DNA of 64,000 nucleotides from NCBI RefSeq assembly GCF_013366925.1, contig NZ_JAALDK010000002.1:806001-870000 (forward strand). Reading direction: 5' to 3'. Under the pieces are notes generated by a model, which was not told the DNA's origin, searched no databases, and was given only the letters and a program-made list of their open reading frames with translations. Position 1 is the first letter of the stretch. The number at the start of each line of letters is the position of its first letter. Position numbers and translations under genes: made by a program. Shown in pieces: positions 1-64,000 of this stretch. The stretch comes from Paraburkholderia youngii (GTDB lineage: Bacteria > Pseudomonadota > Gammaproteobacteria > Burkholderiales > Burkholderiaceae).

Positions 1-1
1 C

Positions 2-622
2 CCCTCTCGGCAGCGATACGTAGTGCGCCCAGACATCCGGCTCGAGGTAGCGGTTCTGATATTCCAACGACCAATCCGAAAAGCGCTCCCCAACCCAATC
101 AAGCCGCCCGCCCTTGTCGAACTCCCGGCTATTCCATGTTTGCGCGTGATAGCGCGCCATTGCGCTCAAACGCAAAGCCACCTGTTCGTAGCCCTGCGGC
201 TGCTGAGCACGACAGAACCGAACGTTACGCTCGACCAGGTCTTCCATCACTACGACCGCCTGCCAGGCGTCAGGATCGGCGCCCGCATAAAAACATTTCG
301 GCGCGTTCATGTTTATGAACGGCAGTACGTCCCGATAGAAGCGCATTTCGTTGCGATACATCTCCTTCATCGACGGACTATGTTCCTCGAAACCGCCCTT
401 CACGATCATGCGCGACGGTAGTGCCATCGCATGTCCCGCGTCGTTGTACTCCAGAGCCACTCGGACCTTGGTCGACGTGCCCGGCAGTACATCCACGTGT
501 TCGCACGAGAGCACTTCGACGCCGCTGAAGCGGAATCCCAGCGCTGAAGTAAGCCACTCTGCCGTCACTTCCCCGACAGTGACAGGCAACCTCATGTCAC
601 TTACCACACCAGATTCAGACAA
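2..622 (-). CDS. Phosphotransferase (APH / ecdysteroid-kinase-like), 3' part beyond left edge
   Basis: This leftward reading frame is open to the left edge of the window, so only the N-terminal part of about 200 residues is visible. It resembles the kinase-like phosphotransferases (APH and ACAD10/11-type kinase families) often found beside acyl-CoA dehydrogenase genes. The visible clue is the hinge motif VVVMEDL following a Lys-containing N-lobe (SRMIVKGGF). The catalytic loop would lie outside the window. The start is uncertain. A TTG at 622 is preceded by GGGAGG, while the first ATG at 595 has no ribosome site, so I chose the TTG. It is divergent from the MarR gene at 785. The substrate is unknown; phosphorylation of a hydroxylated catabolite is only an inference. 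Confidence 0.7.
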   Translation of the reverse strand, partial: MSESGVVSDMRLPVTVGEVTAEWLTSALGFRFSGVEVLSCEHVDVLPGTSTKVRVALEYNDAGHAMALPSRMIVKGGFEEHSPSMKEMYRNEMRFYRDVLPFINMNAPKCFYAGADPDAWQAVVVMEDLVERNVRFCRAQQPQGYEQVALRLSAMARYHAQTWNSREFDKGGRLDWVGERFSDWSLEYQNRYLEPDVWAHYVSLPRG

Positions 623-718
623 GGTTCCTCCCGAATATTGCGGATGAAAGACGCGTGCGCATCGTCGCGCAGACAGCCATTCGGTCGCAACATGGGGAAA
701 ACCACACCCCTCGGTGCG

Positions 719-760
719 TTGCATATTTTGAATGACGTGCATATAGTTGCTTGCAAACGC
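719..760. promoter_or_regulatory. Candidate MarR operator region
   Basis: The divergent gap upstream of the MarR gene is AT-rich. It contains a direct repeat of TGCATAT at 720-726 and 738-744, followed by the imperfect palindrome TTGC-N8-GCAA at about 747-762. MarR proteins commonly autoregulate through such sites. No clear -35/-10 pair stands out. Confidence 0.3.
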
Positions 761-784
761 AAAAATTTTTTTAGCAGGTAATCG

Positions 785-1282
785 ATGACCCCACTCGAAT
801 CCCCCGCACTTCAGAGACGTCCGGCTAGCGCCGAACTCGCGCATACGCTTGCTCCGGACGAGTACCGCACAGAAGAAAGCGTCGCGTTCAAGATGAACAT
901 GGTTCATCTTCTGCTTGGCGCGGAAATCGACCGGAAGCTCGCGGCGAGCAAACTTTCTGCAATTCAGTGGGGGATTTTGAAAGCGCTGTTCGACGAGCGT
1001 GCTCGTACACCTACCGCCCTGTGCCGAATACTTCTCGCTGACGGCAGCATCATGACCCGCAAGCTCGATTCGCTCGAAAAAAGAGGATTGGTTGAACGGA
1101 TCCGCAGTACTTCCGATAGACGTTCTGTCGAGCTCGCACTGACAGACGATGGTCGACAGCTGTTAGGCGAGACACTGCCGCTCATCGTCGAAACAAGCAA
1201 TCGCCAACTTCACGGCTTCACAGTGGATGAAGTTGAAGCCGCCCGGAATCTGCTCGATCGGATGATCGCCAACTTGAGTTGA
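785..1282 (+). CDS. MarR-family transcriptional regulator
   Basis: This 165-residue protein has the winged helix-turn-helix layout of MarR regulators. The recognition region lies around residues 60-105, and the beta-wing contains DRRSVELALTDDG at 111-123, the conserved DRR...LT..G signature. Family members are dimeric repressors, usually released by small aromatic or acidic ligands. It is the first gene of a rightward set that continues into the LuxC/LuxE genes after 74 bases, so it probably controls them. No ligand can be deduced. The N-terminal 30 residues before the first helix are longer than usual, and a later start is possible. Confidence 0.85.
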   Translation: MTPLESPALQRRPASAELAHTLAPDEYRTEESVAFKMNMVHLLLGAEIDRKLAASKLSAIQWGILKALFDERARTPTALCRILLADGSIMTRKLDSLEKRGLVERIRSTSDRRSVELALTDDGRQLLGETLPLIVETSNRQLHGFTVDEVEAARNLLDRMIANLS

Positions 1283-1356
1283 GCTGCCAGATCCCCCCGA
1301 TCGATCCACGTCGGCGCTCAGGTCGACGCGTACCCGCTACTGAAAAGGAGTTGTTC

Positions 1357-2817
1357 ATGGAGCATACCGAAGCAGCCGTAACGCAAAGCGCGGACCCGGC
1401 GCAGGATGCCAGCCTCGCACCGCTGCTGGTTCCTCACGTATACCGCGGGCGCACCGTCACCGGAAGCGCGCTCAGACACGTGTCTCGCGATCTGGGGCAA
1501 GGCTTTTGCACACCTAAAATCGAATTAGACGATTTGGTGTGGCCACGCGCTGAATCCGGCCCTGCCTTCGATGTTCCTGTCGCGAAGATCATCGATTTTC
1601 TTGTCGAACTAGGTCCGCGTTTGCACCTCGACGTCAATCCGCTGATGCAGGCGGCGCTCGAATCGATGATCAAGGTCAGTCCGCTCGGGCGACGGATCCT
1701 CGAAAACTGCTATCGCGACATTCCCAATCTTTTCTTGCGTGAAGTGATCGAGGACGAACTGCGCGTGAGTCTCGGCGACGCGCGCCTCGTGGACGGTTGG
1801 GTGGAACGTACTCTGCGCGGGCGCCCGAGTCGTCTGCGCGCGTTTCCCCCGCGCCTCGTACATATCCTCGCAGGCAACTCGCCGATGGTCGCAGCCATGA
1901 CGGTCATGCGCGCGGCGCTGACGAAGGGTGTTCACCTGCTGAAGCTGCCTTCGAACGATCTTTTCACGGCCACCGCAATCCTGCGCACCATGGCCGAAAT
2001 CGACCCGGATCATCCGATTACCCAGTCGTTCTCTGCCGCGTACTGGCGCGGTGGCGACGAAAACGTCGAGTCGATTCTTTATCGTCCGCAGTACTTCGAC
2101 AAAATCGTCGTGTGGGGCGGCGAAAGCGCGGTTCGGCATGTGATGCGCTATGCCGGCCCCGGGCTCGAGCTGGTCGCGTTCGATCCGAAGGTATCGATCT
2201 CGCTGATCGGCCGCGAGGCCTTTGCATCCGACGAAGTACTGCGCGAGGTCGCGCGTGCGGGCGCAGCCGATGTGCTGTCGTTTAATCAGGACGCGTGCAA
2301 TGCTAGCCGGTATCAATTCGTCGAAGGCGACGAAGACGACGCCGACCGCTACTGCGAGCAACTAGCGCTCGCACTCGGCGAAGACTATCGGTACGGCGAC
2401 GGCCAAGGCCCGCTCGTGCCCGCCGACATTCGCGAGGCCGTGGACGTGCTGCGTGAAATGGAACCGATCTATCGCGTATTCGGTGGCTATGACGGCAAGG
2501 GGCTCGTCATTCGTTCTGACGAAATGGTGGATTTCCACCCCATTTGCAAGACCGTCAACGTTGTTCCTGTAACAAGCCTGCGCGATGGCGCGCGGCACGC
2601 GACGGTCGCCACGCAGACGGTGGGGATCTATCCGCCTCACCGGGTCACGGAGGTACGCGATGCGCTCGCCTGTGCTGGTGTCCAGCGCATGGTGGCGCTG
2701 GGCGAGTCGATTTCTGACGGAGTCGGCGGCTATCCCCATGACGGCATGTTCCCGATCCATCGATTCATGAAATGGGTATCGGAGGAATCCGGTCCGAATC
2801 AGGAGGGGACTCGATGA
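1357..2817 (+). CDS. LuxC-family acyl-CoA reductase
   Basis: This 486-residue protein matches the LuxC family in length and organisation. LuxC takes an acyl group as an enzyme thioester and reduces it to an aldehyde with NADPH. The probable nucleophile is Cys314 in the segment FNQDACNAS, which matches the family pattern of Gln-Asp-x-Cys. I place the start at ATG 1357 because AAGGAG lies six bases upstream; the frame stays open upstream to 1279 without a ribosome site. The stop codon overlaps the ATG of the LuxE-like gene, implying translational coupling. No luciferase subunits are present, so the product aldehyde or thioester probably serves a catabolic or detoxifying role rather than light production. 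Confidence 0.85.
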   Translation: MEHTEAAVTQSADPAQDASLAPLLVPHVYRGRTVTGSALRHVSRDLGQGFCTPKIELDDLVWPRAESGPAFDVPVAKIIDFLVELGPRLHLDVNPLMQAALESMIKVSPLGRRILENCYRDIPNLFLREVIEDELRVSLGDARLVDGWVERTLRGRPSRLRAFPPRLVHILAGNSPMVAAMTVMRAALTKGVHLLKLPSNDLFTATAILRTMAEIDPDHPITQSFSAAYWRGGDENVESILYRPQYFDKIVVWGGESAVRHVMRYAGPGLELVAFDPKVSISLIGREAFASDEVLREVARAGAADVLSFNQDACNASRYQFVEGDEDDADRYCEQLALALGEDYRYGDGQGPLVPADIREAVDVLREMEPIYRVFGGYDGKGLVIRSDEMVDFHPICKTVNVVPVTSLRDGARHATVATQTVGIYPPHRVTEVRDALACAGVQRMVALGESISDGVGGYPHDGMFPIHRFMKWVSEESGPNQEGTR

Positions 2818-4202
2818 TGCAAGCCCTTTCTAAGCTACTGCCACTCACGGACGTCGCCGACCCTTTCCGGAATGCGCCCGAAAACCTCCACGCGATGCAG
2901 CTTCAGGCCGTGGGCGAGCGCTTCGCACAGCGACGGCAGCAGATCCGTATTCTCGACAAGCGGGCCAGCGAGGCTGCCGTTACCGAAGTGAAGAACATCA
3001 GCGATGCCGTGCCATTGCTCTTTGCCGACGCCGTATATAAAAGCTATCCGGATGCGTTCATCGAGCAGGGTAAATGGCGCCATCTCACTGCGTGGCTGCA
3101 AACGCTCACGACGCGCAAGATCGACGGACTCCAATATGACGCGATTCGCGACCTCGATGACTGGATCAACGAGTTGCGCCGCAACGGACACTACGTGATG
3201 AGTTCGAGCGGGACGTCGGGCAAGCAGTCCTTCATATACCAAAGCGAGGCCGACCGTGAACTTGGATGGCGGCTGCTCGCCCAGGGTATTCGGTGGGCCG
3301 CGAGCGGCATGCGCGATCCGTCGCGGCGTTATCCGGTGTTTCTGTTGACGCCTTCTTCAGGCTCTTATACCGGCACGGAACGGATGGCGAAGTTCGCTGA
3401 ATCCATTGCCGTGCCCGGCGACCTCCACTACATGTCCGATGTACCGCAGAGTGCCGCGCACACGACGCGCATGGCACGCATGCGACGCGCGATCGCGGAC
3501 GGTACCGCGCTGCCAAGTGAAATCGAGGCGTTCCAGAACGAGAGCCGGGAACGTAGCGAGCGCGTACAAGCCGATTTCCGGCTTTTCATCGACCAATTGC
3601 TCGACCGGCGCCGTGAGCCCATGTTCATCATGGGCATGCTGGGCATGCTGTACCAGATCGTGGCCACCGGCCGCGAACGCGGCATCGCCGACGGCGAGTT
3701 CCATCCCGATACGATCATCAGTATCGGAGGCGGCAAAAAAGGCGCGAACTTGCCCGAGGATTTCCAGCAGCAGTGCGAACGCTTCTTCAATTTCAACTCG
3801 GCCAATTTCAACGACGGCTACGGAATGGGCGAAGTGTCAGGCTTTTGCCCGTGGTTCCATGAAGCGAAGGCGTGGGCCGTACCGCCGTGGCTGGTCCCGC
3901 TGGTGCTCGACTCCAAAGGCGAAGAACTTCTCAATCCGCCCGATGGAAAAGGCGTTGTCGAAGGACGGCTCGCGATGATCGACTTGCTGGCGGATGGTCG
4001 CTGGGGCGGGGTCATCAGCGGCGACAAGGTCACTGTCGAGTTTGGTCATGGCATCGACGGCGTGCGCACGCCCATCATTCGCGACGTCGTTCGCTACAAG
4101 GATCTGCCCGGCGGCGACGACAAGCTGTCTTGCGCCGGAACGATCGACGCCTATGTCCGCGGAGAAGTAGCAGACATGACTGAGGCTCGCACGGCCGGAT
4201 GA
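2814..4202 (+). CDS. LuxE-family acyl-protein synthetase, copy 1
   Basis: This 462-residue protein resembles LuxE acyl-protein synthetases, which activate a carboxylic acid with ATP to an acyl-adenylate, move the acyl group to their own cysteine and hand it to LuxC. The adenylate-forming phosphate loop SSSGTSGK is at 130-137. A conserved cysteine, Cys440 in DKLSCAG near the C-terminus, is the best candidate for the acyl-carrying residue. The ATG overlaps the LuxC stop and is preceded by AGGAGGGG. It is longer than bioluminescence LuxE (about 370 residues). A second copy lies at 5123. Confidence 0.82.
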   Translation: MMQALSKLLPLTDVADPFRNAPENLHAMQLQAVGERFAQRRQQIRILDKRASEAAVTEVKNISDAVPLLFADAVYKSYPDAFIEQGKWRHLTAWLQTLTTRKIDGLQYDAIRDLDDWINELRRNGHYVMSSSGTSGKQSFIYQSEADRELGWRLLAQGIRWAASGMRDPSRRYPVFLLTPSSGSYTGTERMAKFAESIAVPGDLHYMSDVPQSAAHTTRMARMRRAIADGTALPSEIEAFQNESRERSERVQADFRLFIDQLLDRRREPMFIMGMLGMLYQIVATGRERGIADGEFHPDTIISIGGGKKGANLPEDFQQQCERFFNFNSANFNDGYGMGEVSGFCPWFHEAKAWAVPPWLVPLVLDSKGEELLNPPDGKGVVEGRLAMIDLLADGRWGGVISGDKVTVEFGHGIDGVRTPIIRDVVRYKDLPGGDDKLSCAGTIDAYVRGEVADMTEARTAG

Positions 4203-4239
4203 TCTTATCTCCCGAGAAATCTACAGAACCTGCTCAACG

Positions 4240-5091
4240 ATGACACAACAAACGACAAGTCCGGCCGTGTGGTTTATCACCGGTGTTTCGTCCGGCTTCG
4301 GCCGCTCCCTGGCCGAGGCGGTTCTCGCTCGCGGCGACAAAGTGGTCGGCACTGTACGCAATGAAACGCAAATCGCCTCCTTTGAAAATCTTGCGCCCGG
4401 CCGCGCACACGGCCTGCTGCTCGACGTCACCGATGCGGCGGCGGTACCACGCGCCGTTGGGCAGGCACTCGAGCGCACTGGCGCTATCGACATACTCGTC
4501 AACAATGCCGGCTATGGCCTGTTTGGCGCACTCGAAGAGGTTTCCGACGCGGAAGCGCGGGAACTATTCGATACCAACGTCTTTGGCACGGTCAATGTGA
4601 TACGAGCGGTGCTGCCCCACTTTCGCGCGCGTAAGCGCGGCCATATCGTGAATTTCTCGTCGGTCGCCGGCGTGATCGGCATCGCTGGCTGCAGCTTCTA
4701 TTGCGCGTCGAAGCACGCGGTCGAAGGGCTTTCAGAATCGCTGGCTCAGGAACTCCACCCGTTTGGCATCGGTGTGACCCTCGTCGAGCCGGGCGGTTTC
4801 CGCACGAACTTCGCGGGTGGATCGCTGAAGTGGAGCGAGAACGAATTGCCCGACTACTCGGAGACAGTGGGGCAAATGCGCCGATATATGAGCAGCTACC
4901 ACGGCACCCAGGCGGGCGACCCCGCGAAGGCCGCCGAGGCCATCGTCCGCGCGGTGTCGGCAGACGCGCCGCCGCTGCGTCTGCCGCTCGGTCCCGACGC
5001 CGTCGACGTCGTCCGCAAAAAGCTCGCATCGGTACAGGACAACCTCGAAACATGGCTTGAAGTCTCGAGTTCCACCAATTTCGATCAATAA
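4240..5091 (+). CDS. Short-chain dehydrogenase/reductase between the two LuxE-like genes
   Basis: This classical SDR has 283 residues. The cofactor loop TGVSSGFG is at 14-21, NNAG at 88-91, and the catalytic YCASK at 154-158 follows Ser140/141. The closest recognisable type is the retinol-dehydrogenase or 17-beta-hydroxysteroid-dehydrogenase-like SDR that accepts bulky hydrophobic alcohols or aldehydes. It sits between two LuxE homologues in one transcription unit, so it may reduce or oxidise the aldehyde made by LuxC. The ribosome site is weak. The substrate is not identifiable. Confidence 0.85.
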   Translation: MTQQTTSPAVWFITGVSSGFGRSLAEAVLARGDKVVGTVRNETQIASFENLAPGRAHGLLLDVTDAAAVPRAVGQALERTGAIDILVNNAGYGLFGALEEVSDAEARELFDTNVFGTVNVIRAVLPHFRARKRGHIVNFSSVAGVIGIAGCSFYCASKHAVEGLSESLAQELHPFGIGVTLVEPGGFRTNFAGGSLKWSENELPDYSETVGQMRRYMSSYHGTQAGDPAKAAEAIVRAVSADAPPLRLPLGPDAVDVVRKKLASVQDNLETWLEVSSSTNFDQ

Positions 5092-5122
5092 AATCGCAGC
5101 AATTTCCTGCAGAGGAGACAAC

Positions 5123-6487
5123 ATGTCCGCTCTGGACCCGTTCTACGCAATGCTTCGTGGCGAAAGCGACCCTTTCCGCAATCACCCCGAGAATCTCCGT
5201 GAGCTTCAGCTCGCAGCCATGAAAGAGCGCTTCGCCGAGCGCCGCGAGCAGATCAAGCTGCTGCGCCGCAGAGCGGACGATGTCGGCATCGCAGACGTCA
5301 ACCGTCACGCAGACATGGTGCCGCTGCTGTTCGCGCATCAAATCTACAAGAGCTACCCTGAGCAGTTCATCGACAACGGCCGCTGGAAGCATCTGTCCGT
5401 CTGGCTGCAGACACTATCGAGCAAACGCGTTGGTGACGTCGAGGTCAACAGCGTCAATAACGTCGACGCGTGGATGGATCGATTGCGCGACGCAGGTCAT
5501 CACGTGTTCAGCTCGAGCGGCACGTCCGGCAAGTGCAGCTTCGTCAGCCAGACGCGAGCCGATCTCGACAATGTCACCGAGTCCTGCGTGAAGCTGGGCG
5601 TGTACGGCAACGCATTGATCCAAAGAGACTTCGGCAAACGTCCGGTATTCCTGATGATGCCGCCGGGCGGGGCGCATCGGCATATTGAGCCGGTACTGAA
5701 CGCAGCAAAGCGACTCGGCGCCGAAAGCACCTTGATGTTCGACGACCCGGTGCTCGCATCTTCAACGATCTCGATGGGCCGCATGCGTCGTGCAATGGCC
5801 GATGGCTCCGCCAAGCCAAGTGAAGTCGCGGCATTCCAGGAGCAGGCGGTGGCACGCCAGCGACACACAGGCGCGATGATCGACCGGTTTCTCGACAAGC
5901 TTACGGCGCGCCGGGAAGTCCCCGTGCTCGTGCAAGGCAACTGGTCGTTGCACTGGACTCTCGTGGAGCGCGCCCGCCAGCGCGGGATAGTGGATGGAAT
6001 CTGCCACCCCGACACGGTGATCACGGCCGGAGGCGGATTGAAAGGCACTGCCGCGCCCGCCGACTACCGCGAGCAGGTCATCCGCTTTTACGGTATCCGG
6101 CCGGAGAACGTTCAGAACAGCTATGGCATGACCGAGATGATCGGCACCGGTCCCTGGTCGGACGTTGCGCAGGGCTACGCTATCTGCCCGTGGATCGTTC
6201 CGTTCGTTCTCGACAAATCGGGTGAGCACCTGCTGAATCCTTCCGATGGTCAGGGTGTCGTCGAAGGGCGGTTCGCGTTCTTCGATCTGCTGGCCGAAGG
6301 ATACTGGGGCGGTTTCATTACCGGCGACAAGGTCACCGTCGACTTTTCGCCGACCGGCAACACCGACGGACTGCGGGGACCGCTAGTCAGGCAGGTCGGC
6401 CGGTATGCGGATCTCGAAGAAGGCGAAGACAAGCTTTCGTGCGCAGGTACGATGGAGTCGTATGTACGCGGCATGATCAACGTTTGA
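5123..6487 (+). CDS. LuxE-family acyl-protein synthetase, copy 2
   Basis: This 454-residue paralogue of the gene at 2814 has the same architecture. The loop SSSGTSGK is again at 130-137 and the candidate acyl cysteine in DKLSCAG is again residue 440, so the two proteins align almost without gaps between these points. The start at ATG 5123 has a GAGGAGA ribosome site; an upstream in-frame ATG at 5057 lies inside the SDR and has none. It probably activates a carboxylate for the LuxC homologue. Two synthetases for one reductase suggest different acid substrates or a hetero-oligomer. Confidence 0.82.
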   Translation: MSALDPFYAMLRGESDPFRNHPENLRELQLAAMKERFAERREQIKLLRRRADDVGIADVNRHADMVPLLFAHQIYKSYPEQFIDNGRWKHLSVWLQTLSSKRVGDVEVNSVNNVDAWMDRLRDAGHHVFSSSGTSGKCSFVSQTRADLDNVTESCVKLGVYGNALIQRDFGKRPVFLMMPPGGAHRHIEPVLNAAKRLGAESTLMFDDPVLASSTISMGRMRRAMADGSAKPSEVAAFQEQAVARQRHTGAMIDRFLDKLTARREVPVLVQGNWSLHWTLVERARQRGIVDGICHPDTVITAGGGLKGTAAPADYREQVIRFYGIRPENVQNSYGMTEMIGTGPWSDVAQGYAICPWIVPFVLDKSGEHLLNPSDGQGVVEGRFAFFDLLAEGYWGGFITGDKVTVDFSPTGNTDGLRGPLVRQVGRYADLEEGEDKLSCAGTMESYVRGMINV

Positions 6488-6513
6488 GCGTCGCGCACTG
6501 AACGTGGAACGAA

Positions 6514-6535
6514 GGGGCGCCCTCAGTGGCGCCCC
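6514..6535 (+). terminator. Hairpin after the LuxC/LuxE unit
   Basis: A perfect 8-bp inverted repeat, GGGGCGCC at 6514-6521 and GGCGCCCC at 6528-6535 with a 6-base loop, lies 26 bases after the second LuxE-like gene. There is no T-run, so termination strength is uncertain. Confidence 0.5.
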
Positions 6536-6587
6536 CCGGGACACGTGAGTATACTGGCGGCCTGTATCCGTCATAAAACACTCACCG

Positions 6588-7298
6588 ATGTTCAAACCTA
6601 TGGCAGTTCTTGCTCCCGACGGAGCTTCGCGGCTCGCTGCCGCGGGCAAACAGCGAACGGCCGGGCGGCCCACTCACGACGATGCGCTCCAGATGCGCGA
6701 GAGCCTCCTCGATGCCGCCAAATCGGTCTTCATGAGAGAAGGTTTCGGCGCTGCCAGAGTCGAAGAAATCGCGTCGATCGCGGGCGTCAGCAAGACGACG
6801 ATTTACCGTCAGTTCGGAACCAAGGAAGAGTTGTTTCGCGCCATCGTCTGGCGCGGGATGGCTGATTTGCGCGGCAAGATTTCACAGCAAGTCGAGCCGG
6901 GCCGCGATTTTTCGACGAACCTGGCATCCCTCATCGACGCGCTCGTCGAGCACATGGCGACGCCGGACAGCATGCACACTTCCCGACTGGTGATCGGCGA
7001 AGCGATGCGCTTCCCGGACATCGCAAAACAATTTCTGCAATACACAGCTACGATGCTGGCGCCCCTCGCGAGCGCGCTCGAATCCGCCGCGGCCAGCGGA
7101 GTGATCGAGATCGACGACCCTGCGAACTCGGCGCGCGATCTGCTGACGTTGGTCACCGGTGCGCCCGAAGTCCACCTTGCGATACAAACCACGCGTGCAG
7201 AACGCAAACGCCGGGCCGAACGCATTCATCGGTTCGTGTTGACGGCGTGGAAATATCGGGCGACTCTGGACAAGGTTCGGGGCAGATCAATGCCGTAA
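6588..7298 (+). CDS. TetR/AcrR-family regulator
   Basis: This 236-residue protein has an N-terminal TetR helix-turn-helix at about 58-78 (VEEIASIAGVSKTTIYRQF), followed by a variable ligand-binding region. An N-terminal extension of about 35 residues containing RTAGRP precedes the DNA-binding domain. A second ATG at 6600 would shorten it by four residues. It lies 100 bases after the LuxE-like gene, separated by a hairpin, and converges with the thioesterase gene. Its targets are unknown; the TetR gene at 37948 is a second candidate for the shared operators described below. Confidence 0.85.
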   Translation: MFKPMAVLAPDGASRLAAAGKQRTAGRPTHDDALQMRESLLDAAKSVFMREGFGAARVEEIASIAGVSKTTIYRQFGTKEELFRAIVWRGMADLRGKISQQVEPGRDFSTNLASLIDALVEHMATPDSMHTSRLVIGEAMRFPDIAKQFLQYTATMLAPLASALESAAASGVIEIDDPANSARDLLTLVTGAPEVHLAIQTTRAERKRRAERIHRFVLTAWKYRATLDKVRGRSMP

Positions 7299-7332
7299 CG
7301 TGGGGCGCTACATTCTCTAGCCCCGCGAAGGA

Positions 7333-7797
7333 CTAGTTGTCAAACGCCCCCATAACCTGGAACTGCCCCGACGCCTGGGCAATGCACTTTGCATTCGCCC
7401 AGATTTGACAGTCCGAGAAAATCACTCGCCTTCCCGAACGCAAAACGTCGACACGAGCTTCAACCCAATCGCCGGGCTCAGCGTTGCCCATGAAGTTGAC
7501 GGTCAAGCTCGTCGTCAACACTTTCACCGCCGGCTCGCGCGAATGCTTGCTCGCCCATGTAATGGCCGTATCAGCGAGCATGCAAACCGCGCCGCCGTGC
7601 ATCATCTGACCGAGGTTGCGATGCGCCTCGCGGACATACATCCCAATCACGTGTCCGCGCTCGGTCTTACGAAAGTACGTTGGTCCGAACATCTGATGGA
7701 AGGGCCCAAACGCCGGCATCAACGCAAATCCTTCTGGAATGGGCCCTTCGTCATATGCTTGCCCGCAGAAGACGGCCAGTGCGTCTGTTTGCTCCAA
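7333..7797 (-). CDS. PaaI-type hotdog thioesterase
   Basis: This hotdog-fold thioesterase carries the family motif HGGAVCMLADTA, with Asp as the likely catalytic acid and His-Gly-Gly at the start of the central helix. PaaI-like enzymes hydrolyse aryl- or acyl-CoA thioesters and often rescue CoA in catabolic clusters. I chose a TTG start at 7797 because AGGAGA lies at the right distance upstream; this gives 154 residues. The frame continues to another TTG at 7860 without a ribosome site. It is divergent from the Old Yellow Enzyme gene. The acyl substrate cannot be read from the sequence. Confidence 0.8.
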   Translation of the reverse strand: MEQTDALAVFCGQAYDEGPIPEGFALMPAFGPFHQMFGPTYFRKTERGHVIGMYVREAHRNLGQMMHGGAVCMLADTAITWASKHSREPAVKVLTTSLTVNFMGNAEPGDWVEARVDVLRSGRRVIFSDCQIWANAKCIAQASGQFQVMGAFDN

Positions 7798-7907
7798 TGC
7801 AATTCTCCTCTTCGACGCCGGATGTAACACGGCGGCAGATTTTCTTTCTTCCTCAATCAAAGATAGCGTATCATTATTCGCACGAAAGTCAATTATATGA
7901 ACGCCCC

Positions 7908-9059
7908 ATGGATATCGGATCGCTCTTTACGCCCCTCACCGTACGGGGCGTCACGCTTGCCAACCGTATCGTCATGTCACCCATGACCCGCGGCTTTTCA
8001 CCCAATGGACTGCCTGGCAGTGACGTCGCGTCCTACTACAAGCGCCGTGCGCAGGGCGAGACAGGTCTCATCATCACGGAAGGCGTTGGTGTCGATCATC
8101 CGGCAGCACTTGGCGAAGCGGGACTAGGCGAAAATTCGATCCCGGTGCTGGTCGACGACGAATCCGTTACCGCCTGGCGCCGCGTGACGGACGAAGTGCA
8201 TGCAAGTGGCGGCATCATCTTTCCTCAGTTGTGGCACATGGGTCCGATGAAGGAAGCGAATACGGGCCCCTTCCCGGCTGCGGCACCGCTGCGCCCCTCC
8301 GGATTGTGGGGGCCGGCGGGACGAACGACATCGCTGAACGCAGGCTACATGGAGCGGGTCATGACGCCAACTCGCCCGATGACCGACACCGAGATCGCGG
8401 ACGTCATTGCGGCCTATGGTCGAAGCGCCCGCTATGCGAAGGCCGCGGGCTTCGACGGAATCGCGATTCACGGTGGTCACGGCTATCTGATCGACGCGTT
8501 TCTGTGGGCCGAAACCAATCAGCGCACGGATCAATGGGGCAAAAATCTGGCAGCGCGCAGCCGCTTCGCCACCGAAGTCGTTCGCGCAATTCGCGAAGCG
8601 ATCGGCGCCACGATGCCGATCACGTTTCGCTTCTCCCAGTGGAAACAGCAGGATTTCCGCGCGCGTCTCGCCAACGATCCGCACGAGCTTGAACAGATCC
8701 TCGCCCCGCTCGCGGACGCGGGCGTCGACATCTTCGAGGCGAGCACCCGGTACTTCAATCGGGCGGAATTCCCGGGCTCAGAAATGAATCTCGCCGGTTG
8801 GGTGAAGAAGGTAACCGGCAGGCTTTCGATGGCTGTTGGTGGAATCGGCATTAACAAGGGCTACTACGATTCGATGGCCGGGGACGAGACCTCCGCGCAG
8901 CCCGATCTCACCCCTCTGCTCGATCGCTTTTCGCGCGGCGAATTCGATCTCGTTGGCGTAGGACGCTCGCTTCTGCATGATCCAAACTGGGCGCGGCGCG
9001 CGCGGCTTGGCGAGCCGTTCCTCGGATTCAGCAACGATTCGCTCGCACGACTAACTTAG
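7908..9059 (+). CDS. Old Yellow Enzyme-family NADH:flavin oxidoreductase
   Basis: This 383-residue FMN protein has the TIM-barrel OYE layout. Near the N-terminus is MSPMTRG. The substrate-binding pair His188 and His191 lies in IHGGHGYL, and the phosphate-binding end of the barrel contains VGVGRSLL. OYEs reduce activated carbon-carbon double bonds of enones, acting on cyclic enones in terpenoid and steroid-like catabolism. ATG 7908 begins the conserved domain; the longer open frame upstream overlaps the thioesterase on the other strand and is not credible. Confidence 0.88.
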   Translation: MDIGSLFTPLTVRGVTLANRIVMSPMTRGFSPNGLPGSDVASYYKRRAQGETGLIITEGVGVDHPAALGEAGLGENSIPVLVDDESVTAWRRVTDEVHASGGIIFPQLWHMGPMKEANTGPFPAAAPLRPSGLWGPAGRTTSLNAGYMERVMTPTRPMTDTEIADVIAAYGRSARYAKAAGFDGIAIHGGHGYLIDAFLWAETNQRTDQWGKNLAARSRFATEVVRAIREAIGATMPITFRFSQWKQQDFRARLANDPHELEQILAPLADAGVDIFEASTRYFNRAEFPGSEMNLAGWVKKVTGRLSMAVGGIGINKGYYDSMAGDETSAQPDLTPLLDRFSRGEFDLVGVGRSLLHDPNWARRARLGEPFLGFSNDSLARLT

Positions 9060-9193
9060 AGTGCATTGTTCGCACTGCCCTCATGTCACTGGCGGACTCA
9101 CGCTCCGGCGCAATCTCACGGCGGCCGAGATCGCCGCTTCTGGGCAAGCGGCGACACGATGAGGACATTTTCTATGAGCGGGAGAAACTGACA

Positions 9194-10036
9194 ATGGATC
9201 TGCAGCTTGGAGGCAAGCGCGCACTGGTCACCGGCAGCAACTCTGGAATTGGCGAAGGCATCGCAAAAGTCCTGGCTCGCGAGGGCGCCGTCGTGGTCGT
9301 ACACGGCCGCAATGAAGGACGTTGCCGGAGCGTGGCAGAAGCAATCACGACTGCCGGAGGCAAGGTTTCTTATGTCGTGGGTGACTTATCCGATGAGGCG
9401 GCTTGCAACGGCGTCGCGGATCAGATCATCGAGCGGCTCGGCGGAGTTGACATCCTGGTGAACAACGCCGGCGGCCGTGCTAGCTCACATCGTATGGACG
9501 GCAAAGGTGGTGCGATGAATCCAGCCTGGCTCGAGACGGCTTGGACCGATTGGCTCTGGACCTTCGAGCAGAATGTCGGCGCGGCCGTCAGGCTTGTCCA
9601 GAAGCTCGTTCCAGGAATGAAGGAGCGCGGCTTCGGGCGCATCATCAATATCGGAAGCGCGGCCGCCACACAAGTGGAGCCCGATCTTGCCGAATATCAG
9701 GCCATCAAGGCGGCGATGGTCAACATGAGCGCATCGCTTGCCAAGACACTCGCCGCGACAGGGATCACGGTCAACACCGTGACGCCCGGCATCATCATGT
9801 CGCCTGCGGTCAAAAGTACGTTTACCGATCTCGCAATGAAGCAGGGTTGGGATGTCGATGACTGGGCAGAGGTGGAGCGCCGCTTTACCTCCCAGATCTT
9901 CGTCAATTCGGCCGGCAAGTTCGGCGAGCCGGAGGATATCGGCCGCATGGTCACCCTGCTGGCCAGTCCGCTATCCGGTTACATGACCGGTGCCAACTAT
10001 CGTGTCGATGGCGGCCAAGTCAGATCGATCAACTGA
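9194..10036 (+). CDS. Short-chain dehydrogenase/reductase
   Basis: This 280-residue SDR has TGSNSGIG at 13-20, an NNAG motif and a catalytic Y-x-x-x-K in EYQAIKAA. The usual serine is present in NIGSAAA. The ATG at 9194 follows GGGAGA; an upstream in-frame ATG at 9083 has no ribosome site and would add an unusual basic leader. The family reduces ketones or oxidises secondary alcohols with NAD(P)H. It is followed by a P450 remnant and is 134 bases after the OYE gene, so the two may be cotranscribed. Confidence 0.85.
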   Translation: MDLQLGGKRALVTGSNSGIGEGIAKVLAREGAVVVVHGRNEGRCRSVAEAITTAGGKVSYVVGDLSDEAACNGVADQIIERLGGVDILVNNAGGRASSHRMDGKGGAMNPAWLETAWTDWLWTFEQNVGAAVRLVQKLVPGMKERGFGRIINIGSAAATQVEPDLAEYQAIKAAMVNMSASLAKTLAATGITVNTVTPGIIMSPAVKSTFTDLAMKQGWDVDDWAEVERRFTSQIFVNSAGKFGEPEDIGRMVTLLASPLSGYMTGANYRVDGGQVRSIN

Positions 10037-10053
10037 GTTTCAAGGCTGGATGA

Positions 10054-10239
10054 GCGAACGCCGCGAAAGGCGTACACACCTGCCCGGGCGCCGGCCTTGC
10101 GCGCAGCGAAGTGGCGATCATGGTCGAGGAGTGGACCAGGGCCATCCCGGAGGTCCGCCTCGATACGGCGAAGAATGCCGTCGCCAGCAGCGGACTAGCC
10201 AACGGTATGCTTGAACTGCATTTGGTGTGGCCTGTTTGA
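10054..10239 (+). pseudogene. 3' remnant of a CYP101-like cytochrome P450
   Basis: Reading forward from 10054 gives about 61 residues that match only the C-terminal end of a cytochrome P450. The haem-ligand segment GVHTCPGAGLARSE has its cysteine codon at 10081. An amphipathic helix follows, and the frame closes with SSGLANGMLELHLVWPV before the stop at 10237. The end resembles that of the intact P450 at 28759 (NGMLYLPLVWD). A stop codon at 10051 and the absence of any start or upstream P450 sequence show that it is a truncated relic. It implies that a further P450 once lay here. Confidence 0.8.
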
Positions 10240-10310
10240 CCATCCAACGAGACAGAAAACGCTCGGGACATCTCGCCTGACTGCCCGCTGGACCATCGCT
10301 TGCGGTTTTT

Positions 10311-11006
10311 TTACGTGCGCCCGGTCACCGGAATCAACGCGCCGGTTACCCCCGACGCGGCACCCGACGCGAGAAAGAGAATCACGTTGGCGATTTCTTC
10401 AGCCCGCACCCAACGGGAAAAGTCGGCGTCCGGCATATCCTTGCGGTTTTGCGGCGTATCGATGATGCCTGGCAAGATAGCGTTGACGGTAACGGAGCTG
10501 CCCTTGAGTTCCTCGGCCAGCGCCTCGGTCAAACGCATCACCCCCGACTTCGAAGCCGTATACGCTCCCATGCCCGCGCCCGCCTTCAGTGCAGCGCCGG
10601 CTCCGATATTGATGATGCGTCCGCCTTCCGCGCTGTTGGCAATATAGTCGAGCGCGGCTTTCGACGCAGTCGCTGCCGTGCGCACGTTCATCTGGTACAT
10701 CAGATCCCACGTGTCCAGACTGCCGTCCGCCAACGTCTCCCAGCGAAAGCCCCCCGCTATGTTGACGATCGCATCAAGCTTGCCAAGCTGCTCGACGAGA
10801 TCCGAGATCGCCGAGCGCGCCGAATCGAGATCAGTTAGCTCGACGCCGCCTCGCCACCACGAAGCGTGCAGTTGCTCCGCGCTCGCGTTCTCTGGCGCAG
10901 GCGCCTTGTCGATCAGCGCAACCTCCCAGCCGTTCTCAGCAAACACGCGACCAACCGTGCGCCCAAGCGCGCCGAATCCACCCGTTACCGCCACTACCCG
11001 TTGCAT
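10311..11006 (-). CDS. Short-chain dehydrogenase/reductase, dihydropteridine-reductase-like
   Basis: This short SDR of 231 residues has an early cofactor loop, TGGFGALG, starting at residue 8, an IAGG variant of the NNAG motif and a catalytic YTASK. The position normally held by the catalytic serine reads INIGAGAAL and lacks an obvious Ser, which may reduce activity or change chemistry. The start has an AGGGAGAT ribosome site. It is downstream of a crotonase and an amidohydrolase in the same direction, so it probably belongs to their operon. Confidence 0.8.
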   Translation of the reverse strand: MQRVVAVTGGFGALGRTVGRVFAENGWEVALIDKAPAPENASAEQLHASWWRGGVELTDLDSARSAISDLVEQLGKLDAIVNIAGGFRWETLADGSLDTWDLMYQMNVRTAATASKAALDYIANSAEGGRIINIGAGAALKAGAGMGAYTASKSGVMRLTEALAEELKGSSVTVNAILPGIIDTPQNRKDMPDADFSRWVRAEEIANVILFLASGAASGVTGALIPVTGRT

Positions 11007-11066
11007 GTCAGATCTCCCTGGCCGCGCCCGCCGCCCACATCGCTAAAGCCGCACGCAGTAAAAAGC

Positions 11067-11861
11067 TCAACGTCCCTTGAACACCGGCTCGCGTTTCTCG
11101 CGAAACGCGTTGACCGCCTCTTGATGGTCTTCCGTCAGGTTCGACAACGCCTCGTATGCAATCGACGCGTCGAGAATGGAATGCGCAAGTTGCTTCAGGC
11201 CGATGTTGATCGACGCCTTGGTCCACTGGATCGCGCGTGAAGCGCCGTTGGCGAGACGCCTCGCCATGGCGTCGACCACGGCATCCAGCTCGTCGGCCGG
11301 CACCGCATGATTGATGAGACCCAGTCGTGCTGCCTCTTCCGCGGTGACGAGGTCGCCCGTCAACAGGTATTCCTTGGCCTTCGCATAGCCCACCAGCTGC
11401 GGCCAGATCACCGCGCCGCCATCGCCCGCCACGAAGCCGACTTTCACGTGCGGATCACCGATCTTCGCGTGATTGGCCGCGTAGCTCAGATCCGAGAATA
11501 GCGCGATCGTCGCGCCGAGGCCAATTGCATGACCGTTGATCTTTGCGATGACCGGCTTCGGACAATCGAGCATCGAGAAGACAATTTTCTTCGCGCGCTG
11601 CATGCCTTCGAGAAACAGCGTCGGGTTGTCGATGACCTGCTGCATGTGCTCGATATCGCCACCCGCGCTAAAAGCGCGCCCTGCGCCAGTCAACACGACG
11701 ACCCGGGTTTCATCATCTTCGGCGACATCGGGAAAGAGCCGCGACATCTCGATGTCCATCTGCTCGTCGAACGCGTTCAACGTTTCAGGGCTGTTGAGCG
11801 TGACGGTCAGGATGCCGCCATCGCGTTCGAGCAATAACGCCTTATAGTCCGAAATATTCAT
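11067..11861 (-). CDS. Crotonase-superfamily protein with atypical active site
   Basis: This 264-residue crotonase has the oxyanion-hole region SAGGDI near 65-70. The two catalytic glutamates of enoyl-CoA hydratase are absent: the first position is Thr118 (GLGATIAL) and the second is His138. Nine residues further is Asp147 in GDGG. A His-x8-Asp pair with this spacing is what 6-oxocamphor hydrolase uses to cleave beta-diketones, so hydration is not the safest call; hydrolysis or C-C cleavage is possible. The start at 11861 begins the conserved domain (MNISDYK); the frame is open upstream to 11990 without support. It lies between an SDR and an amidohydrolase gene. Confidence 0.8.
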   Translation of the reverse strand: MNISDYKALLLERDGGILTVTLNSPETLNAFDEQMDIEMSRLFPDVAEDDETRVVVLTGAGRAFSAGGDIEHMQQVIDNPTLFLEGMQRAKKIVFSMLDCPKPVIAKINGHAIGLGATIALFSDLSYAANHAKIGDPHVKVGFVAGDGGAVIWPQLVGYAKAKEYLLTGDLVTAEEAARLGLINHAVPADELDAVVDAMARRLANGASRAIQWTKASINIGLKQLAHSILDASIAYEALSNLTEDHQEAVNAFREKREPVFKGR

Positions 11862-11996
11862 GGCTAACCTATTCACAATGAAGAAATCCGGCGGGACGGC
11901 AGGACAGTCTGCCGCCGTCGTCGGACGCTGCATTCGCGCTGCCGTGCGAATGCATGACGCCGACCAGCGCACACCCGGCGCCCAGCGCAAAACCGG

Positions 11997-13193
11997 TCAC
12001 ACGTGCAGCGGAATGAACCTGCGACCGTTGTCGTACATGATCTTGCGCGTGTCCTCTTCGGACAGCGCATTGCATGCTTCCGACGCAAAGTCCTTCGGTT
12101 CCGGCACCCCTTCCGCGTGCGGATAGTCGGAGCCCATCAAAAGGAAGTCCGACGAATCCGTTTGAGCGATGATCTGGGCGATGTTGTCCTCCGGATACGC
12201 GACCACGAAGACGTTTTCCTTGAAGATCTGACTCGGCCGTTTCTTCAACTGACCGCACGGCCAGTAACCATTCTTCGCCATCCCGCGGCACTTGTCCATT
12301 TTGACGAGCATCGACGGCACCCATTCCGCGCCGTTTTCCGCGCTGCACAGCTTGACGCGCGGGAAACGCTCGAAGAAGTTATAGAAGATGAACGACGACA
12401 GCGTCTCGATCACGGGACGCTCGCCGTAGCCGTGCATCCAGACGAAGGCGGTCTGACGCTGGCGCGACTGCTGCACCGGCTCGCCCCACACCGCCATGTG
12501 ATCCTTCATGTAGATCGCTTCCGACACGTGGAACGTCACGCGCACGCCAGCCTCGTTCAAAATCGACCAGAACGGATCGAAGTACGGGTCCGCCGGCGCA
12601 CGGCCATTGAACGGCCCCATCGGCATCAGGACCACGCGCACGCCGTTCGCCACGAGCCACTTGGCCTCTGCGACAGCGGCATCGAGATCGTCGAGCGTGA
12701 CGACCGGCGTCGTGTAGATGCGATCCTTATAGTTGAAACCCCAGTCTTCGAGCATCCAGCGGTTGTACGCATGCAGAACCGCGTTGGCCGCGACCGGCTC
12801 GTTGAGATATGAAATACACGCGACCATTTCGCCGATGTACATCGTGCAGGCCTCGACACCGAATTGGTCCATCTTCTGCAAACGCGCGTCGCGGTTGAAC
12901 ATGTCCGGGGTCGGGGGCACCCGCATATCGACGTTATCTTTGCCTTCCTTCATCGCGCGCAACCATTCATGCAGTTTGCCCGGCGGCGGCACGTGCCCCT
13001 CGGCCGAGGTGTAGCCCTCGCTGATTTCCACCTTGCGGTCACCGACATACATGCAGCGATTGCCGTCTGCCGTCACGCGGCTGGTAAACGACCAGTCCTT
13101 CCTGAACTGCTCGGGCAAGTAGCGGCTGAATGCGTCCTCGACTTCGTAGAAGTGCGTGTCCGCGTCGTAGATCTTCCCTTGATACGCTTGCAT
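11997..13193 (-). CDS. Amidohydrolase 2-family metal-dependent hydrolase/decarboxylase
   Basis: This 398-residue TIM-barrel protein belongs to the ACMSD-like amidohydrolase 2 family. The N-terminal metal motif appears as YDADTHFYE with His14, and the terminal metal-binding aspartate lies in GSDYPHAEG. Members decarboxylate or hydrolyse aromatic and cyclic acids using a divalent metal, and are frequent in degradation clusters. A good AGGAGA site precedes the ATG. It is the first gene of a leftward set with the crotonase at 11067 and the SDR at 10311. Cleavage of a C-C bond in a cyclic intermediate is plausible, but the reaction is not known. Confidence 0.85.
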   Translation of the reverse strand: MQAYQGKIYDADTHFYEVEDAFSRYLPEQFRKDWSFTSRVTADGNRCMYVGDRKVEISEGYTSAEGHVPPPGKLHEWLRAMKEGKDNVDMRVPPTPDMFNRDARLQKMDQFGVEACTMYIGEMVACISYLNEPVAANAVLHAYNRWMLEDWGFNYKDRIYTTPVVTLDDLDAAVAEAKWLVANGVRVVLMPMGPFNGRAPADPYFDPFWSILNEAGVRVTFHVSEAIYMKDHMAVWGEPVQQSRQRQTAFVWMHGYGERPVIETLSSFIFYNFFERFPRVKLCSAENGAEWVPSMLVKMDKCRGMAKNGYWPCGQLKKRPSQIFKENVFVVAYPEDNIAQIIAQTDSSDFLLMGSDYPHAEGVPEPKDFASEACNALSEEDTRKIMYDNGRRFIPLHV

Positions 13194-13297
13194 GTTCTAT
13201 CTCCTGATCGTGGAGAGCGCTGCTGAACGAGCGCCCTTGAGAGAAGTATCGGGTCAAGCCATCGACCGAAAAACTCTCATATCGAACTCAAAAGCGT

Positions 13298-13316
13298 CGA
13301 TATCGATTTGATATCG
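13298..13316. promoter_or_regulatory. Inverted repeat upstream of the amidohydrolase operon
   Basis: The gap between the divergent amidohydrolase and MFS genes holds CGATATC at 13298-13304 and GATATCG at 13310-13316, a perfect 7-5-7 inverted repeat. It is distinct from the TGAAC-type operator nearby and may be the site of a second regulator, for example the IclR protein encoded at 14962. Confidence 0.35.
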
Positions 13317-13374
13317 GGGAGCGCCCTCACCATCCTTGTCGCCTGCATCGATCGCTCGTACAAAAACATCAATG

Positions 13375-13401
13375 CGAACAGTGTTCGTATATAAGTATAA
13401 T
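13375..13401 (+). promoter_or_regulatory. TGAAC-type palindrome and -10 box before the MFS gene
   Basis: CGAAC-AGT-GTTCG at 13375-13387 is a perfect palindrome. It is followed by TATAAT at 13396-13401, a good -10 box for the MFS transporter gene. The palindrome would sit in the -35/-10 spacer. It belongs to the repeated TGAAC-N3-GTTCA set found at six other places in this window. Confidence 0.55.
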
Positions 13402-13430
13402 CGAAACGATACATGCAACCGGAGACGTTC

Positions 13431-14852
13431 ATGCAAGCAGAAGTACTCTCCCCGCAGGCACACCGAGCGCAACGCGTAGCGGGACCACCACGTGGGTTCA
13501 CGATCGCGATCCTGCTTGCCGCGGTAGCGGCTTCGTCTGGCATCACCGTCATCTATACGGTGCTGGTCACGCTCTACAAGGCCTTTCCTGCGTCGAACTC
13601 CGTGAGCTGGACCGTGACCGCATACTGGCTCGGCTCGGCCGCCTTTGCAGCGGTGAGTGGGCGACTCGGTGACCTGTTGGGCTACCGCAGAATCCTGCTG
13701 GTGGTGATGTCTGTCGCTGCGGTCGGCGCAGTCGTCGCGGCGTGCGCGACCGACGTCGGCATACTCGTCGCGGGTTGTGCGATGCAATCGATCGCGGCAG
13801 GCATCACGCCGCTCTCAATCGGGTTGGTTCGTGAGAACCTGCCACCCGCCAGGGTGCCTGCCGCGGTCGGATTGATCAGTGCGGCGGGAATGGTGTCGGC
13901 GGGGCTGATTTACATCTGCGCGGGCGTCGTCGTGGATCATTATTCGTGGCAGGGCGGCTTCTGGTTCAAAGTCGCGCTGTGCGTCGTCGCCGTCGCCGCC
14001 GTACGCGCGTGGGCACCACCGTCTCCGCCGAATCCCGGCGTCCGGATCGACTACATTCGAGGCCTTGCGTTCGCTCCGGCACTGTGTGCCATCCTCTTCG
14101 CAGTGCAGGAAATCCGCGCGTGGGGACTCGGCGATGTGCGGCTATGGGCTTTGATCGTTGGCGGGATGATCGTGCTCGGACTCTGGGCACGCCATCAACT
14201 CGGAGCCCGTCATCCGCTCATCAACGTACGTCTGCTGAAAATGCGCGAAGTCGTATTGGCGAATGCATGCATGGCATTCCTCGCGGCTGGCGCCATGCAG
14301 TTGGGGCAGGTTTTCTCGCTGCTCGCCCAGCAACCTGCCGGCACGCACGCCGGATTCGGGCTGAGCGCAACGACGGCTGGACTGCTGATGTTTAGCATCA
14401 ACATCGTCGCGCTGGTCGCAAGCCCGTGGAGCGGCCGTGTTGCGGCCCGCTACAAGGCCCGCCCCGCTGCCATGATCGGCATGCTCATACTGGCCCTGGC
14501 CTGGGCCTCACTGATCGTGCTTCATCGCAACCTGCTGCTCTTCGTGCCAGGTGCGGTGCTGTGCTCGTTCGGCCTCGCCTTTACGAGCACTGCGCTGTAC
14601 AACCAGATCGTGGAAACGACGCCTGCACATCAGACAGGCGAGGCAACGGGCATGCTCTACGTGTTCTTCTCGTGTTTCTTCGCGGTAGGCGCCCAGGCGG
14701 TCTTTTCACTACTGCGCAGCGCGACGGCCGGACACAGCGGTGCATCGTTTCCCGCCGATAGCGGCTATGTTTCGGTATTCGTCTACATTGCCTGCAGTTC
14801 GATTGCCGGACTGCTGATCGCTTCCATGCTGCCGAAGCGTCGTACCAACTGA
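13431..14852 (+). CDS. MFS transporter, DHA2-like
   Basis: This integral membrane protein of about 473 residues is hydrophobic throughout, with roughly fourteen predicted membrane segments. The loop GRLGDLLGYRR matches the conserved MFS loop 2-3 signature. The DHA2-like length fits a drug:H+ antiporter, but members in catabolic clusters may import or export substrate or toxic intermediates. Two in-frame ATGs occur, at 13413 and 13431; the second follows CCGGAGAC and is preferred. It converges with the IclR gene across a strong hairpin. Confidence 0.85.
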   Translation: MQAEVLSPQAHRAQRVAGPPRGFTIAILLAAVAASSGITVIYTVLVTLYKAFPASNSVSWTVTAYWLGSAAFAAVSGRLGDLLGYRRILLVVMSVAAVGAVVAACATDVGILVAGCAMQSIAAGITPLSIGLVRENLPPARVPAAVGLISAAGMVSAGLIYICAGVVVDHYSWQGGFWFKVALCVVAVAAVRAWAPPSPPNPGVRIDYIRGLAFAPALCAILFAVQEIRAWGLGDVRLWALIVGGMIVLGLWARHQLGARHPLINVRLLKMREVVLANACMAFLAAGAMQLGQVFSLLAQQPAGTHAGFGLSATTAGLLMFSINIVALVASPWSGRVAARYKARPAAMIGMLILALAWASLIVLHRNLLLFVPGAVLCSFGLAFTSTALYNQIVETTPAHQTGEATGMLYVFFSCFFAVGAQAVFSLLRSATAGHSGASFPADSGYVSVFVYIACSSIAGLLIASMLPKRRTN

Positions 14853-14913
14853 TTGTCGTTTCGATCGATGCGTTGGGCTTAGGTGCAACGCATCTCAAAC
14901 TGCGCCACGCCCA

Positions 14914-14945
14914 CTGCGCGGTGAAGCACGCGCTTCACCGCGCAG
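14914..14945. terminator. Bidirectional terminator between MFS and IclR genes
   Basis: A perfect 13-bp inverted repeat, CTGCGCGGTGAAG and CTTCACCGCGCAG with a 6-base loop, lies between the two convergent genes. There is no T-run, as is common in GC-rich genomes. Confidence 0.7.
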
Positions 14946-14961
14946 CCGACCGCCCGGCCAG

Positions 14962-15768
14962 TCACTCCTCTTCTGCTTGCCCCAACGCGGACGCCCGCTG
15001 AGCGACTCTGATCATGTTCTCTTCGAGTCGATGACGTTCGCGGTCGAAGCGCTCGAGCGGCGCACCAATCGCCATCGCCGCGATCACATTGCCATTCGGC
15101 CCGAAGATCGGCGACGACACACCGGCGGAATCCGGCAGCAGTTCGCCGCGACTCACCGACAGGCCGCTTTGGAGAATATGATCGAGTTCGTCACGCAGCG
15201 CCTTCTTCGTTGCGATCGTTTGCGGCGTGCGGCGCTCGAACTTGACCGACTTCATGTAATCGGTAACGAAAGCGTCCGGTGCGTGGGCCAGCAGTACGCG
15301 TCCCGCAGCCGTGCAATAGAGCGGGCGACGCAGACCGATGTGCATTGAATAGCGCACCGATTGCTCGCTTTCGATCACGTCGACATAGGTGATCTCTTTG
15401 TGCTCGGCGTCAAGGACACCGATATACACGGTTTCATTGGTGCTCTTCGAGAGATCCACCAGGAACGGGCGCAGCATCTTCGAGAAGTTCCACGCGGCCA
15501 TCACACCCGCGGACAACCGGAAGATCGACGGCCCTAAACGATAGCGGCCTGCGTCGTGCATCAAGAACCCTTCCGCCACTAGAGGCCTCAGCAGATTGAG
15601 CAGGCTGCTCTTGGGTGACTCGAGGGCGACGTTCAGTTCTGCCAGCGACATACCGTCCGGAGACTTTGCCAGAACATCGAAAATTCCGAGGAGTCGGGTC
15701 AGCGAGCGCGGCCCGCTGACGTCCCGGTCCGCCGGCGCTGAGGTCTCTTTCAACATGATTTTCCCCAT
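14962..15768 (-). CDS. IclR-family transcriptional regulator
   Basis: This 268-residue protein has the N-terminal winged helix of IclR regulators (SLTRLLGIFDVLAKSPDGMS, about 22-41) followed by the GAF-like effector domain. The latter includes the conserved LYCTAAGRVLLA segment and a C-terminal ISSPIFG-like strand (VSSPIFGPNGNV). IclR proteins control catabolic operons for aromatic and terpenoid compounds, often as activators. ATG 15768 or the fourth-codon-downstream ATG (MLKE) could be used. It is divergent from the SDR at 16004. Confidence 0.88.
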   Translation of the reverse strand: MGKIMLKETSAPADRDVSGPRSLTRLLGIFDVLAKSPDGMSLAELNVALESPKSSLLNLLRPLVAEGFLMHDAGRYRLGPSIFRLSAGVMAAWNFSKMLRPFLVDLSKSTNETVYIGVLDAEHKEITYVDVIESEQSVRYSMHIGLRRPLYCTAAGRVLLAHAPDAFVTDYMKSVKFERRTPQTIATKKALRDELDHILQSGLSVSRGELLPDSAGVSSPIFGPNGNVIAAMAIGAPLERFDRERHRLEENMIRVAQRASALGQAEEE

Positions 15769-15890
15769 GAATTGACTGTATCGATTATACGGGAACTATT
15801 CACATAGTTTTACAACGATCGCAATGTGGCACACTTTTGCGCCATCCGAATTCGGGAATACGCCAGGGCGCCCCCGCTCTCTTGTTACGA

Positions 15891-15909
15891 TATAGTTGAA
15901 CGACGTTCA
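15891..15909 (+). promoter_or_regulatory. TGAAC-type operator with -10 box before SDR gene
   Basis: TGAACG-A-CGTTCA at 15897-15909 is a perfect 13-base palindrome placed directly after a TATAGT box at 15891-15896. It lies 95 bases before the SDR start at 16004. This is one of the two best copies of the operator shared across the window. Confidence 0.65.
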
Positions 15910-16003
15910 TAAAATTGGAATGCCGGGCATCACTTTCCGGAACATCCCCGAGGTGCGCTTGCGCGCCGAACAACACCATTCACCATCACTTTCGGACTCA
16001 CAC

Positions 16004-16768
16004 ATGCACACGAAAAAACTGGCAGAAAAGGTCGCCATTGTGACCGGAGGTGGGCAAGGCCTCGGACTCGGTATTGCCCGCGCACTTGCCGCCGAAGGAG
16101 CGAGCCTGGTCCTGACTGGCCGTACGGAGGCCAAACTCACGCAGGCTGCAGAGGAATTGACCGCCCATGGCTCACGAGTGCTCGTGGTGCCCGGTGATAC
16201 GCGCAATCGCGCCGACGCCGTTCGGACAGTCGAGCTTGCCGTCGAGCGGTTCGGACGTGTAGACGCGCTTATCAACAATGCGCAAAGCAGCAGCCCGGGT
16301 GTACCAGTTGAGTCTGTTACCGACGATGACTGGAGTAATACGCTCGAGTCGGGCCTATACGGTACGCTGTATTTCATGCAAGCCGTATTGCCGCAGATGA
16401 AGTCGCGAGGCCGCGGCGCCATCATCAACTTCGGTTCACGCACCGGCATCGAAGGTCTCAAGGGGTTCGGCGCGTACGCCGCAACCAAGGAGGGCATTCG
16501 TGGTCTCTCGCGCGTCGCGGCGCGCGAATGGGGCGCCTATGGCATTACCGTCAATGTAATTTGCCCGGCAGCGCTAACGCCTGCTGCCGAAGCCTACCTC
16601 GAGGCCAACCCCCAGGAACGCACTCGCTATCTCTCTGAAATTGCAGTTGGGCGCTTCGGCGATCCTCAGCGCGATATTGGACGAACAGTTGCATTTCTGT
16701 GCAGTGACGACGCTAATTTCATAACAGGGCAGACTATCAGTGTGGACGGCGGGCAGTCAATGCTTTAG
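16004..16768 (+). CDS. Short-chain dehydrogenase/reductase, FabG-like
   Basis: This 254-residue SDR has the cofactor loop TGGGQGLG at 14-21, INNAQ at the NNAG position, a serine in NFGSRTG and the catalytic YAATK. The C-terminal DGGQSML is typical of 3-oxoacyl reductase-like SDRs. The frame is open back to 15896, but that region contains the operator at 15897-15909, which argues for the later ATG at 16004 where homology begins. It is divergent from the IclR regulator, which may also control it. Confidence 0.85.
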   Translation: MHTKKLAEKVAIVTGGGQGLGLGIARALAAEGASLVLTGRTEAKLTQAAEELTAHGSRVLVVPGDTRNRADAVRTVELAVERFGRVDALINNAQSSSPGVPVESVTDDDWSNTLESGLYGTLYFMQAVLPQMKSRGRGAIINFGSRTGIEGLKGFGAYAATKEGIRGLSRVAAREWGAYGITVNVICPAALTPAAEAYLEANPQERTRYLSEIAVGRFGDPQRDIGRTVAFLCSDDANFITGQTISVDGGQSML

Positions 16769-16817
16769 TGCGTCTTTTTGAACGTAGTGCAATATATGAA
16801 ACGAACAGTTGCATTTC
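16681..16817. repeat. 17-bp direct repeat across the SDR 3' end
   Basis: The sequence ACGAACAGTTGCATTTC occurs at 16681-16697 inside the SDR gene and again at 16801-16817 after its stop, exactly 120 bases apart. The bases just before each copy are also similar. It may be the footprint of a small local duplication or a strand-slippage event. Confidence 0.75.
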
Positions 16818-16972
16818 GATAGATTAAGAAATGATCTAACTAAACAGATCGTTGCATTATCGCGAACTTCGATCCGAGAAATGATTTTGCGCCCGGCGCG
16901 TAACACCAAGATCGAAGAGTGATCAGGGACGACTTCTCCTCTCACACACTTCGCGAGAGCGTGTGGAGTTTG

Positions 16973-17009
16973 GCCTTGGCTGCGGGACACCGAGCCAAGG
17001 CGTTTTTTT
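16973..17009 (+). terminator. Strong rho-independent terminator
   Basis: GCCTTGGCT at 16973-16981 pairs with AGCCAAGGC at 16993-17001, an 11-base loop lies between them, and seven Ts follow at 17003-17009. It acts on rightward transcripts and lies 205 bases after the SDR stop with no gene in between. Confidence 0.8.
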
Positions 17010-17161
17010 CATCGCTGGTTTTTGATGTGTTCGTCGACGCAGGAGCGTTTGCACGTGCAGCCTCCAAGGCTCACCGTCGCCCGCAAAAACAATCAACGGC
17101 TTGTGGGGAAACGTCGAGTTGGATGCGCATCGCGAGAGAGCGACGCGCGAGAAGACCACCG

Positions 17162-17193
17162 AGCCGGCCCTCCAGAGCAATGCAGGGCCGGCT
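17162..17193. terminator. GC-rich hairpin
   Basis: AGCCGGCCCT at 17162-17171 and AGGGCCGGCT at 17184-17193 form a perfect 10-bp stem with a 12-base loop. It could terminate either strand; there is no T-run. Confidence 0.45.
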
Positions 17194-17497
17194 GCCCCGC
17201 GTCGCGCTAGAAGTTGGAGGCCGATCGCGGAGAGTGCGGTTTCGAACCGTCTGTTAAGAAGGTTCTTAAAACCATTCCGACGTGAAGGACGGCAAGTGCA
17301 CGTCCATCCAGTCGAATTCGCTGCGGCAGTTCCCCCAGGCCCACGGCGGTGACTTCCCGCCTCGTCCGGCAGCGTCCGAACCTTGATGCGGGCGCGAGAT
17401 GTCCCGGCCCTCCCTGTCCGAGTCGATTTTTCCTACTGCTGACTGGTCTGTACTTGCGATGCGACTATTGCCTATCCCGGTCGTCATGACTCGCCCC

Positions 17498-18952
17498 CTA
17501 GCTGCAATTTTTTACCATTTCTTCGATTACCTTCTTCGCATCGCCGAACACCATCATCGTCTTGTCCATGTAGAAGAGCTCGTTGTCGAGGCCCGCATAA
17601 CCCGCGGCCATCGAGCGCTTGTTCACGATGATCGTGCGCGCCTTGTACGCTTCGATGATCGGCATGCCCGCGATCGGCGACTTCGGATCGTTCTTCGCCG
17701 CTGGATTCACCACGTCGTTCGCGCCGAGCACCAGCACTACGTCGGTCTGGCCGAATTCGTTGTTGATGTCCTCCATTTCGAACACGAGGTCGTAGGGCAC
17801 CTCGGCTTCCGCGAGCAGCACGTTCATGTGACCGGGCATGCGGCCCGCCACGGGGTGAATCGCATAGCGCACGTCCACGCCCTTTTCGACGAGCTTGTCG
17901 GTCAGTTCCTTCAGCGCATGCTGCGCGCGCGCCACCGCGAGACCGTAGCCCGGCACGATCACGACACTCTCGGCGTTGCCCAGCATGAACGACGCATCAT
18001 CGGCGGAGCCCGACTTCACCGGACGCTGCTCCTGCGCGCCAGCCGCTGCCGCTGAGCCAGCCTCGCCGCCGAAGCCGCCAAGCAGCACGCTGAAGAACGA
18101 GCGGTTCATCGCGTGGCACATGATGTACGACAGAATCGCGCCGGAAGAGCCCACGAGCGAACCCGCGATGATCAGCATCGCGTTGTTCAGCGAGAAGCCG
18201 ATACCCGCCGCCGCCCAGCCCGAGTAGGAGTTCAGCATCGACACGACCACCGGCATGTCCGCACCACCGATCGGAATGATGATCAGCACACCGAGCACGA
18301 ACGCGATGATTGTCATGATGATGAACGGCAGCCACGATTGCGTGAGGAAGAACAGGACACCGAAGCCGAGCATCGCGAGCGCGAGCATCAGGTTGATCAG
18401 ATGCTGGCCGGAGTAGACCACGGGCCCGCCCTGAAACAGCCGGAACTTGTACTTGCCCGACAGCTTGCCGAAGGCGATCACCGAGCCGCTAAACGTAATC
18501 GCGCCGACGAAGGTGCCAATGAACAGCTCGATACGGTTGCCGTATGGCAGGAAGCCGGGATACGGCGCATCTTCTGCAACGAGCCCGAATGCGGCGGGAT
18601 CGGAAACTACCGCGTACGCAATGCAGACAGCAGCAAGACCGATCAGCGAATGCATCGCCGCGACCAGCTCGGGCATCTTCGTCATCTCGACGCGTGCGGC
18701 GATATACGCGCCAAGACCGCCGCCCACCACGAGCGCCGTGAAAAGCAACGCAAGCCCGAGCCCGAGATTCGAGCCGAACTGCGCGGACTCCTTCACGATG
18801 AGCGCAAGGGTGGTGAGAATGGCGATCGCCATGCCGACCATGCCGAAGGTATTGCCAGCGCGCGCGCTCCTCGGGTTGGAAAGCCCTTTGAGCGCCTGAA
18901 TGAAACAGACCGACGCCACCAAATAAAGCAGCGTAACGAGGTTCATGCTCAT
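17498..18952 (-). CDS. pntB: NAD(P) transhydrogenase, beta subunit
   Basis: This 484-residue protein is PntB. It has nine or so membrane segments forming the proton channel and a C-terminal NADP(H)-binding domain with VPGYGLAVARAQHAL and VLGANDVVNPAA. Together with PntAA and PntAB it forms the proton-translocating transhydrogenase of the inner membrane, which makes NADPH from NADH at the cost of the proton gradient. It is the last gene of a leftward three-gene operon. NADPH supply for the island's reductases is a plausible local use, although the enzyme is a general housekeeping one. Confidence 0.95.
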   Translation of the reverse strand: MSMNLVTLLYLVASVCFIQALKGLSNPRSARAGNTFGMVGMAIAILTTLALIVKESAQFGSNLGLGLALLFTALVVGGGLGAYIAARVEMTKMPELVAAMHSLIGLAAVCIAYAVVSDPAAFGLVAEDAPYPGFLPYGNRIELFIGTFVGAITFSGSVIAFGKLSGKYKFRLFQGGPVVYSGQHLINLMLALAMLGFGVLFFLTQSWLPFIIMTIIAFVLGVLIIIPIGGADMPVVVSMLNSYSGWAAAGIGFSLNNAMLIIAGSLVGSSGAILSYIMCHAMNRSFFSVLLGGFGGEAGSAAAAGAQEQRPVKSGSADDASFMLGNAESVVIVPGYGLAVARAQHALKELTDKLVEKGVDVRYAIHPVAGRMPGHMNVLLAEAEVPYDLVFEMEDINNEFGQTDVVLVLGANDVVNPAAKNDPKSPIAGMPIIEAYKARTIIVNKRSMAAGYAGLDNELFYMDKTMMVFGDAKKVIEEMVKNCS

Positions 18953-19273
18953 TTACGCACCCTCCTTGCCGGTGAGCTTCTTCGGCTCTTTCTTGCGGAA
19001 CATCTCCAGCATGCGCCGCGTGACGAGGAATCCGCCGAACACGTTGACGGCCGCGAGCAGCACGGCGAACGTGCCGAAGAACTTGCCCGCCCCGCCCACG
19101 GTCAGTCCCGTTGCCAGCATCGCGCCGACGATGACGATCGCCGAAATCGCATTGGTCACGGCCATCAGCGGCGTATGCAGAGCAGGCGTGACGTTCCAGA
19201 CCACGTGATAGCCGACGTAGACGGCTAGCACGAAGATGATCAGATTGATGACCGTATGATTGATCACTTCCAT
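18953..19273 (-). CDS. pntAB: NAD(P) transhydrogenase, alpha subunit part 2 (membrane)
   Basis: This 106-residue membrane protein supplies the three transmembrane helices that in Escherichia coli are fused to the end of PntA. The segment [20 protein letters not shown] is the conserved membrane stretch, and a Lys-rich tail follows. The ATG at 19273 is preceded by AGGAG; an in-frame start at 19294 has no such site. The stop directly abuts the pntB start, implying coupled translation. Confidence 0.93.
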
Positions 19274-19290
19274 TCCTGTTCTCCTTCTCG

Positions 19291-20442
19291 TCATGCCTTG
19301 CGCGTGACCTGGCCGTCACGGGCCAGCAGCGTAGCCGCGACGATGTCGTCCGCGGGATCGATGTTGAGGATGCCCTCCTTCGTGACGATCAGCTTCAGGA
19401 AGTCGAGCAGATTGCGCGCGTAGAGCGCGGAGGCATCGGCGGCGACCATCGAAGCGAGGTTCGTGTAGCCGCAGATCTGCACCCCATGGTGCGTCACGAC
19501 CTTGTCGGCCTCGGTGAGGGGGCAATTGCCGCCGCGCCGTCCCGTGGCCTGCTCGGCGACCGGACCGCGTCCCGCCGCGAGGTCGATCACGACCGAGCCC
19601 GGCTTCATCGCCTGCACGGTTTCCGAAGGCAGCAGCGTCGGCGCGTCGCGGCCCGGAATCAGTGCGGTCGAGATGACAATGTCGGCCTGCTTTGCGCGCT
19701 CATGCACCAGCGCCGACTGGCGCGCGAGCCACGACGGCGGCATCGGCCTCGCATAGCCGCCGACACCCTGCGCGGCCTCGCGTTCCTCATCGGTTTCGAA
19801 CGGCACGTCGAGAAACTTTCCGCCGAGAGACTCGATCTGCTCCTTGACCGCCGGGCGCACATCGGAAGCTTCGATCACCGCGCCAAGGCGCCGCGCCGTG
19901 GCAATGGCCTGCAGACCCGCCACGCCCGCACCAAGAATCAGCACGCGCGCCGCCTTCACGGTGCCTGCGGCGGTCATGAGCATCGGCATGAAGCGCGGAT
20001 AAAGGTTCGCAGCCAGGAGCACCGCCTTGTACCCGGCGATATTGGCCTGCGAGGACAGCACATCGAGGCTCTGTGCGCGCGTCGTGCGCGGTGCGGCTTC
20101 GAGCGCGAACGCGGTGACGCCAGCCGCGGCGAGTGTGGTCGCATTGTCGGCGTTGAAGGGGTCGAGCATGCCGACGAGCACCGAACCACGCTTCATCAAC
20201 GGCAATTCGCTCTGCGTTGGCGACTGAACCTTGAGCACGAGGTCCGCGCCGAAGGCGGCAGCCGCGTCGGCTACCCGCGCGCCCACGGCGATGTACGCCT
20301 CGTCAGGATAGCTCGCGCCAATTCCCGCCCCGGTCTGGATCGTCACCGTGTGTCCCTGGGCGACGTATTTCCTGACTGTTTCGGGTGTCGCGGCCACACG
20401 GCTTTCGTTCGCCCGCGTTTCCGCGGGGATTCCAATGTGCAT
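19291..20442 (-). CDS. pntAA: NAD(P) transhydrogenase, alpha subunit part 1 (NAD-binding)
   Basis: This 383-residue soluble subunit binds NAD(H). It shows the alanine-dehydrogenase/PNT N-terminal domain ([17 protein letters not shown]) and the Rossmann loop [20 protein letters not shown]. It lacks the membrane segment, which is encoded separately by pntAB, the arrangement seen in many alpha- and beta-proteobacteria. The ATG at 20442 follows AGGAG; longer upstream frames have no support. It is the first gene of the pnt operon. Confidence 0.95.
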
Positions 20443-20562
20443 CAAAGTACTCCTGATTGCATATGGGTGGTATGAACGTACCCACGAGGCCTGCTGCGGG
20501 AGGCAGCAACCATTCGACCTTCGGGCGCAACGCACCCCTCAAGGAACTGATGGGTAATCCAT

Positions 20563-20593
20563 AAAAAAAAGCGCACCCTCGAAGAATGCGCTT
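20563..20593 (-). terminator. Rho-independent terminator after the CoA-transferase gene
   Basis: Read leftward, AAGCGCA (20593-20587) pairs with TGCGCTT (20575-20569) across an 11-base loop and runs into eight Ts (20570-20563). It separates the catabolic operon upstream from the pnt operon. Confidence 0.85.
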
Positions 20594-20611
20594 CACAGGC
20601 TTTTCCGCGCT

Positions 20612-21853
20612 CTATAGAACTTTCTTTTCGCGCAGAGCATCGATATCGGGCTGCGACATACCGAGCACGTCACGCAGCACGTCGTCCGTATGTTGGCCGA
20701 GCGTCGGCGGCGCGCCGTATGAATCGATAGGCGTGCCCGACATCTTGACCGGATTCGCCACCATACGAACGGCCTGATCTGTGAGCGGGTGCGCGACTTC
20801 CACGCACATCGCGCGTGCCTGCACATGCGGATCTGCGAACACCTGTTCCAGATTGTTGATCGGTCCAGCCGGCACTCCGGCGGCGTCGAGTGCCGCGAGC
20901 AGTTCATCGCTCTGCCATTCGACGATCAGCGGCTCGAACACTTCGCCCAGTGCACGACGATTCTTCACGCGCAGAGCGATCTCGCTGAATCGCGGATCAG
21001 TAGCAAGTTCGGGATGCCCGAGAACATTGCACATTCGCGTGTACTGCTCGTTGTTGCCGGCAACGATCATGATGTCGCGATCGGCGCAACGGAACATGCG
21101 GGACGGCATGCCACCATTGCCCTCGGTACCGCGCCGGATCGGAATCTGGCCGGAAACGAGGTACTGGCTTGCATAGTGCGATGTGGCAGCGATCATCGCG
21201 TCCAGCAATGCCAGGTCGATGTACTGCCCTTCGCCAGTACCGCCTTGCGCCGCGTCGCGGTGATAGAGGGCCGCGATGATCGCCGAAGCGGCATACTGAC
21301 CACAGAGGATGTCGGCAAGACTGGGCCCGGTTTTCATAGGGCCGCCGCCGGGCACGTCGTCACCGTTTCCGGTCACGCTCATCAAGCCACCCATCGCCTG
21401 GAAAATCGAGTCATAGCCCGGCCGTGGGCTATACGGTCCGGTCTGGCCGAACCCGGTTATCGAACAGTAGATCAGGCGCGGATTGACCAGCTTGAGGCTC
21501 TCGTAGTCGAGCCCGTAACGCTTGAGGTCGCCCACCTTGTAGTTCTCGAGCAACACGTCGCATTGCGCAGCCAGCGAGCGGATCAGCGCCTGGCCTTCAG
21601 GCGTAGAGATATCGCAGGTGATCGACTTCTTGCCGCGGTTCGCGCTGATAAAAAACGTCGACTCGCGCGTGACCTTGCCGTCCCGATCCATCAGGAACGG
21701 TGGGCCGAATTGCCGCGAATCGTCGCCCTTTCCCGGACGCTCGACCTTGATGACCTCGGCGCCGAGATCCGCCAGCATTTGAGCCCCCCACGGCCCCGCG
21801 AGAATACGGCTCAGGTCGAGTACGCGAACACCCGCCAACGCGCCTTTTGTCAT
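20612..21853 (-). CDS. CaiB/BaiF-type (family III) CoA-transferase
   Basis: This 413-residue protein is a family III CoA-transferase. It opens with LAGVRVLDLSRILAGPW and has the motifs GAEVIKVERP and FGQTGPY. The catalytic aspartate, which forms the acyl anhydride, is Asp213 in QYIDLALLDA. Such enzymes move CoA from succinyl-, acetyl- or similar CoA to a carboxylic acid. ATG 21853 has an AAGGGGA site and is preferred over an ATG 45 bases upstream. It is downstream of a crotonase gene with only 48 bases between them. Confidence 0.87.
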   Translation of the reverse strand: MTKGALAGVRVLDLSRILAGPWGAQMLADLGAEVIKVERPGKGDDSRQFGPPFLMDRDGKVTRESTFFISANRGKKSITCDISTPEGQALIRSLAAQCDVLLENYKVGDLKRYGLDYESLKLVNPRLIYCSITGFGQTGPYSPRPGYDSIFQAMGGLMSVTGNGDDVPGGGPMKTGPSLADILCGQYAASAIIAALYHRDAAQGGTGEGQYIDLALLDAMIAATSHYASQYLVSGQIPIRRGTEGNGGMPSRMFRCADRDIMIVAGNNEQYTRMCNVLGHPELATDPRFSEIALRVKNRRALGEVFEPLIVEWQSDELLAALDAAGVPAGPINNLEQVFADPHVQARAMCVEVAHPLTDQAVRMVANPVKMSGTPIDSYGAPPTLGQHTDDVLRDVLGMSQPDIDALREKKVL

Positions 21854-21901
21854 AACAAACTGTCCCCTTGAATTCGCACCGGCTGCGCCGGAAGCCATGC
21901 A

Positions 21902-22696
21902 TCAGCGGCCGACGAATTTCGCCGCACGTTTTTCGATGAAGGACTGAACACCTTCCTTGGCATCTTCAGTGTTGTAGAGAAACTGCTGGGTCGACTGAAT
22001 GGTCGCGTAAGCATCCTGCCAGCCTTGTCCCAGTGAAACCCGCGCGTTCTGCATCGTGGCCTGCACGGCTAGCGGAGCCTGCGCCGCAATTCGCTCTGCG
22101 ATCGCGAGCGCCCGGTCGAACTCCTGCCCCGCGGGCACGACATCCTGCACGAAGTTCATGTGCCGCGCCTCTTCCGCGGTGAATTCGTCGCCAGTAAGTA
22201 GTACCTTCATCGCGTTGCCCCAGCCGGCACGCTGGACCATGCGGAACGTCGCACCACAACCTGCCATGATCCCCCGCTTGACTTCAAGCTGGGAGAAACG
22301 GCAGTTATCGGCCGCCACAGCCACTTCCGAAGCGAGCATCAATTCGACCGCAACCGTGAAACAGATTCCCTTGAGCGCAATGACGACCGGCTTGGTGCGC
22401 AGCGGCGCGCGCAAGTTGAACGGATCTACCTCGCCTTCAGGAAGCAGGGATTTCCCTTCCCGGCGCAATGGCGCGATCTTCGGCATGTCGAGCCCTGCCG
22501 TAAAGTGATCCCCTTCGGCGTAGACCAGCCCGCAAAAAATATCGCTGCTCTGTTCGAGCTGCGTGTAAGCCATGGCCAGTTCGCGGAACATCTTCGGGGT
22601 AAATCCGTTGCGCTTTTCCGGCCGGTCGATGCCCATCAAAAGCAGGTTCCCGCGCTGCTCAACGCGAATCTGTCCGTCCTCGTGACGAGTAGTCAT
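21902..22696 (-). CDS. Enoyl-CoA hydratase/isomerase family protein
   Basis: This 264-residue crotonase keeps glutamates at both positions of the enoyl-CoA hydratase pair, Glu118 in VAVELMLA and Glu138 in FSQLEVKRG, so hydratase or isomerase activity is possible. The usual Gly-Gly-Gly before the first Glu is replaced by Thr-Val-Ala, and the second loop reads MAGCGATFR, so it is not a standard short-chain enzyme. ATG 22696 follows GAGGAGA. It is divergent from another crotonase at 22897 and shares an operator region with it. Confidence 0.83.
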   Translation of the reverse strand: MTTRHEDGQIRVEQRGNLLLMGIDRPEKRNGFTPKMFRELAMAYTQLEQSSDIFCGLVYAEGDHFTAGLDMPKIAPLRREGKSLLPEGEVDPFNLRAPLRTKPVVIALKGICFTVAVELMLASEVAVAADNCRFSQLEVKRGIMAGCGATFRMVQRAGWGNAMKVLLTGDEFTAEEARHMNFVQDVVPAGQEFDRALAIAERIAAQAPLAVQATMQNARVSLGQGWQDAYATIQSTQQFLYNTEDAKEGVQSFIEKRAAKFVGR

Positions 22697-22747
22697 GCAG
22701 TGTCTCCTCGCGGTGTTTCCCGTTAGTGAATCTGCCCTCGCGCTCAA

Positions 22748-22791
22748 TTGACAAAGCCGGGCCTCACATTCAGAATCATAAACGTCGTTCA
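22748..22791 (+). promoter_or_regulatory. Promoter with TGAAC-type operator for crotonase-thiolase operon
   Basis: TTGACA at 22748-22753, a 17-base spacer and CAGAAT at 22771-22776 form a good promoter reading right. Two bases later begins TAAACG-T-CGTTCA (22779-22791), a one-mismatch copy of the shared 13-base palindrome. It lies where a repressor would cover the transcription start. The site could also serve the divergent crotonase gene at 21902. Confidence 0.65.
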
Positions 22792-22896
22792 AATAATTGG
22801 CAACGTGCGGTACGCTTTGACGTAACCCGAACGGCGCGCCGCGGCCCACGAACCACGCGCGAGCAGCGTTGCCCCTCATTCCCTCAAGGAAGAAGC

Positions 22897-23673
22897 ATGG
22901 CCTACGAGACGATCATCGTCGAAACGCACGGAAAAGCCGGCTTGCTCAGGCTGAACCGTCCGCAAGCCTACAACGCGCTGAACAACCAGCTGATGGACGA
23001 GCTGACGGCAGCACTCGACGACTTTGAAGCCGATCCCGCCATCGGCGCGATCGTGCTGACCGGCAGCGAAAAGGCGTTCGCCGCCGGAGCCGATATCAAG
23101 ATGATGAACGAATGGACGTACATGGACGTCTACAAGAATCAGTTCATCACGTCTAACTGGGAACGCACCGCGCGTTGCCGCAAGCCGGTCATCGCGGCGG
23201 TCGCGGGTCTTGCGTTGGGCGGAGGCTGCGAACTGGCCATGATGTGCGACTTCATTCTCGCCGCCGACAACGCCCGTTTCGCCCTGCCCGAAATCACGCT
23301 GGCGACCATTCCCGGCGCTGGCGGCACCCAACGCCTCACGCGCGTGCTCGGCAAATCGAAGGCGATGGAGATGATCCTCACCGGCCGCAAGATGGACGCC
23401 GTCGAGGCCGAACGATGCGGCCTCGTAAGCCGCATCCTGCCGGTCGGCACGCTCGTCGAAGAAGCACTGAAAACGGCCGATGAAATAGCGCGATATTCGC
23501 AACCCGTCGTGGCGATGGCGAAAGAATGTGTGAACCGCGCCTACGAATCCAGCCTCGCGGAAGGCATCCTGTTCGAGCGGCGCATGGCCTATTCGACCTT
23601 CGCCACTGCAGATCGAAAGGAAGGCATGGCAGCCTTCGCCGAAAAGCGCAAACCCCAGTTTCGCGATTGTTGA
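22897..23673 (+). CDS. Enoyl-CoA hydratase
   Basis: This 258-residue protein is a textbook short-chain enoyl-CoA hydratase. The two catalytic glutamates are Glu112 in GGGCELAMMCD and Glu132 in LPEITLATIPGAGG, and the oxyanion-hole segment AAGADI is near 62-67. It adds water across trans-2-enoyl-CoA in beta-oxidation. The start at 22897 follows AAGGAAG; the frame is open further upstream but without homology and across the promoter at 22748. It leads a rightward operon ending with a thiolase. Confidence 0.92.
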   Translation: MAYETIIVETHGKAGLLRLNRPQAYNALNNQLMDELTAALDDFEADPAIGAIVLTGSEKAFAAGADIKMMNEWTYMDVYKNQFITSNWERTARCRKPVIAAVAGLALGGGCELAMMCDFILAADNARFALPEITLATIPGAGGTQRLTRVLGKSKAMEMILTGRKMDAVEAERCGLVSRILPVGTLVEEALKTADEIARYSQPVVAMAKECVNRAYESSLAEGILFERRMAYSTFATADRKEGMAAFAEKRKPQFRDC

Positions 23674-23781
23674 ATCGCCAAGAACGCCACGCGCATCGTG
23701 GCAAACCGAGCACGCCAGGTCACGCGCGTCAGGCGCATTTCTCTGGCACCCACACTCCCTATCCAAGATTACAGGCGCGCG

Positions 23782-24768
23782 ATGAAACCGTATGTCAACC
23801 GCATTACTGAATTACTCGGCATTCAATATCCCATCATTCAGGGCGGTATGCGCTGGGTGGCGCGAGCCGAACTGGCGGCGGCCGTGGGGAACGCGGGAGG
23901 GCTCGGGTTCATCTCCGCGCACACCCATGCAAGCGCCGATGCACTCGCGCGCGAAATCGACAAGGTGCGTTCGCTCACGGATAAGCCCTTTGGCGTCAAC
24001 CTGACCGTTCTCGGCGCGAATGCCGGTCTCGACTATGACGCGTATGTTCGCACGATCGTGTCCCAGGGCGTCCAGGTCGTTGAAACGGCTGGCAGCAACC
24101 CCGCGAAATACATCGCCGAGTTCAAGGCACATGGCGTTAAGGTCGTGCATAAGTGCGTCACGGTTCGCCATGCGGTGAAGGCCGAATCGCTCGGCGCAGA
24201 CGTCGTCAGCATCAACGGGTTCGAATGCGCGGGGCACCCTGGCGAAGACGATATCCCCGGACTAATCCTGATTCCCGCCGCAGCCGAAAAGCTCAAGGTG
24301 CCGATTCTCGCGTCCGGGGGCTTCGCCGATGGGCGCGGCCTGATGGCGGCTCTCGCGCTCGGCGCGGATGGCATCAACATGGGTACGCGTTTCATGCTCA
24401 CGCAAGAATCGCCGGTCCACCCAGCGATCAAGCAACGTCTGCTGGAAGCGACCGAGCGCGATACCGTCCTGTTGGGCCGCTCGATCGGGGACCCGAGCCG
24501 CGTGGTCAAGAATAGCGTGAGCCTCGCCGCGCTCGAACTTGAGCGCAGCAAAAACGTGACGCACTCTGACCTGTCCGCACTGACCGGAGCACAGCGCTGG
24601 ATGGATGCGTTCGCTACAGGAGAAGTCGAAGGCGGCGCTTTCCCCGCCGGTATCGTCACAGGCCTCATTCACGATTTGCCGACCTGCGCGGAATTGATCG
24701 GCCGCATCGTCAAGGAAGCCGCCGCGATTGCCCAACGCCAGCTAGGCTTCAGCGCTGCTCTGGCATGA
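23782..24768 (+). CDS. Nitronate monooxygenase-like FMN flavoprotein
   Basis: This 328-residue TIM-barrel flavoprotein belongs to the 2-nitropropane dioxygenase/nitronate monooxygenase family. Seen are IQYPIIQGGMRWV at the N-terminus, the GFECAGHPG loop with its conserved His, and GADGINMGTRF at the phosphate-binding site. In steroid catabolism of actinobacteria a member of this family (IpdC) acts as a reductase on a ring-derived CoA ester, so a reductase on a CoA intermediate is as likely here as nitronate oxidation. The stop overlaps the start of the next CoA-transferase gene (ATGA). Confidence 0.83.
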   Translation: MKPYVNRITELLGIQYPIIQGGMRWVARAELAAAVGNAGGLGFISAHTHASADALAREIDKVRSLTDKPFGVNLTVLGANAGLDYDAYVRTIVSQGVQVVETAGSNPAKYIAEFKAHGVKVVHKCVTVRHAVKAESLGADVVSINGFECAGHPGEDDIPGLILIPAAAEKLKVPILASGGFADGRGLMAALALGADGINMGTRFMLTQESPVHPAIKQRLLEATERDTVLLGRSIGDPSRVVKNSVSLAALELERSKNVTHSDLSALTGAQRWMDAFATGEVEGGAFPAGIVTGLIHDLPTCAELIGRIVKEAAAIAQRQLGFSAALA

Positions 24769-25952
24769 AACTGACCGGCCTTCGCGTCGTGGACCTGTCG
24801 CAGTTCATGCCGGGTCCGTTCCTCGCTGCCAACCTCGCCGATCACGGGGCGCAAGTCATCAAGGTCGAACCGGTCACCGGCGACCCGACGCGCGGCGCAC
24901 CCGGCACGGACGGCGCTTTCTTCGCGGCGATCAACCGCGGCAAGCGCAGCATCGGCCTCGACCTGAAGCATCCAGACGGACGCGAGGTCGCGCTAAAGCT
25001 GCTGAACGAGGCCGACGTCGTCATTGAATCGTCGAGGCCGGGCGTCGCTGCTCGCCTTGGCATCGACTACGACACGGTGAGCCGCACCAACCCGAAGGTC
25101 GTTTATTGCGCGATTACCGCATTCGGCCAGACCGGCCCGCTCTGTCAATTGCCCGCACACGATCCGGTAGTTCAATCGCTTGCGGGTACGCTGCCGCGCG
25201 ATGAGCGGGGAATGCCGATTGCCACGGGACCGTCGCTCGCCGCGCTGGCCGGTTCGCTGACGGCATTGTCCGCTGTGTTGATGGCGCTGCTGCGCGCCCG
25301 GGAAACCGGGCGCGGCGACTACATCGACGTGTCGCTGTTCGATGCGGCGCTCACGGCACAGCCGTACCTGAGCGGCCGTTTGCTCAACATGCCGGCCGGG
25401 CAATCCTGGGAAGCGACCGAGGGCGATAGCGGACTCGCGATGCTCAGCACCTACGAGACCGCCGATTCCAAATGGCTCTGCCTGGGCGGCCGGGAATACA
25501 GTTTTGCCAGCAACCTTCTTACGCCGCTCGGCCGTCCCGACCTGGTCGCCGACGCGACCGGGCCGGCCGGTGAAGGCCAGATGCGCGTTCGAGCATTCCT
25601 GACGCAAACATTCATCACGCGCACGCTCGATGAATGGCTCGATTGGTTCAAAGGCCGGAACGTCAGCGTCGCGCCGGTGCTCTCGACCGCGGAGGCGCTA
25701 AACCATCCACATGCTCATGAGCGAAGAATGGTCCAGACCGATCCGTCCGGACGCGCCCACGTAGCGAGCCCGATTCATTTCCGCATGGAGCCCGCGTCGC
25801 CACCGCTCGCGGTTCCGGGACTGGGCGAGCATGCGGAGATCGTCCTGCACAGCATCGGCTACAGCGAAGACCGGATCGCGGAACTCGTTGCCTCGGGCGC
25901 CGTGCGGGGGCAGCACAACGAAGCGCATGACTTTGCGCAAGCCGCCAATTGA
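24765..25952 (+). CDS. CaiB/BaiF-type (family III) CoA-transferase
   Basis: This 395-residue family III CoA-transferase is a second member in the window. The catalytic aspartate is Asp188 in DYIDVSLFDA, with FGQTGP at about 120-125 and LTGLRVVDLSQFMPGP at the N-terminus. Its ATG lies within the stop region of the preceding flavoprotein gene, so the two are translationally coupled. It probably activates or exchanges CoA on a carboxylic intermediate, which would let the cell avoid ATP cost. The acid is unknown. Confidence 0.87.
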   Translation: MKLTGLRVVDLSQFMPGPFLAANLADHGAQVIKVEPVTGDPTRGAPGTDGAFFAAINRGKRSIGLDLKHPDGREVALKLLNEADVVIESSRPGVAARLGIDYDTVSRTNPKVVYCAITAFGQTGPLCQLPAHDPVVQSLAGTLPRDERGMPIATGPSLAALAGSLTALSAVLMALLRARETGRGDYIDVSLFDAALTAQPYLSGRLLNMPAGQSWEATEGDSGLAMLSTYETADSKWLCLGGREYSFASNLLTPLGRPDLVADATGPAGEGQMRVRAFLTQTFITRTLDEWLDWFKGRNVSVAPVLSTAEALNHPHAHERRMVQTDPSGRAHVASPIHFRMEPASPPLAVPGLGEHAEIVLHSIGYSEDRIAELVASGAVRGQHNEAHDFAQAAN

Positions 25953-27258
25953 CGCGAACAACATCATGCCCATTCTGCTAGAGGCGGACGCCATCGACTT
26001 TGCGTCCATCATCCGTCGCGGCGACACTGTCACATGGGGCCAATCGAACGCGGAGCCTCTTGCGCTCACCCGCAAGCTGCTCGAGCAACGGCATGCTGTC
26101 GGCGCGTTCCGGGTTTTTCTCGGTGCCAGCAACTACGACACGTGCCGCCCCGAGCACGCCGACTGCATCGATTTCGTTTCGTACTGCGGCAGCGGCTCCA
26201 ACCGCGCACTGGCCAAGGCTGGCGCGCTCGACATTCTTCCGTGCCACTATTCGCAGTTCCCGGAGATGATGGACTCGGGTCAGCTTGCGATCGACGTGCT
26301 GCTGCTGCAGTTGGCGCCCCCCGATTCGCAAGGCCGCTATAGCCTGTCGGTCGCGCATGAGTATCTGATCCCTGCGCTCGAGCGCGCGCGCGTCATCGTT
26401 GCGGAGGTCAATGAACAGGCACCCTGGACTTACGGCGAACGATATCTTCGCGACGACGAGATCGACTTCATTCTCCCGACATCACGCGCTTTGCCCGAGA
26501 GTTCGTCAAGCGCGGCAAGCGCGACGGATCAGGCGATCGCACAAAACACGGCCGCTTTGATCGAAGACGGCGCCACGATTCAACTCGGCCTCGGCGCGAT
26601 TCCCGAAGCGATCCTCGCTTGCCTCGGCGATCGGCGCGACCTCGGCATTCATTCCGGCACGATCGGGGACAAAGTCGCCGATCTGATGGAAATCGGCGTG
26701 ATCAACAATGCGCGCAAGACCATCGACGCGGGCAAGACCATTGCAGGCGTGATGATGGGCGGCCGTCGCATTCACGAGTTCGCGCATCGCAACGACGCCG
26801 TCGAGTTCCGTTCGACCCGCTACACGCACGACGCGAACGTACTCGCAAGCATCGAGCGCTTCGTCGCCATCAACTCGGCTGTGGAAGTCGATCTGAGCGG
26901 CCAGATCAACGCCGAGGTTGCCGGTGGCGTGTATGTGGGCGCGGTGGGCGGCGCACTGGATTTTCTGCGCGGCGCGCGGCGCTCGCGTGGCGGCGTTCCA
27001 GTCATCGCATTGCCGTCTACCGCAAGCAAGGGCGCCAGCCGCATCGTCGCGTCGTTGAATGGACCGGTTAGCACGCCACGCAGCGACGCCGCCATCGTGG
27101 TGACCGAATACGGCGTAGCCGATCTGCGCGGCCTGACGCTGCGGCAACGGCGCGAACGCATGCTGGCGATCGCCCATCCGGATCATCGCGGCGCTCTCGA
27201 TCAGATGGCGAGCGCCCTGCCCCCTCATCGCACCGGAAGCGCGACGCTCGTTGCCTGA
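25927..27258 (+). CDS. Acetyl-CoA hydrolase/transferase-family (Cat2-like) CoA-transferase
   Basis: This protein of about 443 residues belongs to the acetyl-CoA hydrolase/4-hydroxybutyrate CoA-transferase family. Visible motifs are IRRGDTVTWGQSNAE near the start, LGLGAIPEAIL and VTEYGVADLRG near the end. The itaconate CoA-transferases of Pseudomonas and Yersinia belong to the same broad group, which matters because a FAS1-like dehydratase and a CitE-like lyase lie nearby at 31100-32853. ATG 25927 overlaps the previous gene by 26 bases; ATG 25966 is an alternative, and neither has a clear ribosome site. Confidence 0.85.
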   Translation: MTLRKPPIDANNIMPILLEADAIDFASIIRRGDTVTWGQSNAEPLALTRKLLEQRHAVGAFRVFLGASNYDTCRPEHADCIDFVSYCGSGSNRALAKAGALDILPCHYSQFPEMMDSGQLAIDVLLLQLAPPDSQGRYSLSVAHEYLIPALERARVIVAEVNEQAPWTYGERYLRDDEIDFILPTSRALPESSSSAASATDQAIAQNTAALIEDGATIQLGLGAIPEAILACLGDRRDLGIHSGTIGDKVADLMEIGVINNARKTIDAGKTIAGVMMGGRRIHEFAHRNDAVEFRSTRYTHDANVLASIERFVAINSAVEVDLSGQINAEVAGGVYVGAVGGALDFLRGARRSRGGVPVIALPSTASKGASRIVASLNGPVSTPRSDAAIVVTEYGVADLRGLTLRQRRERMLAIAHPDHRGALDQMASALPPHRTGSATLVA

Positions 27259-27308
27259 TCGCAAGCACACCCGCATCCGCAACCTCGAACTTTGCAAGGA
27301 AACGTCCC

Positions 27309-28505
27309 ATGAAACGCGCGGCAATTGTCTCCCCTGTACGAACGCCCGTGGGCACCTTTGGTGGTAGCCTGCGCGGCGTTAGCGTCGAAGAGCTCGGTGC
27401 ACTCGTCGCGAACGAAACGATCCGGCGTGCAGGGCTCGACCCCGCTCGCATCGACGATGTCGTCTTCGCACAATCGTATGCAAACAGCGAAACGCCGTGC
27501 GTAGGCCGCTGGATCGCGCTGCAGGCCGGCCTGCCCGTCGACGTGCCTGGCATGCAACTGGACCGCCGCTGCGGCGGCGGCCTGCAGGCGCTCGCCACCG
27601 CCGCGATGATGGTGCAGACCGGTGCTGCGGACGTCGTGCTGGCTGGCGGCGTGGAGAGCATGAGCAACATCGAGTACTACAGCACGGACATGCGCTGGGG
27701 CGCCCGCTCCGGCTCCGTGCAGTTTCACGACCGGCTCGCGCGCGGCCGCGAGCGCTCGCAGCCGGAATCACGTTTCGGCTATATCTCCGGCATGATCGAG
27801 ACCGCAGAAAATCTCGCCATCGACTATGGCATCAGTCGCGAGGCCGCCGACGAGTTCGCGCTGCGCAGCCATCAGCGCGCCGCGGCAGCGTGGGAGTCGG
27901 GCCATATGGCCGAAGAGGTCGTTGCGGTCAGCGTTCCGCAGAAAAAAGGCGAGCCGCTGCTGTTTTCCAAAGACGAAGGATTCCGTGCGGACGCCAGTAT
28001 GGAAAGCCTCGGCAAGCTTCGCGCGTTGATGCCGGGTGGAACGGTCACCGCAGGTAACTCCAGCCAGCAGAACGATGCGGCCGCAGCCTGCCTCGTTGTT
28101 GCGGAAGACCGCCTCGAAGAGCTCGGACTCGAGCCTATGGCATGGCTGACGGGATGGGCCGCGGCGGGCTGCGAGCCGTCACGGATGGGCATCGGTCCCG
28201 TGCCCGCAGTGCAGAAGCTGATGATGCGCACCGGTCTTACGCTCGATCAGATGGATCTCGTCGAGGTGAATGAAGCGTTCGCATGCCAGGTACTGGCTGT
28301 CCTCAAAGGCTGGAACTGGCACGACATAGACCGGCTCAACGTAAATGGCTCGGGCATATCGCTCGGTCACCCGATCGGCACAACGGGCGTGCGGATCATG
28401 ACCACGCTGTTGCACGAGTTGACGCGCCGAAAGGGGCGCTATGCGCTCGAGACCATGTGCATCGGCGGCGGCCAGGGTATTGCCGCCGTGTTCGAGCGCG
28501 CCTGA
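27309..28505 (+). CDS. Thiolase (acetyl-CoA acyltransferase)
   Basis: This 398-residue protein is a thiolase. The nucleophilic cysteine is Cys88 in DRRCGGGLQA, the histidine is in GHPIGTTGVRI and the second cysteine in CIGGGQGIA. It cleaves 3-oxoacyl-CoA with CoA to give acetyl-CoA or propionyl-CoA plus the shortened acyl-CoA. It ends the rightward operon that starts with the enoyl-CoA hydratase at 22897. The ribosome site is AAGGAAA. Confidence 0.93.
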   Translation: MKRAAIVSPVRTPVGTFGGSLRGVSVEELGALVANETIRRAGLDPARIDDVVFAQSYANSETPCVGRWIALQAGLPVDVPGMQLDRRCGGGLQALATAAMMVQTGAADVVLAGGVESMSNIEYYSTDMRWGARSGSVQFHDRLARGRERSQPESRFGYISGMIETAENLAIDYGISREAADEFALRSHQRAAAAWESGHMAEEVVAVSVPQKKGEPLLFSKDEGFRADASMESLGKLRALMPGGTVTAGNSSQQNDAAAACLVVAEDRLEELGLEPMAWLTGWAAAGCEPSRMGIGPVPAVQKLMMRTGLTLDQMDLVEVNEAFACQVLAVLKGWNWHDIDRLNVNGSGISLGHPIGTTGVRIMTTLLHELTRRKGRYALETMCIGGGQGIAAVFERA

Positions 28506-28519
28506 CCCGGGGCTATGAA

Positions 28520-28542
28520 GCGCACGGCTCGACGCCGTGCGC
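28520..28542. terminator. Hairpin between thiolase and rubredoxin genes
   Basis: GCGCACGGC at 28520-28528 and GCCGTGCGC at 28534-28542 form a perfect 9-bp stem with a 5-base loop between two convergent genes. Confidence 0.65.
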
Positions 28543-28554
28543 GTGTCCGAACGC

Positions 28555-28725
28555 TTAGACCTCGACCTCGATCATCACGAAGTCAGCCTTGGTCGCCCCG
28601 CATTCAGGACATGCCCAGTCATCCGGAATGTCTTCCCAACGAGTGCCTGGCGCGATGCCCTCCGCCGGAAGTCCCGCTGCTTCGTCGTAGTAGAAACCGC
28701 AAAAGATGCATTGCCACTTTTTCAT
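28555..28725 (-). CDS. Rubredoxin (56 residues)
   Basis: This small protein has the complete rubredoxin signature: Cys6-x2-Cys9-Gly in [15 protein letters not shown], and Cys39-x2-Cys42-Gly in [13 protein letters not shown]. The four cysteines hold one iron, which carries single electrons. Its length of 56 residues is normal for the family. It starts 33 bases after the stop of a CYP101-like P450 in the same direction, so the two are almost certainly cotranscribed, and it may donate electrons to that P450 or another oxygenase. The ribosome site is weak. Confidence 0.93.
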
Positions 28726-28758
28726 GATCGTCGATGAGTCGTTGAGGGTGGGGATACT

Positions 28759-29961
28759 TCAGGGTGCTACGTCCCAGACGAGCGGCAGATAAAGCATGCC
28801 GTTGACGGAGCCCGAACCGCATCGCGGCTTGTCGCCCTCGCGAATACGAAAATCGGGAATGCGTTTGAGCCACTCCTGCAGGAAAACCTTGATCTCCGTA
28901 CGCGCAAGGAACGACCCCGGGCAGCGATGCGGGCCGTTGCCGAACGCCGCGTGAAGCACTGGCTTGCGCGTCAGGTCGACGGCGAGCGGATCGCTGAACT
29001 TGCGGTCGTCGAGGCCAAAGAGCGAATTCGGCAATTGAATCTGGTCACCCTTCCTGAACTGGATGCCCTTGTATTCCATGTCCTGCGTGATGAGCCGCGC
29101 GGTGTTCGCCACGCCAAAGCGACGAATCATCTCATCGACTGACGAAACCATCAGTTCTGGATTTTCGATTAGCTGGCGCCGATGAGCCGGGTTCTCCGCG
29201 AGGAAACGCGCGATGAAACCCATCATCGATGCGACGGTATCGAGGCCGCCGAACAGCACGACGATGAACATGCCGAACATCCGCTCAGGGCTGATCGGTT
29301 TGCCGTCGATCTGCGCGTTCGCGATCAGGCTGACGAGATCGCCGCCCGCCTCTGCCTTGCGCTTTTCCACCCAGGTGGAAATATAGCCAATCAGCCGGTG
29401 CTGGGATTCGTTGCGCTGCTCGACATTGCCGCGCACGGCCCATTCCGCCCATTCGAGCAATTGTCCGCGATCGCTCAACGGGAGATCGGCCAGACGCAGG
29501 AAAATCACGATCGGCAAGATCTTCGAGAACTCCGACACGAACTCGCATTCGCCTCGTGGAGCGATTTTTTCGATCAGCTCGATTGCGAGGCTGCGCACGT
29601 CGCTTTCCAGCGACGCGATAGCTTGCGGCAGAAAAGCGGGCGTGATCAGGTTGCGGTACTGGGTATGTTCGGGCGGGTCGAGTTCCAGCGGCACGAGCTG
29701 CGTTTCATTGAGCGGCGGGATGTTGACGCTGCGATGCGAAAAACGGGTATGGTCCTTCTGCATCGCCTCGATGTCTTCGCCGCGGGTGGCGATCCAGTGG
29801 CCGCCATAGTACGGAGACCAGACGATATCGGGACCCGTATGCAGCGTCTTCCACGCCCGATGGACGTCGTCTTCGGCACCGGGCGGATTCATATAGTCGA
29901 AATCGACCACGAGTTCCCGCGGAACATGGTCCGGCACGGTCCAGCCTTTCATGTCGTTCAT
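28759..29961 (-). CDS. Cytochrome P450, CYP101 (P450cam)-like
   Basis: This 400-residue P450 resembles P450cam from end to end. It has VPRELVVDFDYMNP near the N-terminus, GGHWIATRG at 53-61, the oxygen-activating Asp241-Thr242 in FGGLDTVAS, and haem ligand Cys347 in FGNGPHRCPG. At the position equivalent to Tyr96 of P450cam, which hydrogen-bonds camphor, the residue is Thr87, and Thr101 of P450cam corresponds to Leu92, so a different substrate is expected. Family enzymes hydroxylate monoterpenoids and norisoprenoids. The ATG at 29961 has AAAGGAGA. Rubredoxin follows in the same direction. Confidence 0.9.
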   Translation of the reverse strand: MNDMKGWTVPDHVPRELVVDFDYMNPPGAEDDVHRAWKTLHTGPDIVWSPYYGGHWIATRGEDIEAMQKDHTRFSHRSVNIPPLNETQLVPLELDPPEHTQYRNLITPAFLPQAIASLESDVRSLAIELIEKIAPRGECEFVSEFSKILPIVIFLRLADLPLSDRGQLLEWAEWAVRGNVEQRNESQHRLIGYISTWVEKRKAEAGGDLVSLIANAQIDGKPISPERMFGMFIVVLFGGLDTVASMMGFIARFLAENPAHRRQLIENPELMVSSVDEMIRRFGVANTARLITQDMEYKGIQFRKGDQIQLPNSLFGLDDRKFSDPLAVDLTRKPVLHAAFGNGPHRCPGSFLARTEIKVFLQEWLKRIPDFRIREGDKPRCGSGSVNGMLYLPLVWDVAP

Positions 29962-30023
29962 TGCGCGTCTCCTTTCATTTTGTCGTCTTCGAATGGATGA
30001 ATCGCTACACACGCGTTGTCAAA

Positions 30024-30055
30024 TCAATATCGTTCATATTCTGCAACGGCGTTCA
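30024..30055. promoter_or_regulatory. Two degenerate TGAAC-type sites around a CAGAAT box
   Basis: Between the divergent P450 and SDR genes, GCAACG-G-CGTTCA at 30043-30055 and TCAAT-ATC-GTTCA at 30024-30036 each keep one good half-site (CGTTCA). Read leftward, a CAGAAT box (30043-30038) lies just before the second site, the same -10 sequence and spacing as at two stronger copies of this operator. No clear -35 is visible. Confidence 0.4.
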
Positions 30056-30118
30056 GTTTTTGTTATTATACGTGGGCGAGCTTTTCAACATCAACGCCTG
30101 TATCGAACGGAGACAAGA

Positions 30119-31024
30119 GTGAGCGATTTCGTCAAGGACAAGGTGGTAGTGGTAACGGGTGCGGGTGCCGGCATCGGGCGCGATTTCGCGCTGCAATTCG
30201 CGGCGAACGGCGCCAAGGTCGTCGTCAACGACCTCGGTCGCAACGCCGAAACCGGCGAATTCGCCGCACAGCGCGTCGTCGCGGAAATCAAGGAGGCCGG
30301 CGGCCAAGCGGTTGCTTCCACGGACAGCGTGGCCGAATGGGACTCCGCGCAGAAGATCGTGCAGGCCGCGCTGGACACGTTCGGCCGCATCGACTGTGTG
30401 GTCAACAACGCCGGCATCGTGCGCGACCGTATGTTTTTCAACATGAGCCTCGATGAGTGGAAAGCCGTCGTCGACGTTCATCTGAACGGGTCGTTTTTCG
30501 TGGCACGCGCCGCGGCTCCGCATTTCAAGGCGCAAAACGGCGGCAGCTTCGTTCATATGACCTCCACGTCGGGTCTGATCGGCAACATCGGACAGGCCAA
30601 CTACTCGGCCGCCAAGATGGGTGTCGTCGGTCTGTCGAAGTCGATTGCCCTCGACATGGCCAAATTCAACGTGCGCTCGAACTGCATCGCACCGTGGGCA
30701 TGGACCGCGATGACGGCCTCGATCCCCTCGGAGACGCCTGAGCAAAAGGCACGCGTCGAAGTTCTCAAGCGCATGGAATCGCGCAAGATCGCGCCGCTCG
30801 CGGTCTACCTCGCTTCCGACCAGGCCGCGAAGGTGTCGGGACAGATCTTCGGCGTGCGCGCCAACGAGATCTACTTCTTCAACCAGATCCGGATGATCCG
30901 CTCGCTGCATCGCGACGGCGGCTGGACGCCCGAAGCGATTGCCGAGCAGGTCATGCCGGCGTTCGAAGCGAGTTTCTTCCCGAACGTGCCTTCCATGGCG
31001 CTCACGCCGTGGGACCCGGTGTAA
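30119..31024 (+). CDS. SDR, (3R)-hydroxyacyl-CoA dehydrogenase-like, GTG start
   Basis: This 301-residue SDR has TGAGAGIG at 13-20, VVNDLGRN typical of the dehydrogenase unit of peroxisomal multifunctional enzyme type 2, NNAG, and the catalytic YSAAK. It probably oxidises or reduces a 3-hydroxyacyl-CoA in beta-oxidation of a ring-derived acid. I chose the GTG at 30119 because GGAGA lies just upstream and homology begins there; an open frame reaching back to 29951 would run into the divergent P450 gene and has no ribosome site. Confidence 0.87.
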   Translation: MSDFVKDKVVVVTGAGAGIGRDFALQFAANGAKVVVNDLGRNAETGEFAAQRVVAEIKEAGGQAVASTDSVAEWDSAQKIVQAALDTFGRIDCVVNNAGIVRDRMFFNMSLDEWKAVVDVHLNGSFFVARAAAPHFKAQNGGSFVHMTSTSGLIGNIGQANYSAAKMGVVGLSKSIALDMAKFNVRSNCIAPWAWTAMTASIPSETPEQKARVEVLKRMESRKIAPLAVYLASDQAAKVSGQIFGVRANEIYFFNQIRMIRSLHRDGGWTPEAIAEQVMPAFEASFFPNVPSMALTPWDPV

Positions 31025-31099
31025 GCCAAATTGCAACACTCCCGCGTCACCCCTTGAAGTGGCGGCGCGGGCGATGCAGCGCTCACTCCGCCGCATCTC

Positions 31100-31921
31100 T
31101 CACCCCTCTGCCGAATCGCGCACCTTTTTGGACGCGCTGACGATACGTCTTGCCTTGAGCAACACGGGCAAGTCCACCATCCGTCCATCGACGGACACTG
31201 CCCCGCCTTCCGCCCGCTCATACGCTTCGACGATCCGCCGCGCCTTGGCAATCTGATCCGCGCTCGGGCTGAAAGCGGCGTTGACCGCCTTGACCTGGCG
31301 CGGATGAATGCACAGCTTGCCGCCAAAACCCAGCGATCGCGCCTTCGACGAGTCCTCGGCGAGTTGCCGCTCGTCGTCGATCGCCACGGTGACGCCATCG
31401 ACCGGACTTTCAATTCCAGCGACGCGCGAAGCCAGCACGATACGCGAACGCGCGTGCAGCAACGCGTCCCATGAGCCGTCGCAATCCAGATCGAGCTCGA
31501 AGTCGACCGAGCCGAAGACCAGCCGCTCGACGCCCGGCATGCGTGCCACCTCCAACGCATTCCAGACGCCCGCGGCGGATTCGATGATCGGCCAGATTGG
31601 CTTCGTCGTTGCCGCCGCTACGGCGGTCAACGCAGCCGGCGTCTCCGCCTTGGGCAACACGACGCCATCGATCTCATCGAACGCGGCAAGTGACAGGTCC
31701 TCGTCGAACCACTGCGTTCCAGCGCCATTGATGCGCAACAGCACGCAAACTGGCGATGCCGAAAATGTTCGTACCGCATCGGCAACATGGGCTCGCGCCG
31801 ACGCTTTGTCCGCGTCTGCAACGGCGTCCTCCAGGTCAACGATCACCGCATCGGCGCCTGCCGCGAGCGCCTTGGCGAATCTTTCGGGCTTGCTTCCCGG
31901 CACAAAAAGAAACGAACGCAT
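31100..31921 (-). CDS. HpcH/HpaI (CitE-like) CoA-ester lyase
   Basis: This 273-residue protein belongs to the CitE-like aldolase family. The N-terminal RSFLFVPGSKPERFAKA and VIVDLEDAV are diagnostic, and GSVDFELDLD holds the metal-binding acidic residues. Members cleave malyl-CoA, methylmalyl-CoA or citramalyl-CoA to an oxoacid plus an acyl-CoA. It is the last gene of a leftward operon and directly follows a FAS1-like dehydratase, the pairing used in itaconate degradation (itaconyl-CoA hydratase plus citramalyl-CoA lyase). Confidence 0.87.
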   Translation of the reverse strand: MRSFLFVPGSKPERFAKALAAGADAVIVDLEDAVADADKASARAHVADAVRTFSASPVCVLLRINGAGTQWFDEDLSLAAFDEIDGVVLPKAETPAALTAVAAATTKPIWPIIESAAGVWNALEVARMPGVERLVFGSVDFELDLDCDGSWDALLHARSRIVLASRVAGIESPVDGVTVAIDDERQLAEDSSKARSLGFGGKLCIHPRQVKAVNAAFSPSADQIAKARRIVEAYERAEGGAVSVDGRMVDLPVLLKARRIVSASKKVRDSAEG

Positions 31922-31983
31922 AAGTCTCCCATTCAGCGCCCGGCCCGGCTACGGCGTACCCGCCGGCGGACCGGACTCAACGA

Positions 31984-32853
31984 TCAGCTGAGAACAGCCG
32001 TGGCATCCATCCGCAATGACCCGTCACTACCAGCGATCCACAAGCTCACTTTGCCAGGGTCGGATTCGTCTCGCTTTCCGCAAACATAGAAAGGCGAAGT
32101 GTCCACCACCGGTTTGATTGCGCGGAACGAAAACGCTCCGACGCGCGCGCCCGGCAGTTCCGATCTCAGCGAGTCCATGAGTAGCGTGGCGAGCAGCGGG
32201 CCATGCACGACGAGACCCTCGTAGCCCTCTTCGCCGGTTGCGTAAGGCCGATCGTAGTGAATGCGATGACCATTCAACGTCAGTGCCGAATAGCGGAACA
32301 GCAGCACGGAATCGGGATTGATCTCGCGGGCCCAATGGGCGCCTGCGGGCGCGGCCTGTGACGCCGCCGGCTTCTCGCCAGCAACCGGATGATCGCGATA
32401 CACGATATCCTGGCGTTCTACGAGCGCAACGCCATTCGCATCACTGACTTCGTGCTTGACCTTGACGAACACCAGATCGCCGGTGCGCCCCTGCTTGTGA
32501 GCTACGCTCTCGATCGAAGAAAGTCGGGTGATCGCGCTGCCCGCTCTCAGCGGCCGTAGAAACTCGAGTTGACTGCCCGCCCACATGCGGCGAGGCAAGT
32601 CGATCGGCGGCAGGAAACCGCCACGCTTCGGATGCCCGTCGAGCCCGACCATCGACTGACGATGAACCGGCAGAAAATAGAGCCAGTGCCACAACGGCGG
32701 CAACTCATCGCCAGCTGCCGCGGGCAGGTCGTCCCGGTCTAGCACGGCGCCGAGCGCTGTCATCGGCGTGAGGGTGAGCTGGTCCTTCACTTCCTCCGTG
32801 CGCCCGGTCCATTGCTGCAAATACGCGATATCCATGACCATGGTGCCGCTCAC
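31984..32853 (-). CDS. FAS1-like dehydratase / mesaconyl- or itaconyl-CoA hydratase-like hotdog protein
   Basis: This 289-residue double-hotdog protein resembles HTD2/FAS1-type dehydratases, including mesaconyl-C4-CoA and itaconyl-CoA hydratases. The N-terminal half has PLWHWLYFLP, and the catalytic segment is ALTLNGHRIHYDRPYA, followed by VVHGPLLATLL. It would add water to an unsaturated CoA ester. The start overlaps the stop of the upstream serine hydrolase gene by four bases, so translation is coupled. The CitE-like lyase gene follows 62 bases later. Confidence 0.85.
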   Translation of the reverse strand: MSGTMVMDIAYLQQWTGRTEEVKDQLTLTPMTALGAVLDRDDLPAAAGDELPPLWHWLYFLPVHRQSMVGLDGHPKRGGFLPPIDLPRRMWAGSQLEFLRPLRAGSAITRLSSIESVAHKQGRTGDLVFVKVKHEVSDANGVALVERQDIVYRDHPVAGEKPAASQAAPAGAHWAREINPDSVLLFRYSALTLNGHRIHYDRPYATGEEGYEGLVVHGPLLATLLMDSLRSELPGARVGAFSFRAIKPVVDTSPFYVCGKRDESDPGKVSLWIAGSDGSLRMDATAVLS

Positions 32854-34016
32854 TCCAGATCCAGCGCGTTGCGAATCGCCGCAGCGATCGGAAGCAGTGG
32901 GTCTTCTTCCGGCGTGGTCGGGTTGAACAGCTTGTTATGGCAAATCGCGACGGCGAGCCCGGTGTCCGGGTCCGCCCAGCCGATCGAATTGCCCTGTCCC
33001 GGATGGCACAACGCGCGCGGCGACCGCGCCGCCGTCACCGGCGGATGGTTGCCGCCGAACCAGAAGCCACCGATCGTGATCGGAATCGGAAAGCCGAACA
33101 TCACCGGGTCGGGCTCTTCGCTATTGGCACGTGGCGTATTCAGCGTGGCGACGAGTTCCTTCGACAGTATCCTCACGCCGTCCAACTCACCGCCACATGC
33201 GAGCATCGCCCAGAAGCGCGCCTCGCTGCGCGCATTGAAGATCCCGCCAACACCCGCCACTTCCGCGCGCCGCACGTCCGGACGCTCGAACACTTGCGGC
33301 GTCAATGCAACCTGTTCGGGCATCGAGCGCAGGAATAGCGGCGGCAGGTACTCCGCGGGAACCGGCACCATCGCATCGGTGAGACGTGCGATGCGCGGTT
33401 CGACTTCGTCAGGGATGCCAATCCATAGATCTTCGATGCCTAGCGGCATCGCGATCTCTTCCCGGACGAAACGGCCCAGTGAGCGCTTCTTCGGATCGGC
33501 ACGTCGCACCAGCTCGCCAACGATCCAGCCGAATGTCATCGAAAGGTACAGCGTCTTCGTCCCCGGCTCGGCAAGCGGCTCCAGGTTTGCGATCGCGCGG
33601 GTCATCCAGTGCCAGTCGCACATCAGCTCCGGCGTGACGTCTGCAGGCATTTGCGGCACGCACGCGCGATGAGTCAGCACATCGCGCACCGTGGTTTTCT
33701 CCTTGCCGTGCGCGCCGTACTCCGGCCAGTAGCGCGTCACCGGCGCGTCGTACTCGATCAGGCCGCGGTCAACCAGGATGTGCAACGCGGTTGCCGCAAC
33801 GGCCTTCGTTACCGAATAGACATTGAAGAGCGTGTCGCCATCGACAGGACGGCCGGTGGACGGATCGGCCACGCCGCTCCATGCGTCGATCACGAGTTTG
33901 CCGTTCAGATAAGCCGCCACCTGCACGCCGATCTCACCGCCTTCGCGCGTCGCGCGGTCGAGCGCCTGCTGAACGATCGCGCTGCGCTGCGTTGATGCTT
34001 GCACTGCCAATGTCAT
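32850..34016 (-). CDS. Serine hydrolase, class C beta-lactamase/EstB-like
   Basis: This 388-residue protein has the serine beta-lactamase-like esterase fold. The nucleophile is Ser68 with Lys71 in YSVTKAVAA, and a tyrosine in TLYLSMTFGW matches the Tyr-x-Ser/Asn second motif. No signal peptide is visible, so it is probably a cytoplasmic esterase or lactonase. In this operon it could hydrolyse a lactone or ester. The start at 34016 has GGGAGA; the frame is open to 34721 upstream but overlaps the crotonase gene in another frame and is not real. Confidence 0.87.
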   Translation of the reverse strand: MTLAVQASTQRSAIVQQALDRATREGGEIGVQVAAYLNGKLVIDAWSGVADPSTGRPVDGDTLFNVYSVTKAVAATALHILVDRGLIEYDAPVTRYWPEYGAHGKEKTTVRDVLTHRACVPQMPADVTPELMCDWHWMTRAIANLEPLAEPGTKTLYLSMTFGWIVGELVRRADPKKRSLGRFVREEIAMPLGIEDLWIGIPDEVEPRIARLTDAMVPVPAEYLPPLFLRSMPEQVALTPQVFERPDVRRAEVAGVGGIFNARSEARFWAMLACGGELDGVRILSKELVATLNTPRANSEEPDPVMFGFPIPITIGGFWFGGNHPPVTAARSPRALCHPGQGNSIGWADPDTGLAVAICHNKLFNPTTPEEDPLLPIAAAIRNALDLE

Positions 34017-34054
34017 ATCGGGTCTCCCATTTGTGAACATGTCGCGTTGACGGG

Positions 34055-34825
34055 CTACGTTCTGCCGGACTGCGCGGCGATACCGGCAAGCCCTTCGAGC
34101 GCGAGCCCATAGCCCAGTTCGGCGACCATGCGACGCTTGAACGGCTGCGTAAAGACCGCGCGCGTGTATCGCAACGTTTCGACCGGCTTCGCCGCGATTT
34201 CGCGCGCGATTTGCCAGGCGCGTTCGAGCAACGTGTCGGACGCGACGACTTCGCCGACTACACCAAGCTCCCACGCACGTTGCGCACTGATGCGCTCGCC
34301 GGTGAGCAGAAAGTGGCGGGCGCGGTTGTGGCCGATCAGCATCGGCCAGACGATCTGCACGCCGTCCGCGGGCACGACGCCGTGAATGAAGTGCGCCTGA
34401 TCCGAGATTTCTGCGTGGCTGGAGGCGAGCACGATGTCGGACAGCGCCAGCAGCTCGGCATGAATATGCGCAGGCCCGTTGATCGCGCCGATAACCGGAA
34501 CCGGAATGTCCAGCAGTTGCATCAGCAAGTCTTGCCCCTCGCGTTGCAAGCGCGGCCAGACTTGCGAAAGCGGCTCCGCCGGCAACTCGGCGTAATTCAT
34601 CGCGTCGCAGAACGAATCGCCGGTTCCGGTCAGGATGACCACGCGATTGTCGAGGTCGCGTGCGATCTGATAGAACGCCTCGCCTAGCTGGCTGTGAATG
34701 CTGCGTTCGAGTGCGCCCCACTTCAGCGGGCCGCCATCCGTATGCAGGCGCACCTGCAAAACACCGTCGCGTCGCTCGAATTCGATATTCGAAAAGTGCC
34801 CCTTATAGTCCTCAAGGCAACTCAT
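34055..34825 (-). CDS. 6-oxocamphor hydrolase-like crotonase (beta-diketone hydrolase)
   Basis: This 256-residue crotonase lacks the hydratase glutamates and instead matches 6-oxocamphor hydrolase of Rhodococcus (257 residues), as far as I can recall that sequence. The residues known to matter there, His122, His145, Asp154 and Glu244, all occur here at the same numbers (HIHAELL, QAHFIHG, PADGVQ, LALEG). The enzyme's His45 is matched by His44. The recalled enzyme cleaves a bicyclic beta-diketone by a retro-Claisen reaction with water. The ATG at 34825 has GGAGG and overlaps the stop of the GMC oxidoreductase gene. Confidence 0.85.
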
Positions 34826-36423
34826 CGCGCGTCCTCCAGGATCAGCCCGGCGGCGCGCCATGCCATCGACATCATCGGGCCGTTCGTGTTGCCGGAGATC
34901 ATCGTGGGTGTGACGGACAGATCCATCACCCGCAGGCCTTCGACACCGCGCACGCGCAGCCGCGAATCGAGCACGGCAAGCGGGTCCGAGCCCATCCTGC
35001 AAGTGCCGCATGCGTGAAAACCGGATTGGCCGTCGCGCCGGTAGAGGTCAAGAATTTCGTCATCGGTCTGGACAGCGAGGCCGGGCCGTGTCTCCCCCAC
35101 CAGCAGACTCCTGAGCGGCTCGGCGGCCAGCACGTTGCGCATGAGCCGGAACGCATTGACGGCCATCTGCTGGTCGTACGGATCGGCAAGGTAGTTCGCG
35201 ACGACTTCAGGCGGCACGCGCGGGTCCGACGACTGGAGCCTGACGTGCCCCTCGCTGCGTGGACGCAGTGGATAGCTGAAGAGCTGCATGCCCGGGAACG
35301 ACTCGAACGCGTAACCCGCCGCGCCGAAATCCATCGAGTACGGCGCCATCATCAATTGAACGTCGGGACGCTTCGCATCGGGCGCGGTCTTGACGAAACC
35401 ACCCACCTGATACGAGCCGAGCGACATCACGCCACGGCGGAACAGAAAATACTGCATCGCGTTACGCCATAGCCGCATGCCGCTGAACTGCCGGTTCTGC
35501 GAATCGCGCCAATGCTGCAGACGCGCCTGCACCATATACAGATAGTGCTCGCGCATGTTCCGTCCGACACCCGGATTCGCCGCCACGACAGGAATGCCGA
35601 GCGACTGCAAATGGACTGGATCGCCAATGCCCGAAAGCTGCAAAAGCCGCGGCGACTCGAGCGCGCCCGCCGACAGCACGACCTCGCGGCGCGCCCGGTA
35701 AGCGATCTGCTGCCCCGCGCTTTCGCACTGGACGCCGACGGCGCGCGTGCCGTCGAACACGATTCGCGCGGCTTGCGTGCCGGTAACGACGGTCAGATTC
35801 TTGCGCGTCCTCGCAGGTTTCAGAAAGGCTTCGGCCGAGCTTTGCCGGCGACCGTTGCGTATCGTATAGATCAGATAGGCCACGCCCTCATGATCGAGCC
35901 TGTTGATATCTTCAACGCGCCTCACGCCGAGCGACCGGCACGCTTCGAGCACGGCGTCGCCGATACGATTGCGCTGCGCGTACTGCGACACTTTCAGCGG
36001 TCCACCCTCGCCTCGTAGCTCATCGGCGCCGAGCGCGTGATCCTCAATGCGCCGGAAGCACGGCGCCAGATTCTGCCAGCTCCATCCCTCGACGCCCAGC
36101 TCGGCCCATCCGTCGTAGTCTTCTGGATGACCCCGCATATACACCATGCCGTTGATGCTGCTGGAACCACCGAGCATCTTGCCGCGCAGCCAGATTTCGT
36201 TGCGATGCCCGTTCCCGTCATCGGGCTGCACCGGAATGAACCAGGCATGAGCTGGATCGCCCAGCAGCTTTCCGAAGCCTTTAGGCATTCGGATCAACGG
36301 ATTGCGATCTTCCGGACCTGCCTCGATCAGCAGCACTGAATGGCGCCCGCTTTCCGAAAGACGATTGGCCAGCACGCAACCTGCGGCACCGGCGCCAATC
36401 ACGATAAAGTCAAACTCGATCAT
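34822..36423 (-). CDS. GMC-family FAD alcohol oxidase/dehydrogenase
   Basis: This 533-residue protein is a GMC oxidoreductase close to choline dehydrogenase-like enzymes. The FAD-binding loop [15 protein letters not shown] starts at residue 10, the first GMC signature is [14 protein letters not shown], and the C-terminal segment has GTCRMGSD and NTNGPMM. It oxidises a primary or secondary alcohol and passes electrons to a quinone or oxygen. It lies between a P450 and the beta-diketone hydrolase, so oxidation of the P450's alcohol product to a ketone is the simplest role. Confidence 0.9.
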
Positions 36424-36497
36424 CTATGCGTTCTCCACCGTCCGTGCGTGCGGACCAGCGCTACCTCGTGAGCTGGGCCGCCACACGTGCCTTGTCG

Positions 36498-36528
36498 GCC
36501 AGCCTCGTCCACGACACGCGAGGCTGGC
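36498..36528 (-). terminator. Hairpin between P450 and GMC genes
   Basis: GCCAGCCTCG at 36498-36507 and CGAGGCTGGC at 36519-36528 form a perfect 10-bp stem with an 11-base loop, within the 115-base gap after the P450. With no T-run it may attenuate rather than stop transcription into the GMC gene. Confidence 0.45.
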
Positions 36529-36538
36529 GCTGTTCTGG

Positions 36539-37783
36539 TTAGCCGAAGACGACGGGAATCGAATGCGGAACGCGCATCATGATTCCATTGATCTGTGGAG
36601 CTGCCGCGGCCGGATCGAGGCGAAGATTGGGCAGGCGATCGAGAATCGCGTTGAGCGCGCGCGTCATTTCCACGCGCGCAAGGTGCTGGCCGATGCATAC
36701 GTGCGGGCCATACGCGAATGCGAAGTGCCGGTGCGCAGGCTTTCGATAGATGTCGAACCTGTCCGGATCGGGGAAGCGATTGGGGTCGCGATTGGCGCTT
36801 CCCGCCAACACGTCGAGAAATGCGCCCGCCGGAATCTCCACACCGCCGAGCGTGACGTCACGCGAGGCCATACGCGATTGCATCAACACGGGGCCATCCC
36901 AGCGCAGAGCCTCCTCGATCGCCTGCGCGACCAGCGTGCGATCCTCGCGCACCGCTTCAAGCTGCGCGGGATCGCGCAACAGCGCGAGCAGCAGCACGCT
37001 GGTTGCGCGATACGTGGTGTCACCGCCCGCATTCACCAATTGACGCAGAAACGAAATGACGACCTCGTCCGGCAGCAACTCGCCATCGACTTCCGCGATG
37101 GCCAGCGAACTGACGAGATCATCGCCCGGATTGCTGCGGCGCTCCTCGACGAGTCGAGCGAAATAAGCACCCAGCTTCGTCGACGCCTCCACACCGTGCG
37201 CCACATCGATCGAAACCAGCGTCTGCGCGATCGCCAGCTTGTGGAAGATCTTGACGTCTTCCGGCGGCAATGCCAGTTGGCGGTAGATGATATTGAACGG
37301 ATAGTGAAGCGTGAACTCGTTGACGAGATCCGCATGTCCGCGCTCCATGAACTTCGACATCAGTTCGTTCACGACCGGATCGACCAGCGTATCGCCCCAT
37401 GCTGCCACCGTGTGCGGCAAAAAGGCCTTCTGGAAGATGCGGCGGTAGCGCGGGTGCTCGGGCGCGTCCATCGTCGAGATGCTGCGTCCGAAGCTGATGC
37501 CGATATTGCGCTCGTAAGACTTGTTCGAGAAGGTGACCGGATCTCCGAGCACCTGCGCTACCTCGTCGTATCCGAATACGCAGTAATGCGCGACATCGGA
37601 CATCGTCAGATCCGCTGCCGCGCCCATCAGCACACGGTAGTCGCCCTTCTGAACCGAGCCTTTCTCGCGGAGCTCGGCAATCCGCGGATACGGGTTAGGA
37701 TCGGCGCCGAAAGCGAGCGAATCCTCGAAAAAGGGGTTGAACTTGGGATCGTCGAAGTCCTCGAGTTGCAGCGCGCCCGCCAT
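36539..37783 (-). CDS. Cytochrome P450
   Basis: This 414-residue bacterial P450 has the oxygen-activation helix NAGGDTTYRAT, the ExxR motif in EEALRW, and haem ligand Cys363 in FAYGPHVCIGQHLAR. It belongs to the broad group of class I bacterial P450s served by a ferredoxin and a reductase, which are encoded at 38775-40379. The ATG at 37783 is preceded by GGAGACAGGA; another in-frame ATG lies at 37798. It is the first gene of a leftward operon with a GMC oxidase and a beta-diketone hydrolase. The subfamily cannot be assigned by eye. Confidence 0.9.
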   Translation of the reverse strand: MAGALQLEDFDDPKFNPFFEDSLAFGADPNPYPRIAELREKGSVQKGDYRVLMGAAADLTMSDVAHYCVFGYDEVAQVLGDPVTFSNKSYERNIGISFGRSISTMDAPEHPRYRRIFQKAFLPHTVAAWGDTLVDPVVNELMSKFMERGHADLVNEFTLHYPFNIIYRQLALPPEDVKIFHKLAIAQTLVSIDVAHGVEASTKLGAYFARLVEERRSNPGDDLVSSLAIAEVDGELLPDEVVISFLRQLVNAGGDTTYRATSVLLLALLRDPAQLEAVREDRTLVAQAIEEALRWDGPVLMQSRMASRDVTLGGVEIPAGAFLDVLAGSANRDPNRFPDPDRFDIYRKPAHRHFAFAYGPHVCIGQHLARVEMTRALNAILDRLPNLRLDPAAAAPQINGIMMRVPHSIPVVFG

Positions 37784-37847
37784 GGTTCCTGTCTCCATTA
37801 ATCGTTCATTTAAAGGCACCTCTGCGTGGTAGCGACGTGCCGATAGC

Positions 37848-37893
37848 TGAACTATGTTCGATTTTGCACGAATGTGCAAGATCGTTTTATCAT
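37848..37893. promoter_or_regulatory. Divergent P450/TetR promoters with two palindromes
   Basis: TGAAC-TAT-GTTCG at 37848-37860 matches the shared operator and covers the leftward -10 (CATAGT, 37856-37851), which lies 17 bases from TTGCAC (37879-37874). TTGCAC-GAAT-GTGCAA at 37864-37879 is a second, perfect palindrome covering the -35 boxes of both promoters. The rightward TTGCAC (37864-37869) is 18 bases from TATCAT (37888-37893). A repressor bound here would block both the P450 operon and the TetR gene. Confidence 0.6.
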
Positions 37894-37947
37894 TCGCTGA
37901 AAGGGATCGCGCACTGTCCGATCCGCACCCGCCATGAAAGGGAAACC

Positions 37948-38676
37948 ATGCCGTCCAGAACCACTCACGCCGCGAGCAGCCCGGCGACTGCCATCAATGA
38001 GCCGCGCGCCACGGCGCGCAGCACGACGCCAGAGCGCATTCTCGATACGGCCGAGCGGCTGTTCGCGATGCACGGCTACTTCGGCACATCGATTCGCGAC
38101 ATCATGCAGAGCTGTGGCATGGAGCTGAGCCTCGCGCGCTACCACTTCGGCAGCAAAGACGCGCTGTTTCAACAGGCGATCGGCCGTCGCGCGGCCGTGA
38201 TCAGCCGGCAGGTCATCGAATCGCTCGAGGCCGGACTCGTGCCGCTGCGAGGCAAGCTTCCCGATGTCGAGACGATCGTGACCGCACTTTCCGCACCGGC
38301 TTTCGCGCATCTGACGAGCGGCGATCCGGGGTGGCGAAACTACCTGCGCCTGCTGACCCAGATTGGCTGCCTTCTGGAGCGCCCCGACCTCACGGCGCCG
38401 TTTTATGACCAATACGCGCCGGCGGCCGCGCGCTATCGTGACGCCTTCGCCAACGCGCTTCCTCATGCCACGCGGGAGACCGTCGAACTGGTGCAGCATT
38501 TCGTCGAGTCCGTGTTTCATCTCGTGCTCAACGAGCTTTACGCGCAGGAAGCGCGATCCAGAACACGGGCACTCGCGACGGCGCATATCGAGCGCATGCG
38601 CACCTACCTGATCCGTTTCGCGGTTGGCGGCATCGAGGGGATGGTCAGCTCCACGGCGGCTCAGCGGGGTTCATGA
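37948..38676 (+). CDS. TetR-family regulator
   Basis: This protein of about 242 residues has a TetR DNA-binding domain at about 26-75: RILDTAERLFAMHGYFGTSI, then the recognition helix region with LARYHFGSKDALF. The C-terminal ligand domain is typical of regulators of P450 and fatty-acid-like catabolic genes. The ATG at 37948 lies after AAAGGGAAA; the longer frame from 37837 would include both promoter palindromes and is unlikely. It is divergent from the P450 operon and is the best candidate for the protein that binds the operators shared across the window. Confidence 0.87.
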   Translation: MPSRTTHAASSPATAINEPRATARSTTPERILDTAERLFAMHGYFGTSIRDIMQSCGMELSLARYHFGSKDALFQQAIGRRAAVISRQVIESLEAGLVPLRGKLPDVETIVTALSAPAFAHLTSGDPGWRNYLRLLTQIGCLLERPDLTAPFYDQYAPAAARYRDAFANALPHATRETVELVQHFVESVFHLVLNELYAQEARSRTRALATAHIERMRTYLIRFAVGGIEGMVSSTAAQRGS

Positions 38677-38774
38677 GCATTGACAGCAGCAACGACGGTC
38701 GTTCACAATTTAGAACACTATTCGCAGAATCTGGCCGCAGCGAACTTGTGGCCGTATGAGATGGAGTTGGCTTC

Positions 38775-40037
38775 ATGACAGCTGGAGACGCAGAGAACAC
38801 CGCACTGATCGTCGGGGCGGGTCACGCAGCGGGGGAATGCGCGACCGCGATCCGCGAACAGGGATGGACGGGGCGCATCGTGATGGTTGGGGAAGAATCC
38901 CACTTGCCGTATCAACGGCCACCGCTCTCCAAGGCATTTCTGTCGGGCGAATCGACCGCCGAGCAGCTCTACCTGAAACCGCTGTCGACGTACGACAAAG
39001 CGCGTGTCGAATTCATTCCGAATGTGCGCGCGCAATGCATCGACCGTGACGCGAAACGGGTCACGCTCTCCAACGGCAGCGAAATCGGCTATACGAAACT
39101 CGTTCTGGCTACCGGCGGGCGCGCGCGGCGCCTGGCGTTGCCCGGTATCGAAACGATCGAGAAGCTGCAGAACTTTCACTACCTTCGCACGCTCGATCAC
39201 GTCGCGCGCATTCGAAACCAGTTTCATGCCGGCTCGCGCCTCGTGATCATCGGCGGCGGATATGTCGGACTGGAGGTGGCTGCCGTAGCCGTGAAGCGCG
39301 GCTTGCACGTCACCGTGCTCGAAGCATTGCCCCGCGTCCTCGCGCGCGTCACGGCGCCCGAGCTTTCCGCGTTCTACGAGAAAGTGCACCGCGAGGCCGG
39401 CGTCGACATCCGCACCAACGCGATCGTCAGTGAGTTCGAACTCGACGCGTCGGGCGACGCGGTCGCGGCCGTGTGCTGCGCGGACGGCACGCGCGTCGCT
39501 GCGGATCTCGTCATCGTCGGCGTGGGACTGGAGCCCGCCACCGAACTTGCAGAAGCAGCCGGCCTGGCCGTCGACAACGGCATCGTGGTCGACGAATACA
39601 CCCGCACGTCCGATCCGAATATTTTCGCGGTCGGGGATTGCACCAACCACCCCAACCCTTCGCTCGGCCGGCGCCTGCGGCTCGAGTCGGTGCCCAACGC
39701 GCTGGAGCAGGCCCGCACCGCGGCTGCCTCGTTGTGTGGCAAGGAGCGCGTCTACAACAGCGTGCCGTGGTTCTGGTCCGATCAATACGATCTGAAGCTC
39801 AAGATGGTCGGCTTGTCCCACGGCTACGACGAGTTCGTTTTGCGCGGCAATCCCGATACCCGCTCGTTCTCAGCGTTTTATCTGAAAGACGGCGTCATGC
39901 TCGCAGCCGATACGGTCAGTCGCGTGCCCGAATTCGTGCTGGCCAAGCGATTCGTTGCCGAGAAGATTCCAGTCCGCGCGGCCGATCTCGCCGACGAATC
40001 GATCCCGTTGAAGAGTCTGCTTCCCCAGTCCAACTAA
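38775..40037 (+). CDS. Ferredoxin reductase, putidaredoxin-reductase-like
   Basis: This 420-residue flavoprotein resembles putidaredoxin reductase (about 422 residues). The FAD loop GAGHAAG is at 14-20, the NADH-binding loop GGGYVGLE starts at 160, and IFAVGDC binds the FAD ribityl chain. The loop YQRPPLSK is diagnostic for ferredoxin reductases of oxygenase systems. It passes electrons from NADH to a [2Fe-2S] ferredoxin, encoded 21 bases downstream, and hence to the island's P450s or Rieske enzyme. An imperfect palindrome, AACGAC-G-GTCGTT at 38691-38703, lies upstream. Confidence 0.93.
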   Translation: MTAGDAENTALIVGAGHAAGECATAIREQGWTGRIVMVGEESHLPYQRPPLSKAFLSGESTAEQLYLKPLSTYDKARVEFIPNVRAQCIDRDAKRVTLSNGSEIGYTKLVLATGGRARRLALPGIETIEKLQNFHYLRTLDHVARIRNQFHAGSRLVIIGGGYVGLEVAAVAVKRGLHVTVLEALPRVLARVTAPELSAFYEKVHREAGVDIRTNAIVSEFELDASGDAVAAVCCADGTRVAADLVIVGVGLEPATELAEAAGLAVDNGIVVDEYTRTSDPNIFAVGDCTNHPNPSLGRRLRLESVPNALEQARTAAASLCGKERVYNSVPWFWSDQYDLKLKMVGLSHGYDEFVLRGNPDTRSFSAFYLKDGVMLAADTVSRVPEFVLAKRFVAEKIPVRAADLADESIPLKSLLPQSN

Positions 40038-40058
40038 TTTTTCAGAGGTTCAGAAGCC

Positions 40059-40379
40059 ATGCCGCTCATTCGATTCATTCAGCCGGACGGCAGCGAAGCC
40101 GCCGTGAGCGCCACCGTTGGCGATTCCGTGATGCAAACGGCAGTCAACAACCAGATCCCCGGCATTCTCGGCGACTGTGGCGGCAGCTGCAGCTGCGCAA
40201 CCTGCCATGCGTACGTCGACGAGGCCTGGAGCAGCCACATGCCAGCGGCCGAATCCTATGAAGTCGACATGCTCACCTGTGCGATGGACGTGCGCGAAAA
40301 CAGCCGTCTGACATGCCAGATCTTCGTGACGCCGGAGCTGGACGGATTGGTCGTCCATCTGCCCGGCGTGGCTGCGTAA
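40059..40379 (+). CDS. [2Fe-2S] ferredoxin, putidaredoxin-like
   Basis: This 106-residue ferredoxin has the adrenodoxin/putidaredoxin cysteine pattern: Cys40, Cys46, Cys49 and Cys86 (CGGSCSCATC then SRLTCQ). An extra cysteine sits at 44. It carries one [2Fe-2S] cluster and delivers electrons to class I P450s. The length equals that of putidaredoxin. It lies between the reductase and an SDR gene, with a GAGG-like ribosome site. Two intact P450s are in the window, so it may serve both. Confidence 0.95.
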   Translation: MPLIRFIQPDGSEAAVSATVGDSVMQTAVNNQIPGILGDCGGSCSCATCHAYVDEAWSSHMPAAESYEVDMLTCAMDVRENSRLTCQIFVTPELDGLVVHLPGVAA

Positions 40380-40390
40380 GCGTGACGGAC

Positions 40391-41161
40391 ATGAAGGTTC
40401 CGCGCACGACGCTGATCACCGGCGCCGCATCGGGCATGGGCGCGGCGCTGGCCCGGCATTTGACCGCGCTCGGCGAACGGGTGATCGGCGTCGATCTCCG
40501 CGATGCGGAAGTTTGCGCGGACCTCACTGTCCCGGCGCAGCGCGCAGCGCTGGTCGCGCGCGTACAGCAGATCACACCGTCGATCGATGCGGTGGTCGCC
40601 TGCGCCGGCGTGTCGCCGCCGGTGCCCGGCGACACGCTGGTGTCGGTGAATTACTTCGGCGTTACTGATCTGTTGCCACGCCTGTTGCCGCTGCTGCATC
40701 GCGCAAGGGAGCCACGCGCCGTGGTGATCTCATCGCTCGCATCGCTTCATCCGGTCGATGCACGCCTCGTCGAGTTATGCCTCGACGGCAACGAAGCCGC
40801 GGCACGCGAGCAAGCTGCAAAGATCGGCGCACAAGGCTATGCGTCATCCAAGCGCGCGCTGACGCAGTGGATACGGCGCACGGCAGTGCTGCCCGGTTGG
40901 GCCGACAAGGGCGTGTTGCTCAATGGTGTCGCGCCGGGCATCGTGAAGACGCCGATGGTCGCGCCGCTGCTGGAAACCGCCGAAGGTCGCGAGGCGCTTG
41001 CCGCCGGCGTGCCCACCGTCGTACCCAATTACGCCACCGCCGAGCAGATCGTGCCGCTCCTCGCATTCCTTGCGAGTCCAGCCAATGGCTACATGGTGGG
41101 CCAAGTCCCCTTCGCCGACGGCGGTGCCGACGTGCTCTTGCGTGGAGAAGCCGCGCTGTAA
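40391..41161 (+). CDS. SDR, 3-alpha-hydroxysteroid dehydrogenase/carbonyl reductase-like
   Basis: This 256-residue SDR resembles the Comamonas 3-alpha-hydroxysteroid dehydrogenase/carbonyl reductase: TGAASGMG at 10-17, the unusual GVDLRDAEVCADL after the second strand, VSVNYFGVTDLL, and the catalytic YASSK. Such enzymes interconvert ring alcohols and ketones with NAD(P). The start may be ATG 40391 or GTG 40382. It lies just after the ferredoxin gene, so ring-alcohol oxidation probably follows P450 hydroxylation. Its gene converges with the leftward SnoaL-like gene. Confidence 0.85.
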   Translation: MKVPRTTLITGAASGMGAALARHLTALGERVIGVDLRDAEVCADLTVPAQRAALVARVQQITPSIDAVVACAGVSPPVPGDTLVSVNYFGVTDLLPRLLPLLHRAREPRAVVISSLASLHPVDARLVELCLDGNEAAAREQAAKIGAQGYASSKRALTQWIRRTAVLPGWADKGVLLNGVAPGIVKTPMVAPLLETAEGREALAAGVPTVVPNYATAEQIVPLLAFLASPANGYMVGQVPFADGGADVLLRGEAAL

Positions 41162-41189
41162 CGCGCAAGAGCCGCGGACGCTGCCGTGC

Positions 41190-41768
41190 TTACGGCGCCT
41201 TCGTCAAAGCGTCGATGGCGTGCTGTTCGCTCGCGCTCCAGAAGGTTGCCCACGTAGGAAAACTCTGCGGAAGGCGCGGCTGATACCGGTCGCCTTCATA
41301 CTTGCCGGGCCAGTTCTGGAAGCGCGGCGCACCGGGGCGCTCGAGCCAATCCGTCGAATACCAGTGCTGTTCGTCGCGACGCTCGAAGTACCATTGCCCA
41401 TCGCGCCGCACGTAGTGGTCGAAGTAGCAGATGGCCATCACCACCCACGCACCGTTGTCCTCATGCTCCGCGCGACAATAGACGCTTCCCGTTGCATGGT
41501 CGGCGTCGATGAAATCGACTGTGTGGCCGCAGATCTGGTGAATGCTGCGGTAAAAGCCGCGCAAAATATGCTCGGACCCATAGAAGGTCTTCAGCGCCGC
41601 GCGCCCCACGCCCCATCGGCCACAGTTGACGTCTTCGGCGAACAGCTGCACCAGACTGTCCAGATCGCGCGAATCGACCGCAAGCGCGTATCGCACCGGC
41701 AACTGTTGTATAGCAAGCTGCGCCTCGATGCGCTCGATACGCGCAGGAAGACTGGAATCCGTCGTCAT
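41190..41768 (-). CDS. SnoaL-like (NTF2 fold) protein
   Basis: This 192-residue protein belongs to the SnoaL/nuclear transport factor 2-like fold, judged from IERIEAQLAIQQLPVRYALAV at the start and the cone-forming FAEDV and VDFID strands. Members in catabolic clusters act as ketosteroid-isomerase-like isomerases, dehydratases or small-subunit partners; the reaction is not predictable. Its ATG overlaps the stop of the SDR gene at 41765 (ATGA), so the two are coupled. It is the last gene of the long leftward operon that starts at the Rieske oxygenase. Confidence 0.75.
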   Translation of the reverse strand: MTTDSSLPARIERIEAQLAIQQLPVRYALAVDSRDLDSLVQLFAEDVNCGRWGVGRAALKTFYGSEHILRGFYRSIHQICGHTVDFIDADHATGSVYCRAEHEDNGAWVVMAICYFDHYVRRDGQWYFERRDEQHWYSTDWLERPGAPRFQNWPGKYEGDRYQPRLPQSFPTWATFWSASEQHAIDALTKAP

Positions 41769-42598
41769 GCCGCCCCCTTCGCAACGTTGGTCGTCGCCGC
41801 CGAGCGCGCACGGATTTCGTCCGCATAGTAAGGCTGGTGCGAAAGAAGCCCGCCATCGACGTTAAACACCTGGCCGGTGACGAACGCTGCTTCATCCGAA
41901 GCGAGATATATCACCGCGTGCGCAATGTCTTCGGGCTGCCCGAGCCGCGGCGTCAGATGGTGGCTCAACATCATCTCCCCGAGCACGCCCGCGTAGTATG
42001 CCTGGGTCACCGGCGTGACGATCAGGCCGGGAGCAATCGCGTTGCAGCGTATTCCCTCCTTACCGTGCTGCGCGGCGATGTAGCGCGTCAGGTTCTCGAT
42101 ACCGGCCTTGCAGACACCATATGCGCTATACCCCAGAGCACCCGCTTGAGCGGAACCCGACGAGGTATTGATGATCGAACCGCCACCACGTGCCCGCATC
42201 AGCGGCAGCGCACGCCGGGAAGCCAGCATGGTGCCGCGAAGATTGATGCGCATCGTGTCGTCCCAGACAGCCACGTCGACTGTCTCGACTGCCGCATCGA
42301 CGGTACTGGAAAGCGACGTGGCCGCGGCGTTGTTGTGCAGAATATCGAGGCCGCCCCAGGTCTTGAGCGTCAACTCGAACATCGCATCGATCGAACCTTC
42401 GTCGCCAATATCGACACGCGTCGCAACCGCCCGGCCGCCGGACTCCTCGATGCGACGAACCTGCTCCTGTGCGCCTTCGAGATTGAGGTCCGCCACGACG
42501 AGCAGCGCGCCCTCATCCGCGAGTCTCGCAGCACAGGCCGCGCCGATGCCCGACGCGGCCCCGGTCACAATAGCTATCTTGTCCTTGACACGCTGCAT
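41765..42598 (-). CDS. Short-chain dehydrogenase/reductase
   Basis: This 277-residue SDR has TGAASGIG at 12-19, NNAA at the NNAG position, a Ser-rich NTSSGSAQ and the catalytic YGVCK. The end GGLLSHQPYYADEIR extends past the usual DGG. I chose ATG 42598 because GAGGAGG then lies six bases upstream; the earlier ATG at 42604 would be too close. It follows the acyl-CoA dehydrogenase pair and a decayed SDR copy in the same direction, and overlaps the SnoaL-like gene. Confidence 0.87.
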   Translation of the reverse strand: MQRVKDKIAIVTGAASGIGAACAARLADEGALLVVADLNLEGAQEQVRRIEESGGRAVATRVDIGDEGSIDAMFELTLKTWGGLDILHNNAAATSLSSTVDAAVETVDVAVWDDTMRINLRGTMLASRRALPLMRARGGGSIINTSSGSAQAGALGYSAYGVCKAGIENLTRYIAAQHGKEGIRCNAIAPGLIVTPVTQAYYAGVLGEMMLSHHLTPRLGQPEDIAHAVIYLASDEAAFVTGQVFNVDGGLLSHQPYYADEIRARSAATTNVAKGAA

Positions 42599-42623
42599 CC
42601 TCATCCTCCTCGGTAAGCGATCG

Positions 42624-42808
42624 TTATTGAGTGGTCAGTGAAAGCTTGCCGGGATTGAGGACCGGGCCCGCTGTGTGCTGACCACCATCACCGTAGATCA
42701 CGGCGCCATTGACAAAATTGCATGCCTCGGAGGCCAGGAAAAGCCGTCCACGCGACCGAACGCACCCGTCACTATGGCGACTTGTCCATCGAACGATAAT
42801 TGCGGCAT
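42624..42808 (-). pseudogene. SDR gene with an internal deletion
   Basis: Read leftward from ATG at 42808, the first 16 residues are a normal SDR N-terminus, MPQLSFDGQVAIVTGA. The frame then runs into nonsense. In another frame the sequence continues as the C-terminus of an SDR, FLASEACNFVNGAVI then GDGGQHTAGP, and ends at a proper stop at 42624. About 200 codons of the middle are missing and the two ends are out of frame, so the gene is dead. It lies 13 bases after an acyl-CoA dehydrogenase stop, within the long operon. Confidence 0.82.
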
Positions 42809-42821
42809 AACGGCGACTCGA

Positions 42822-43943
42822 TCAGCCGGCCGCAACGCGGTCGAGATGAAAGTCGATATCGCCAAACATCTTCTCCATCATCGTCATCTTGCGGAAGTAG
42901 TGCCCCACCGGATATTCCTCGGTGAGCCCCATGCCACCGTGCAACTGGATGCCCTGCGCGCAAACGAAGCGATTGGCGCGCGCGGCAACGGCCTTGGCCG
43001 CCGAGATCATGCGGCTGCGTTCGGCCGCCGGGCTGTTCAGGTGGGCGATCCCGCAGTACAGCATCGAGCGCGCCTCCTGGGTGGCGACGAACATCTCCGC
43101 CATGCGGTGCTGCAACGCCTGGAACTTGCCGATAGGCTGGCCGAACTGCGAGCGTCCCTTGATGTACTCCGAGGTGATCGCCATCACCGCTTCCATCATG
43201 CCGAGGCTCTCGGCCACGCTCGCGAGAATCGCCAGTTCCGTGGCTTGCGTGAGCACCTCCAGCGCGCGTTCCGGGGCGACGATCAGCGCATCCTCACCGA
43301 GCTCGACGTCGTGCAGGTCGATATCCGCGGCACGCGATCCATCGAGCAAGCGGTACGAACGGCACGTCACGCCCGCAGCGCGTCGATCGACGAGAAAAAC
43401 GCCCACGCGCTGCGATGCACCTTCGACTCGCGCGGTCACGAGCAACTGATCTGCCGACGCGCCTGCGATCACCAGCGTCTTCGCCCCGCTGATCAGATAA
43501 CCCGAGGCTGTCTTGAGCGCGTGCGTTCGGGCGTGGCATCCCACTTTGTACCGGCTGCCCGCTTCGCTATCCGCGAGCGAAAGCAGCAGCCTGCCCTCGA
43601 TGACGGCGGGAAGCAGCGTCTCGCGCTGAGCCGGCGCATCGCCTCGTTCGATGATCGTCGCGCAAAGCAGCGCCGTCTGTACGACCGGCTCGAGCGCCAT
43701 GCCGCGGCCCAGCGCCTCCATCAGGATCGCCGTCTCGACGAACGAGCAACCGAGACCGCCGACGTCTTCCGGCATGGTCAGACCGAGCCAGCCAAGCTCC
43801 GCATAGGCGCGCCAATGATCGCGGCTGAAGCCTTCTTGTCCCGCCGCGATGCGCGTGCGCGCCTCGAATCCATACTCCTGCTGGACATAGCGCTCAGCGC
43901 CATCCTTCAGCATCAATTGTTCTTCGGAGAAGTTGAAGTCCAT
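42822..43943 (-). CDS. Acyl-CoA dehydrogenase, small subunit of a heteromeric pair
   Basis: This 373-residue acyl-CoA dehydrogenase starts MDFNFSEEQ and has the C-terminal GIQLHGGMGLTEEYPVGHYF typical of the partner subunit in alpha2-beta2 enzymes, such as those acting on pimeloyl-CoA or steroid-side-chain CoA esters. It would introduce a 2,3 double bond into an acyl-CoA with FAD, passing electrons to ETF (encoded at 54909-56593). It starts two bases after the stop of the larger acyl-CoA dehydrogenase gene. Confidence 0.88.
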   Translation of the reverse strand: MDFNFSEEQLMLKDGAERYVQQEYGFEARTRIAAGQEGFSRDHWRAYAELGWLGLTMPEDVGGLGCSFVETAILMEALGRGMALEPVVQTALLCATIIERGDAPAQRETLLPAVIEGRLLLSLADSEAGSRYKVGCHARTHALKTASGYLISGAKTLVIAGASADQLLVTARVEGASQRVGVFLVDRRAAGVTCRSYRLLDGSRAADIDLHDVELGEDALIVAPERALEVLTQATELAILASVAESLGMMEAVMAITSEYIKGRSQFGQPIGKFQALQHRMAEMFVATQEARSMLYCGIAHLNSPAAERSRMISAAKAVAARANRFVCAQGIQLHGGMGLTEEYPVGHYFRKMTMMEKMFGDIDFHLDRVAAG

Positions 43944-43945
43944 GG

Positions 43946-45148
43946 CTACAGTCCAAATGCCAGCTTGGCAATGATGTTCTTCTGCACTTCGCGCGCGCCG
44001 CCATAGATGGTGGATGCGCGAGCGATCAGATAGCCCGACGTGCGGCCACCCATGTAGTCCGGCCAGTTTTCGTCGACTACCGGATCACCATCTGGCTCGC
44101 TGTGGTCGTCGAAACGTATCGCGCGAGGGCCGAGCGCGTCCATTTGCAGCTGCGTCACACGCTGTTGCATCTCCGAGCCGCTGATCTTCAGCGCAGAGAC
44201 GACAGCGTCGAGATTGCGCTCGCTCTTCTCTTCAGCGAGGATGCGCAGCACGGACCATTCGAGCGCCATCAGGTCCGCTTCGACCTCCGCGACCTTGCGC
44301 GCGAACCCGGGCGTATCGATCAGGCGCACGCCGTCCACCGTCTCCTGTCCGGCGATGTCTTTCGCGCGTTGCAGCTCACGTTTGTTGAAGTACAGGAACG
44401 CGCTCGCCGTGCGCTCCTTTTCGAGCAGATACTTCGCATAGGTCCAGCCCATGCCAGCCTCGCCCACGAGATGCGCCTTCGGCACGCGCACGTTCTCGAG
44501 GAACACTTCATTCAGCCCCTTGCCGCCCTCGATCGAGACGATCGGACGCACCGTGATGCCCGGTGTGTCCATTCTGACCAGCAGGAAGGAGATACCGCGT
44601 TGCGGCTTCACGGTCGTATCGGTCTTGACGAGGAAGAATCCCCAATCGGCAATCGTCGCGTCGCTGGTCCAGATCTTCTGGCCGTTGATGACGTACTCGT
44701 CACCGTCGAGCACGGCCGTGGTCTTCAGTCCGGCCAGATCCGAGCCCGCGTTCGGTTCCGAGAAGCCTTGACACCAGAACTCGTCGCCACGCAGGATAGG
44801 CCCGAGAAAACGCTCCTTCTGCCAGTCCGAGCCAAACGCGATGATGACGGGCGCAACCATCTGAGTGGACTGCCAACCGTAGTCCATCGCATCGGCGTTG
44901 TACAGCTCTTCCATGAAGATGTGCTTGCGCAACGCGCTCCAGTCAGTGCCGCCATGCTCGGCCGGCCAATGGGGCGCGCCCCAGCCGCGCTCGTACAAAA
45001 TGCGCTGCCATCTGCGGATGTCATCGCGCGTGGGCGGATGCACGCCATCACGCCAGCGGCGCGAGATGTCGGCCGGTGCATGCTCGTTGAAAAACTTCCT
45101 GACTTCCTGACGAAATGATTCGTCTTCCTCGCTGTAGCCGAAATGCAT
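43946..45148 (-). CDS. Acyl-CoA dehydrogenase, large subunit of a heteromeric pair
   Basis: This 400-residue acyl-CoA dehydrogenase has the substrate/FAD motif CQGFSEPNAGSDLAGLKTTA, WTSDATIADW and the C-terminal ASTIYGGAREVQKNIIAK. The layout is that of PimC-like or FadE-like large subunits, which work together with a smaller partner encoded next door. Length and the adjacent partner gene suggest a heterotetramer with a roomy active site for ring-containing acyl-CoAs. It follows a crotonase gene by 78 bases. Confidence 0.9.
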   Translation of the reverse strand: MHFGYSEEDESFRQEVRKFFNEHAPADISRRWRDGVHPPTRDDIRRWQRILYERGWGAPHWPAEHGGTDWSALRKHIFMEELYNADAMDYGWQSTQMVAPVIIAFGSDWQKERFLGPILRGDEFWCQGFSEPNAGSDLAGLKTTAVLDGDEYVINGQKIWTSDATIADWGFFLVKTDTTVKPQRGISFLLVRMDTPGITVRPIVSIEGGKGLNEVFLENVRVPKAHLVGEAGMGWTYAKYLLEKERTASAFLYFNKRELQRAKDIAGQETVDGVRLIDTPGFARKVAEVEADLMALEWSVLRILAEEKSERNLDAVVSALKISGSEMQQRVTQLQMDALGPRAIRFDDHSEPDGDPVVDENWPDYMGGRTSGYLIARASTIYGGAREVQKNIIAKLAFGL

Positions 45149-45226
45149 GCCTGACTCCTGAATCTCTTTCGCCTTCGTTTGTCTGCTCTGCCGCGCCGCT
45201 GTGCCGCGCTCGTGCGGGGTCTGTGC

Positions 45227-46006
45227 CTAGCGGCCCCTGAACGCGGGTGCGCGCTTTTCTCTCGCCGCGAGCCGGCCCTCCGCCGCATCCTCCGAGTTCA
45301 CCGCGAGCGCCACCGCGTTGAGTTCCTGAGCAAGAAACTCTTCCATGCTGCCCGTGTTCAACCTGAACAACTGCTTGGTCAGCCCGAGCGAAAGAGTCGG
45401 GCCGGCCGCAAGCTCGCCAGCCAGCTTTTCGGCAGCCGCATCGAGGTCACCGTCTTCGACGAGATGACTCGCCAGACCCATATCGAGCGCTTCCTTGCCG
45501 CTCAGCCGGCGATTCAGATACATGATTTCCTTCGCGCGAAACTCGCCGCAATGACGGGCGAGCAGATGCACCATGCCACCTTCAGGCAAGGTGGCGCGCA
45601 TCAGGAATGCGGGAATGAACTGCGCAGTGTCGGAAACGACGAGCTGGTCCGCGCACAGCGCAAAGCTCCATGCAATTCCCACCGCCACACCCCGTACCGC
45701 CGCGACCATCGGCTTGTTGAGGTTGTACAACCGCAGCGCGATCTTCTGGTACACCGCCATCGATGCACGTGCGTGCGCCACGCTCATCTGCGGCGGCGCG
45801 GCGCCGCCGCCCTTGATGTCGGCGCCGGCGCAAAAAGCGCGGCCTGCGCCGGTGAGGATCACCGCGCGAATCTCCGGGTCCTGTTCGATGCGATCGAGAT
45901 GGCCGAGAATCAGGTGGAGCATCTCCGGCGTGAGCGCGTTGAGCTTCTCGGGGCGGTTCAGACACAGCGTCGCAACCGCGCCGTTCAATGTGAGTTCAAC
46001 ATCCAT
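45227..46006 (-). CDS. Crotonase-family protein without the hydratase glutamates
   Basis: This 259-residue crotonase has the oxyanion-hole segment CAGADIKGG. At the two hydratase positions it reads GVAVGIAWSF (no Glu) and PAFLMRATLPEGG, so ordinary enoyl-CoA hydration is unlikely; isomerase, hydrolase or ring-cleavage roles are open. It lies in the long leftward operon between another atypical crotonase and the acyl-CoA dehydrogenase pair. Confidence 0.82.
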   Translation of the reverse strand: MDVELTLNGAVATLCLNRPEKLNALTPEMLHLILGHLDRIEQDPEIRAVILTGAGRAFCAGADIKGGGAAPPQMSVAHARASMAVYQKIALRLYNLNKPMVAAVRGVAVGIAWSFALCADQLVVSDTAQFIPAFLMRATLPEGGMVHLLARHCGEFRAKEIMYLNRRLSGKEALDMGLASHLVEDGDLDAAAEKLAGELAAGPTLSLGLTKQLFRLNTGSMEEFLAQELNAVALAVNSEDAAEGRLAAREKRAPAFRGR

Positions 46007-46054
46007 GATGTTCCGATCTTCATTTGGGTTGCAGGGGTCGCTTCGAACGACGGG

Positions 46055-46948
46055 TCAACTGCCGCGAGCGTGCAGCCGGATCATCCCGTCGCCGAATGGC
46101 TCGTCGCGGCGCTTGAGCGCCTCCTTGAGGCCAACCGCTTCCATGTCTGCCTTGAATTGCGCGCGCCGCGGCCCCTGGCTCTGGTGAGCGCGGGCGTCGT
46201 TCTCGACCGCAATGCGTTGAAGCGTGCGCGAGCCGGCCAACTCCAGGCCGAGGTTGACGATGCGCTTATTCGCAGCCAACAGATCGGCATCGACGAACGA
46301 CAGACGGCGCGCCAGCTCGTTCACCTCCGCGTCGAGCTGTTCTGCCGGCACCGCATCCATGACCAGCCCAATCTTCGCGGCGTCGCGGCCCGTTAGCGAG
46401 TCGCCAGATAGCAGCAGACGTTTCGCCCACTGCGGGCCCACGTGATAGAACCACATATGCGCAGGCGGCGAGCCGTTCGCACGCGTGGCGGGAAAACCGA
46501 TCCTCGCATCGTCGGCGGCGATCACCATGTCGCACGCGAGCGCCAGGTCCGTGCCGCCCGCAAGACAGTTGCCATGCACCTGCGCGATGATCGGCTTGTG
46601 GATTTCGGCCATCAGATTGACCGTCTCCGACTGCCGCTCCATCGACCAGCAGTCGTCGTCGAAACTGCGAATCGTGCCGCGATAGTCACCCGGATCAACG
46701 GCGTCCGCGGCACGGTCCGAATACGTCGTCACGAGATCGTAGCCCGCGCAGAAATCGCGGCCGGCTCCCGACAGCACGATCACGTTCACCGATTTGAGGT
46801 CGTCGGCTTCGAGCAACGCCGCTTTGAGTTCCTGCAGTAGCGGATTGTTGATGGCGTTGCGCTTGTCCGGACGATTCAGCGTGATACGCGCAACCCGTTC
46901 CGCTACTTCGAACTTCACGCATTCCGAACTCTTTAGCCATTTGGCCAT
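46055..46948 (-). CDS. Crotonase-family protein, extended C-terminus
   Basis: This 297-residue crotonase has CAGYDL at the oxyanion hole. The first hydratase Glu is replaced by Asp134 (AGGTDLALACD), and the second region reads FPATRANGSPPAHM without a Glu. The roughly 35-residue C-terminal extension is longer than usual. The chemistry is therefore uncertain. The ATG at 46948 follows GGAGAG. It is the next gene after the CoA ligase, so it may act on that ligase's product after dehydrogenation. Confidence 0.82.
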   Translation of the reverse strand: MAKWLKSSECVKFEVAERVARITLNRPDKRNAINNPLLQELKAALLEADDLKSVNVIVLSGAGRDFCAGYDLVTTYSDRAADAVDPGDYRGTIRSFDDDCWSMERQSETVNLMAEIHKPIIAQVHGNCLAGGTDLALACDMVIAADDARIGFPATRANGSPPAHMWFYHVGPQWAKRLLLSGDSLTGRDAAKIGLVMDAVPAEQLDAEVNELARRLSFVDADLLAANKRIVNLGLELAGSRTLQRIAVENDARAHQSQGPRRAQFKADMEAVGLKEALKRRDEPFGDGMIRLHARGS

Positions 46949-46980
46949 GGTCGATTCTCTCCAAACGAGGCGATTGCCGT

Positions 46981-48513
46981 TCACTGGGCAAACTGCTGGC
47001 GCAAGCTCACCTTGCTGATCTTGCCGGTCGGCAGTCTCGGCAGCTCGTCGACGAAGGCGATGGCCTTCGGACATTTGTAGCTCGCGATCAGGCCGCGGCA
47101 GAACTCGATCAGCTCGGCTTCGCCCGCTTGCTCGCCCCGCCGCAACACGACGATCGCTTTCACGCTTTCTCCCCACTTCTCGTGCGGCACGCCGATCACC
47201 GCCACGTCGATGACCGCCGGATGCTGCCCCAGCGCATCTTCGACTTCACGGCTATAAATGTTTTCGCCGCCGGAAATGATCATGTCCTTCTTGCGGTCGA
47301 CGAGGAAGATGTAGCCGTCCTTGTCCTGGTAGCCCATGTCGCCCGAGCGGTACCAGCCGTCGCGCAGTGCTTCCACCGTCGCCACGCTGTTGTTCCAGTA
47401 GCCGCTCAACTGCGTCTGCGAGCGCAGCCAGACCTCGCCGGTCTGACCTTGCGGCAGATCGTTGCCGTGATCGTCGACGATGCGCAGGTCGATGCCGGGA
47501 CACGGACGTCCCACCGATGCGAGGCGCCGTACCTGTTCCGGCGACCCTTGAGGCTTCACCTCATGCGCAGGCAACCAGCAGGCATTGCTCTCGGTCATAC
47601 CGTACTGAACCGAAAACACGGGGCCGAGCACCTGAATGCCACGCACAAGCAGTGGCGGCGGCACCGGTGCAGCCGCGGTGACGATGTTTTCGATGCTCGA
47701 CACGTCATAGCTCGACAGCTCCGGCACGTCGAGGACCGCCTGGAGCATCGCGGCAACCATGAACGTGAAGGTGATGCGCTCTTGCGCGATCGTCTCGAGC
47801 ATTTGCTTCGGATCGAAGGCTCGATGGATGACCGTCGTGCCGCCCATCCACGCGACTGCATTGACGAAGCCGATCCCTCCGACATGAAACGCCGGCGTCG
47901 TCTGCAGCACACGCGTCTTGCCAGAAAACTCCGTCACGAGCGCGCAGCTTTCCGCGGTGACGCACATCGCATGGTGTGTGCGCACGACACCCTTGGGACG
48001 CCCTGTGGTGCCGCTCGTGTACATCAGATACGCGTAATCCTCGGGATTCGAGCGGATCGGCGGCCCTTCCACTGGGCCGGCTTCCATCACCGCCTCGAAT
48101 GAAACGGCCCAATCAGGCGCGTCGCCGATGCAGATGTACTGCTCGATTCCGGGCAGTTGCGAACGCAGTCCGTCCACGACATCGGCATACTGAGCCTCGA
48201 AGACGAGCGCTTTGGGCGCCGCATCCTTCAGAATGTAGAGAATCTCCGCGGGCGCCAGCCGAAAATTGACGGTCGCGAGAATAAAACCGGCCCACTCGCA
48301 CGCACGGTAGGTCTCGTAGTACTCCGCGCAGTTCATTGCGAGGATCGCAACCCGATCCTGACGCCGCAGGCCACGCTGATATAGCGCGCCCGAAAAGCGT
48401 CTTGCACGCTCCGCCAACTGAGCGTGCGTCAGACGCCGTTCCGCATATACGAGCGCCGTGTGGTCGGCATGCAAGCGAGCGTTTCGCTCGATCATCTCGC
48501 CAAGGGTTCTCAT
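46981..48513 (-). CDS. AMP-forming acyl-CoA ligase (FadD-like)
   Basis: This 510-residue adenylate-forming enzyme has the phosphate loop YTSGTTGRPKG (TSG begins at 166), the GWYRSGDMGY motif and the C-terminal catalytic lysine in RLPTGKISK (about residue 498). It couples ATP hydrolysis to formation of an acyl-CoA from a free acid. The position in the long operon, before crotonases and acyl-CoA dehydrogenases, fits activation of a ring-cleavage acid for beta-oxidation. Confidence 0.92.
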   Translation of the reverse strand: MRTLGEMIERNARLHADHTALVYAERRLTHAQLAERARRFSGALYQRGLRRQDRVAILAMNCAEYYETYRACEWAGFILATVNFRLAPAEILYILKDAAPKALVFEAQYADVVDGLRSQLPGIEQYICIGDAPDWAVSFEAVMEAGPVEGPPIRSNPEDYAYLMYTSGTTGRPKGVVRTHHAMCVTAESCALVTEFSGKTRVLQTTPAFHVGGIGFVNAVAWMGGTTVIHRAFDPKQMLETIAQERITFTFMVAAMLQAVLDVPELSSYDVSSIENIVTAAAPVPPPLLVRGIQVLGPVFSVQYGMTESNACWLPAHEVKPQGSPEQVRRLASVGRPCPGIDLRIVDDHGNDLPQGQTGEVWLRSQTQLSGYWNNSVATVEALRDGWYRSGDMGYQDKDGYIFLVDRKKDMIISGGENIYSREVEDALGQHPAVIDVAVIGVPHEKWGESVKAIVVLRRGEQAGEAELIEFCRGLIASYKCPKAIAFVDELPRLPTGKISKVSLRQQFAQ

Positions 48514-48546
48514 CTCAATCCCGTCGTTGTTGTGTCAGATCGTCTG

Positions 48547-49362
48547 TTAACCTGCGAGCGTCTGTGGATCGGCCAGCACGGTGCCGATGAATGCAGCGAA
48601 GCGCGCCGCGTCGGCTCCGTTGATCACGCGATGGTCGTAGCTGAGCGACAAGGGCAGCATCTTGCGCCAGCTGACGCCGCCGTCATCCGCCGGCGCGGCC
48701 GCCAGCCGGGTTTTAGTCACACCGAGAATCGCCACTTCAGGCGCATTGACGATAGGCGTAAACCCAGTCCCGCCGAAGCCGCCCAGCGAGCTGATCGAGA
48801 AGCAGCCCCCCGACATCTCTGCCATCGATAGTCCCTTTTCGCGGGCCTTCTGCGAAATTGCTGCAAGTTCCACCGAGAGTTCTTCGACACTCTTCCTGTC
48901 GCAATCGCGCAGCACCGGCACGAGCAATCCAAAGCGCGTGTCCACGGCGACCCCGATGTGGAAGTACTTCTTCAGAACGATGTTTTTGCCGTCACCGTCG
49001 AGCGACGCGTTGAATTGCGGGAACTCTTGCAAAGCCCGCACCACGGCTTTGATCAGGAAGACGAGCGGCGTCAGCTTGACCGCCGGATTCGCGTCGTTAC
49101 GCGCCTTGCGATAGCTTTCGAGCGACGTAATATCGGCATCGTCATGGTGGGTCACATGCGGAATCGTCAGCCAGTTGCGCGACAGGAAGGCTCCTGTGAG
49201 CTTCTGGATGCGCGACACCGGCTTGACCTCTACCTCGCCGAATTCGGCGAAATCGACCTGCGGCCATGGCGGCAAATGCGCACCAAATGCTGGGACTGCG
49301 GCCTCGCCCGAACCAGTATTCACGTTGGACTGCGCTCGGGCAGCTACGGATTCGACACTCAT
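48547..49362 (-). CDS. 2-oxoacid dehydrogenase-type E2 acyltransferase core without lipoyl domain
   Basis: This 271-residue protein contains only the catalytic domain of a dihydrolipoyl acyltransferase. It has TIPHVTHHDDADIT, a GGCFSISSLGG-like strand and the active site SYDHRVINGADAARF with His244. The residue following Val-Ile is Asn248 rather than the more common Asp; Asn is also found in Azotobacter pyruvate-dehydrogenase E2. There is no lipoyl or E1-binding domain in front; the lipoyl domain is a separate gene 52 bases upstream. The start at 49362 follows GAGG. Confidence 0.88.
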   Translation of the reverse strand: MSVESVAARAQSNVNTGSGEAAVPAFGAHLPPWPQVDFAEFGEVEVKPVSRIQKLTGAFLSRNWLTIPHVTHHDDADITSLESYRKARNDANPAVKLTPLVFLIKAVVRALQEFPQFNASLDGDGKNIVLKKYFHIGVAVDTRFGLLVPVLRDCDRKSVEELSVELAAISQKAREKGLSMAEMSGGCFSISSLGGFGGTGFTPIVNAPEVAILGVTKTRLAAAPADDGGVSWRKMLPLSLSYDHRVINGADAARFAAFIGTVLADPQTLAG

Positions 49363-49414
49363 CGCGGATGCCTCTTCAAACGACTCTTGAATAAGGTGAC
49401 CGGCCTGCGGCCAA

Positions 49415-49645
49415 TCAGACGATTTCCGCCAGCACCGTGCCGACGGGATACACTTCGCCAACCTGGGCGACGATGCGCAGCGTGCCCGACGCCGGCGACT
49501 CGACCTCCTGAACCGATTTGTCGCTCTCGAGCGCGTAGAGAATCTGCCCTTCGCTCACGGTCGCGCCGTCTTCCGCCAGCCATTCGGCCAGCGTGCCTTC
49601 ATTCATGGAAAAGCCCAGTTTGGGCAGCAGAACTTGTGTGGTCAT
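49415..49645 (-). CDS. Stand-alone lipoyl-domain protein
   Basis: This 76-residue protein is a single biotinyl/lipoyl domain. The lysine that would carry lipoate is Lys43 in ESDKSVQEV, and the hairpin is framed by LPKLGFSMNEG and the C-terminal PVGTVLAEIV. In normal complexes this domain is fused to E2, whereas here it is free and lies between E1-beta and the E2 core. It would shuttle the acyl group between them. Confidence 0.9.
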   Translation of the reverse strand: MTTQVLLPKLGFSMNEGTLAEWLAEDGATVSEGQILYALESDKSVQEVESPASGTLRIVAQVGEVYPVGTVLAEIV

Positions 49646-49689
49646 GAGCTTGCTCTATTGATGATGGAAATTCCGGGAGCGCGTGCTCG

Positions 49690-50682
49690 TCATTTCAGCG
49701 TCGCGCGAACCGCCGCTTCGATGTCTGCCACGCCCGGCGCGAACGCGTCTTCGAGCGGCTTGGAGAACGGCACGGGGCAGAATTGCGCGCCCACGCGCTG
49801 CACCGGCGCCTTGAGTTCGCGAAAGAGGGCCTCGTAGATGCGAGATGCGATTTCAGCACCCACGCCGAACGGCTTGACGGCCTCGTGCACCACGACGGCG
49901 CGCCCTGTTTTGGCAACCGAAGTCAGGATGGTTTCGGTATCCAGAGGCGAGACCGTGCGCAAATCGATCACTTCGCAGGCGATCCCATCCTTGGCGAGCG
50001 CCTCCGCGGCGACCATGACCTCTTGCACGCGGCGGCTGTAACTGATCAACGTGACGTCCGTGCCTGCGCGCACGACGTTGGCCTTTCCAAGTGGAATCGC
50101 CACGCCGCGCTCCGGCACATTGCCCGGGTTCCAGTAGGTCGGCATGTTCTCGATGAACAGACAAGGGTCGTCGTCGCGGATGCAGGACAGCATCAGGCCA
50201 TACGCATCGGCAGGATTCGAAGGTGCGACCACCTTGATGCCGGCGACGTGCGCGAACCACGCTTCAAGGTAGTCCGCGTGCTGACCACCCGTGCCGAAGC
50301 CGGCACCGGTCATCGTGCGGATCACGATCGGCACGTTGGTCTGCCCGCCCGACATGAAGCGCAGTTTCGCCGCGTGATTCACGATCATGTCCATCGCGAC
50401 GGTCGTGAAGTTCATCAGCATGATTTCCGCCACCGGGCGCATGCCGACCATCGAAGCGCCGATTGCCGCACCGATGATGGCCTGCTCCGAGATCGGCGTC
50501 GAACGCACGCGCGACGTGCCGTATTTCGACGATAGTCCCTTCGTTACGCCGACAATGCCGCCTTCCTGACCGTCGGCAACGTCTTCACCCAGCACGATCA
50601 CGTTGACGTCGGCGGCCATTGCATCGTCGAGCGCGAAGTTGACGGCCTGGATAGTGTTGATGTTGGTTGGCATCTGGCTCAT
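49690..50682 (-). CDS. 2-oxoacid/acetoin dehydrogenase-type E1 component, beta subunit
   Basis: This 330-residue protein is the beta chain of a thiamine-diphosphate-dependent E1. It shows the signature IVLGEDVADGQEGGIVGVTKGL and the segments PISEQAIIGAAIGASMVGMRPVA in pieces, and matches the pyruvate/acetoin dehydrogenase E1-beta length. The ATG at 50682 overlaps the alpha-subunit stop and is preceded by GAGG. With the alpha subunit it decarboxylates a 2-oxoacid or cleaves a vicinal diketone/acyloin. Confidence 0.9.
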   Translation of the reverse strand: MSQMPTNINTIQAVNFALDDAMAADVNVIVLGEDVADGQEGGIVGVTKGLSSKYGTSRVRSTPISEQAIIGAAIGASMVGMRPVAEIMLMNFTTVAMDMIVNHAAKLRFMSGGQTNVPIVIRTMTGAGFGTGGQHADYLEAWFAHVAGIKVVAPSNPADAYGLMLSCIRDDDPCLFIENMPTYWNPGNVPERGVAIPLGKANVVRAGTDVTLISYSRRVQEVMVAAEALAKDGIACEVIDLRTVSPLDTETILTSVAKTGRAVVVHEAVKPFGVGAEIASRIYEALFRELKAPVQRVGAQFCPVPFSKPLEDAFAPGVADIEAAVRATLK

Positions 50683-51665
50683 GCAAGCACCTCGTCCTTG
50701 AAGATGTCGCGACGAAGCTCAGCGACATCGGGATATTCGCTCGACAACGTGAATTCGACCGCAGCGTCGATCTGCGCCTCGTGCCCGGCTTCCATCGCAG
50801 CCAGTTGCTGTTCGGTCGCATGCTTTGCATCGATGAGCCACTGGCGGAAGAGCGGCACGGGGTCCTTGGCGACCCAGGCCGCCTTTTCGTGCTTGTCCAT
50901 GTACGCGTCCGGATCGCCAAATACATGGCCCTGAAAGCGGAACGTGTTCGCTTCGATGAGCGTCGGGCCGCCACCGTCACGCGCACGCTCGACCGCCTCG
51001 CGCGCCGCCTTGTGCATCGCGATCGGATCGTTGCCGTTCACCGTCACGCCGGGCATCTGGTACGCGACCGCGCGTTGCGCGATGTTGGACACGGAGGTGC
51101 CGTAAGCGTATTTGGTGTGCTCGGCGTAGCCGTTGTTCTGGCAGACGAAAATCACCGGCAGCTTCCAGACGGACGCCATGTTCAGTGACTCGTGGAACGC
51201 GCCGATGTTGGATGCGCCATCGCCGAAGTAAGCGACTGCCACGCGCCGTTCACCGCGAATCTGCGCGGCAAGCGCCAGGCCATTCGCAATTGGCATCGAA
51301 CTGCCGACGATGCCGGTCGTGACCATCACGCCGGAAGCGGGATGGGTAACGTGCATCGGACCGCCCTTGCCCTTGCAGGTCCCGGTCACTCGTCCACCGA
51401 GTTCGGCCCAGAGTTCCTTGAGCGGCACACCTTTGGCGATCATGTCGTGAACACCGCGGTAGATCGTGCAGATGTAGTCGTCATCGGTGAGACACACCGA
51501 CATCGCCGACGGAATCACTTCCTGCCCGCGCGGCGAGTAGTACGGCATGACCAGCTTGCCGGCCTTGATCACGGCGCGAAAGCGCTCATCGTTCTGCTTG
51601 ATGAGTGTCATGCGCCTGTAGATGTCGACCAGGACTTCGCTGCTGGGCGGCTGATAGGCATTCAT
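50679..51665 (-). CDS. 2-oxoacid/acetoin dehydrogenase-type E1 component, alpha subunit
   Basis: This 328-residue alpha chain carries the thiamine-diphosphate motif from Gly148-Asp-Gly to Asn177-Asn178 (GDGASN then CQNNGY). It is closer in length to acetoin-dehydrogenase AcoA and branched-chain-type alpha chains than to the single-chain E1 of pyruvate dehydrogenase. With E1-beta, lipoyl protein and E2 core it would oxidatively cleave an alpha-keto group. No E3 (lipoamide dehydrogenase) gene is in the window, so E3 would have to come from elsewhere. Confidence 0.9.
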   Translation of the reverse strand: MNAYQPPSSEVLVDIYRRMTLIKQNDERFRAVIKAGKLVMPYYSPRGQEVIPSAMSVCLTDDDYICTIYRGVHDMIAKGVPLKELWAELGGRVTGTCKGKGGPMHVTHPASGVMVTTGIVGSSMPIANGLALAAQIRGERRVAVAYFGDGASNIGAFHESLNMASVWKLPVIFVCQNNGYAEHTKYAYGTSVSNIAQRAVAYQMPGVTVNGNDPIAMHKAAREAVERARDGGGPTLIEANTFRFQGHVFGDPDAYMDKHEKAAWVAKDPVPLFRQWLIDAKHATEQQLAAMEAGHEAQIDAAVEFTLSSEYPDVAELRRDIFKDEVLA

Positions 51666-51681
51666 TCGTCACTCTCCTGTG

Positions 51682-53391
51682 TCACCAGATCTTTTGCGCG
51701 CCGCTCGAATGCAGCGCCGCGATGTAACCGAACACGAACGATGCGCCGATGCTGCTGCCGGCGCCCGGATAACACCGGCCAACCACGGATGCCGTGCAGT
51801 TGCCGGTGGCGTACAGCCCAGGGATTTGCGAACCGTCGTCCTTCAGCACACGTCCGAACTCGTCAGTCACGAGACCGCCTGCAGTGCCGACATCGCCTGG
51901 ATACATGCGCACCGCGTAGAACGGGCCCTGCTCGATCGGCCCGAGATTCGGGTTCGGTTTGATGGTCGGGTCACCATGGCAGCGATCGAATGCACGCGAG
52001 CCGCGGCCGTAATCTTCGTCGACGCCCGTTTTGCAGAAGCCGTTGAAGCGCTGGACGGTCTTGAGCAGGCCAGCGCGATCGATGCCGCATTTCGCGGCTA
52101 GCTCTTCGAGCGTGTCGGCCTTGATCATGTATCCACTGTCGAGCCACTTCTGCGGAATCTGGCCCGGCATCGCGGTGCCCCACGGGTAATATTTGCGCTG
52201 GCGGCTGTCCATCACGACCCACGCGGGCACCGCCTTTCCCGTCTGCTTGTGGCGCTCGTACATGCGTTGACCGATCTCCATGTACGCTCCCGCTTCGTCG
52301 CAAAAGCGCTCGCCATCCTGATCGACCATGATCGAAAACGGCAGCGAGAGGTCGAGGTGATGCATGAACGGCAACGGCGAACCATCCGGAGCGCGCGCAC
52401 CTTCCGGCAGTTCCTCGTTGGGGCCGAGCGACGTCACGACCCACCACGCTTCTTCCATGCAATCCACCGCGCCGCCGAGCGCGATCGCAGCTTGCAGGAT
52501 TTCACCGGTATCGCCTGGATTCGCATTGGTCCAATCCGCGGACGACGGCTGCGGCTGGTACTTGCGGCGCATTTCAGCGTTGTGTGAAAAGCCACCCGTA
52601 TTGAGCAGCACGCCCTGACGAGCGCGCACGCGCAACTCGCGGCCGCTGCGCACTGCGACAATGCCGACCACCCGCCCCTCCTCGACGATGAACTCCCGCA
52701 CCGGCGTGTCCGTCCAGATCGGCACGTTCGCGCGCAGCGCCATCTGAAGCATGCGCCCCTGAATCGCCGCACCGTTCGCCACGAGCTCCTTGCCGGTGAT
52801 CTTCTGATAAAGCATGCGGCCGCCGAGCTGCATCGCCTTGCGCTTGCCGCCCCACGTCCGCTTCATCAGAAACAGTGTCGGGTACTCGTCCGAGTTGGCT
52901 GGCATCGACGGGCCTTTATAGCGCGACAAGCGCGGCGCCCATTCGCCCAGTTCCTTCACGTCGAACAACTTCGCCAATAGCGAGCGGCCACGGGGCTCCC
53001 CGCCGGGCAGCGTGTCGTAGTAATCGGACCAGCCGTCCGCGTACACGAACTGCATCCCCTGCTGCTCGAGAAACTCGGCCATCTTCGGCCCGGTGCGCAG
53101 GTAAGCCTCGCGTCGCGCATGCGAGGTGCCCGGACCTTGATACGTCACCGCGGCGTCGAAGTACTGCCGTGCGCGCTCATACGAATCGCTTACGCCGTGG
53201 CGCTTCATCACGTGATTGTTCGGCAGCCACCAGACACCGCCCGAATAGCCGGTCGAGCCACCGACCTTCGCCTGCTTCTCGATGATCAGCGCTTCCTTGC
53301 CCACCGACTTGCAGGCAAGCGCCGCACACATCGAACCACCGCCGCTGCCGACCACCACGAAGTCGTACGTTGCGTCCCAGCTCGTCGACAT
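51682..53391 (-). CDS. KstD-like FAD-dependent dehydrogenase
   Basis: This 569-residue flavoprotein resembles 3-ketosteroid delta1-dehydrogenase. FAD binds at GSGGGS (15-20). Near the C-terminus CYPGAGSSIGASFVFGYIAA matches the KstD pattern; Tyr541 and Gly545 correspond to Tyr487 and Gly491 of the Rhodococcus enzyme, which protonate and hold the 3-keto group. It would desaturate a cyclic ketone next to the carbonyl. Other KstD tyrosines cannot be placed by eye. Its ATG shares one base with the Rieske gene stop (TGATG) and has GGAGGAG. Confidence 0.85.
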   Translation of the reverse strand: MSTSWDATYDFVVVGSGGGSMCAALACKSVGKEALIIEKQAKVGGSTGYSGGVWWLPNNHVMKRHGVSDSYERARQYFDAAVTYQGPGTSHARREAYLRTGPKMAEFLEQQGMQFVYADGWSDYYDTLPGGEPRGRSLLAKLFDVKELGEWAPRLSRYKGPSMPANSDEYPTLFLMKRTWGGKRKAMQLGGRMLYQKITGKELVANGAAIQGRMLQMALRANVPIWTDTPVREFIVEEGRVVGIVAVRSGRELRVRARQGVLLNTGGFSHNAEMRRKYQPQPSSADWTNANPGDTGEILQAAIALGGAVDCMEEAWWVVTSLGPNEELPEGARAPDGSPLPFMHHLDLSLPFSIMVDQDGERFCDEAGAYMEIGQRMYERHKQTGKAVPAWVVMDSRQRKYYPWGTAMPGQIPQKWLDSGYMIKADTLEELAAKCGIDRAGLLKTVQRFNGFCKTGVDEDYGRGSRAFDRCHGDPTIKPNPNLGPIEQGPFYAVRMYPGDVGTAGGLVTDEFGRVLKDDGSQIPGLYATGNCTASVVGRCYPGAGSSIGASFVFGYIAALHSSGAQKIW

Positions 53392-54749
53392 CACTCCTCC
53401 CGCGCGATGAATTCGCGCAGCGCGCGATGGAAGTTCGAAACCGACGTTTCCTGCAGCGGATTCGTGCGCGAACCCTTGAAGCCGCGCGACTTCATCCCCT
53501 GCTGCACGTTGGTCATGTTCTGGAAGTCCTGCCACAGGATCAGGCCGAAGTTTTCCTGAGCGTTCTCTTTCCAGTCATCAACACCGTAGTAGAACTCGCG
53601 CTTGAGCGGCGGCTCCGCGCCCGGCGCGAAGCGCTGCAGCGACCAGATGTCGTAGATGCACGAATCGGGGTTATCGCCGTCCGGGCGCGCGCGGTAAAAG
53701 AGCGCGCCGTCGGGGTACGGAAGAAACACGAGGTTCGGGAAGACATGCCAGTCCGCTCCCGCGCGACCGAGTTGCTCGAACGTGATCTCCGGCCAGCCGG
53801 CGCCCTCGGCGATCGCCGCTTCGCGCTGGAAATCCATTGCCTTTGCGAGGACTTCGAACTGGTTACCCGAGGGCGACATTTCCGTCATCAGCCGCTTCGC
53901 CGCTTCGTAGTCGCGCGCGGTATTGATTGCTTTCAGGGTCTCTTCCATCACACGGAAGAAGTTGACGAGACCCTGACGCACGTCCTCCGGCATCGGCTTG
54001 CCGGTTCGCGGTGACGGCGCGCCGATCATGCGCGTGGCCGTCGAGTAGCCGAACATGCCGTGGCGGCCGTAGGCAAAGCTTCGCGTTACGTCATCTCCCG
54101 CGACATCCAGCAACTGAGGATGTGTTGCCGCGACGTGATAACCCTCGGTGAACGCTTCGAGTGCAACCTTCCAGTTGCACGGAAGACGAATCGACTTGTA
54201 CCAGCGGTAGCGCATCTTCTCGAACTCGAAGCAGTTCGTGATCTCCGGTACCGGATCGAGGAATTTAGCGAGCGGCTCCGCGTTCGGGTCCATGTTGATG
54301 AACACGAAGCCGCCCCACGTGTCCACCAGAACATCGGTGAGACGCAGATCACCGTCAGTCATTTCCTCGCAGCCGGCCCAGTCGTCACGATCGAGCACGC
54401 GCGCGACGCCGCCATCCAGATTCCACTGCCATCCGTGATAGGCACAGTGAAATTTCGAGGCCTTGCCGCTGCCGTTGGTCAAGCGACGGCCACGATGCTG
54501 ACAGACGTTGAAAAAGGCCTTGATCTGATCGGCCGCCGTTCGCACCACGATGATCGATTCGCCGGCCACGTCGAAGGTGACGTAGTCGCCGACGTTGGGA
54601 ATTTCTTCCAGCCGACATGCAACCTGCCACACGTGCGGCCACAGGCGCTCGTTCTCCCGCTCGAGAAATTGCTTCGACAGGTAACTGTCCTTCGGCACAA
54701 AATCGAGACGGACCGTGTGTTCACCCGAATCGGGACCTCTGTTACCCAT
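53391..54749 (-). CDS. Rieske non-haem iron oxygenase, alpha subunit
   Basis: This 452-residue oxygenase binds a Rieske cluster through Cys83, His85, Cys102 and His105 (VCQHRG and HCAYHGW). Iron in the catalytic domain is held by His205 and His210 in EGYHVAATHP. It needs electrons from a ferredoxin and reductase, such as those at 38775-40379; none is adjacent. It is the first gene of the long leftward operon and overlaps the KstD-like gene. The steroid parallel is KshA plus KstD, but this protein is longer than KshA and the family assignment remains broad. Confidence 0.9.
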   Translation of the reverse strand: MGNRGPDSGEHTVRLDFVPKDSYLSKQFLERENERLWPHVWQVACRLEEIPNVGDYVTFDVAGESIIVVRTAADQIKAFFNVCQHRGRRLTNGSGKASKFHCAYHGWQWNLDGGVARVLDRDDWAGCEEMTDGDLRLTDVLVDTWGGFVFINMDPNAEPLAKFLDPVPEITNCFEFEKMRYRWYKSIRLPCNWKVALEAFTEGYHVAATHPQLLDVAGDDVTRSFAYGRHGMFGYSTATRMIGAPSPRTGKPMPEDVRQGLVNFFRVMEETLKAINTARDYEAAKRLMTEMSPSGNQFEVLAKAMDFQREAAIAEGAGWPEITFEQLGRAGADWHVFPNLVFLPYPDGALFYRARPDGDNPDSCIYDIWSLQRFAPGAEPPLKREFYYGVDDWKENAQENFGLILWQDFQNMTNVQQGMKSRGFKGSRTNPLQETSVSNFHRALREFIAREE

Positions 54750-54852
54750 TGCTATCTCCTTCGTGATGTGGCCGGCGTAGGCGCCGGTTCCGACTCTTTA
54801 TGTTGTGGCCGGGTGGTTCGCAATCGATATGCAACGACCGGTTCAATTGTTG

Positions 54853-54896
54853 TGAACGGCGTTCAGATGCTAGGCTGACGCCCGAATTGCTGTCAA
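54853..54896 (-). promoter_or_regulatory. Promoter and perfect TGAAC-type operator of the long operon
   Basis: Read leftward, TTGACA (54896-54891), an 18-base spacer and TAGCAT (54872-54867) form a strong promoter. One base later lies TGAACG-C-CGTTCA (54865-54853), a perfect copy of the shared palindrome, at the likely transcription start. It controls the roughly 13.5-kb unit from the Rieske oxygenase gene. Confidence 0.75.
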
Positions 54897-54908
54897 TCCG
54901 GGCGAACG

Positions 54909-55841
54909 TCAATCGAGCGCTGCGGTCAGCGCCGGAACAGCTTCGAACAGGTCCGCACTGAGACCGTAGTCGGCCACCTGAAAGATCGGTGCCTCTGCGT
55001 CTTTATTAATCGCGACGATGACCTTCGAATCCTTCATGCCGGCGAGGTGCTGAATCGCTCCCGAGATGCCCACCGCGATATACAACTGAGGCGCGACGAT
55101 CTTGCCCGTCTGACCGACCTGATAATCGTTCGGCACGAAGCCGGCGTCGACCGCCGCACGCGACGCGCCCACGGCCGCACCAAGCTTGTCCGCAAGCGCG
55201 TCGAGGAGCTTGAAGTTGTCACCGTTCTGCATGCCACGGCCGCCCGACACCACGATGTTTGCCGCCGCAAGCTCCGGCCGGCTCGATTTCGTGAGTTCCT
55301 GCCCGACAAAGCGGGCCCTATCGAAAGCCGGCGCCGATGCAACAGCGCGTGACGGCGCGGCGGTCGAACCGGTCGCTGCTGCATCGAACGCGGTCGGGCG
55401 AATGGTGATGACTTTGATCGGGTCGGACGATTGCACTGTTGCTAGTGCATTGCCGGCATAGATCGGACGCACGAAAACATCGGCAGCCTTGAAGGCAACG
55501 ACATCGGAAATCTGCGCGCTATCGAGCAGCGCGGCCGCACGGGGCATGAAGTTTTTGCCCACCGCCGTGGACGCTGCGATCACGTGTGTATAAGCGCGGG
55601 CCAACGAGACCACGAGTGCGGCGAGGTTTTCCGGTAACCCGTGCGCGTATTCGGGTGCTTCCGCGACGAGCACTTCGGCGACACCGGCTACGTTCGCGGC
55701 TTGCTCGACGACGGCCGACGCGCCGTGGCCCGCCACCAGCACATGAATGTCGCCACCCACTGCGCCCGCCGCCGTGATGGCGTTGAGCGTGGCGCGCTTC
55801 AGGGTCGCATTGTCGTGTTCGGCGATAACGAGAATAGTCAT
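54909..55841 (-). CDS. etfA: Electron transfer flavoprotein, alpha subunit
   Basis: This 310-residue protein is ETF-alpha. The C-terminal FAD-binding domain shows [12 protein letters not shown] and [13 protein letters not shown], and [21 protein letters not shown] is the family signature (seen in parts). It forms a heterodimer with EtfB, accepts electrons from acyl-CoA dehydrogenases and passes them to ETF-ubiquinone oxidoreductase. The gene is two bases after etfB. This is probably a second, pathway-linked copy, because it is under the shared operator. Confidence 0.95.
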
Positions 55842-55843
55842 GA

Positions 55844-56593
55844 TCAGATCACCTTCGCTTCGTTTCGAAGCTTTTCAATCAGCGCTGCAACATCCGGAAC
55901 CATCACACCGCCCTTGCGCGCCGGTGGCTCGGTCACTTCGAGAACCTTCAGGCGAGGCGCGACGTCAACGCCCAGCGCTTCAGGATTCAGCGTATCGAGA
56001 GGCTTCTTCTTCGCTTTCATGATGTTGGGCAGCGTCACATAGCGTGGACTGTTCAGGCGCAGATCAGTCGTGATCACCGCGGGCAGATCGAGAGCGACGC
56101 GTTCGAGACCGCCATCGATTTCACGCGTGACGAGCAGTTGCTGACCATCCACTTCCGTCTTGAACGCAAACGTCGCTTGCGGCCAGCCGAGCAATGCGGC
56201 GAGCTTCTGCCCGGTTTGACCAGCGTCGTTGTCGATGGCCTGCTTGCCGAGCAAGAACAGTTGCGGGTTTTCCCGCGCGGCTACGGCGGCCAGCAGCTTT
56301 GCGACCGCGAGCGGCTGCAGATCCGCATCGCTCTCCACTAGCACCGCACGATCCGCCCCCATGGCGAGTGCCGTACGCAGTACCTCCTGCGATTGCGCGG
56401 TGCCCGCCGATACCACGACGACTTCAGTCGCAACGCCTGCTTCCTTGAGGCGCACCGCCTCCTCCACCGCGATCTCGTCGAACGGGTTCATGGCCATTTT
56501 TACGTTGGCCAGATCGACGCCCGAGCCGTCGGACTTGACCCGAGGTTTCACGTTGTAGTCGATCACGCGCTTCACCGCGACCAGTATCTTCAA
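55844..56593 (-). CDS. etfB: Electron transfer flavoprotein, beta subunit, TTG start
   Basis: This 249-residue protein is ETF-beta, recognised by [19 protein letters not shown] at the start, [18 protein letters not shown] and GADRAVLVE. The start codon is TTG at 56593, with GGAG seven bases upstream. No ATG occurs near the conserved N-terminus, so the weak start seems genuine and could balance subunit levels. It leads a two-gene operon with etfA. Confidence 0.95.
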
Positions 56594-56615
56594 TTTGACG
56601 CTCCGAACGCTTTGT

Positions 56616-56660
56616 TGAACAATGTTCTATATTCTGAACCGTTTTTTTTGTAGCTGTCAA
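56616..56660 (-). promoter_or_regulatory. Promoter and TGAAC-type operator of etfBA
   Basis: Read leftward, TTGACA (56660-56655), an 18-base spacer and CAGAAT (56636-56631) are followed after two bases by AGAAC-ATT-GTTCA (56628-56616). The -10 box and the two-base gap equal those of the promoter at 22748-22791. The site could also regulate the rightward gene at 56731. Confidence 0.65.
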
Positions 56661-56730
56661 CGAGAAGAATGAGGAAAGCGTCCCTCGGCGATCAATTCGA
56701 CGCCCTTGTTCAACACCAAGGAGACGACAA

Positions 56731-57741
56731 ATGAAGCTCTATCGATGTGAGCGTTTCGAAGGCATTGCGGGACTGGCGTTATGCGAGGAACCCGATCCGG
56801 CGCCACCTGGCGCTCATCAGGTATCGGTGCAGGTCAACGCGAGTTCGCTAAATTTCCGCGAGTTGCTGCTGATGAATGGAGCGTTTCGCGACTGGATGGC
56901 ACCGAACTTCATTCCGGCCTCGGACGGCGCGGGGGTCGTGCTCGCGGTCGGCGCAAGTGTACGGCGCTTCAAACCGGGCGACCGGGTGATGGCCAATTTC
57001 GCGGAGAATTGGCACGGCGGAGCGCGCCCGCAACACGCAGATACTTTGGGCCGCGGCGCCATCGTCGAAGGGATGCTCCGCGACAAAGTCGTACTGAGTG
57101 AGGAAGAGCTGATTGGTGTTCCCGAGCACCTTTCCGACGAGGAAGCCGCGACACTGCCGTGCGCCGCCGTCACCGCATGGAACGCACTGTGTCAGCATGC
57201 GCCCCTGCTGCCGGGCCAGACCGTCCTCGTGCAAGGTTCCGGCGGCGTATCGATCTTCGCTCTGCAGCTAGCACGTCTTTTCGGCGCCCGGGTGATCGCC
57301 ACTTCGTCCAGCGAATCGAAACTGAAACGCCTGGCCGAACTGGGCGCAGACGCGACCATCAACTACCGCGACACGCCCAATTGGGAAGACGCCGTGCTGC
57401 GCCTGACCAATGGCCTTGGGGTCGATCTCGTCGTCGAGGTGGGCGGGGCTCAAACGTTCGGCAAGTCGGTTGCTTGCACACGGGACGGCGGCCGGATCAG
57501 CGTCGTCGGGCTGCTGACCGGTGCCCCCTCCCCCAGCGAGGGATTCTTCGCGCGCGGACTGACGATCGCACCGATCCGCGTCGGCTCCCGCCAGGACTTC
57601 GAATCGATGAACCGCGCAATCGCATTGCACAAACTGCGGCCGGTGATCGACTCGGTCTATGACTTCGCACATGTACCGGATGCGCTTCGGCACCTCGAAA
57701 GCCAGAAACATTTCGGCAAGATCGTCATTCGCCACCAGTAA
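56731..57741 (+). CDS. MDR-superfamily NAD(P)-dependent oxidoreductase
   Basis: This 336-residue medium-chain dehydrogenase/reductase has the nucleotide-binding loop VQGSGGVSIFALQLARL and the N-terminal GroES-like domain. The zinc-ligand cysteine and histidine of classical alcohol dehydrogenases are missing (NFRELLLMNG), so it is likely a zinc-free quinone or enone reductase type. Enone reduction would complement the KstD- and OYE-type enzymes. The start has AAGGAG. It is followed 32 bases later by an SDR gene. Confidence 0.88.
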   Translation: MKLYRCERFEGIAGLALCEEPDPAPPGAHQVSVQVNASSLNFRELLLMNGAFRDWMAPNFIPASDGAGVVLAVGASVRRFKPGDRVMANFAENWHGGARPQHADTLGRGAIVEGMLRDKVVLSEEELIGVPEHLSDEEAATLPCAAVTAWNALCQHAPLLPGQTVLVQGSGGVSIFALQLARLFGARVIATSSSESKLKRLAELGADATINYRDTPNWEDAVLRLTNGLGVDLVVEVGGAQTFGKSVACTRDGGRISVVGLLTGAPSPSEGFFARGLTIAPIRVGSRQDFESMNRAIALHKLRPVIDSVYDFAHVPDALRHLESQKHFGKIVIRHQ

Positions 57742-57773
57742 TCAGCCTTCCCATCATTCACGGGAGTCAGACA

Positions 57774-58556
57774 ATGAAACTCTTTTCACTGGAAGGACAA
57801 ATCGCGCTCGTCACGGGCGCATCGCGCGGTCTCGGCTTTGCGATGGCGAGCGCCTTGGCGTCTGCGGGCGCGCGCGTGATTCTTTGTGCGCGATCGCGCG
57901 CGAGCCTCGAGACCGCGGCGGAGTCGATTCGCAAAACGGGCGGCACCGTCGATATCGAACCGTTCGATCTCACCGATCACAATGCGATCAGAAACGGCGT
58001 GCGCAACGTTCTCGCTCGTCACGGCCGCATCGACGTACTGCTCAACAACGCGGGCATTTGCGAGTGGAGCGATTTTCTCCAGTCGAGCGTCGATATGTGG
58101 CAAAGAACGATGGATACCAACGTCACGGCCGCATACCTGCTCGCGCAGGAAGTGGCGCGCCCGATGATCGAACGCGGACACGGACGCATCATCAACGTCG
58201 GGTCTTATGTGTCGGTGCTCGGCCGCGAGAAGCTTCAAGCGTACGTGGCCAGTAAGCACGCGGTTGCCGGACTCACGAAATCGCTCGGTGCGGAGCTGGG
58301 GCGACACGGCATTCGTTGCAACGGCATCTGCCCCGGCTACTTCCTCACGGATATGGCTGAGCCCGTCACATCGAATCCGCAAATGAAGGAGATCGTGCGC
58401 TCGCACATTTCGGTTGGCCGTTGGGGCAATCCCGAGGAACTAGGCGGCGTCGCCGTGTTTCTCGCGTCGCAGGCCAGCTCTTACATGAATGGCCAAATGC
58501 TGATGGTCGACGGCGGAGTCTCGGAGATCCTGAGCTTTTCGATGTCCGTGGTGTAG
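57774..58556 (+). CDS. Short-chain dehydrogenase/reductase, gluconate 5-dehydrogenase-like
   Basis: This 260-residue SDR has TGASRGLG at 14-21, NNAG, a serine in NVGSYVS and the catalytic YVASK, with MVDGG near the end. It is of the gluconate-5-dehydrogenase-like type that accepts many ring alcohols. The ribosome site is GGGAG. With the preceding MDR gene it forms a rightward pair that ends at the strong hairpin at 58595. Confidence 0.88.
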   Translation: MKLFSLEGQIALVTGASRGLGFAMASALASAGARVILCARSRASLETAAESIRKTGGTVDIEPFDLTDHNAIRNGVRNVLARHGRIDVLLNNAGICEWSDFLQSSVDMWQRTMDTNVTAAYLLAQEVARPMIERGHGRIINVGSYVSVLGREKLQAYVASKHAVAGLTKSLGAELGRHGIRCNGICPGYFLTDMAEPVTSNPQMKEIVRSHISVGRWGNPEELGGVAVFLASQASSYMNGQMLMVDGGVSEILSFSMSVV

Positions 58557-58594
58557 GGCCGAGCGGCCAGCGGGCCAACTTATTTGTGCTGCGA

Positions 58595-58625
58595 GGCGGT
58601 GCCGCGCGCAACGCGCGGCACCGCC
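58595..58625. terminator. Bidirectional terminator between SDR and RND genes
   Basis: GGCGGTGCCGCGCG at 58595-58608 and its exact complement at 58612-58625 form a 14-bp stem with a 3-base loop, between the convergent SDR and transporter genes. Confidence 0.8.
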
Positions 58626-58634
58626 ACATACTCG

Positions 58635-61115
58635 CTACCGCAGCGTGACCTCGCCGCTACAAGCTTCGACGTTCGCCGAACTAGCCGCTCCCCCCCTCGC
58701 CACCGCCTTGCGCGAAATTCCCTGCAGAAGAAAATGCGACAGCGCCGGGATCAAGATCAGCGCACCTATCATGTTCCACAGGAACATGAACGTTAGTAGG
58801 ATGCCCATGTCGGCCTGAAACTTGATCGGTGAAAAGGCCCATGTCACAACGCCGGCAGCCAGCGTCACGCCGACCAGCGCCACGACCTTGCCCGTGAACT
58901 GCACCGCATGACGATAAGCTACGCGCAGCGGCTGCCCCGCACGCTGATACGCGAGCTGCACGCTCAGCAGATAGAGCGCATAGTCGACGCCAATCCCCAC
59001 GCCCAGCGCGATCACCGGCAGCGTCGCCACCTTCACGCCGATGCCGAGCTTGACCATCAGCGCCTCGCACAGCACCGAGGTGACTCCGAGCGGCACGACG
59101 GCCACCACGACCGCGCGCCAGCTGCGGAACGTGATGAAGCACAGCAGGATCACCGCCGCATACACCATGAACAGCATGGTGCGGTTCGCTTTTGCGACGA
59201 CCACGTTCGTCACTGCATCGATGCCAGCCGAGCCGGCAACCATCAGGAACTGGTGGTCGGCGTCGCTATGTTCTTTCGCGAATGCCTCCGCCGCCTCCAT
59301 GACACGCGAGAGCGTCGCGGCTTTGTGATCGGTCAGATAGGCGATCACGGGAGCCGTGCCGCAAGTTTGGCTCAGTAGGTCCGGATGATCGAGCAGGATC
59401 TGCCACACCGTCTTGTTGACGATCGAAGGCACGCGGTCGACCGTGTACCACTTCGGGTAGCCCTCGTAGAAGCCCGCCGTCACCCAGCGCGCGAGGCCAC
59501 CGACCGAAGTCGTCGTCTGCACGCCCGGCACGTTGCGCAGTGTGGCTTCGAGTCGGTCAGCCTCGAGAACGAGCGGGAAATTGTTGGCGTCGCAAGTGCC
59601 GTGCGACGACTTGCCAACCACGACGAAAAGATCGCTCGACAGGCCGAAATGCGCATTGACGTAGGCGTTGTCGAGGTTGTAGCGCGAGTCTGGACGAAGC
59701 TCAGGCGCGCCCGAATCGAGGTCGCCGATCTGCAGATGCTGACTGATCGACCAGCCGAACGCCGTGAGTGCCGCCGCGCAAACGATCGCACCCACGGCCC
59801 AGCGGCGTTCGGTGAAGCGGTCGAGCAGGTTCCACAGCGCGCCTGCCGACGAGGTTCCGCGCGCCTCGTTCTGCTCGCCGCGCACGCTGCGTCGTGCCGC
59901 TGACGGACTGACGCCAATGTATGAAAGCAGTACCGGCAGCAGCAGCAGATTCGTGAACACGAGCACGCCCACGCCAACGCTCGCCGTGAACGCCAGATCC
60001 TTGATCACCGGAATGTCGATGACCATCAGCACCGCGAAGCCAACCACGTCCGCGAGCAACGCCGTGAGACCGGCGAGGAAAAGCCGCCGGAACGTGTAGC
60101 GTGCCGCCACGTAGCGATGGGTGCCGCGCCCGATGTCCTGCGTGATCCCGTTCATCTTCTGTGCGCCATGCGATACGCCGATGGCGAAAACGAGGAACGG
60201 GACCAGTACCGAATAGGGATCGAGCACATAGCCGAGCGAGCGAATGATGCCGAGCTGCCAGACGACGGCAATCAGCGAACATGCCACCACCAGCAGCGTG
60301 CTGCGATAGCAGCGCGTGTACAGAAAGATCACGCCGAGCGCAATCGCCGCGGCCACGCCGAAGTACATCGCCACCAGCTTGAGGCCGTCGATCAGGTCGC
60401 CGATCAGCTTCGCGAAGCCCACCACGTGCACGTGCACCTCGCCGTGACCCTCCTTCTTGATGACCTCGTCGATCTGGTGCGAGAGCTTCGCGTAGTCGAG
60501 CGCCTTGCCGGTATCGGCATAGTGATCGAGCAGGGGCAACTGGATCATGCTCGAATGCAGATCATTCGACACGATGCTGCCCACGATGTTTGCGCGCGCT
60601 ACGTTCGTGCGCAGCTGTGCGATGGCCTGTGCGGACGCGTCGAAGCCGTCCGGCATCACCGGGCCGCCCGCGAAGCCATTCTCCGTGACCACGTTCCAGC
60701 GCACGATCGGCATCCAGATCGACTTCACGCCAGGACGGTCGACGCCCGGAATCAGGAACAACGCATCATTGACGCGTCGCAGCGCGGCAAGATACTTCGG
60801 ATCGTAGATGTCGCCCGAGGGATTCTCGACGACGATCCGCAGCGAATTGCCGAGCCCTTTAAGGTCCGCCTTGTTGGCGAGATAGTTCTTGATGTACGGA
60901 TGCGACAGCGGAATCATCTTCTCGAAGCTCGCATTCACATCGAGACGCAGCGCCTGAAACCCTAGCACCGCCGTGATGATCGCGCAGATGACGATGAGCC
61001 AGGGACGGCGGTTGAAGATCAACCGTTCAAGCGCGTTGCCTGAACGTGAATCGAACTGGGCAAGATCCGCCACAACGGGCATCTTGTCGAATTGGGCATT
61101 GTTGCCGCCAGCCAT
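58635..61115 (-). CDS. RND-superfamily (MmpL-like) transporter
   Basis: This 826-residue membrane protein has the MMPL/RND plan: one N-terminal helix (about 34-53), a large periplasmic loop, five to six helices, a second periplasmic loop (with GDLDSGAPELRPDSRYN) and a final helix set containing GIGVDYALYL. MmpL-type pumps move hydrophobic molecules with proton flow. Here it is cotranscribed with YCF48-like and DUF1329 proteins, a set often found with steroid and other hydrophobic-compound pathways in proteobacteria. Import versus export is not decided by the sequence. AAAAGGGAG precedes the ATG. Confidence 0.88.
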   Translation of the reverse strand: MAGGNNAQFDKMPVVADLAQFDSRSGNALERLIFNRRPWLIVICAIITAVLGFQALRLDVNASFEKMIPLSHPYIKNYLANKADLKGLGNSLRIVVENPSGDIYDPKYLAALRRVNDALFLIPGVDRPGVKSIWMPIVRWNVVTENGFAGGPVMPDGFDASAQAIAQLRTNVARANIVGSIVSNDLHSSMIQLPLLDHYADTGKALDYAKLSHQIDEVIKKEGHGEVHVHVVGFAKLIGDLIDGLKLVAMYFGVAAAIALGVIFLYTRCYRSTLLVVACSLIAVVWQLGIIRSLGYVLDPYSVLVPFLVFAIGVSHGAQKMNGITQDIGRGTHRYVAARYTFRRLFLAGLTALLADVVGFAVLMVIDIPVIKDLAFTASVGVGVLVFTNLLLLPVLLSYIGVSPSAARRSVRGEQNEARGTSSAGALWNLLDRFTERRWAVGAIVCAAALTAFGWSISQHLQIGDLDSGAPELRPDSRYNLDNAYVNAHFGLSSDLFVVVGKSSHGTCDANNFPLVLEADRLEATLRNVPGVQTTTSVGGLARWVTAGFYEGYPKWYTVDRVPSIVNKTVWQILLDHPDLLSQTCGTAPVIAYLTDHKAATLSRVMEAAEAFAKEHSDADHQFLMVAGSAGIDAVTNVVVAKANRTMLFMVYAAVILLCFITFRSWRAVVVAVVPLGVTSVLCEALMVKLGIGVKVATLPVIALGVGIGVDYALYLLSVQLAYQRAGQPLRVAYRHAVQFTGKVVALVGVTLAAGVVTWAFSPIKFQADMGILLTFMFLWNMIGALILIPALSHFLLQGISRKAVARGGAASSANVEACSGEVTLR

Positions 61116-61127
61116 GTCTGCTCCCTT

Positions 61128-62192
61128 TTAGTTCGACTTCGACAATGTGATCCGCGACAGGCCGGCCGCGCCCGCCAGCACCGCGGTGTCGCCGCGCAAC
61201 GCCATCGCGAAGATGCCGCCCGGCTGGCTCGCGCGAAGTTTTTGAAACGTTGCCCCCTGATCGGCGCTCTCCAGCAGCTCACCCGCCTGGGTCGCGAGAA
61301 GAAGGTTACCGTTCGGCAGTTCAGCCGACGCCAGGATGCTCGCGCCGGTCGGCAGCGTGATCTTGTCCCAGGTCGCGCCGCTGTCGATGGAGCGATATGC
61401 GTTGCCGAGCAGACCGTAGACGATCAACGCGTTGCCCGTGGAAGCGAGACCGAAGAGGCTGCCCTTCGAGGGCGTAGGAACCGCGACGAAACGCTGCTTG
61501 CCGGGGTCGAGCTTGAGCAGCAGCCCCTGTTCGCCCACGATATAAAGCGTTCCGTTGATACGGCGCATTGCATGCAGGTTCAACGCGTTGGGATTGTCGA
61601 CGCGATCGAACCAGGGCACCCAGTTCTTGCCGCCGTCGTCGGTGTGAAAAATGATGTTGAACGAGCCGATGACCCAGCCCGAACGCTCATCATCAAACCA
61701 GACGTCGAGGAAAGGACGTCCCCCCTGGTCTGCTTCGAAGCGCTCTGCCTCTTCGCGCGACGCCTTCAGATCGGGTGAATCGCCCTGCTGCTTCGCATAG
61801 TAGGCGCTCATCAGCTTCGCCGCCTGCTGGCCGTCGAGCTGCCGCGTCCAGGTATTGCCGCCGTCGGTGGTGTGGAGCACCTCGCCGTCGTGTCCGACCG
61901 CCCAGCCGAGCGCGGCCGACTTGAACGTGACAGCGACCAGATCCGAACTCACCGGCACCTGGACCTGGCGCCAGTGCATGGCCATGTCGTCCGAAACCAG
62001 AATCGCCCCGCGCGGGCCTACCGCGACCAGACGCTGTCCGGCCTGGGCCAACGCGATCAGCGGTTCATGCGCGGCCTGCAGGTTGATCACGGCAGGCGAA
62101 CGCATCGGATCGGCGAATTCGGCATGGACCGACCCGCTGGCGGCGCATGCCGCCGCGACGAGTGCCAGCCAACGAAACAGGGTATTGCGCAT
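61128..62192 (-). CDS. YCF48-like exported beta-propeller protein
   Basis: This 354-residue protein starts with a signal peptide, MRNTLFRWLALVAAACAASG and VHA, with cleavage likely near residue 24. The rest is a repeating beta-propeller with the Ycf48/BNR hallmark seen as AVGHDGEVLHTTDGGNTWTR and further S-x-D-x-G-x-x-W blades. It is likely periplasmic and a partner of the RND transporter encoded 12 bases downstream. The ribosome site is AAGGAGA. Confidence 0.87.
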   Translation of the reverse strand: MRNTLFRWLALVAAACAASGSVHAEFADPMRSPAVINLQAAHEPLIALAQAGQRLVAVGPRGAILVSDDMAMHWRQVQVPVSSDLVAVTFKSAALGWAVGHDGEVLHTTDGGNTWTRQLDGQQAAKLMSAYYAKQQGDSPDLKASREEAERFEADQGGRPFLDVWFDDERSGWVIGSFNIIFHTDDGGKNWVPWFDRVDNPNALNLHAMRRINGTLYIVGEQGLLLKLDPGKQRFVAVPTPSKGSLFGLASTGNALIVYGLLGNAYRSIDSGATWDKITLPTGASILASAELPNGNLLLATQAGELLESADQGATFQKLRASQPGGIFAMALRGDTAVLAGAAGLSRITLSKSN

Positions 62193-62259
62193 TGTGTCTC
62201 CTTCACAGTAACTGGCGATCGGTCACGCGAACAGTCCTGGATTTTTATGAAACTTCTCT

Positions 62260-62289
62260 GTGCGCCATGCGATACCCGGCATGGCGCAC
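62260..62289 (-). terminator. Hairpin between DUF1329 and YCF48-like genes
   Basis: GTGCGCCATGC at 62260-62270 and GCATGGCGCAC at 62279-62289 form a perfect 11-bp stem with an 8-base loop. It lies in the 127-base gap between two same-direction genes and may reduce transcription into the transporter genes. Confidence 0.5.
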
Positions 62290-62319
62290 GTACTGCGCCT
62301 TTCCTTGCACCTGTATCGG

Positions 62320-63681
62320 CTATCGCACGCCGGTCGACTGCATATGCTCAGGTGTAAAGAAGTCCTTCGTGAAGCTCGCGTTGAACATGATCCCAGGCGA
62401 CTCCGCCGGATGGCTGCCGAAAATATAGATGCCGCTGTTGAAGTCGTAGAACCAGTTGCCCAGCGAATACGGCACCTTGTAGTCGTATGCAGGCGCCGTG
62501 GTCTCGAAGCCACCTCGATACAGCTTGCCGGACTGGTCATAGGCATCCATCATTCCGCCGCCACCGTCTTCGTCGAAATAGAGCGTCTTCTTGCCATACA
62601 CGTGACGCGAGCCCTGCTTGAGCGCCAGGTCGACGACCCACACACGGTGCAATTCCCAGCGCACATGATCCGGGCTGACGAAATGCGGCGTGAGGATCTT
62701 GCTCGCCGGCGTTTCATACTGTTGCTGGTAGTCGTTGTACGGGATGTACATCTCCTTCTTGCCGACGAGCTTCGCGTCCCAGCGATCGATGCGTCCGTAG
62801 AACAACTGGATGTCGTCCATCGTGATCGCGCCCGAATAGCCAGGGTTCGGCGTGTCGTAGGCAAGGTCAGGCGCCACGCGCACGCGGCGCTGACCGGGGT
62901 TGTATTCCCACGATTGCTGGTTGTGATCGGCCGTATCGGTGAAGAACCAGTAGAGCGTGGTGTCGCCGATCATTCGCGCCGGTGCAACGAAATCGTTGTT
63001 GATGTATTGCCAGATGGCGAGACCGCCCTTCTTCCTGAATTCGCCTTCCTGTTTCAGATCGAAATATGGGTAGTACAGTGAGCTCTTGAATTGCGCGGCG
63101 AGGATCGGCGTGCCTCTCGAATCAACCAGCCACGTCTTCACGTTGTTGCGCTGGGCCGTACCCACGTAGCGCAGTTCCCAGTTCCACAATGCTTCCTGAC
63201 CGTTCTTCGGCACCGGGAACGGCTTGCCGCCGAACGCATCGGAAACGAACAGGCCATTCTTTTCGAGCTTCGCGTTCTGCGCGTTCTTTTCCGAATTCTC
63301 GAGATACCAGTCCGGATACGACACCGAGCGATGGGTCGGATAGACGTCCATCCGATAGGTCGGATAACGCTTGAACAGCTCGATCGAACTCGCGCTCAGC
63401 TTGTCCGCGTACTGCTGATAGTTCTGGTTAGTGATTTGCAGCACTGCCTTCTCATCCGGGAACGGGTCTGCCCACTTGCCAGAATCTGCCTTGAATCCGG
63501 TCGGAAACTGTGTGATACCGCCTGTGTAGGCGGGAATCGTCCCGTCCTTGTTCCCGGCGACTTCGGCCCCGAAAGGCGTGATCCCGTTTTCGATCGCATT
63601 CGACATCGGCGCGGCGCAAATTGCTGCAGCAAGCGCGAACGCGTTAATCAACAGCCGGTGCTTCTTCAAAACTGTCTCCAT
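62320..63681 (-). CDS. DUF1329 (LolA-like fold) exported protein, copy 1
   Basis: This 453-residue DUF1329 protein begins with a signal peptide (METVLKKHRLLINAFALAAA, then ICAAPMSNA). The mature part has GTIPAYTGGITQFP, many Tyr/Trp-rich strands and the conserved end GNWFYDFNSGIYIFGSHPAE. DUF1329 proteins are periplasmic and are repeatedly linked to RND pumps in hydrophobic-compound degraders; a role carrying substrate or lipid across the periplasm is inferred. The start at 63681 follows GGAAAG; upstream of it lies a terminator hairpin, so a longer form is excluded. Confidence 0.87.
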   Translation of the reverse strand: METVLKKHRLLINAFALAAAICAAPMSNAIENGITPFGAEVAGNKDGTIPAYTGGITQFPTGFKADSGKWADPFPDEKAVLQITNQNYQQYADKLSASSIELFKRYPTYRMDVYPTHRSVSYPDWYLENSEKNAQNAKLEKNGLFVSDAFGGKPFPVPKNGQEALWNWELRYVGTAQRNNVKTWLVDSRGTPILAAQFKSSLYYPYFDLKQEGEFRKKGGLAIWQYINNDFVAPARMIGDTTLYWFFTDTADHNQQSWEYNPGQRRVRVAPDLAYDTPNPGYSGAITMDDIQLFYGRIDRWDAKLVGKKEMYIPYNDYQQQYETPASKILTPHFVSPDHVRWELHRVWVVDLALKQGSRHVYGKKTLYFDEDGGGGMMDAYDQSGKLYRGGFETTAPAYDYKVPYSLGNWFYDFNSGIYIFGSHPAESPGIMFNASFTKDFFTPEHMQSTGVR

Positions 63682-63756
63682 CACTTTCCAGATTGATCCA
63701 ATACCAAAAGCAATCACACTACTTTCGATGCGTGCGACTCGATCCAGCCACTGCTG

Positions 63757-63796
63757 GTGAGACGTCCCGCCAGGCAAGCCGGGCGGGACGTCTCAC
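63757..63796. terminator. Strong hairpin between the two DUF1329 genes
   Basis: GTGAGACGTCCCGCC at 63757-63771 and its exact complement at 63782-63796 form a 15-bp stem with a 10-base loop. It follows the right-hand DUF1329 gene and implies that copy 1 has its own promoter between 63682 and 63756. Confidence 0.75.
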
Positions 63797-63826
63797 TCAA
63801 TACCTTATCCTCGACTCAGCGCGCAA

Positions 63827-64000
63827 TTAGCGCACACCCGCAGATTGCATACGCTCCGGCGTGAAGTAGTCGTTCGGGAAGCTCACGTTGAACATGATCC
63901 CCGGCGACTCCGCCGGATGGCTGCCAAAAATATAGATGCCGCTGTTGAAGTCGTAGAACCAGTTACCGAGCGAATACGGAACCTTGTAGTCGTAGGCGGG
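63827..64000 (-). CDS. DUF1329 protein, copy 2, 5' part beyond right edge
   Basis: The last 174 bases encode, leftward, the C-terminal 57 residues of a second DUF1329 protein, open to the window edge. The visible part starts PAYDYKVPYSLGNWF and differs from copy 1 at six residues, all in the last 20; the first 38 are identical. The tandem pair probably arose by duplication. Function as for copy 1. Confidence 0.88.
   Translation of the reverse strand, partial: PAYDYKVPYSLGNWFYDFNSGIYIFGSHPAESPGIMFNVSFPNDYFTPERMQSAGVR

Follow-up and report, generated by a model that had tools for sequence, protein, structure and literature searches.

A conserved palindromic operator at the promoters of a catabolic island of Paraburkholderia youngii, most likely read by an IclR-family regulator

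Does a single regulatory word unite the operons of a large catabolic island and, if so, which protein reads it? The question is raised by a window of 64,000 nucleotides of Paraburkholderia youngii (contig NZ_JAALDK010000002.1, positions 806,001 to 870,000), the whole stretch analyzed here, in which an earlier note had pointed to a 13-base palindrome, TGAAC-N3-GTTCA, recurring at promoters of catabolic genes. The window appears to belong to a conserved catabolic island of terpenoid or steroid type, which probably degrades plant terpenoids; within the genus, P. xenovorans is known to carry the dit cluster for abietanes. A literature search gave no paper that we recognized as treating the island or the operator, and an Rfam search of the window gave no match.

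Copies of the palindrome were found at every coordinate given in the earlier note, with the consensus YGAAC-RNY-GTTCR and variable outer bases. CGAAC-AGT-GTTCG (CGAACAGTGTTCG, 13375..13387) lies between an amidohydrolase gene (11997-13193, minus strand) and an MFS gene (13413-14852, plus strand). TGAAC-GAC-GTTCA (TGAACGACGTTCA, 15897..15909) separates an IclR gene (minus strand) from an SDR gene (plus strand) and adjoins a TATAGT -10-like box, while TAAAC-GTC-GTTCA (TAAACGTCGTTCA, 22779..22791) is found amid divergent crotonase genes. The divergent P450/TetR promoter carries TGAAC-TAT-GTTCG (TGAACTATGTTCG, 37848..37860), the Rieske operon TGAAC-GGC-GTTCA (TGAACGGCGTTCA, 54853..54865), and the ETF operon TGAAC-AAT-GTTCT (TGAACAATGTTCT, 56616..56628). 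Between a CYP101-like P450 gene (minus strand) and an SDR gene (plus strand), two weaker copies had been described at 30024-30055, with centres 19 nt apart. The right one, GCAAC-GGC-GTTCA (GCAACGGCGTTCA, 30043..30055), stood; the left one (TCAATATCGTTCA, 30024) did not, since its palindrome is not conserved and only its right half GTTCA is kept, which provides a conserved extra half-site GTTC (30032..30035) at the 8 bp half-site spacing from the 30043 operator.

Conservation is an independent and decisive test of whether these operators are real, and it bore them out. The window has 15 occurrences of AAC-N3-GTT. The seven listed ones (counting only the right copy at 30024-30055) are kept in at least nine aligned relatives, five of them despite spacer changes, whereas the six testable ones among the other eight are kept in at most 5 of 9-11 relatives. 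Identity in the operator core is 0.995, against 0.78 at shifted placements (0/5000). The operators at 22779, 30043, and 37848 are found in 11/11 relatives, and those at 54853 and 56616 in 10/10 aligned ones. The Rieske operator is present upstream of 16 of the 17 Rieske loci with at least 87% identity (own locus included), the exception being genome G829. The 15897 operator occurs in 9/9 aligned relatives and also in BL25I1N1, P. rhynchosiae, G803, G818, G848, G850, and G369. At 13375, AAC-N3-GTT is retained by 9/11 relatives while the spacer changes, and the left arm is degenerate in BL25I1N1, P. rhynchosiae, G803, and G818.

Three further matches with 0-1 mismatch, absent from the earlier note, do not belong to the operator class. 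The one at 894 is an exact palindrome but a chance match, being coding (inside a MarR-family gene, 785..1282, plus strand) and kept in 1/9 relatives. The match at 22146 is also coding. The third (16779, TGAAC-N3-GTGCA) is intergenic, beyond the SDR stop; most relatives retain it, and it is missing in BL25I1N1 and P. rhynchosiae.

The earlier note had proposed to ask whether such matches are concentrated in this stretch relative to the remainder of the genome, which we did with IUPAC patterns rather than a matrix. Allowing up to 2 mismatches gives nothing unusual (25 matches in the window for 20.7 expected, a number reached in 26/100 shuffles). At 0-1 mismatch, the window holds 8 of the 172 matches in 9.49 Mb (Poisson 2e-5); the pattern read backwards gives 70 matches genome-wide. 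The word TGAACNNNGTTCD has 29 distinct sites in the genome, five of them within the window (including the coding chance match at 894), a density of 78 per Mb there compared with 2.5 per Mb outside it. This ~31-fold enrichment has a P of 8e-7, and all these P values are flattered because the consensus was derived from the same window. Among the 24 TGAACNNNGTTCD sites outside, we inspected 20 plus C2:890562, leaving aside C2:1087523, C2:1202963, and C3:156312. Most of the 20 fall within long open frames, and one, C1:4794324, belongs to a different TetR.

To the right of the window, three extra conserved sites (window-equivalents 67106, 84382, and 84562) place the operator at a DUF1302 gene and two beta-oxidation-like operons. 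Hence, at least ten promoters across 71 kb share it. The proposed regulon of P450s, Rieske operon, crotonase-thiolase genes, and ETF is thus strongly supported and larger than had been stated. As the palindrome stands at nearly every operon start and has been conserved for long, there is little doubt that it serves as the switch of a single regulon.

Its placement is also regular. At five promoters, the operator begins 1-4 bases past the -10 box. The 22779 operator follows TTGACA-N17-CAGAAT (22748..22776, plus strand, sigma70-type, well conserved in the aligned block) after 2 bases, in a region that also has a leftward TTGCCA-N17-TATGAT. The gap is 1 base from TTGACA-N18-TAGCAT at 54853 and 2 bases from TTGACA-N18-CAGAAT at 56616 (both minus strand), and the 37848 operator overlaps the P450 -10 box (CATAGT, minus strand). 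The description of TTGACA/-10 pairs at 1-2 bases, with a CAGAAT box shared by 22779 and 56616, was therefore accurate; the "ideal repressor position" derived from it is consistent with this geometry, which is what speaks for it. We infer repression: a dimer bound directly past the -10 box would cover the transcription start, and its release by a pathway intermediate would switch on together the P450, Rieske, ETF, crotonase-thiolase, beta-oxidation, and DUF1302 operons, since the bound repressor would cover their start points until released.

Which regulator would this be? From sequence, the palindrome is most likely the common operator of one island regulon read by the IclR-family protein at 14962..15768 (minus strand), a reading to which we give a probability of about 0.6. 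The protein carries both the HTH and the C-terminal ligand domain expected of the family (Pfam HTH_IclR 5e-8, IclR_C 7e-37). It was found in 11/11 genomes searched, plus G803, G818, G848, G850, and G369, and it is present wherever operator sites and the IclR locus were both examined. Its DNA-binding region is 53/56 identical to that of BL25I1N1 (156/211 for the rest) and is the most conserved among the four window regulators, a weak measure because the remainder of the protein likewise ranks first in conservation among the four. A third half-site, matching in 3 or more of its 4 bases, lies exactly 8 bp away in 6/10 operators, in the arrangement GTTY-N8-RAAC-N3-GTTC, for a background of 1.04; the observed count was reached in 1 of 2000 draws. 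The IclR protein would thus recognize the 13-bp pair, joined in roughly half of the sites by the third half-site 8 bp off.

Published IclR-family sites offer a comparison. The group 2 consensus is TGRAACAN1-2TGTTYCA, and three-box sites of the family alternate in direction, with tandem centres 18-22 nt apart (PMC8222616). The island core RAAC-N3-GTTY fits the group 2 consensus with N1, and outside the core there is a T here and a G there; the third box is at N8, against N9-10 in the group-1 consensus as read here. The sites of PcaU, PobR, and HmgR, as cited in PMC8222616, have in common with the island the same core, an alternating third half-site, control of catabolic operons, and tandem centres ~19-21 nt apart. 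Unlike these systems, the island has the putative operator at ten or more promoters of one large element.

Besides these departures in outer base and third-box spacing, some observations count against the IclR protein. In four of six cases, the third box touches the -10 box. The IclR promoter carries a private palindrome (AACTATTCACATAGTT, 15794..15809), present in 12 aligned sequences, with two bases changed in BL25I1N1 and P. rhynchosiae, and the sole match without mismatch in the window; this may be the real autoregulatory site. An unrelated TetR of C1 bears the same palindrome at its own promoter, in tandem in 8/9 loci found, so this word is probably open to TetR proteins as well. Operators could also outlive a recently lost regulator. 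Furthermore, the IclR gene is found in 6/299 and TetR-37948 in 8/398 family genomes, both confined to genomes with the island. Hence linkage by itself accounts for most of their joint occurrence, and the candidates are told apart by G803, G818, and G829 only. In favour of the IclR protein, the one 32.7-kb contig through which G829 was seen has neither the IclR gene nor TetR-37948 but does carry TetR-6588 (74%), and the two operators within its span are gone; this is a single contig, and its Rieske -10 box has decayed too. We advance only tentatively, as less than an even bet, that the IclR protein commands a ring-degrading (terpenoid- or steroid-type) island exceeding 70 kb through TGAAC-N3-GTTCA and an alternating N8 third half-site, a variant outside the published IclR consensus and a word that an unrelated TetR also carries, so that the two families might have operators in common or compete for them.

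The earlier note had offered two TetR proteins as candidates. Recognition of the operator by the one at 6588..7298 (plus strand, AefR-like C-terminal domain), or else by a regulator whose gene lies elsewhere, seems to us unlikely. TetR-6588 was found in 11/11 genomes searched, plus G803, G818, G829, G848, and G850, and further TetR genes lie to the right of the window (C2:874227-874886 and the AefR-like L170:9395-10075). However, its own promoter has no conserved operator (the site at 6582 has 2 mismatches and is not conserved), the gene has an in-frame stop in Vsou, where 5/5 aligned operators persist, and it is present on the G829 contig from which both covered operators are gone. As for regulators elsewhere, the TetR at C2:874227 was not found in the stretches of P. 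rhynchosiae, BL25I1N1, and Trinickia examined. The C1 TetR bearing the same palindrome did not turn up in the Vsou genome (G242).

Less probable still is control by the second protein (37948..38676, plus strand; TetR_N, TetR_C_30), which would repress its own gene along with the divergent P450 and the remaining island genes. Its divergent promoter has a conserved operator, a TetR seems able, from the C1 locus, to use TGAAC-N3-GTTCA, and a fold search gave a TetR fold with the repressor NicR2 and PA3006, which we take to be PsrA, as the nearest solved structures among those listed. PsrA and NicR2 are also its closest sequences. The site bound by PsrA, close to the start point, is C/GAAAC-N2-4-GTTTG/C (PMC13104628); its arms share AAC/GTT with the island operator but are GAAAC/CAAAC, and the NicR2 repeats (CTATATGTACAGCCATATAA; PMC6550519) are unlike the island operators. 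Against TetR-37948, searches of the whole G803 and G818 genomes did not recover it, and both genomes keep an intact AAC-N3-GTT core at 6/7 window operators, including the one (37848) at the former TetR promoter. The protein is thus dispensable for operator retention, and we dropped it as leading candidate. The loss of this gene in some relatives thereby separates a likely bystander from a likely regulator. Next to the 37848 operator, a conserved private element, TTGCAC-N4-GTGCAA (37864..37879, the sole match without mismatch in the window), is read here as two putative divergent -35 boxes; its TetR-side half is altered in G818 and G803. Within 330 bases upstream of distant homologues from the same bacterial order (29 of the 38 matches other than its own, 30-38% identity), no GAAC-N2-5-GTTC was found, and three homologue loci have PsrA-like TTCAAACG..CGTTTGAA-type palindromes; these homologues are too remote to decide.

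The TetR-family regulators KstR, KstR2, and EdcR of steroid catabolism resemble the island in that one repressor governs several operons of a ring-degrading island, and the EdcR operator overlaps the -10 box (PMC8700777). The EdcR word given there (TnnCnnTACnAnTnGTAnnGnnA) is unlike the island operator and, in contrast to these systems, the island-encoded TetR can be absent while the operators persist.

That the palindromes are convergent or chance words under several local regulators is very improbable: the IclR and P450/TetR promoters do bear private palindromes, the count at 2 mismatches is ordinary, and the C1 TetR uses the word, but conservation holds for each of the seven promoter copies and for no other copy among the six that could be tested, the offset from the -10 box is nearly equal at five promoters, and the density is raised as given above. 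With one regulon read most likely by the IclR protein, a catabolic island of several Paraburkholderia and a Trinickia becomes a testable system with an operator list and a candidate regulator.

As had been stated, no palindrome stands in front of pnt, which sits inside a leftward run, 76 bp behind a CoA-transferase gene by ORF limits (119 bp in the annotation of P. sprentiae). This run begins at the divergent promoter with the 22779 operator, so pnt may belong to the regulon. Several carriers of the island, P. sprentiae among them, are nodule isolates.

To judge by sequence conservation, the operator and its regulon are real. The TGAAC-N3-GTTCA palindromes listed in the earlier note are all present in the window, where the core AAC-N3-GTT occurs 15 times, at seven promoters and eight other places. 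The island was taken from 11 genomes and projected on the window, with Burkholderia sp. H160 represented by a 20.7-kb locus alone. Among aligned relatives, the promoter copies at 22779, 30043 and 37848 are kept in 11/11, those at 54853 and 56616 in 10/10, that at 15897 in 9/9 and that at 13375 in 9/11. The 10/10 counts leave out the 'Vsou symbiont', which has lost the 54853 copy, its Rieske gene being broken too, and has no alignment at 56616. The other copies are kept in 1/9, 5/11, 1/1, 1/11, 2/2, 5/11, 2/11 and 4/11, the 1/1 and 2/2 counts coming from copies 10029 and 18933, where only 1-2 relatives were aligned. Core identity averages 0.995 over the seven operators; placements displaced by 5-45 bases (5000 sets) average 0.778, with a maximum of 0.928. 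The spacer is invariant as well at 37848 and 56616. At 13375 it is unlike the window's in 11/11 relatives with the core intact in 9; in the remaining two, BL25I1N1 and P. rhynchosiae, the right arm is retained. Of the two copies proposed at 30024-30055, the right one (30043) is the conserved palindrome, but the left one is not conserved as such.

Reliance was placed on conservation because the consensus was derived from the same window in which its enrichment was counted. With up to two mismatches there is no enrichment in the window (25 sites vs 20.7 expected). With 0-1 mismatch the window is enriched: it holds 8 of 172 genome-wide sites, and the backward-pattern control gives 70 genome-wide. 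For TGAACNNNGTTCD, 5 of 29 distinct sites fall in these 64 kb (C2:806001-870000) of a 9.49-Mb genome, one of the five (894) being a chance match in coding sequence. YGAACNNNGTTCR has 33 sites in Trinickia (control 26) and 32 in P. rhynchosiae (control 12), with 5 and 3, respectively, in the window-equivalent stretch.

The single regulon proposed for the island promoters is upheld by the conservation of its sites and extends to three further conserved copies right of the window. The copy at C2:873106 (window-equivalent 67106) precedes a DUF1302 gene by about 217 bases. Seven relatives carry a counterpart (P. atlantica, P. tuberum, CNPSo 3272, P. diazotrophica, CNPSo 3274, P. rhynchosiae and BL25I1N1); no counterpart turned up in P. 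podalyriae, and in Trinickia the DUF1302 protein is just 44% identical and comes without such an operator. Those at C2:890382 and 890562 (84382 and 84562) lie where two beta-oxidation-like operons diverge and are kept in 6/6 relatives fetched there.

The repressor position proposed for the operator has promoter geometry in its favour. Scanning for TTGACA at 5-6 of 6 matches and N16-18 spacing, we found the operator starting 1-4 bases past the -10 at five promoters: two bases at 22779, 56616 and 84382, one at 54853 and four at 84562 (gaps of 2 and 3 with the next-scoring pairs). At 13375, 30043 and 67106 promoter pairs are weaker or otherwise placed; for example, TTGATG-N18-TATAAT on the minus strand ends 9 bases from 30043. 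The 15897 operator abuts a TATAGT with a weak -35 ahead, and that at 37848 overlaps the P450 -10 (CATAGT; TTGCAC at N17). An operator over the start point suggests repression.

Twelve named records contain the island: ten from Paraburkholderia (among them the metagenome-assembled 'Vsou symbiont'), one from Burkholderia sp. H160 and one from Trinickia symbiotica. It is also carried by plasmid pl1 of the root-nodule isolate P. sprentiae WSM5005, whose annotation gives the gene order. The island's products include two P450s, of which one closely resembles P450cam (324 bits), together with a GMC oxidoreductase, a 3-ketosteroid-1-dehydrogenase-like protein, a Rieske oxygenase, ETF, crotonases, a thiolase, acyl-CoA dehydrogenases, CoA-transferases, and MMPL, DUF1329 and DUF1302 proteins. 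Judging from these families, the island's substrate would be of terpenoid or steroid type. The pnt stretch (17498-20535, about 17000-20400) finds no alignment here in a number of relatives; where present, it comes after the crotonase/CoA-transferase run starting at the 22779 promoter. In the 5.2-Mb Vsou genome (L032/G405) the island is decaying, with a broken Rieske gene and a stop in TetR-6588.

The best-supported reader of the operator is probably the IclR-family protein encoded at 14962-15768 (minus strand), to which we give a probability of about 0.6. It is present in 11/11 genomes searched for it, plus G848, G850 and G369, and in Vsou it has no in-frame stop, with 5/5 aligned operators persisting. 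The single 32.7-kb contig of G829 has no match to IclR or TetR-37948, and the operators are lost at both promoters covered; the Rieske -10 has decayed too. A third half-site (a match at 3 or more of 4 bases) lies at exactly 8 bp in 6/10 operators. No other spacing between 3 and 15 exceeds 3/10, the mean for shifted positions is 1.04, and six were reached in 1 of 2000 draws. PMC8222616 reports, for the IclR family, three-box sites with alternating direction and tandem site centres 18-22 nt apart. Counting against IclR, the third boxes touch the -10 box in 4/6 cases, and its own promoter bears a private palindrome, AACTATTCACATAGTT. The outer base of the operator also differs from the published IclR-family consensus. 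The regulon is of a known kind, a new example with some unusual site detail.

Identity to BL25I1N1 in the DNA-binding region is 53/56 for IclR, 41/50 for TetR-37948, 37/51 for TetR-6588 and 47/76 for the MarR at 785-1282, with domain limits set by hand; this is weak support for IclR, because it tops the four outside that region too (156/211, 106/168, 76/163 and 39/82). Neither IclR (6/299 family genomes) nor TetR-37948 (8/398) occurs outside island genomes, which leaves G803, G818 and G829 as the only ones that separate these candidates. An unrelated TetR (TetR_C_33) at C1:4793432-4794256 (L003 position 1501; also L182-L190), adjoining a divergent epimerase/SDR gene, has palindromes of the TGAAC-N3-GTTCA type in its promoter, which counts against the IclR reading. 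A search of 31 genomes gave it in 9, counting the window's own; eight of the nine loci carry two tandem AAC-N3-GTT palindromes 14 bp apart and the ninth (L185) a single copy. Cross-talk with the island operators is possible from this likeness. In Vsou this TetR probably does not regulate the island, since no match was found in that genome (G242). TetR-6588, a regulator named in the earlier note, is not supported: it carries an in-frame stop in Vsou though 5/5 aligned sites remain, and it is kept (74%), with the Rieske gene, on the G829 contig, where both covered sites are lost.

In G818 and G803, which lack the TetR gene, a TTGACA-N17-CACAAT promoter upstream of the ferredoxin-reductase gene is followed by a degenerate palindrome (GAAC-N3-ATTC and GAAT-N3-ATTC, respectively). 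A conserved block at 13250-13320, ATATCGAAC..GTCGATATCGATTTGATATC, which precedes the amidohydrolase gene, resembles a regulatory site in its own right. Another, TTTTTGAAC-N3-GTGCAATATATGAAAC at 16779-17010, follows an SDR stop; it has no Rfam match and may be either a small RNA or a promoter remnant. After it, near 16990-17010, a terminator-like hairpin and T run were read by eye.
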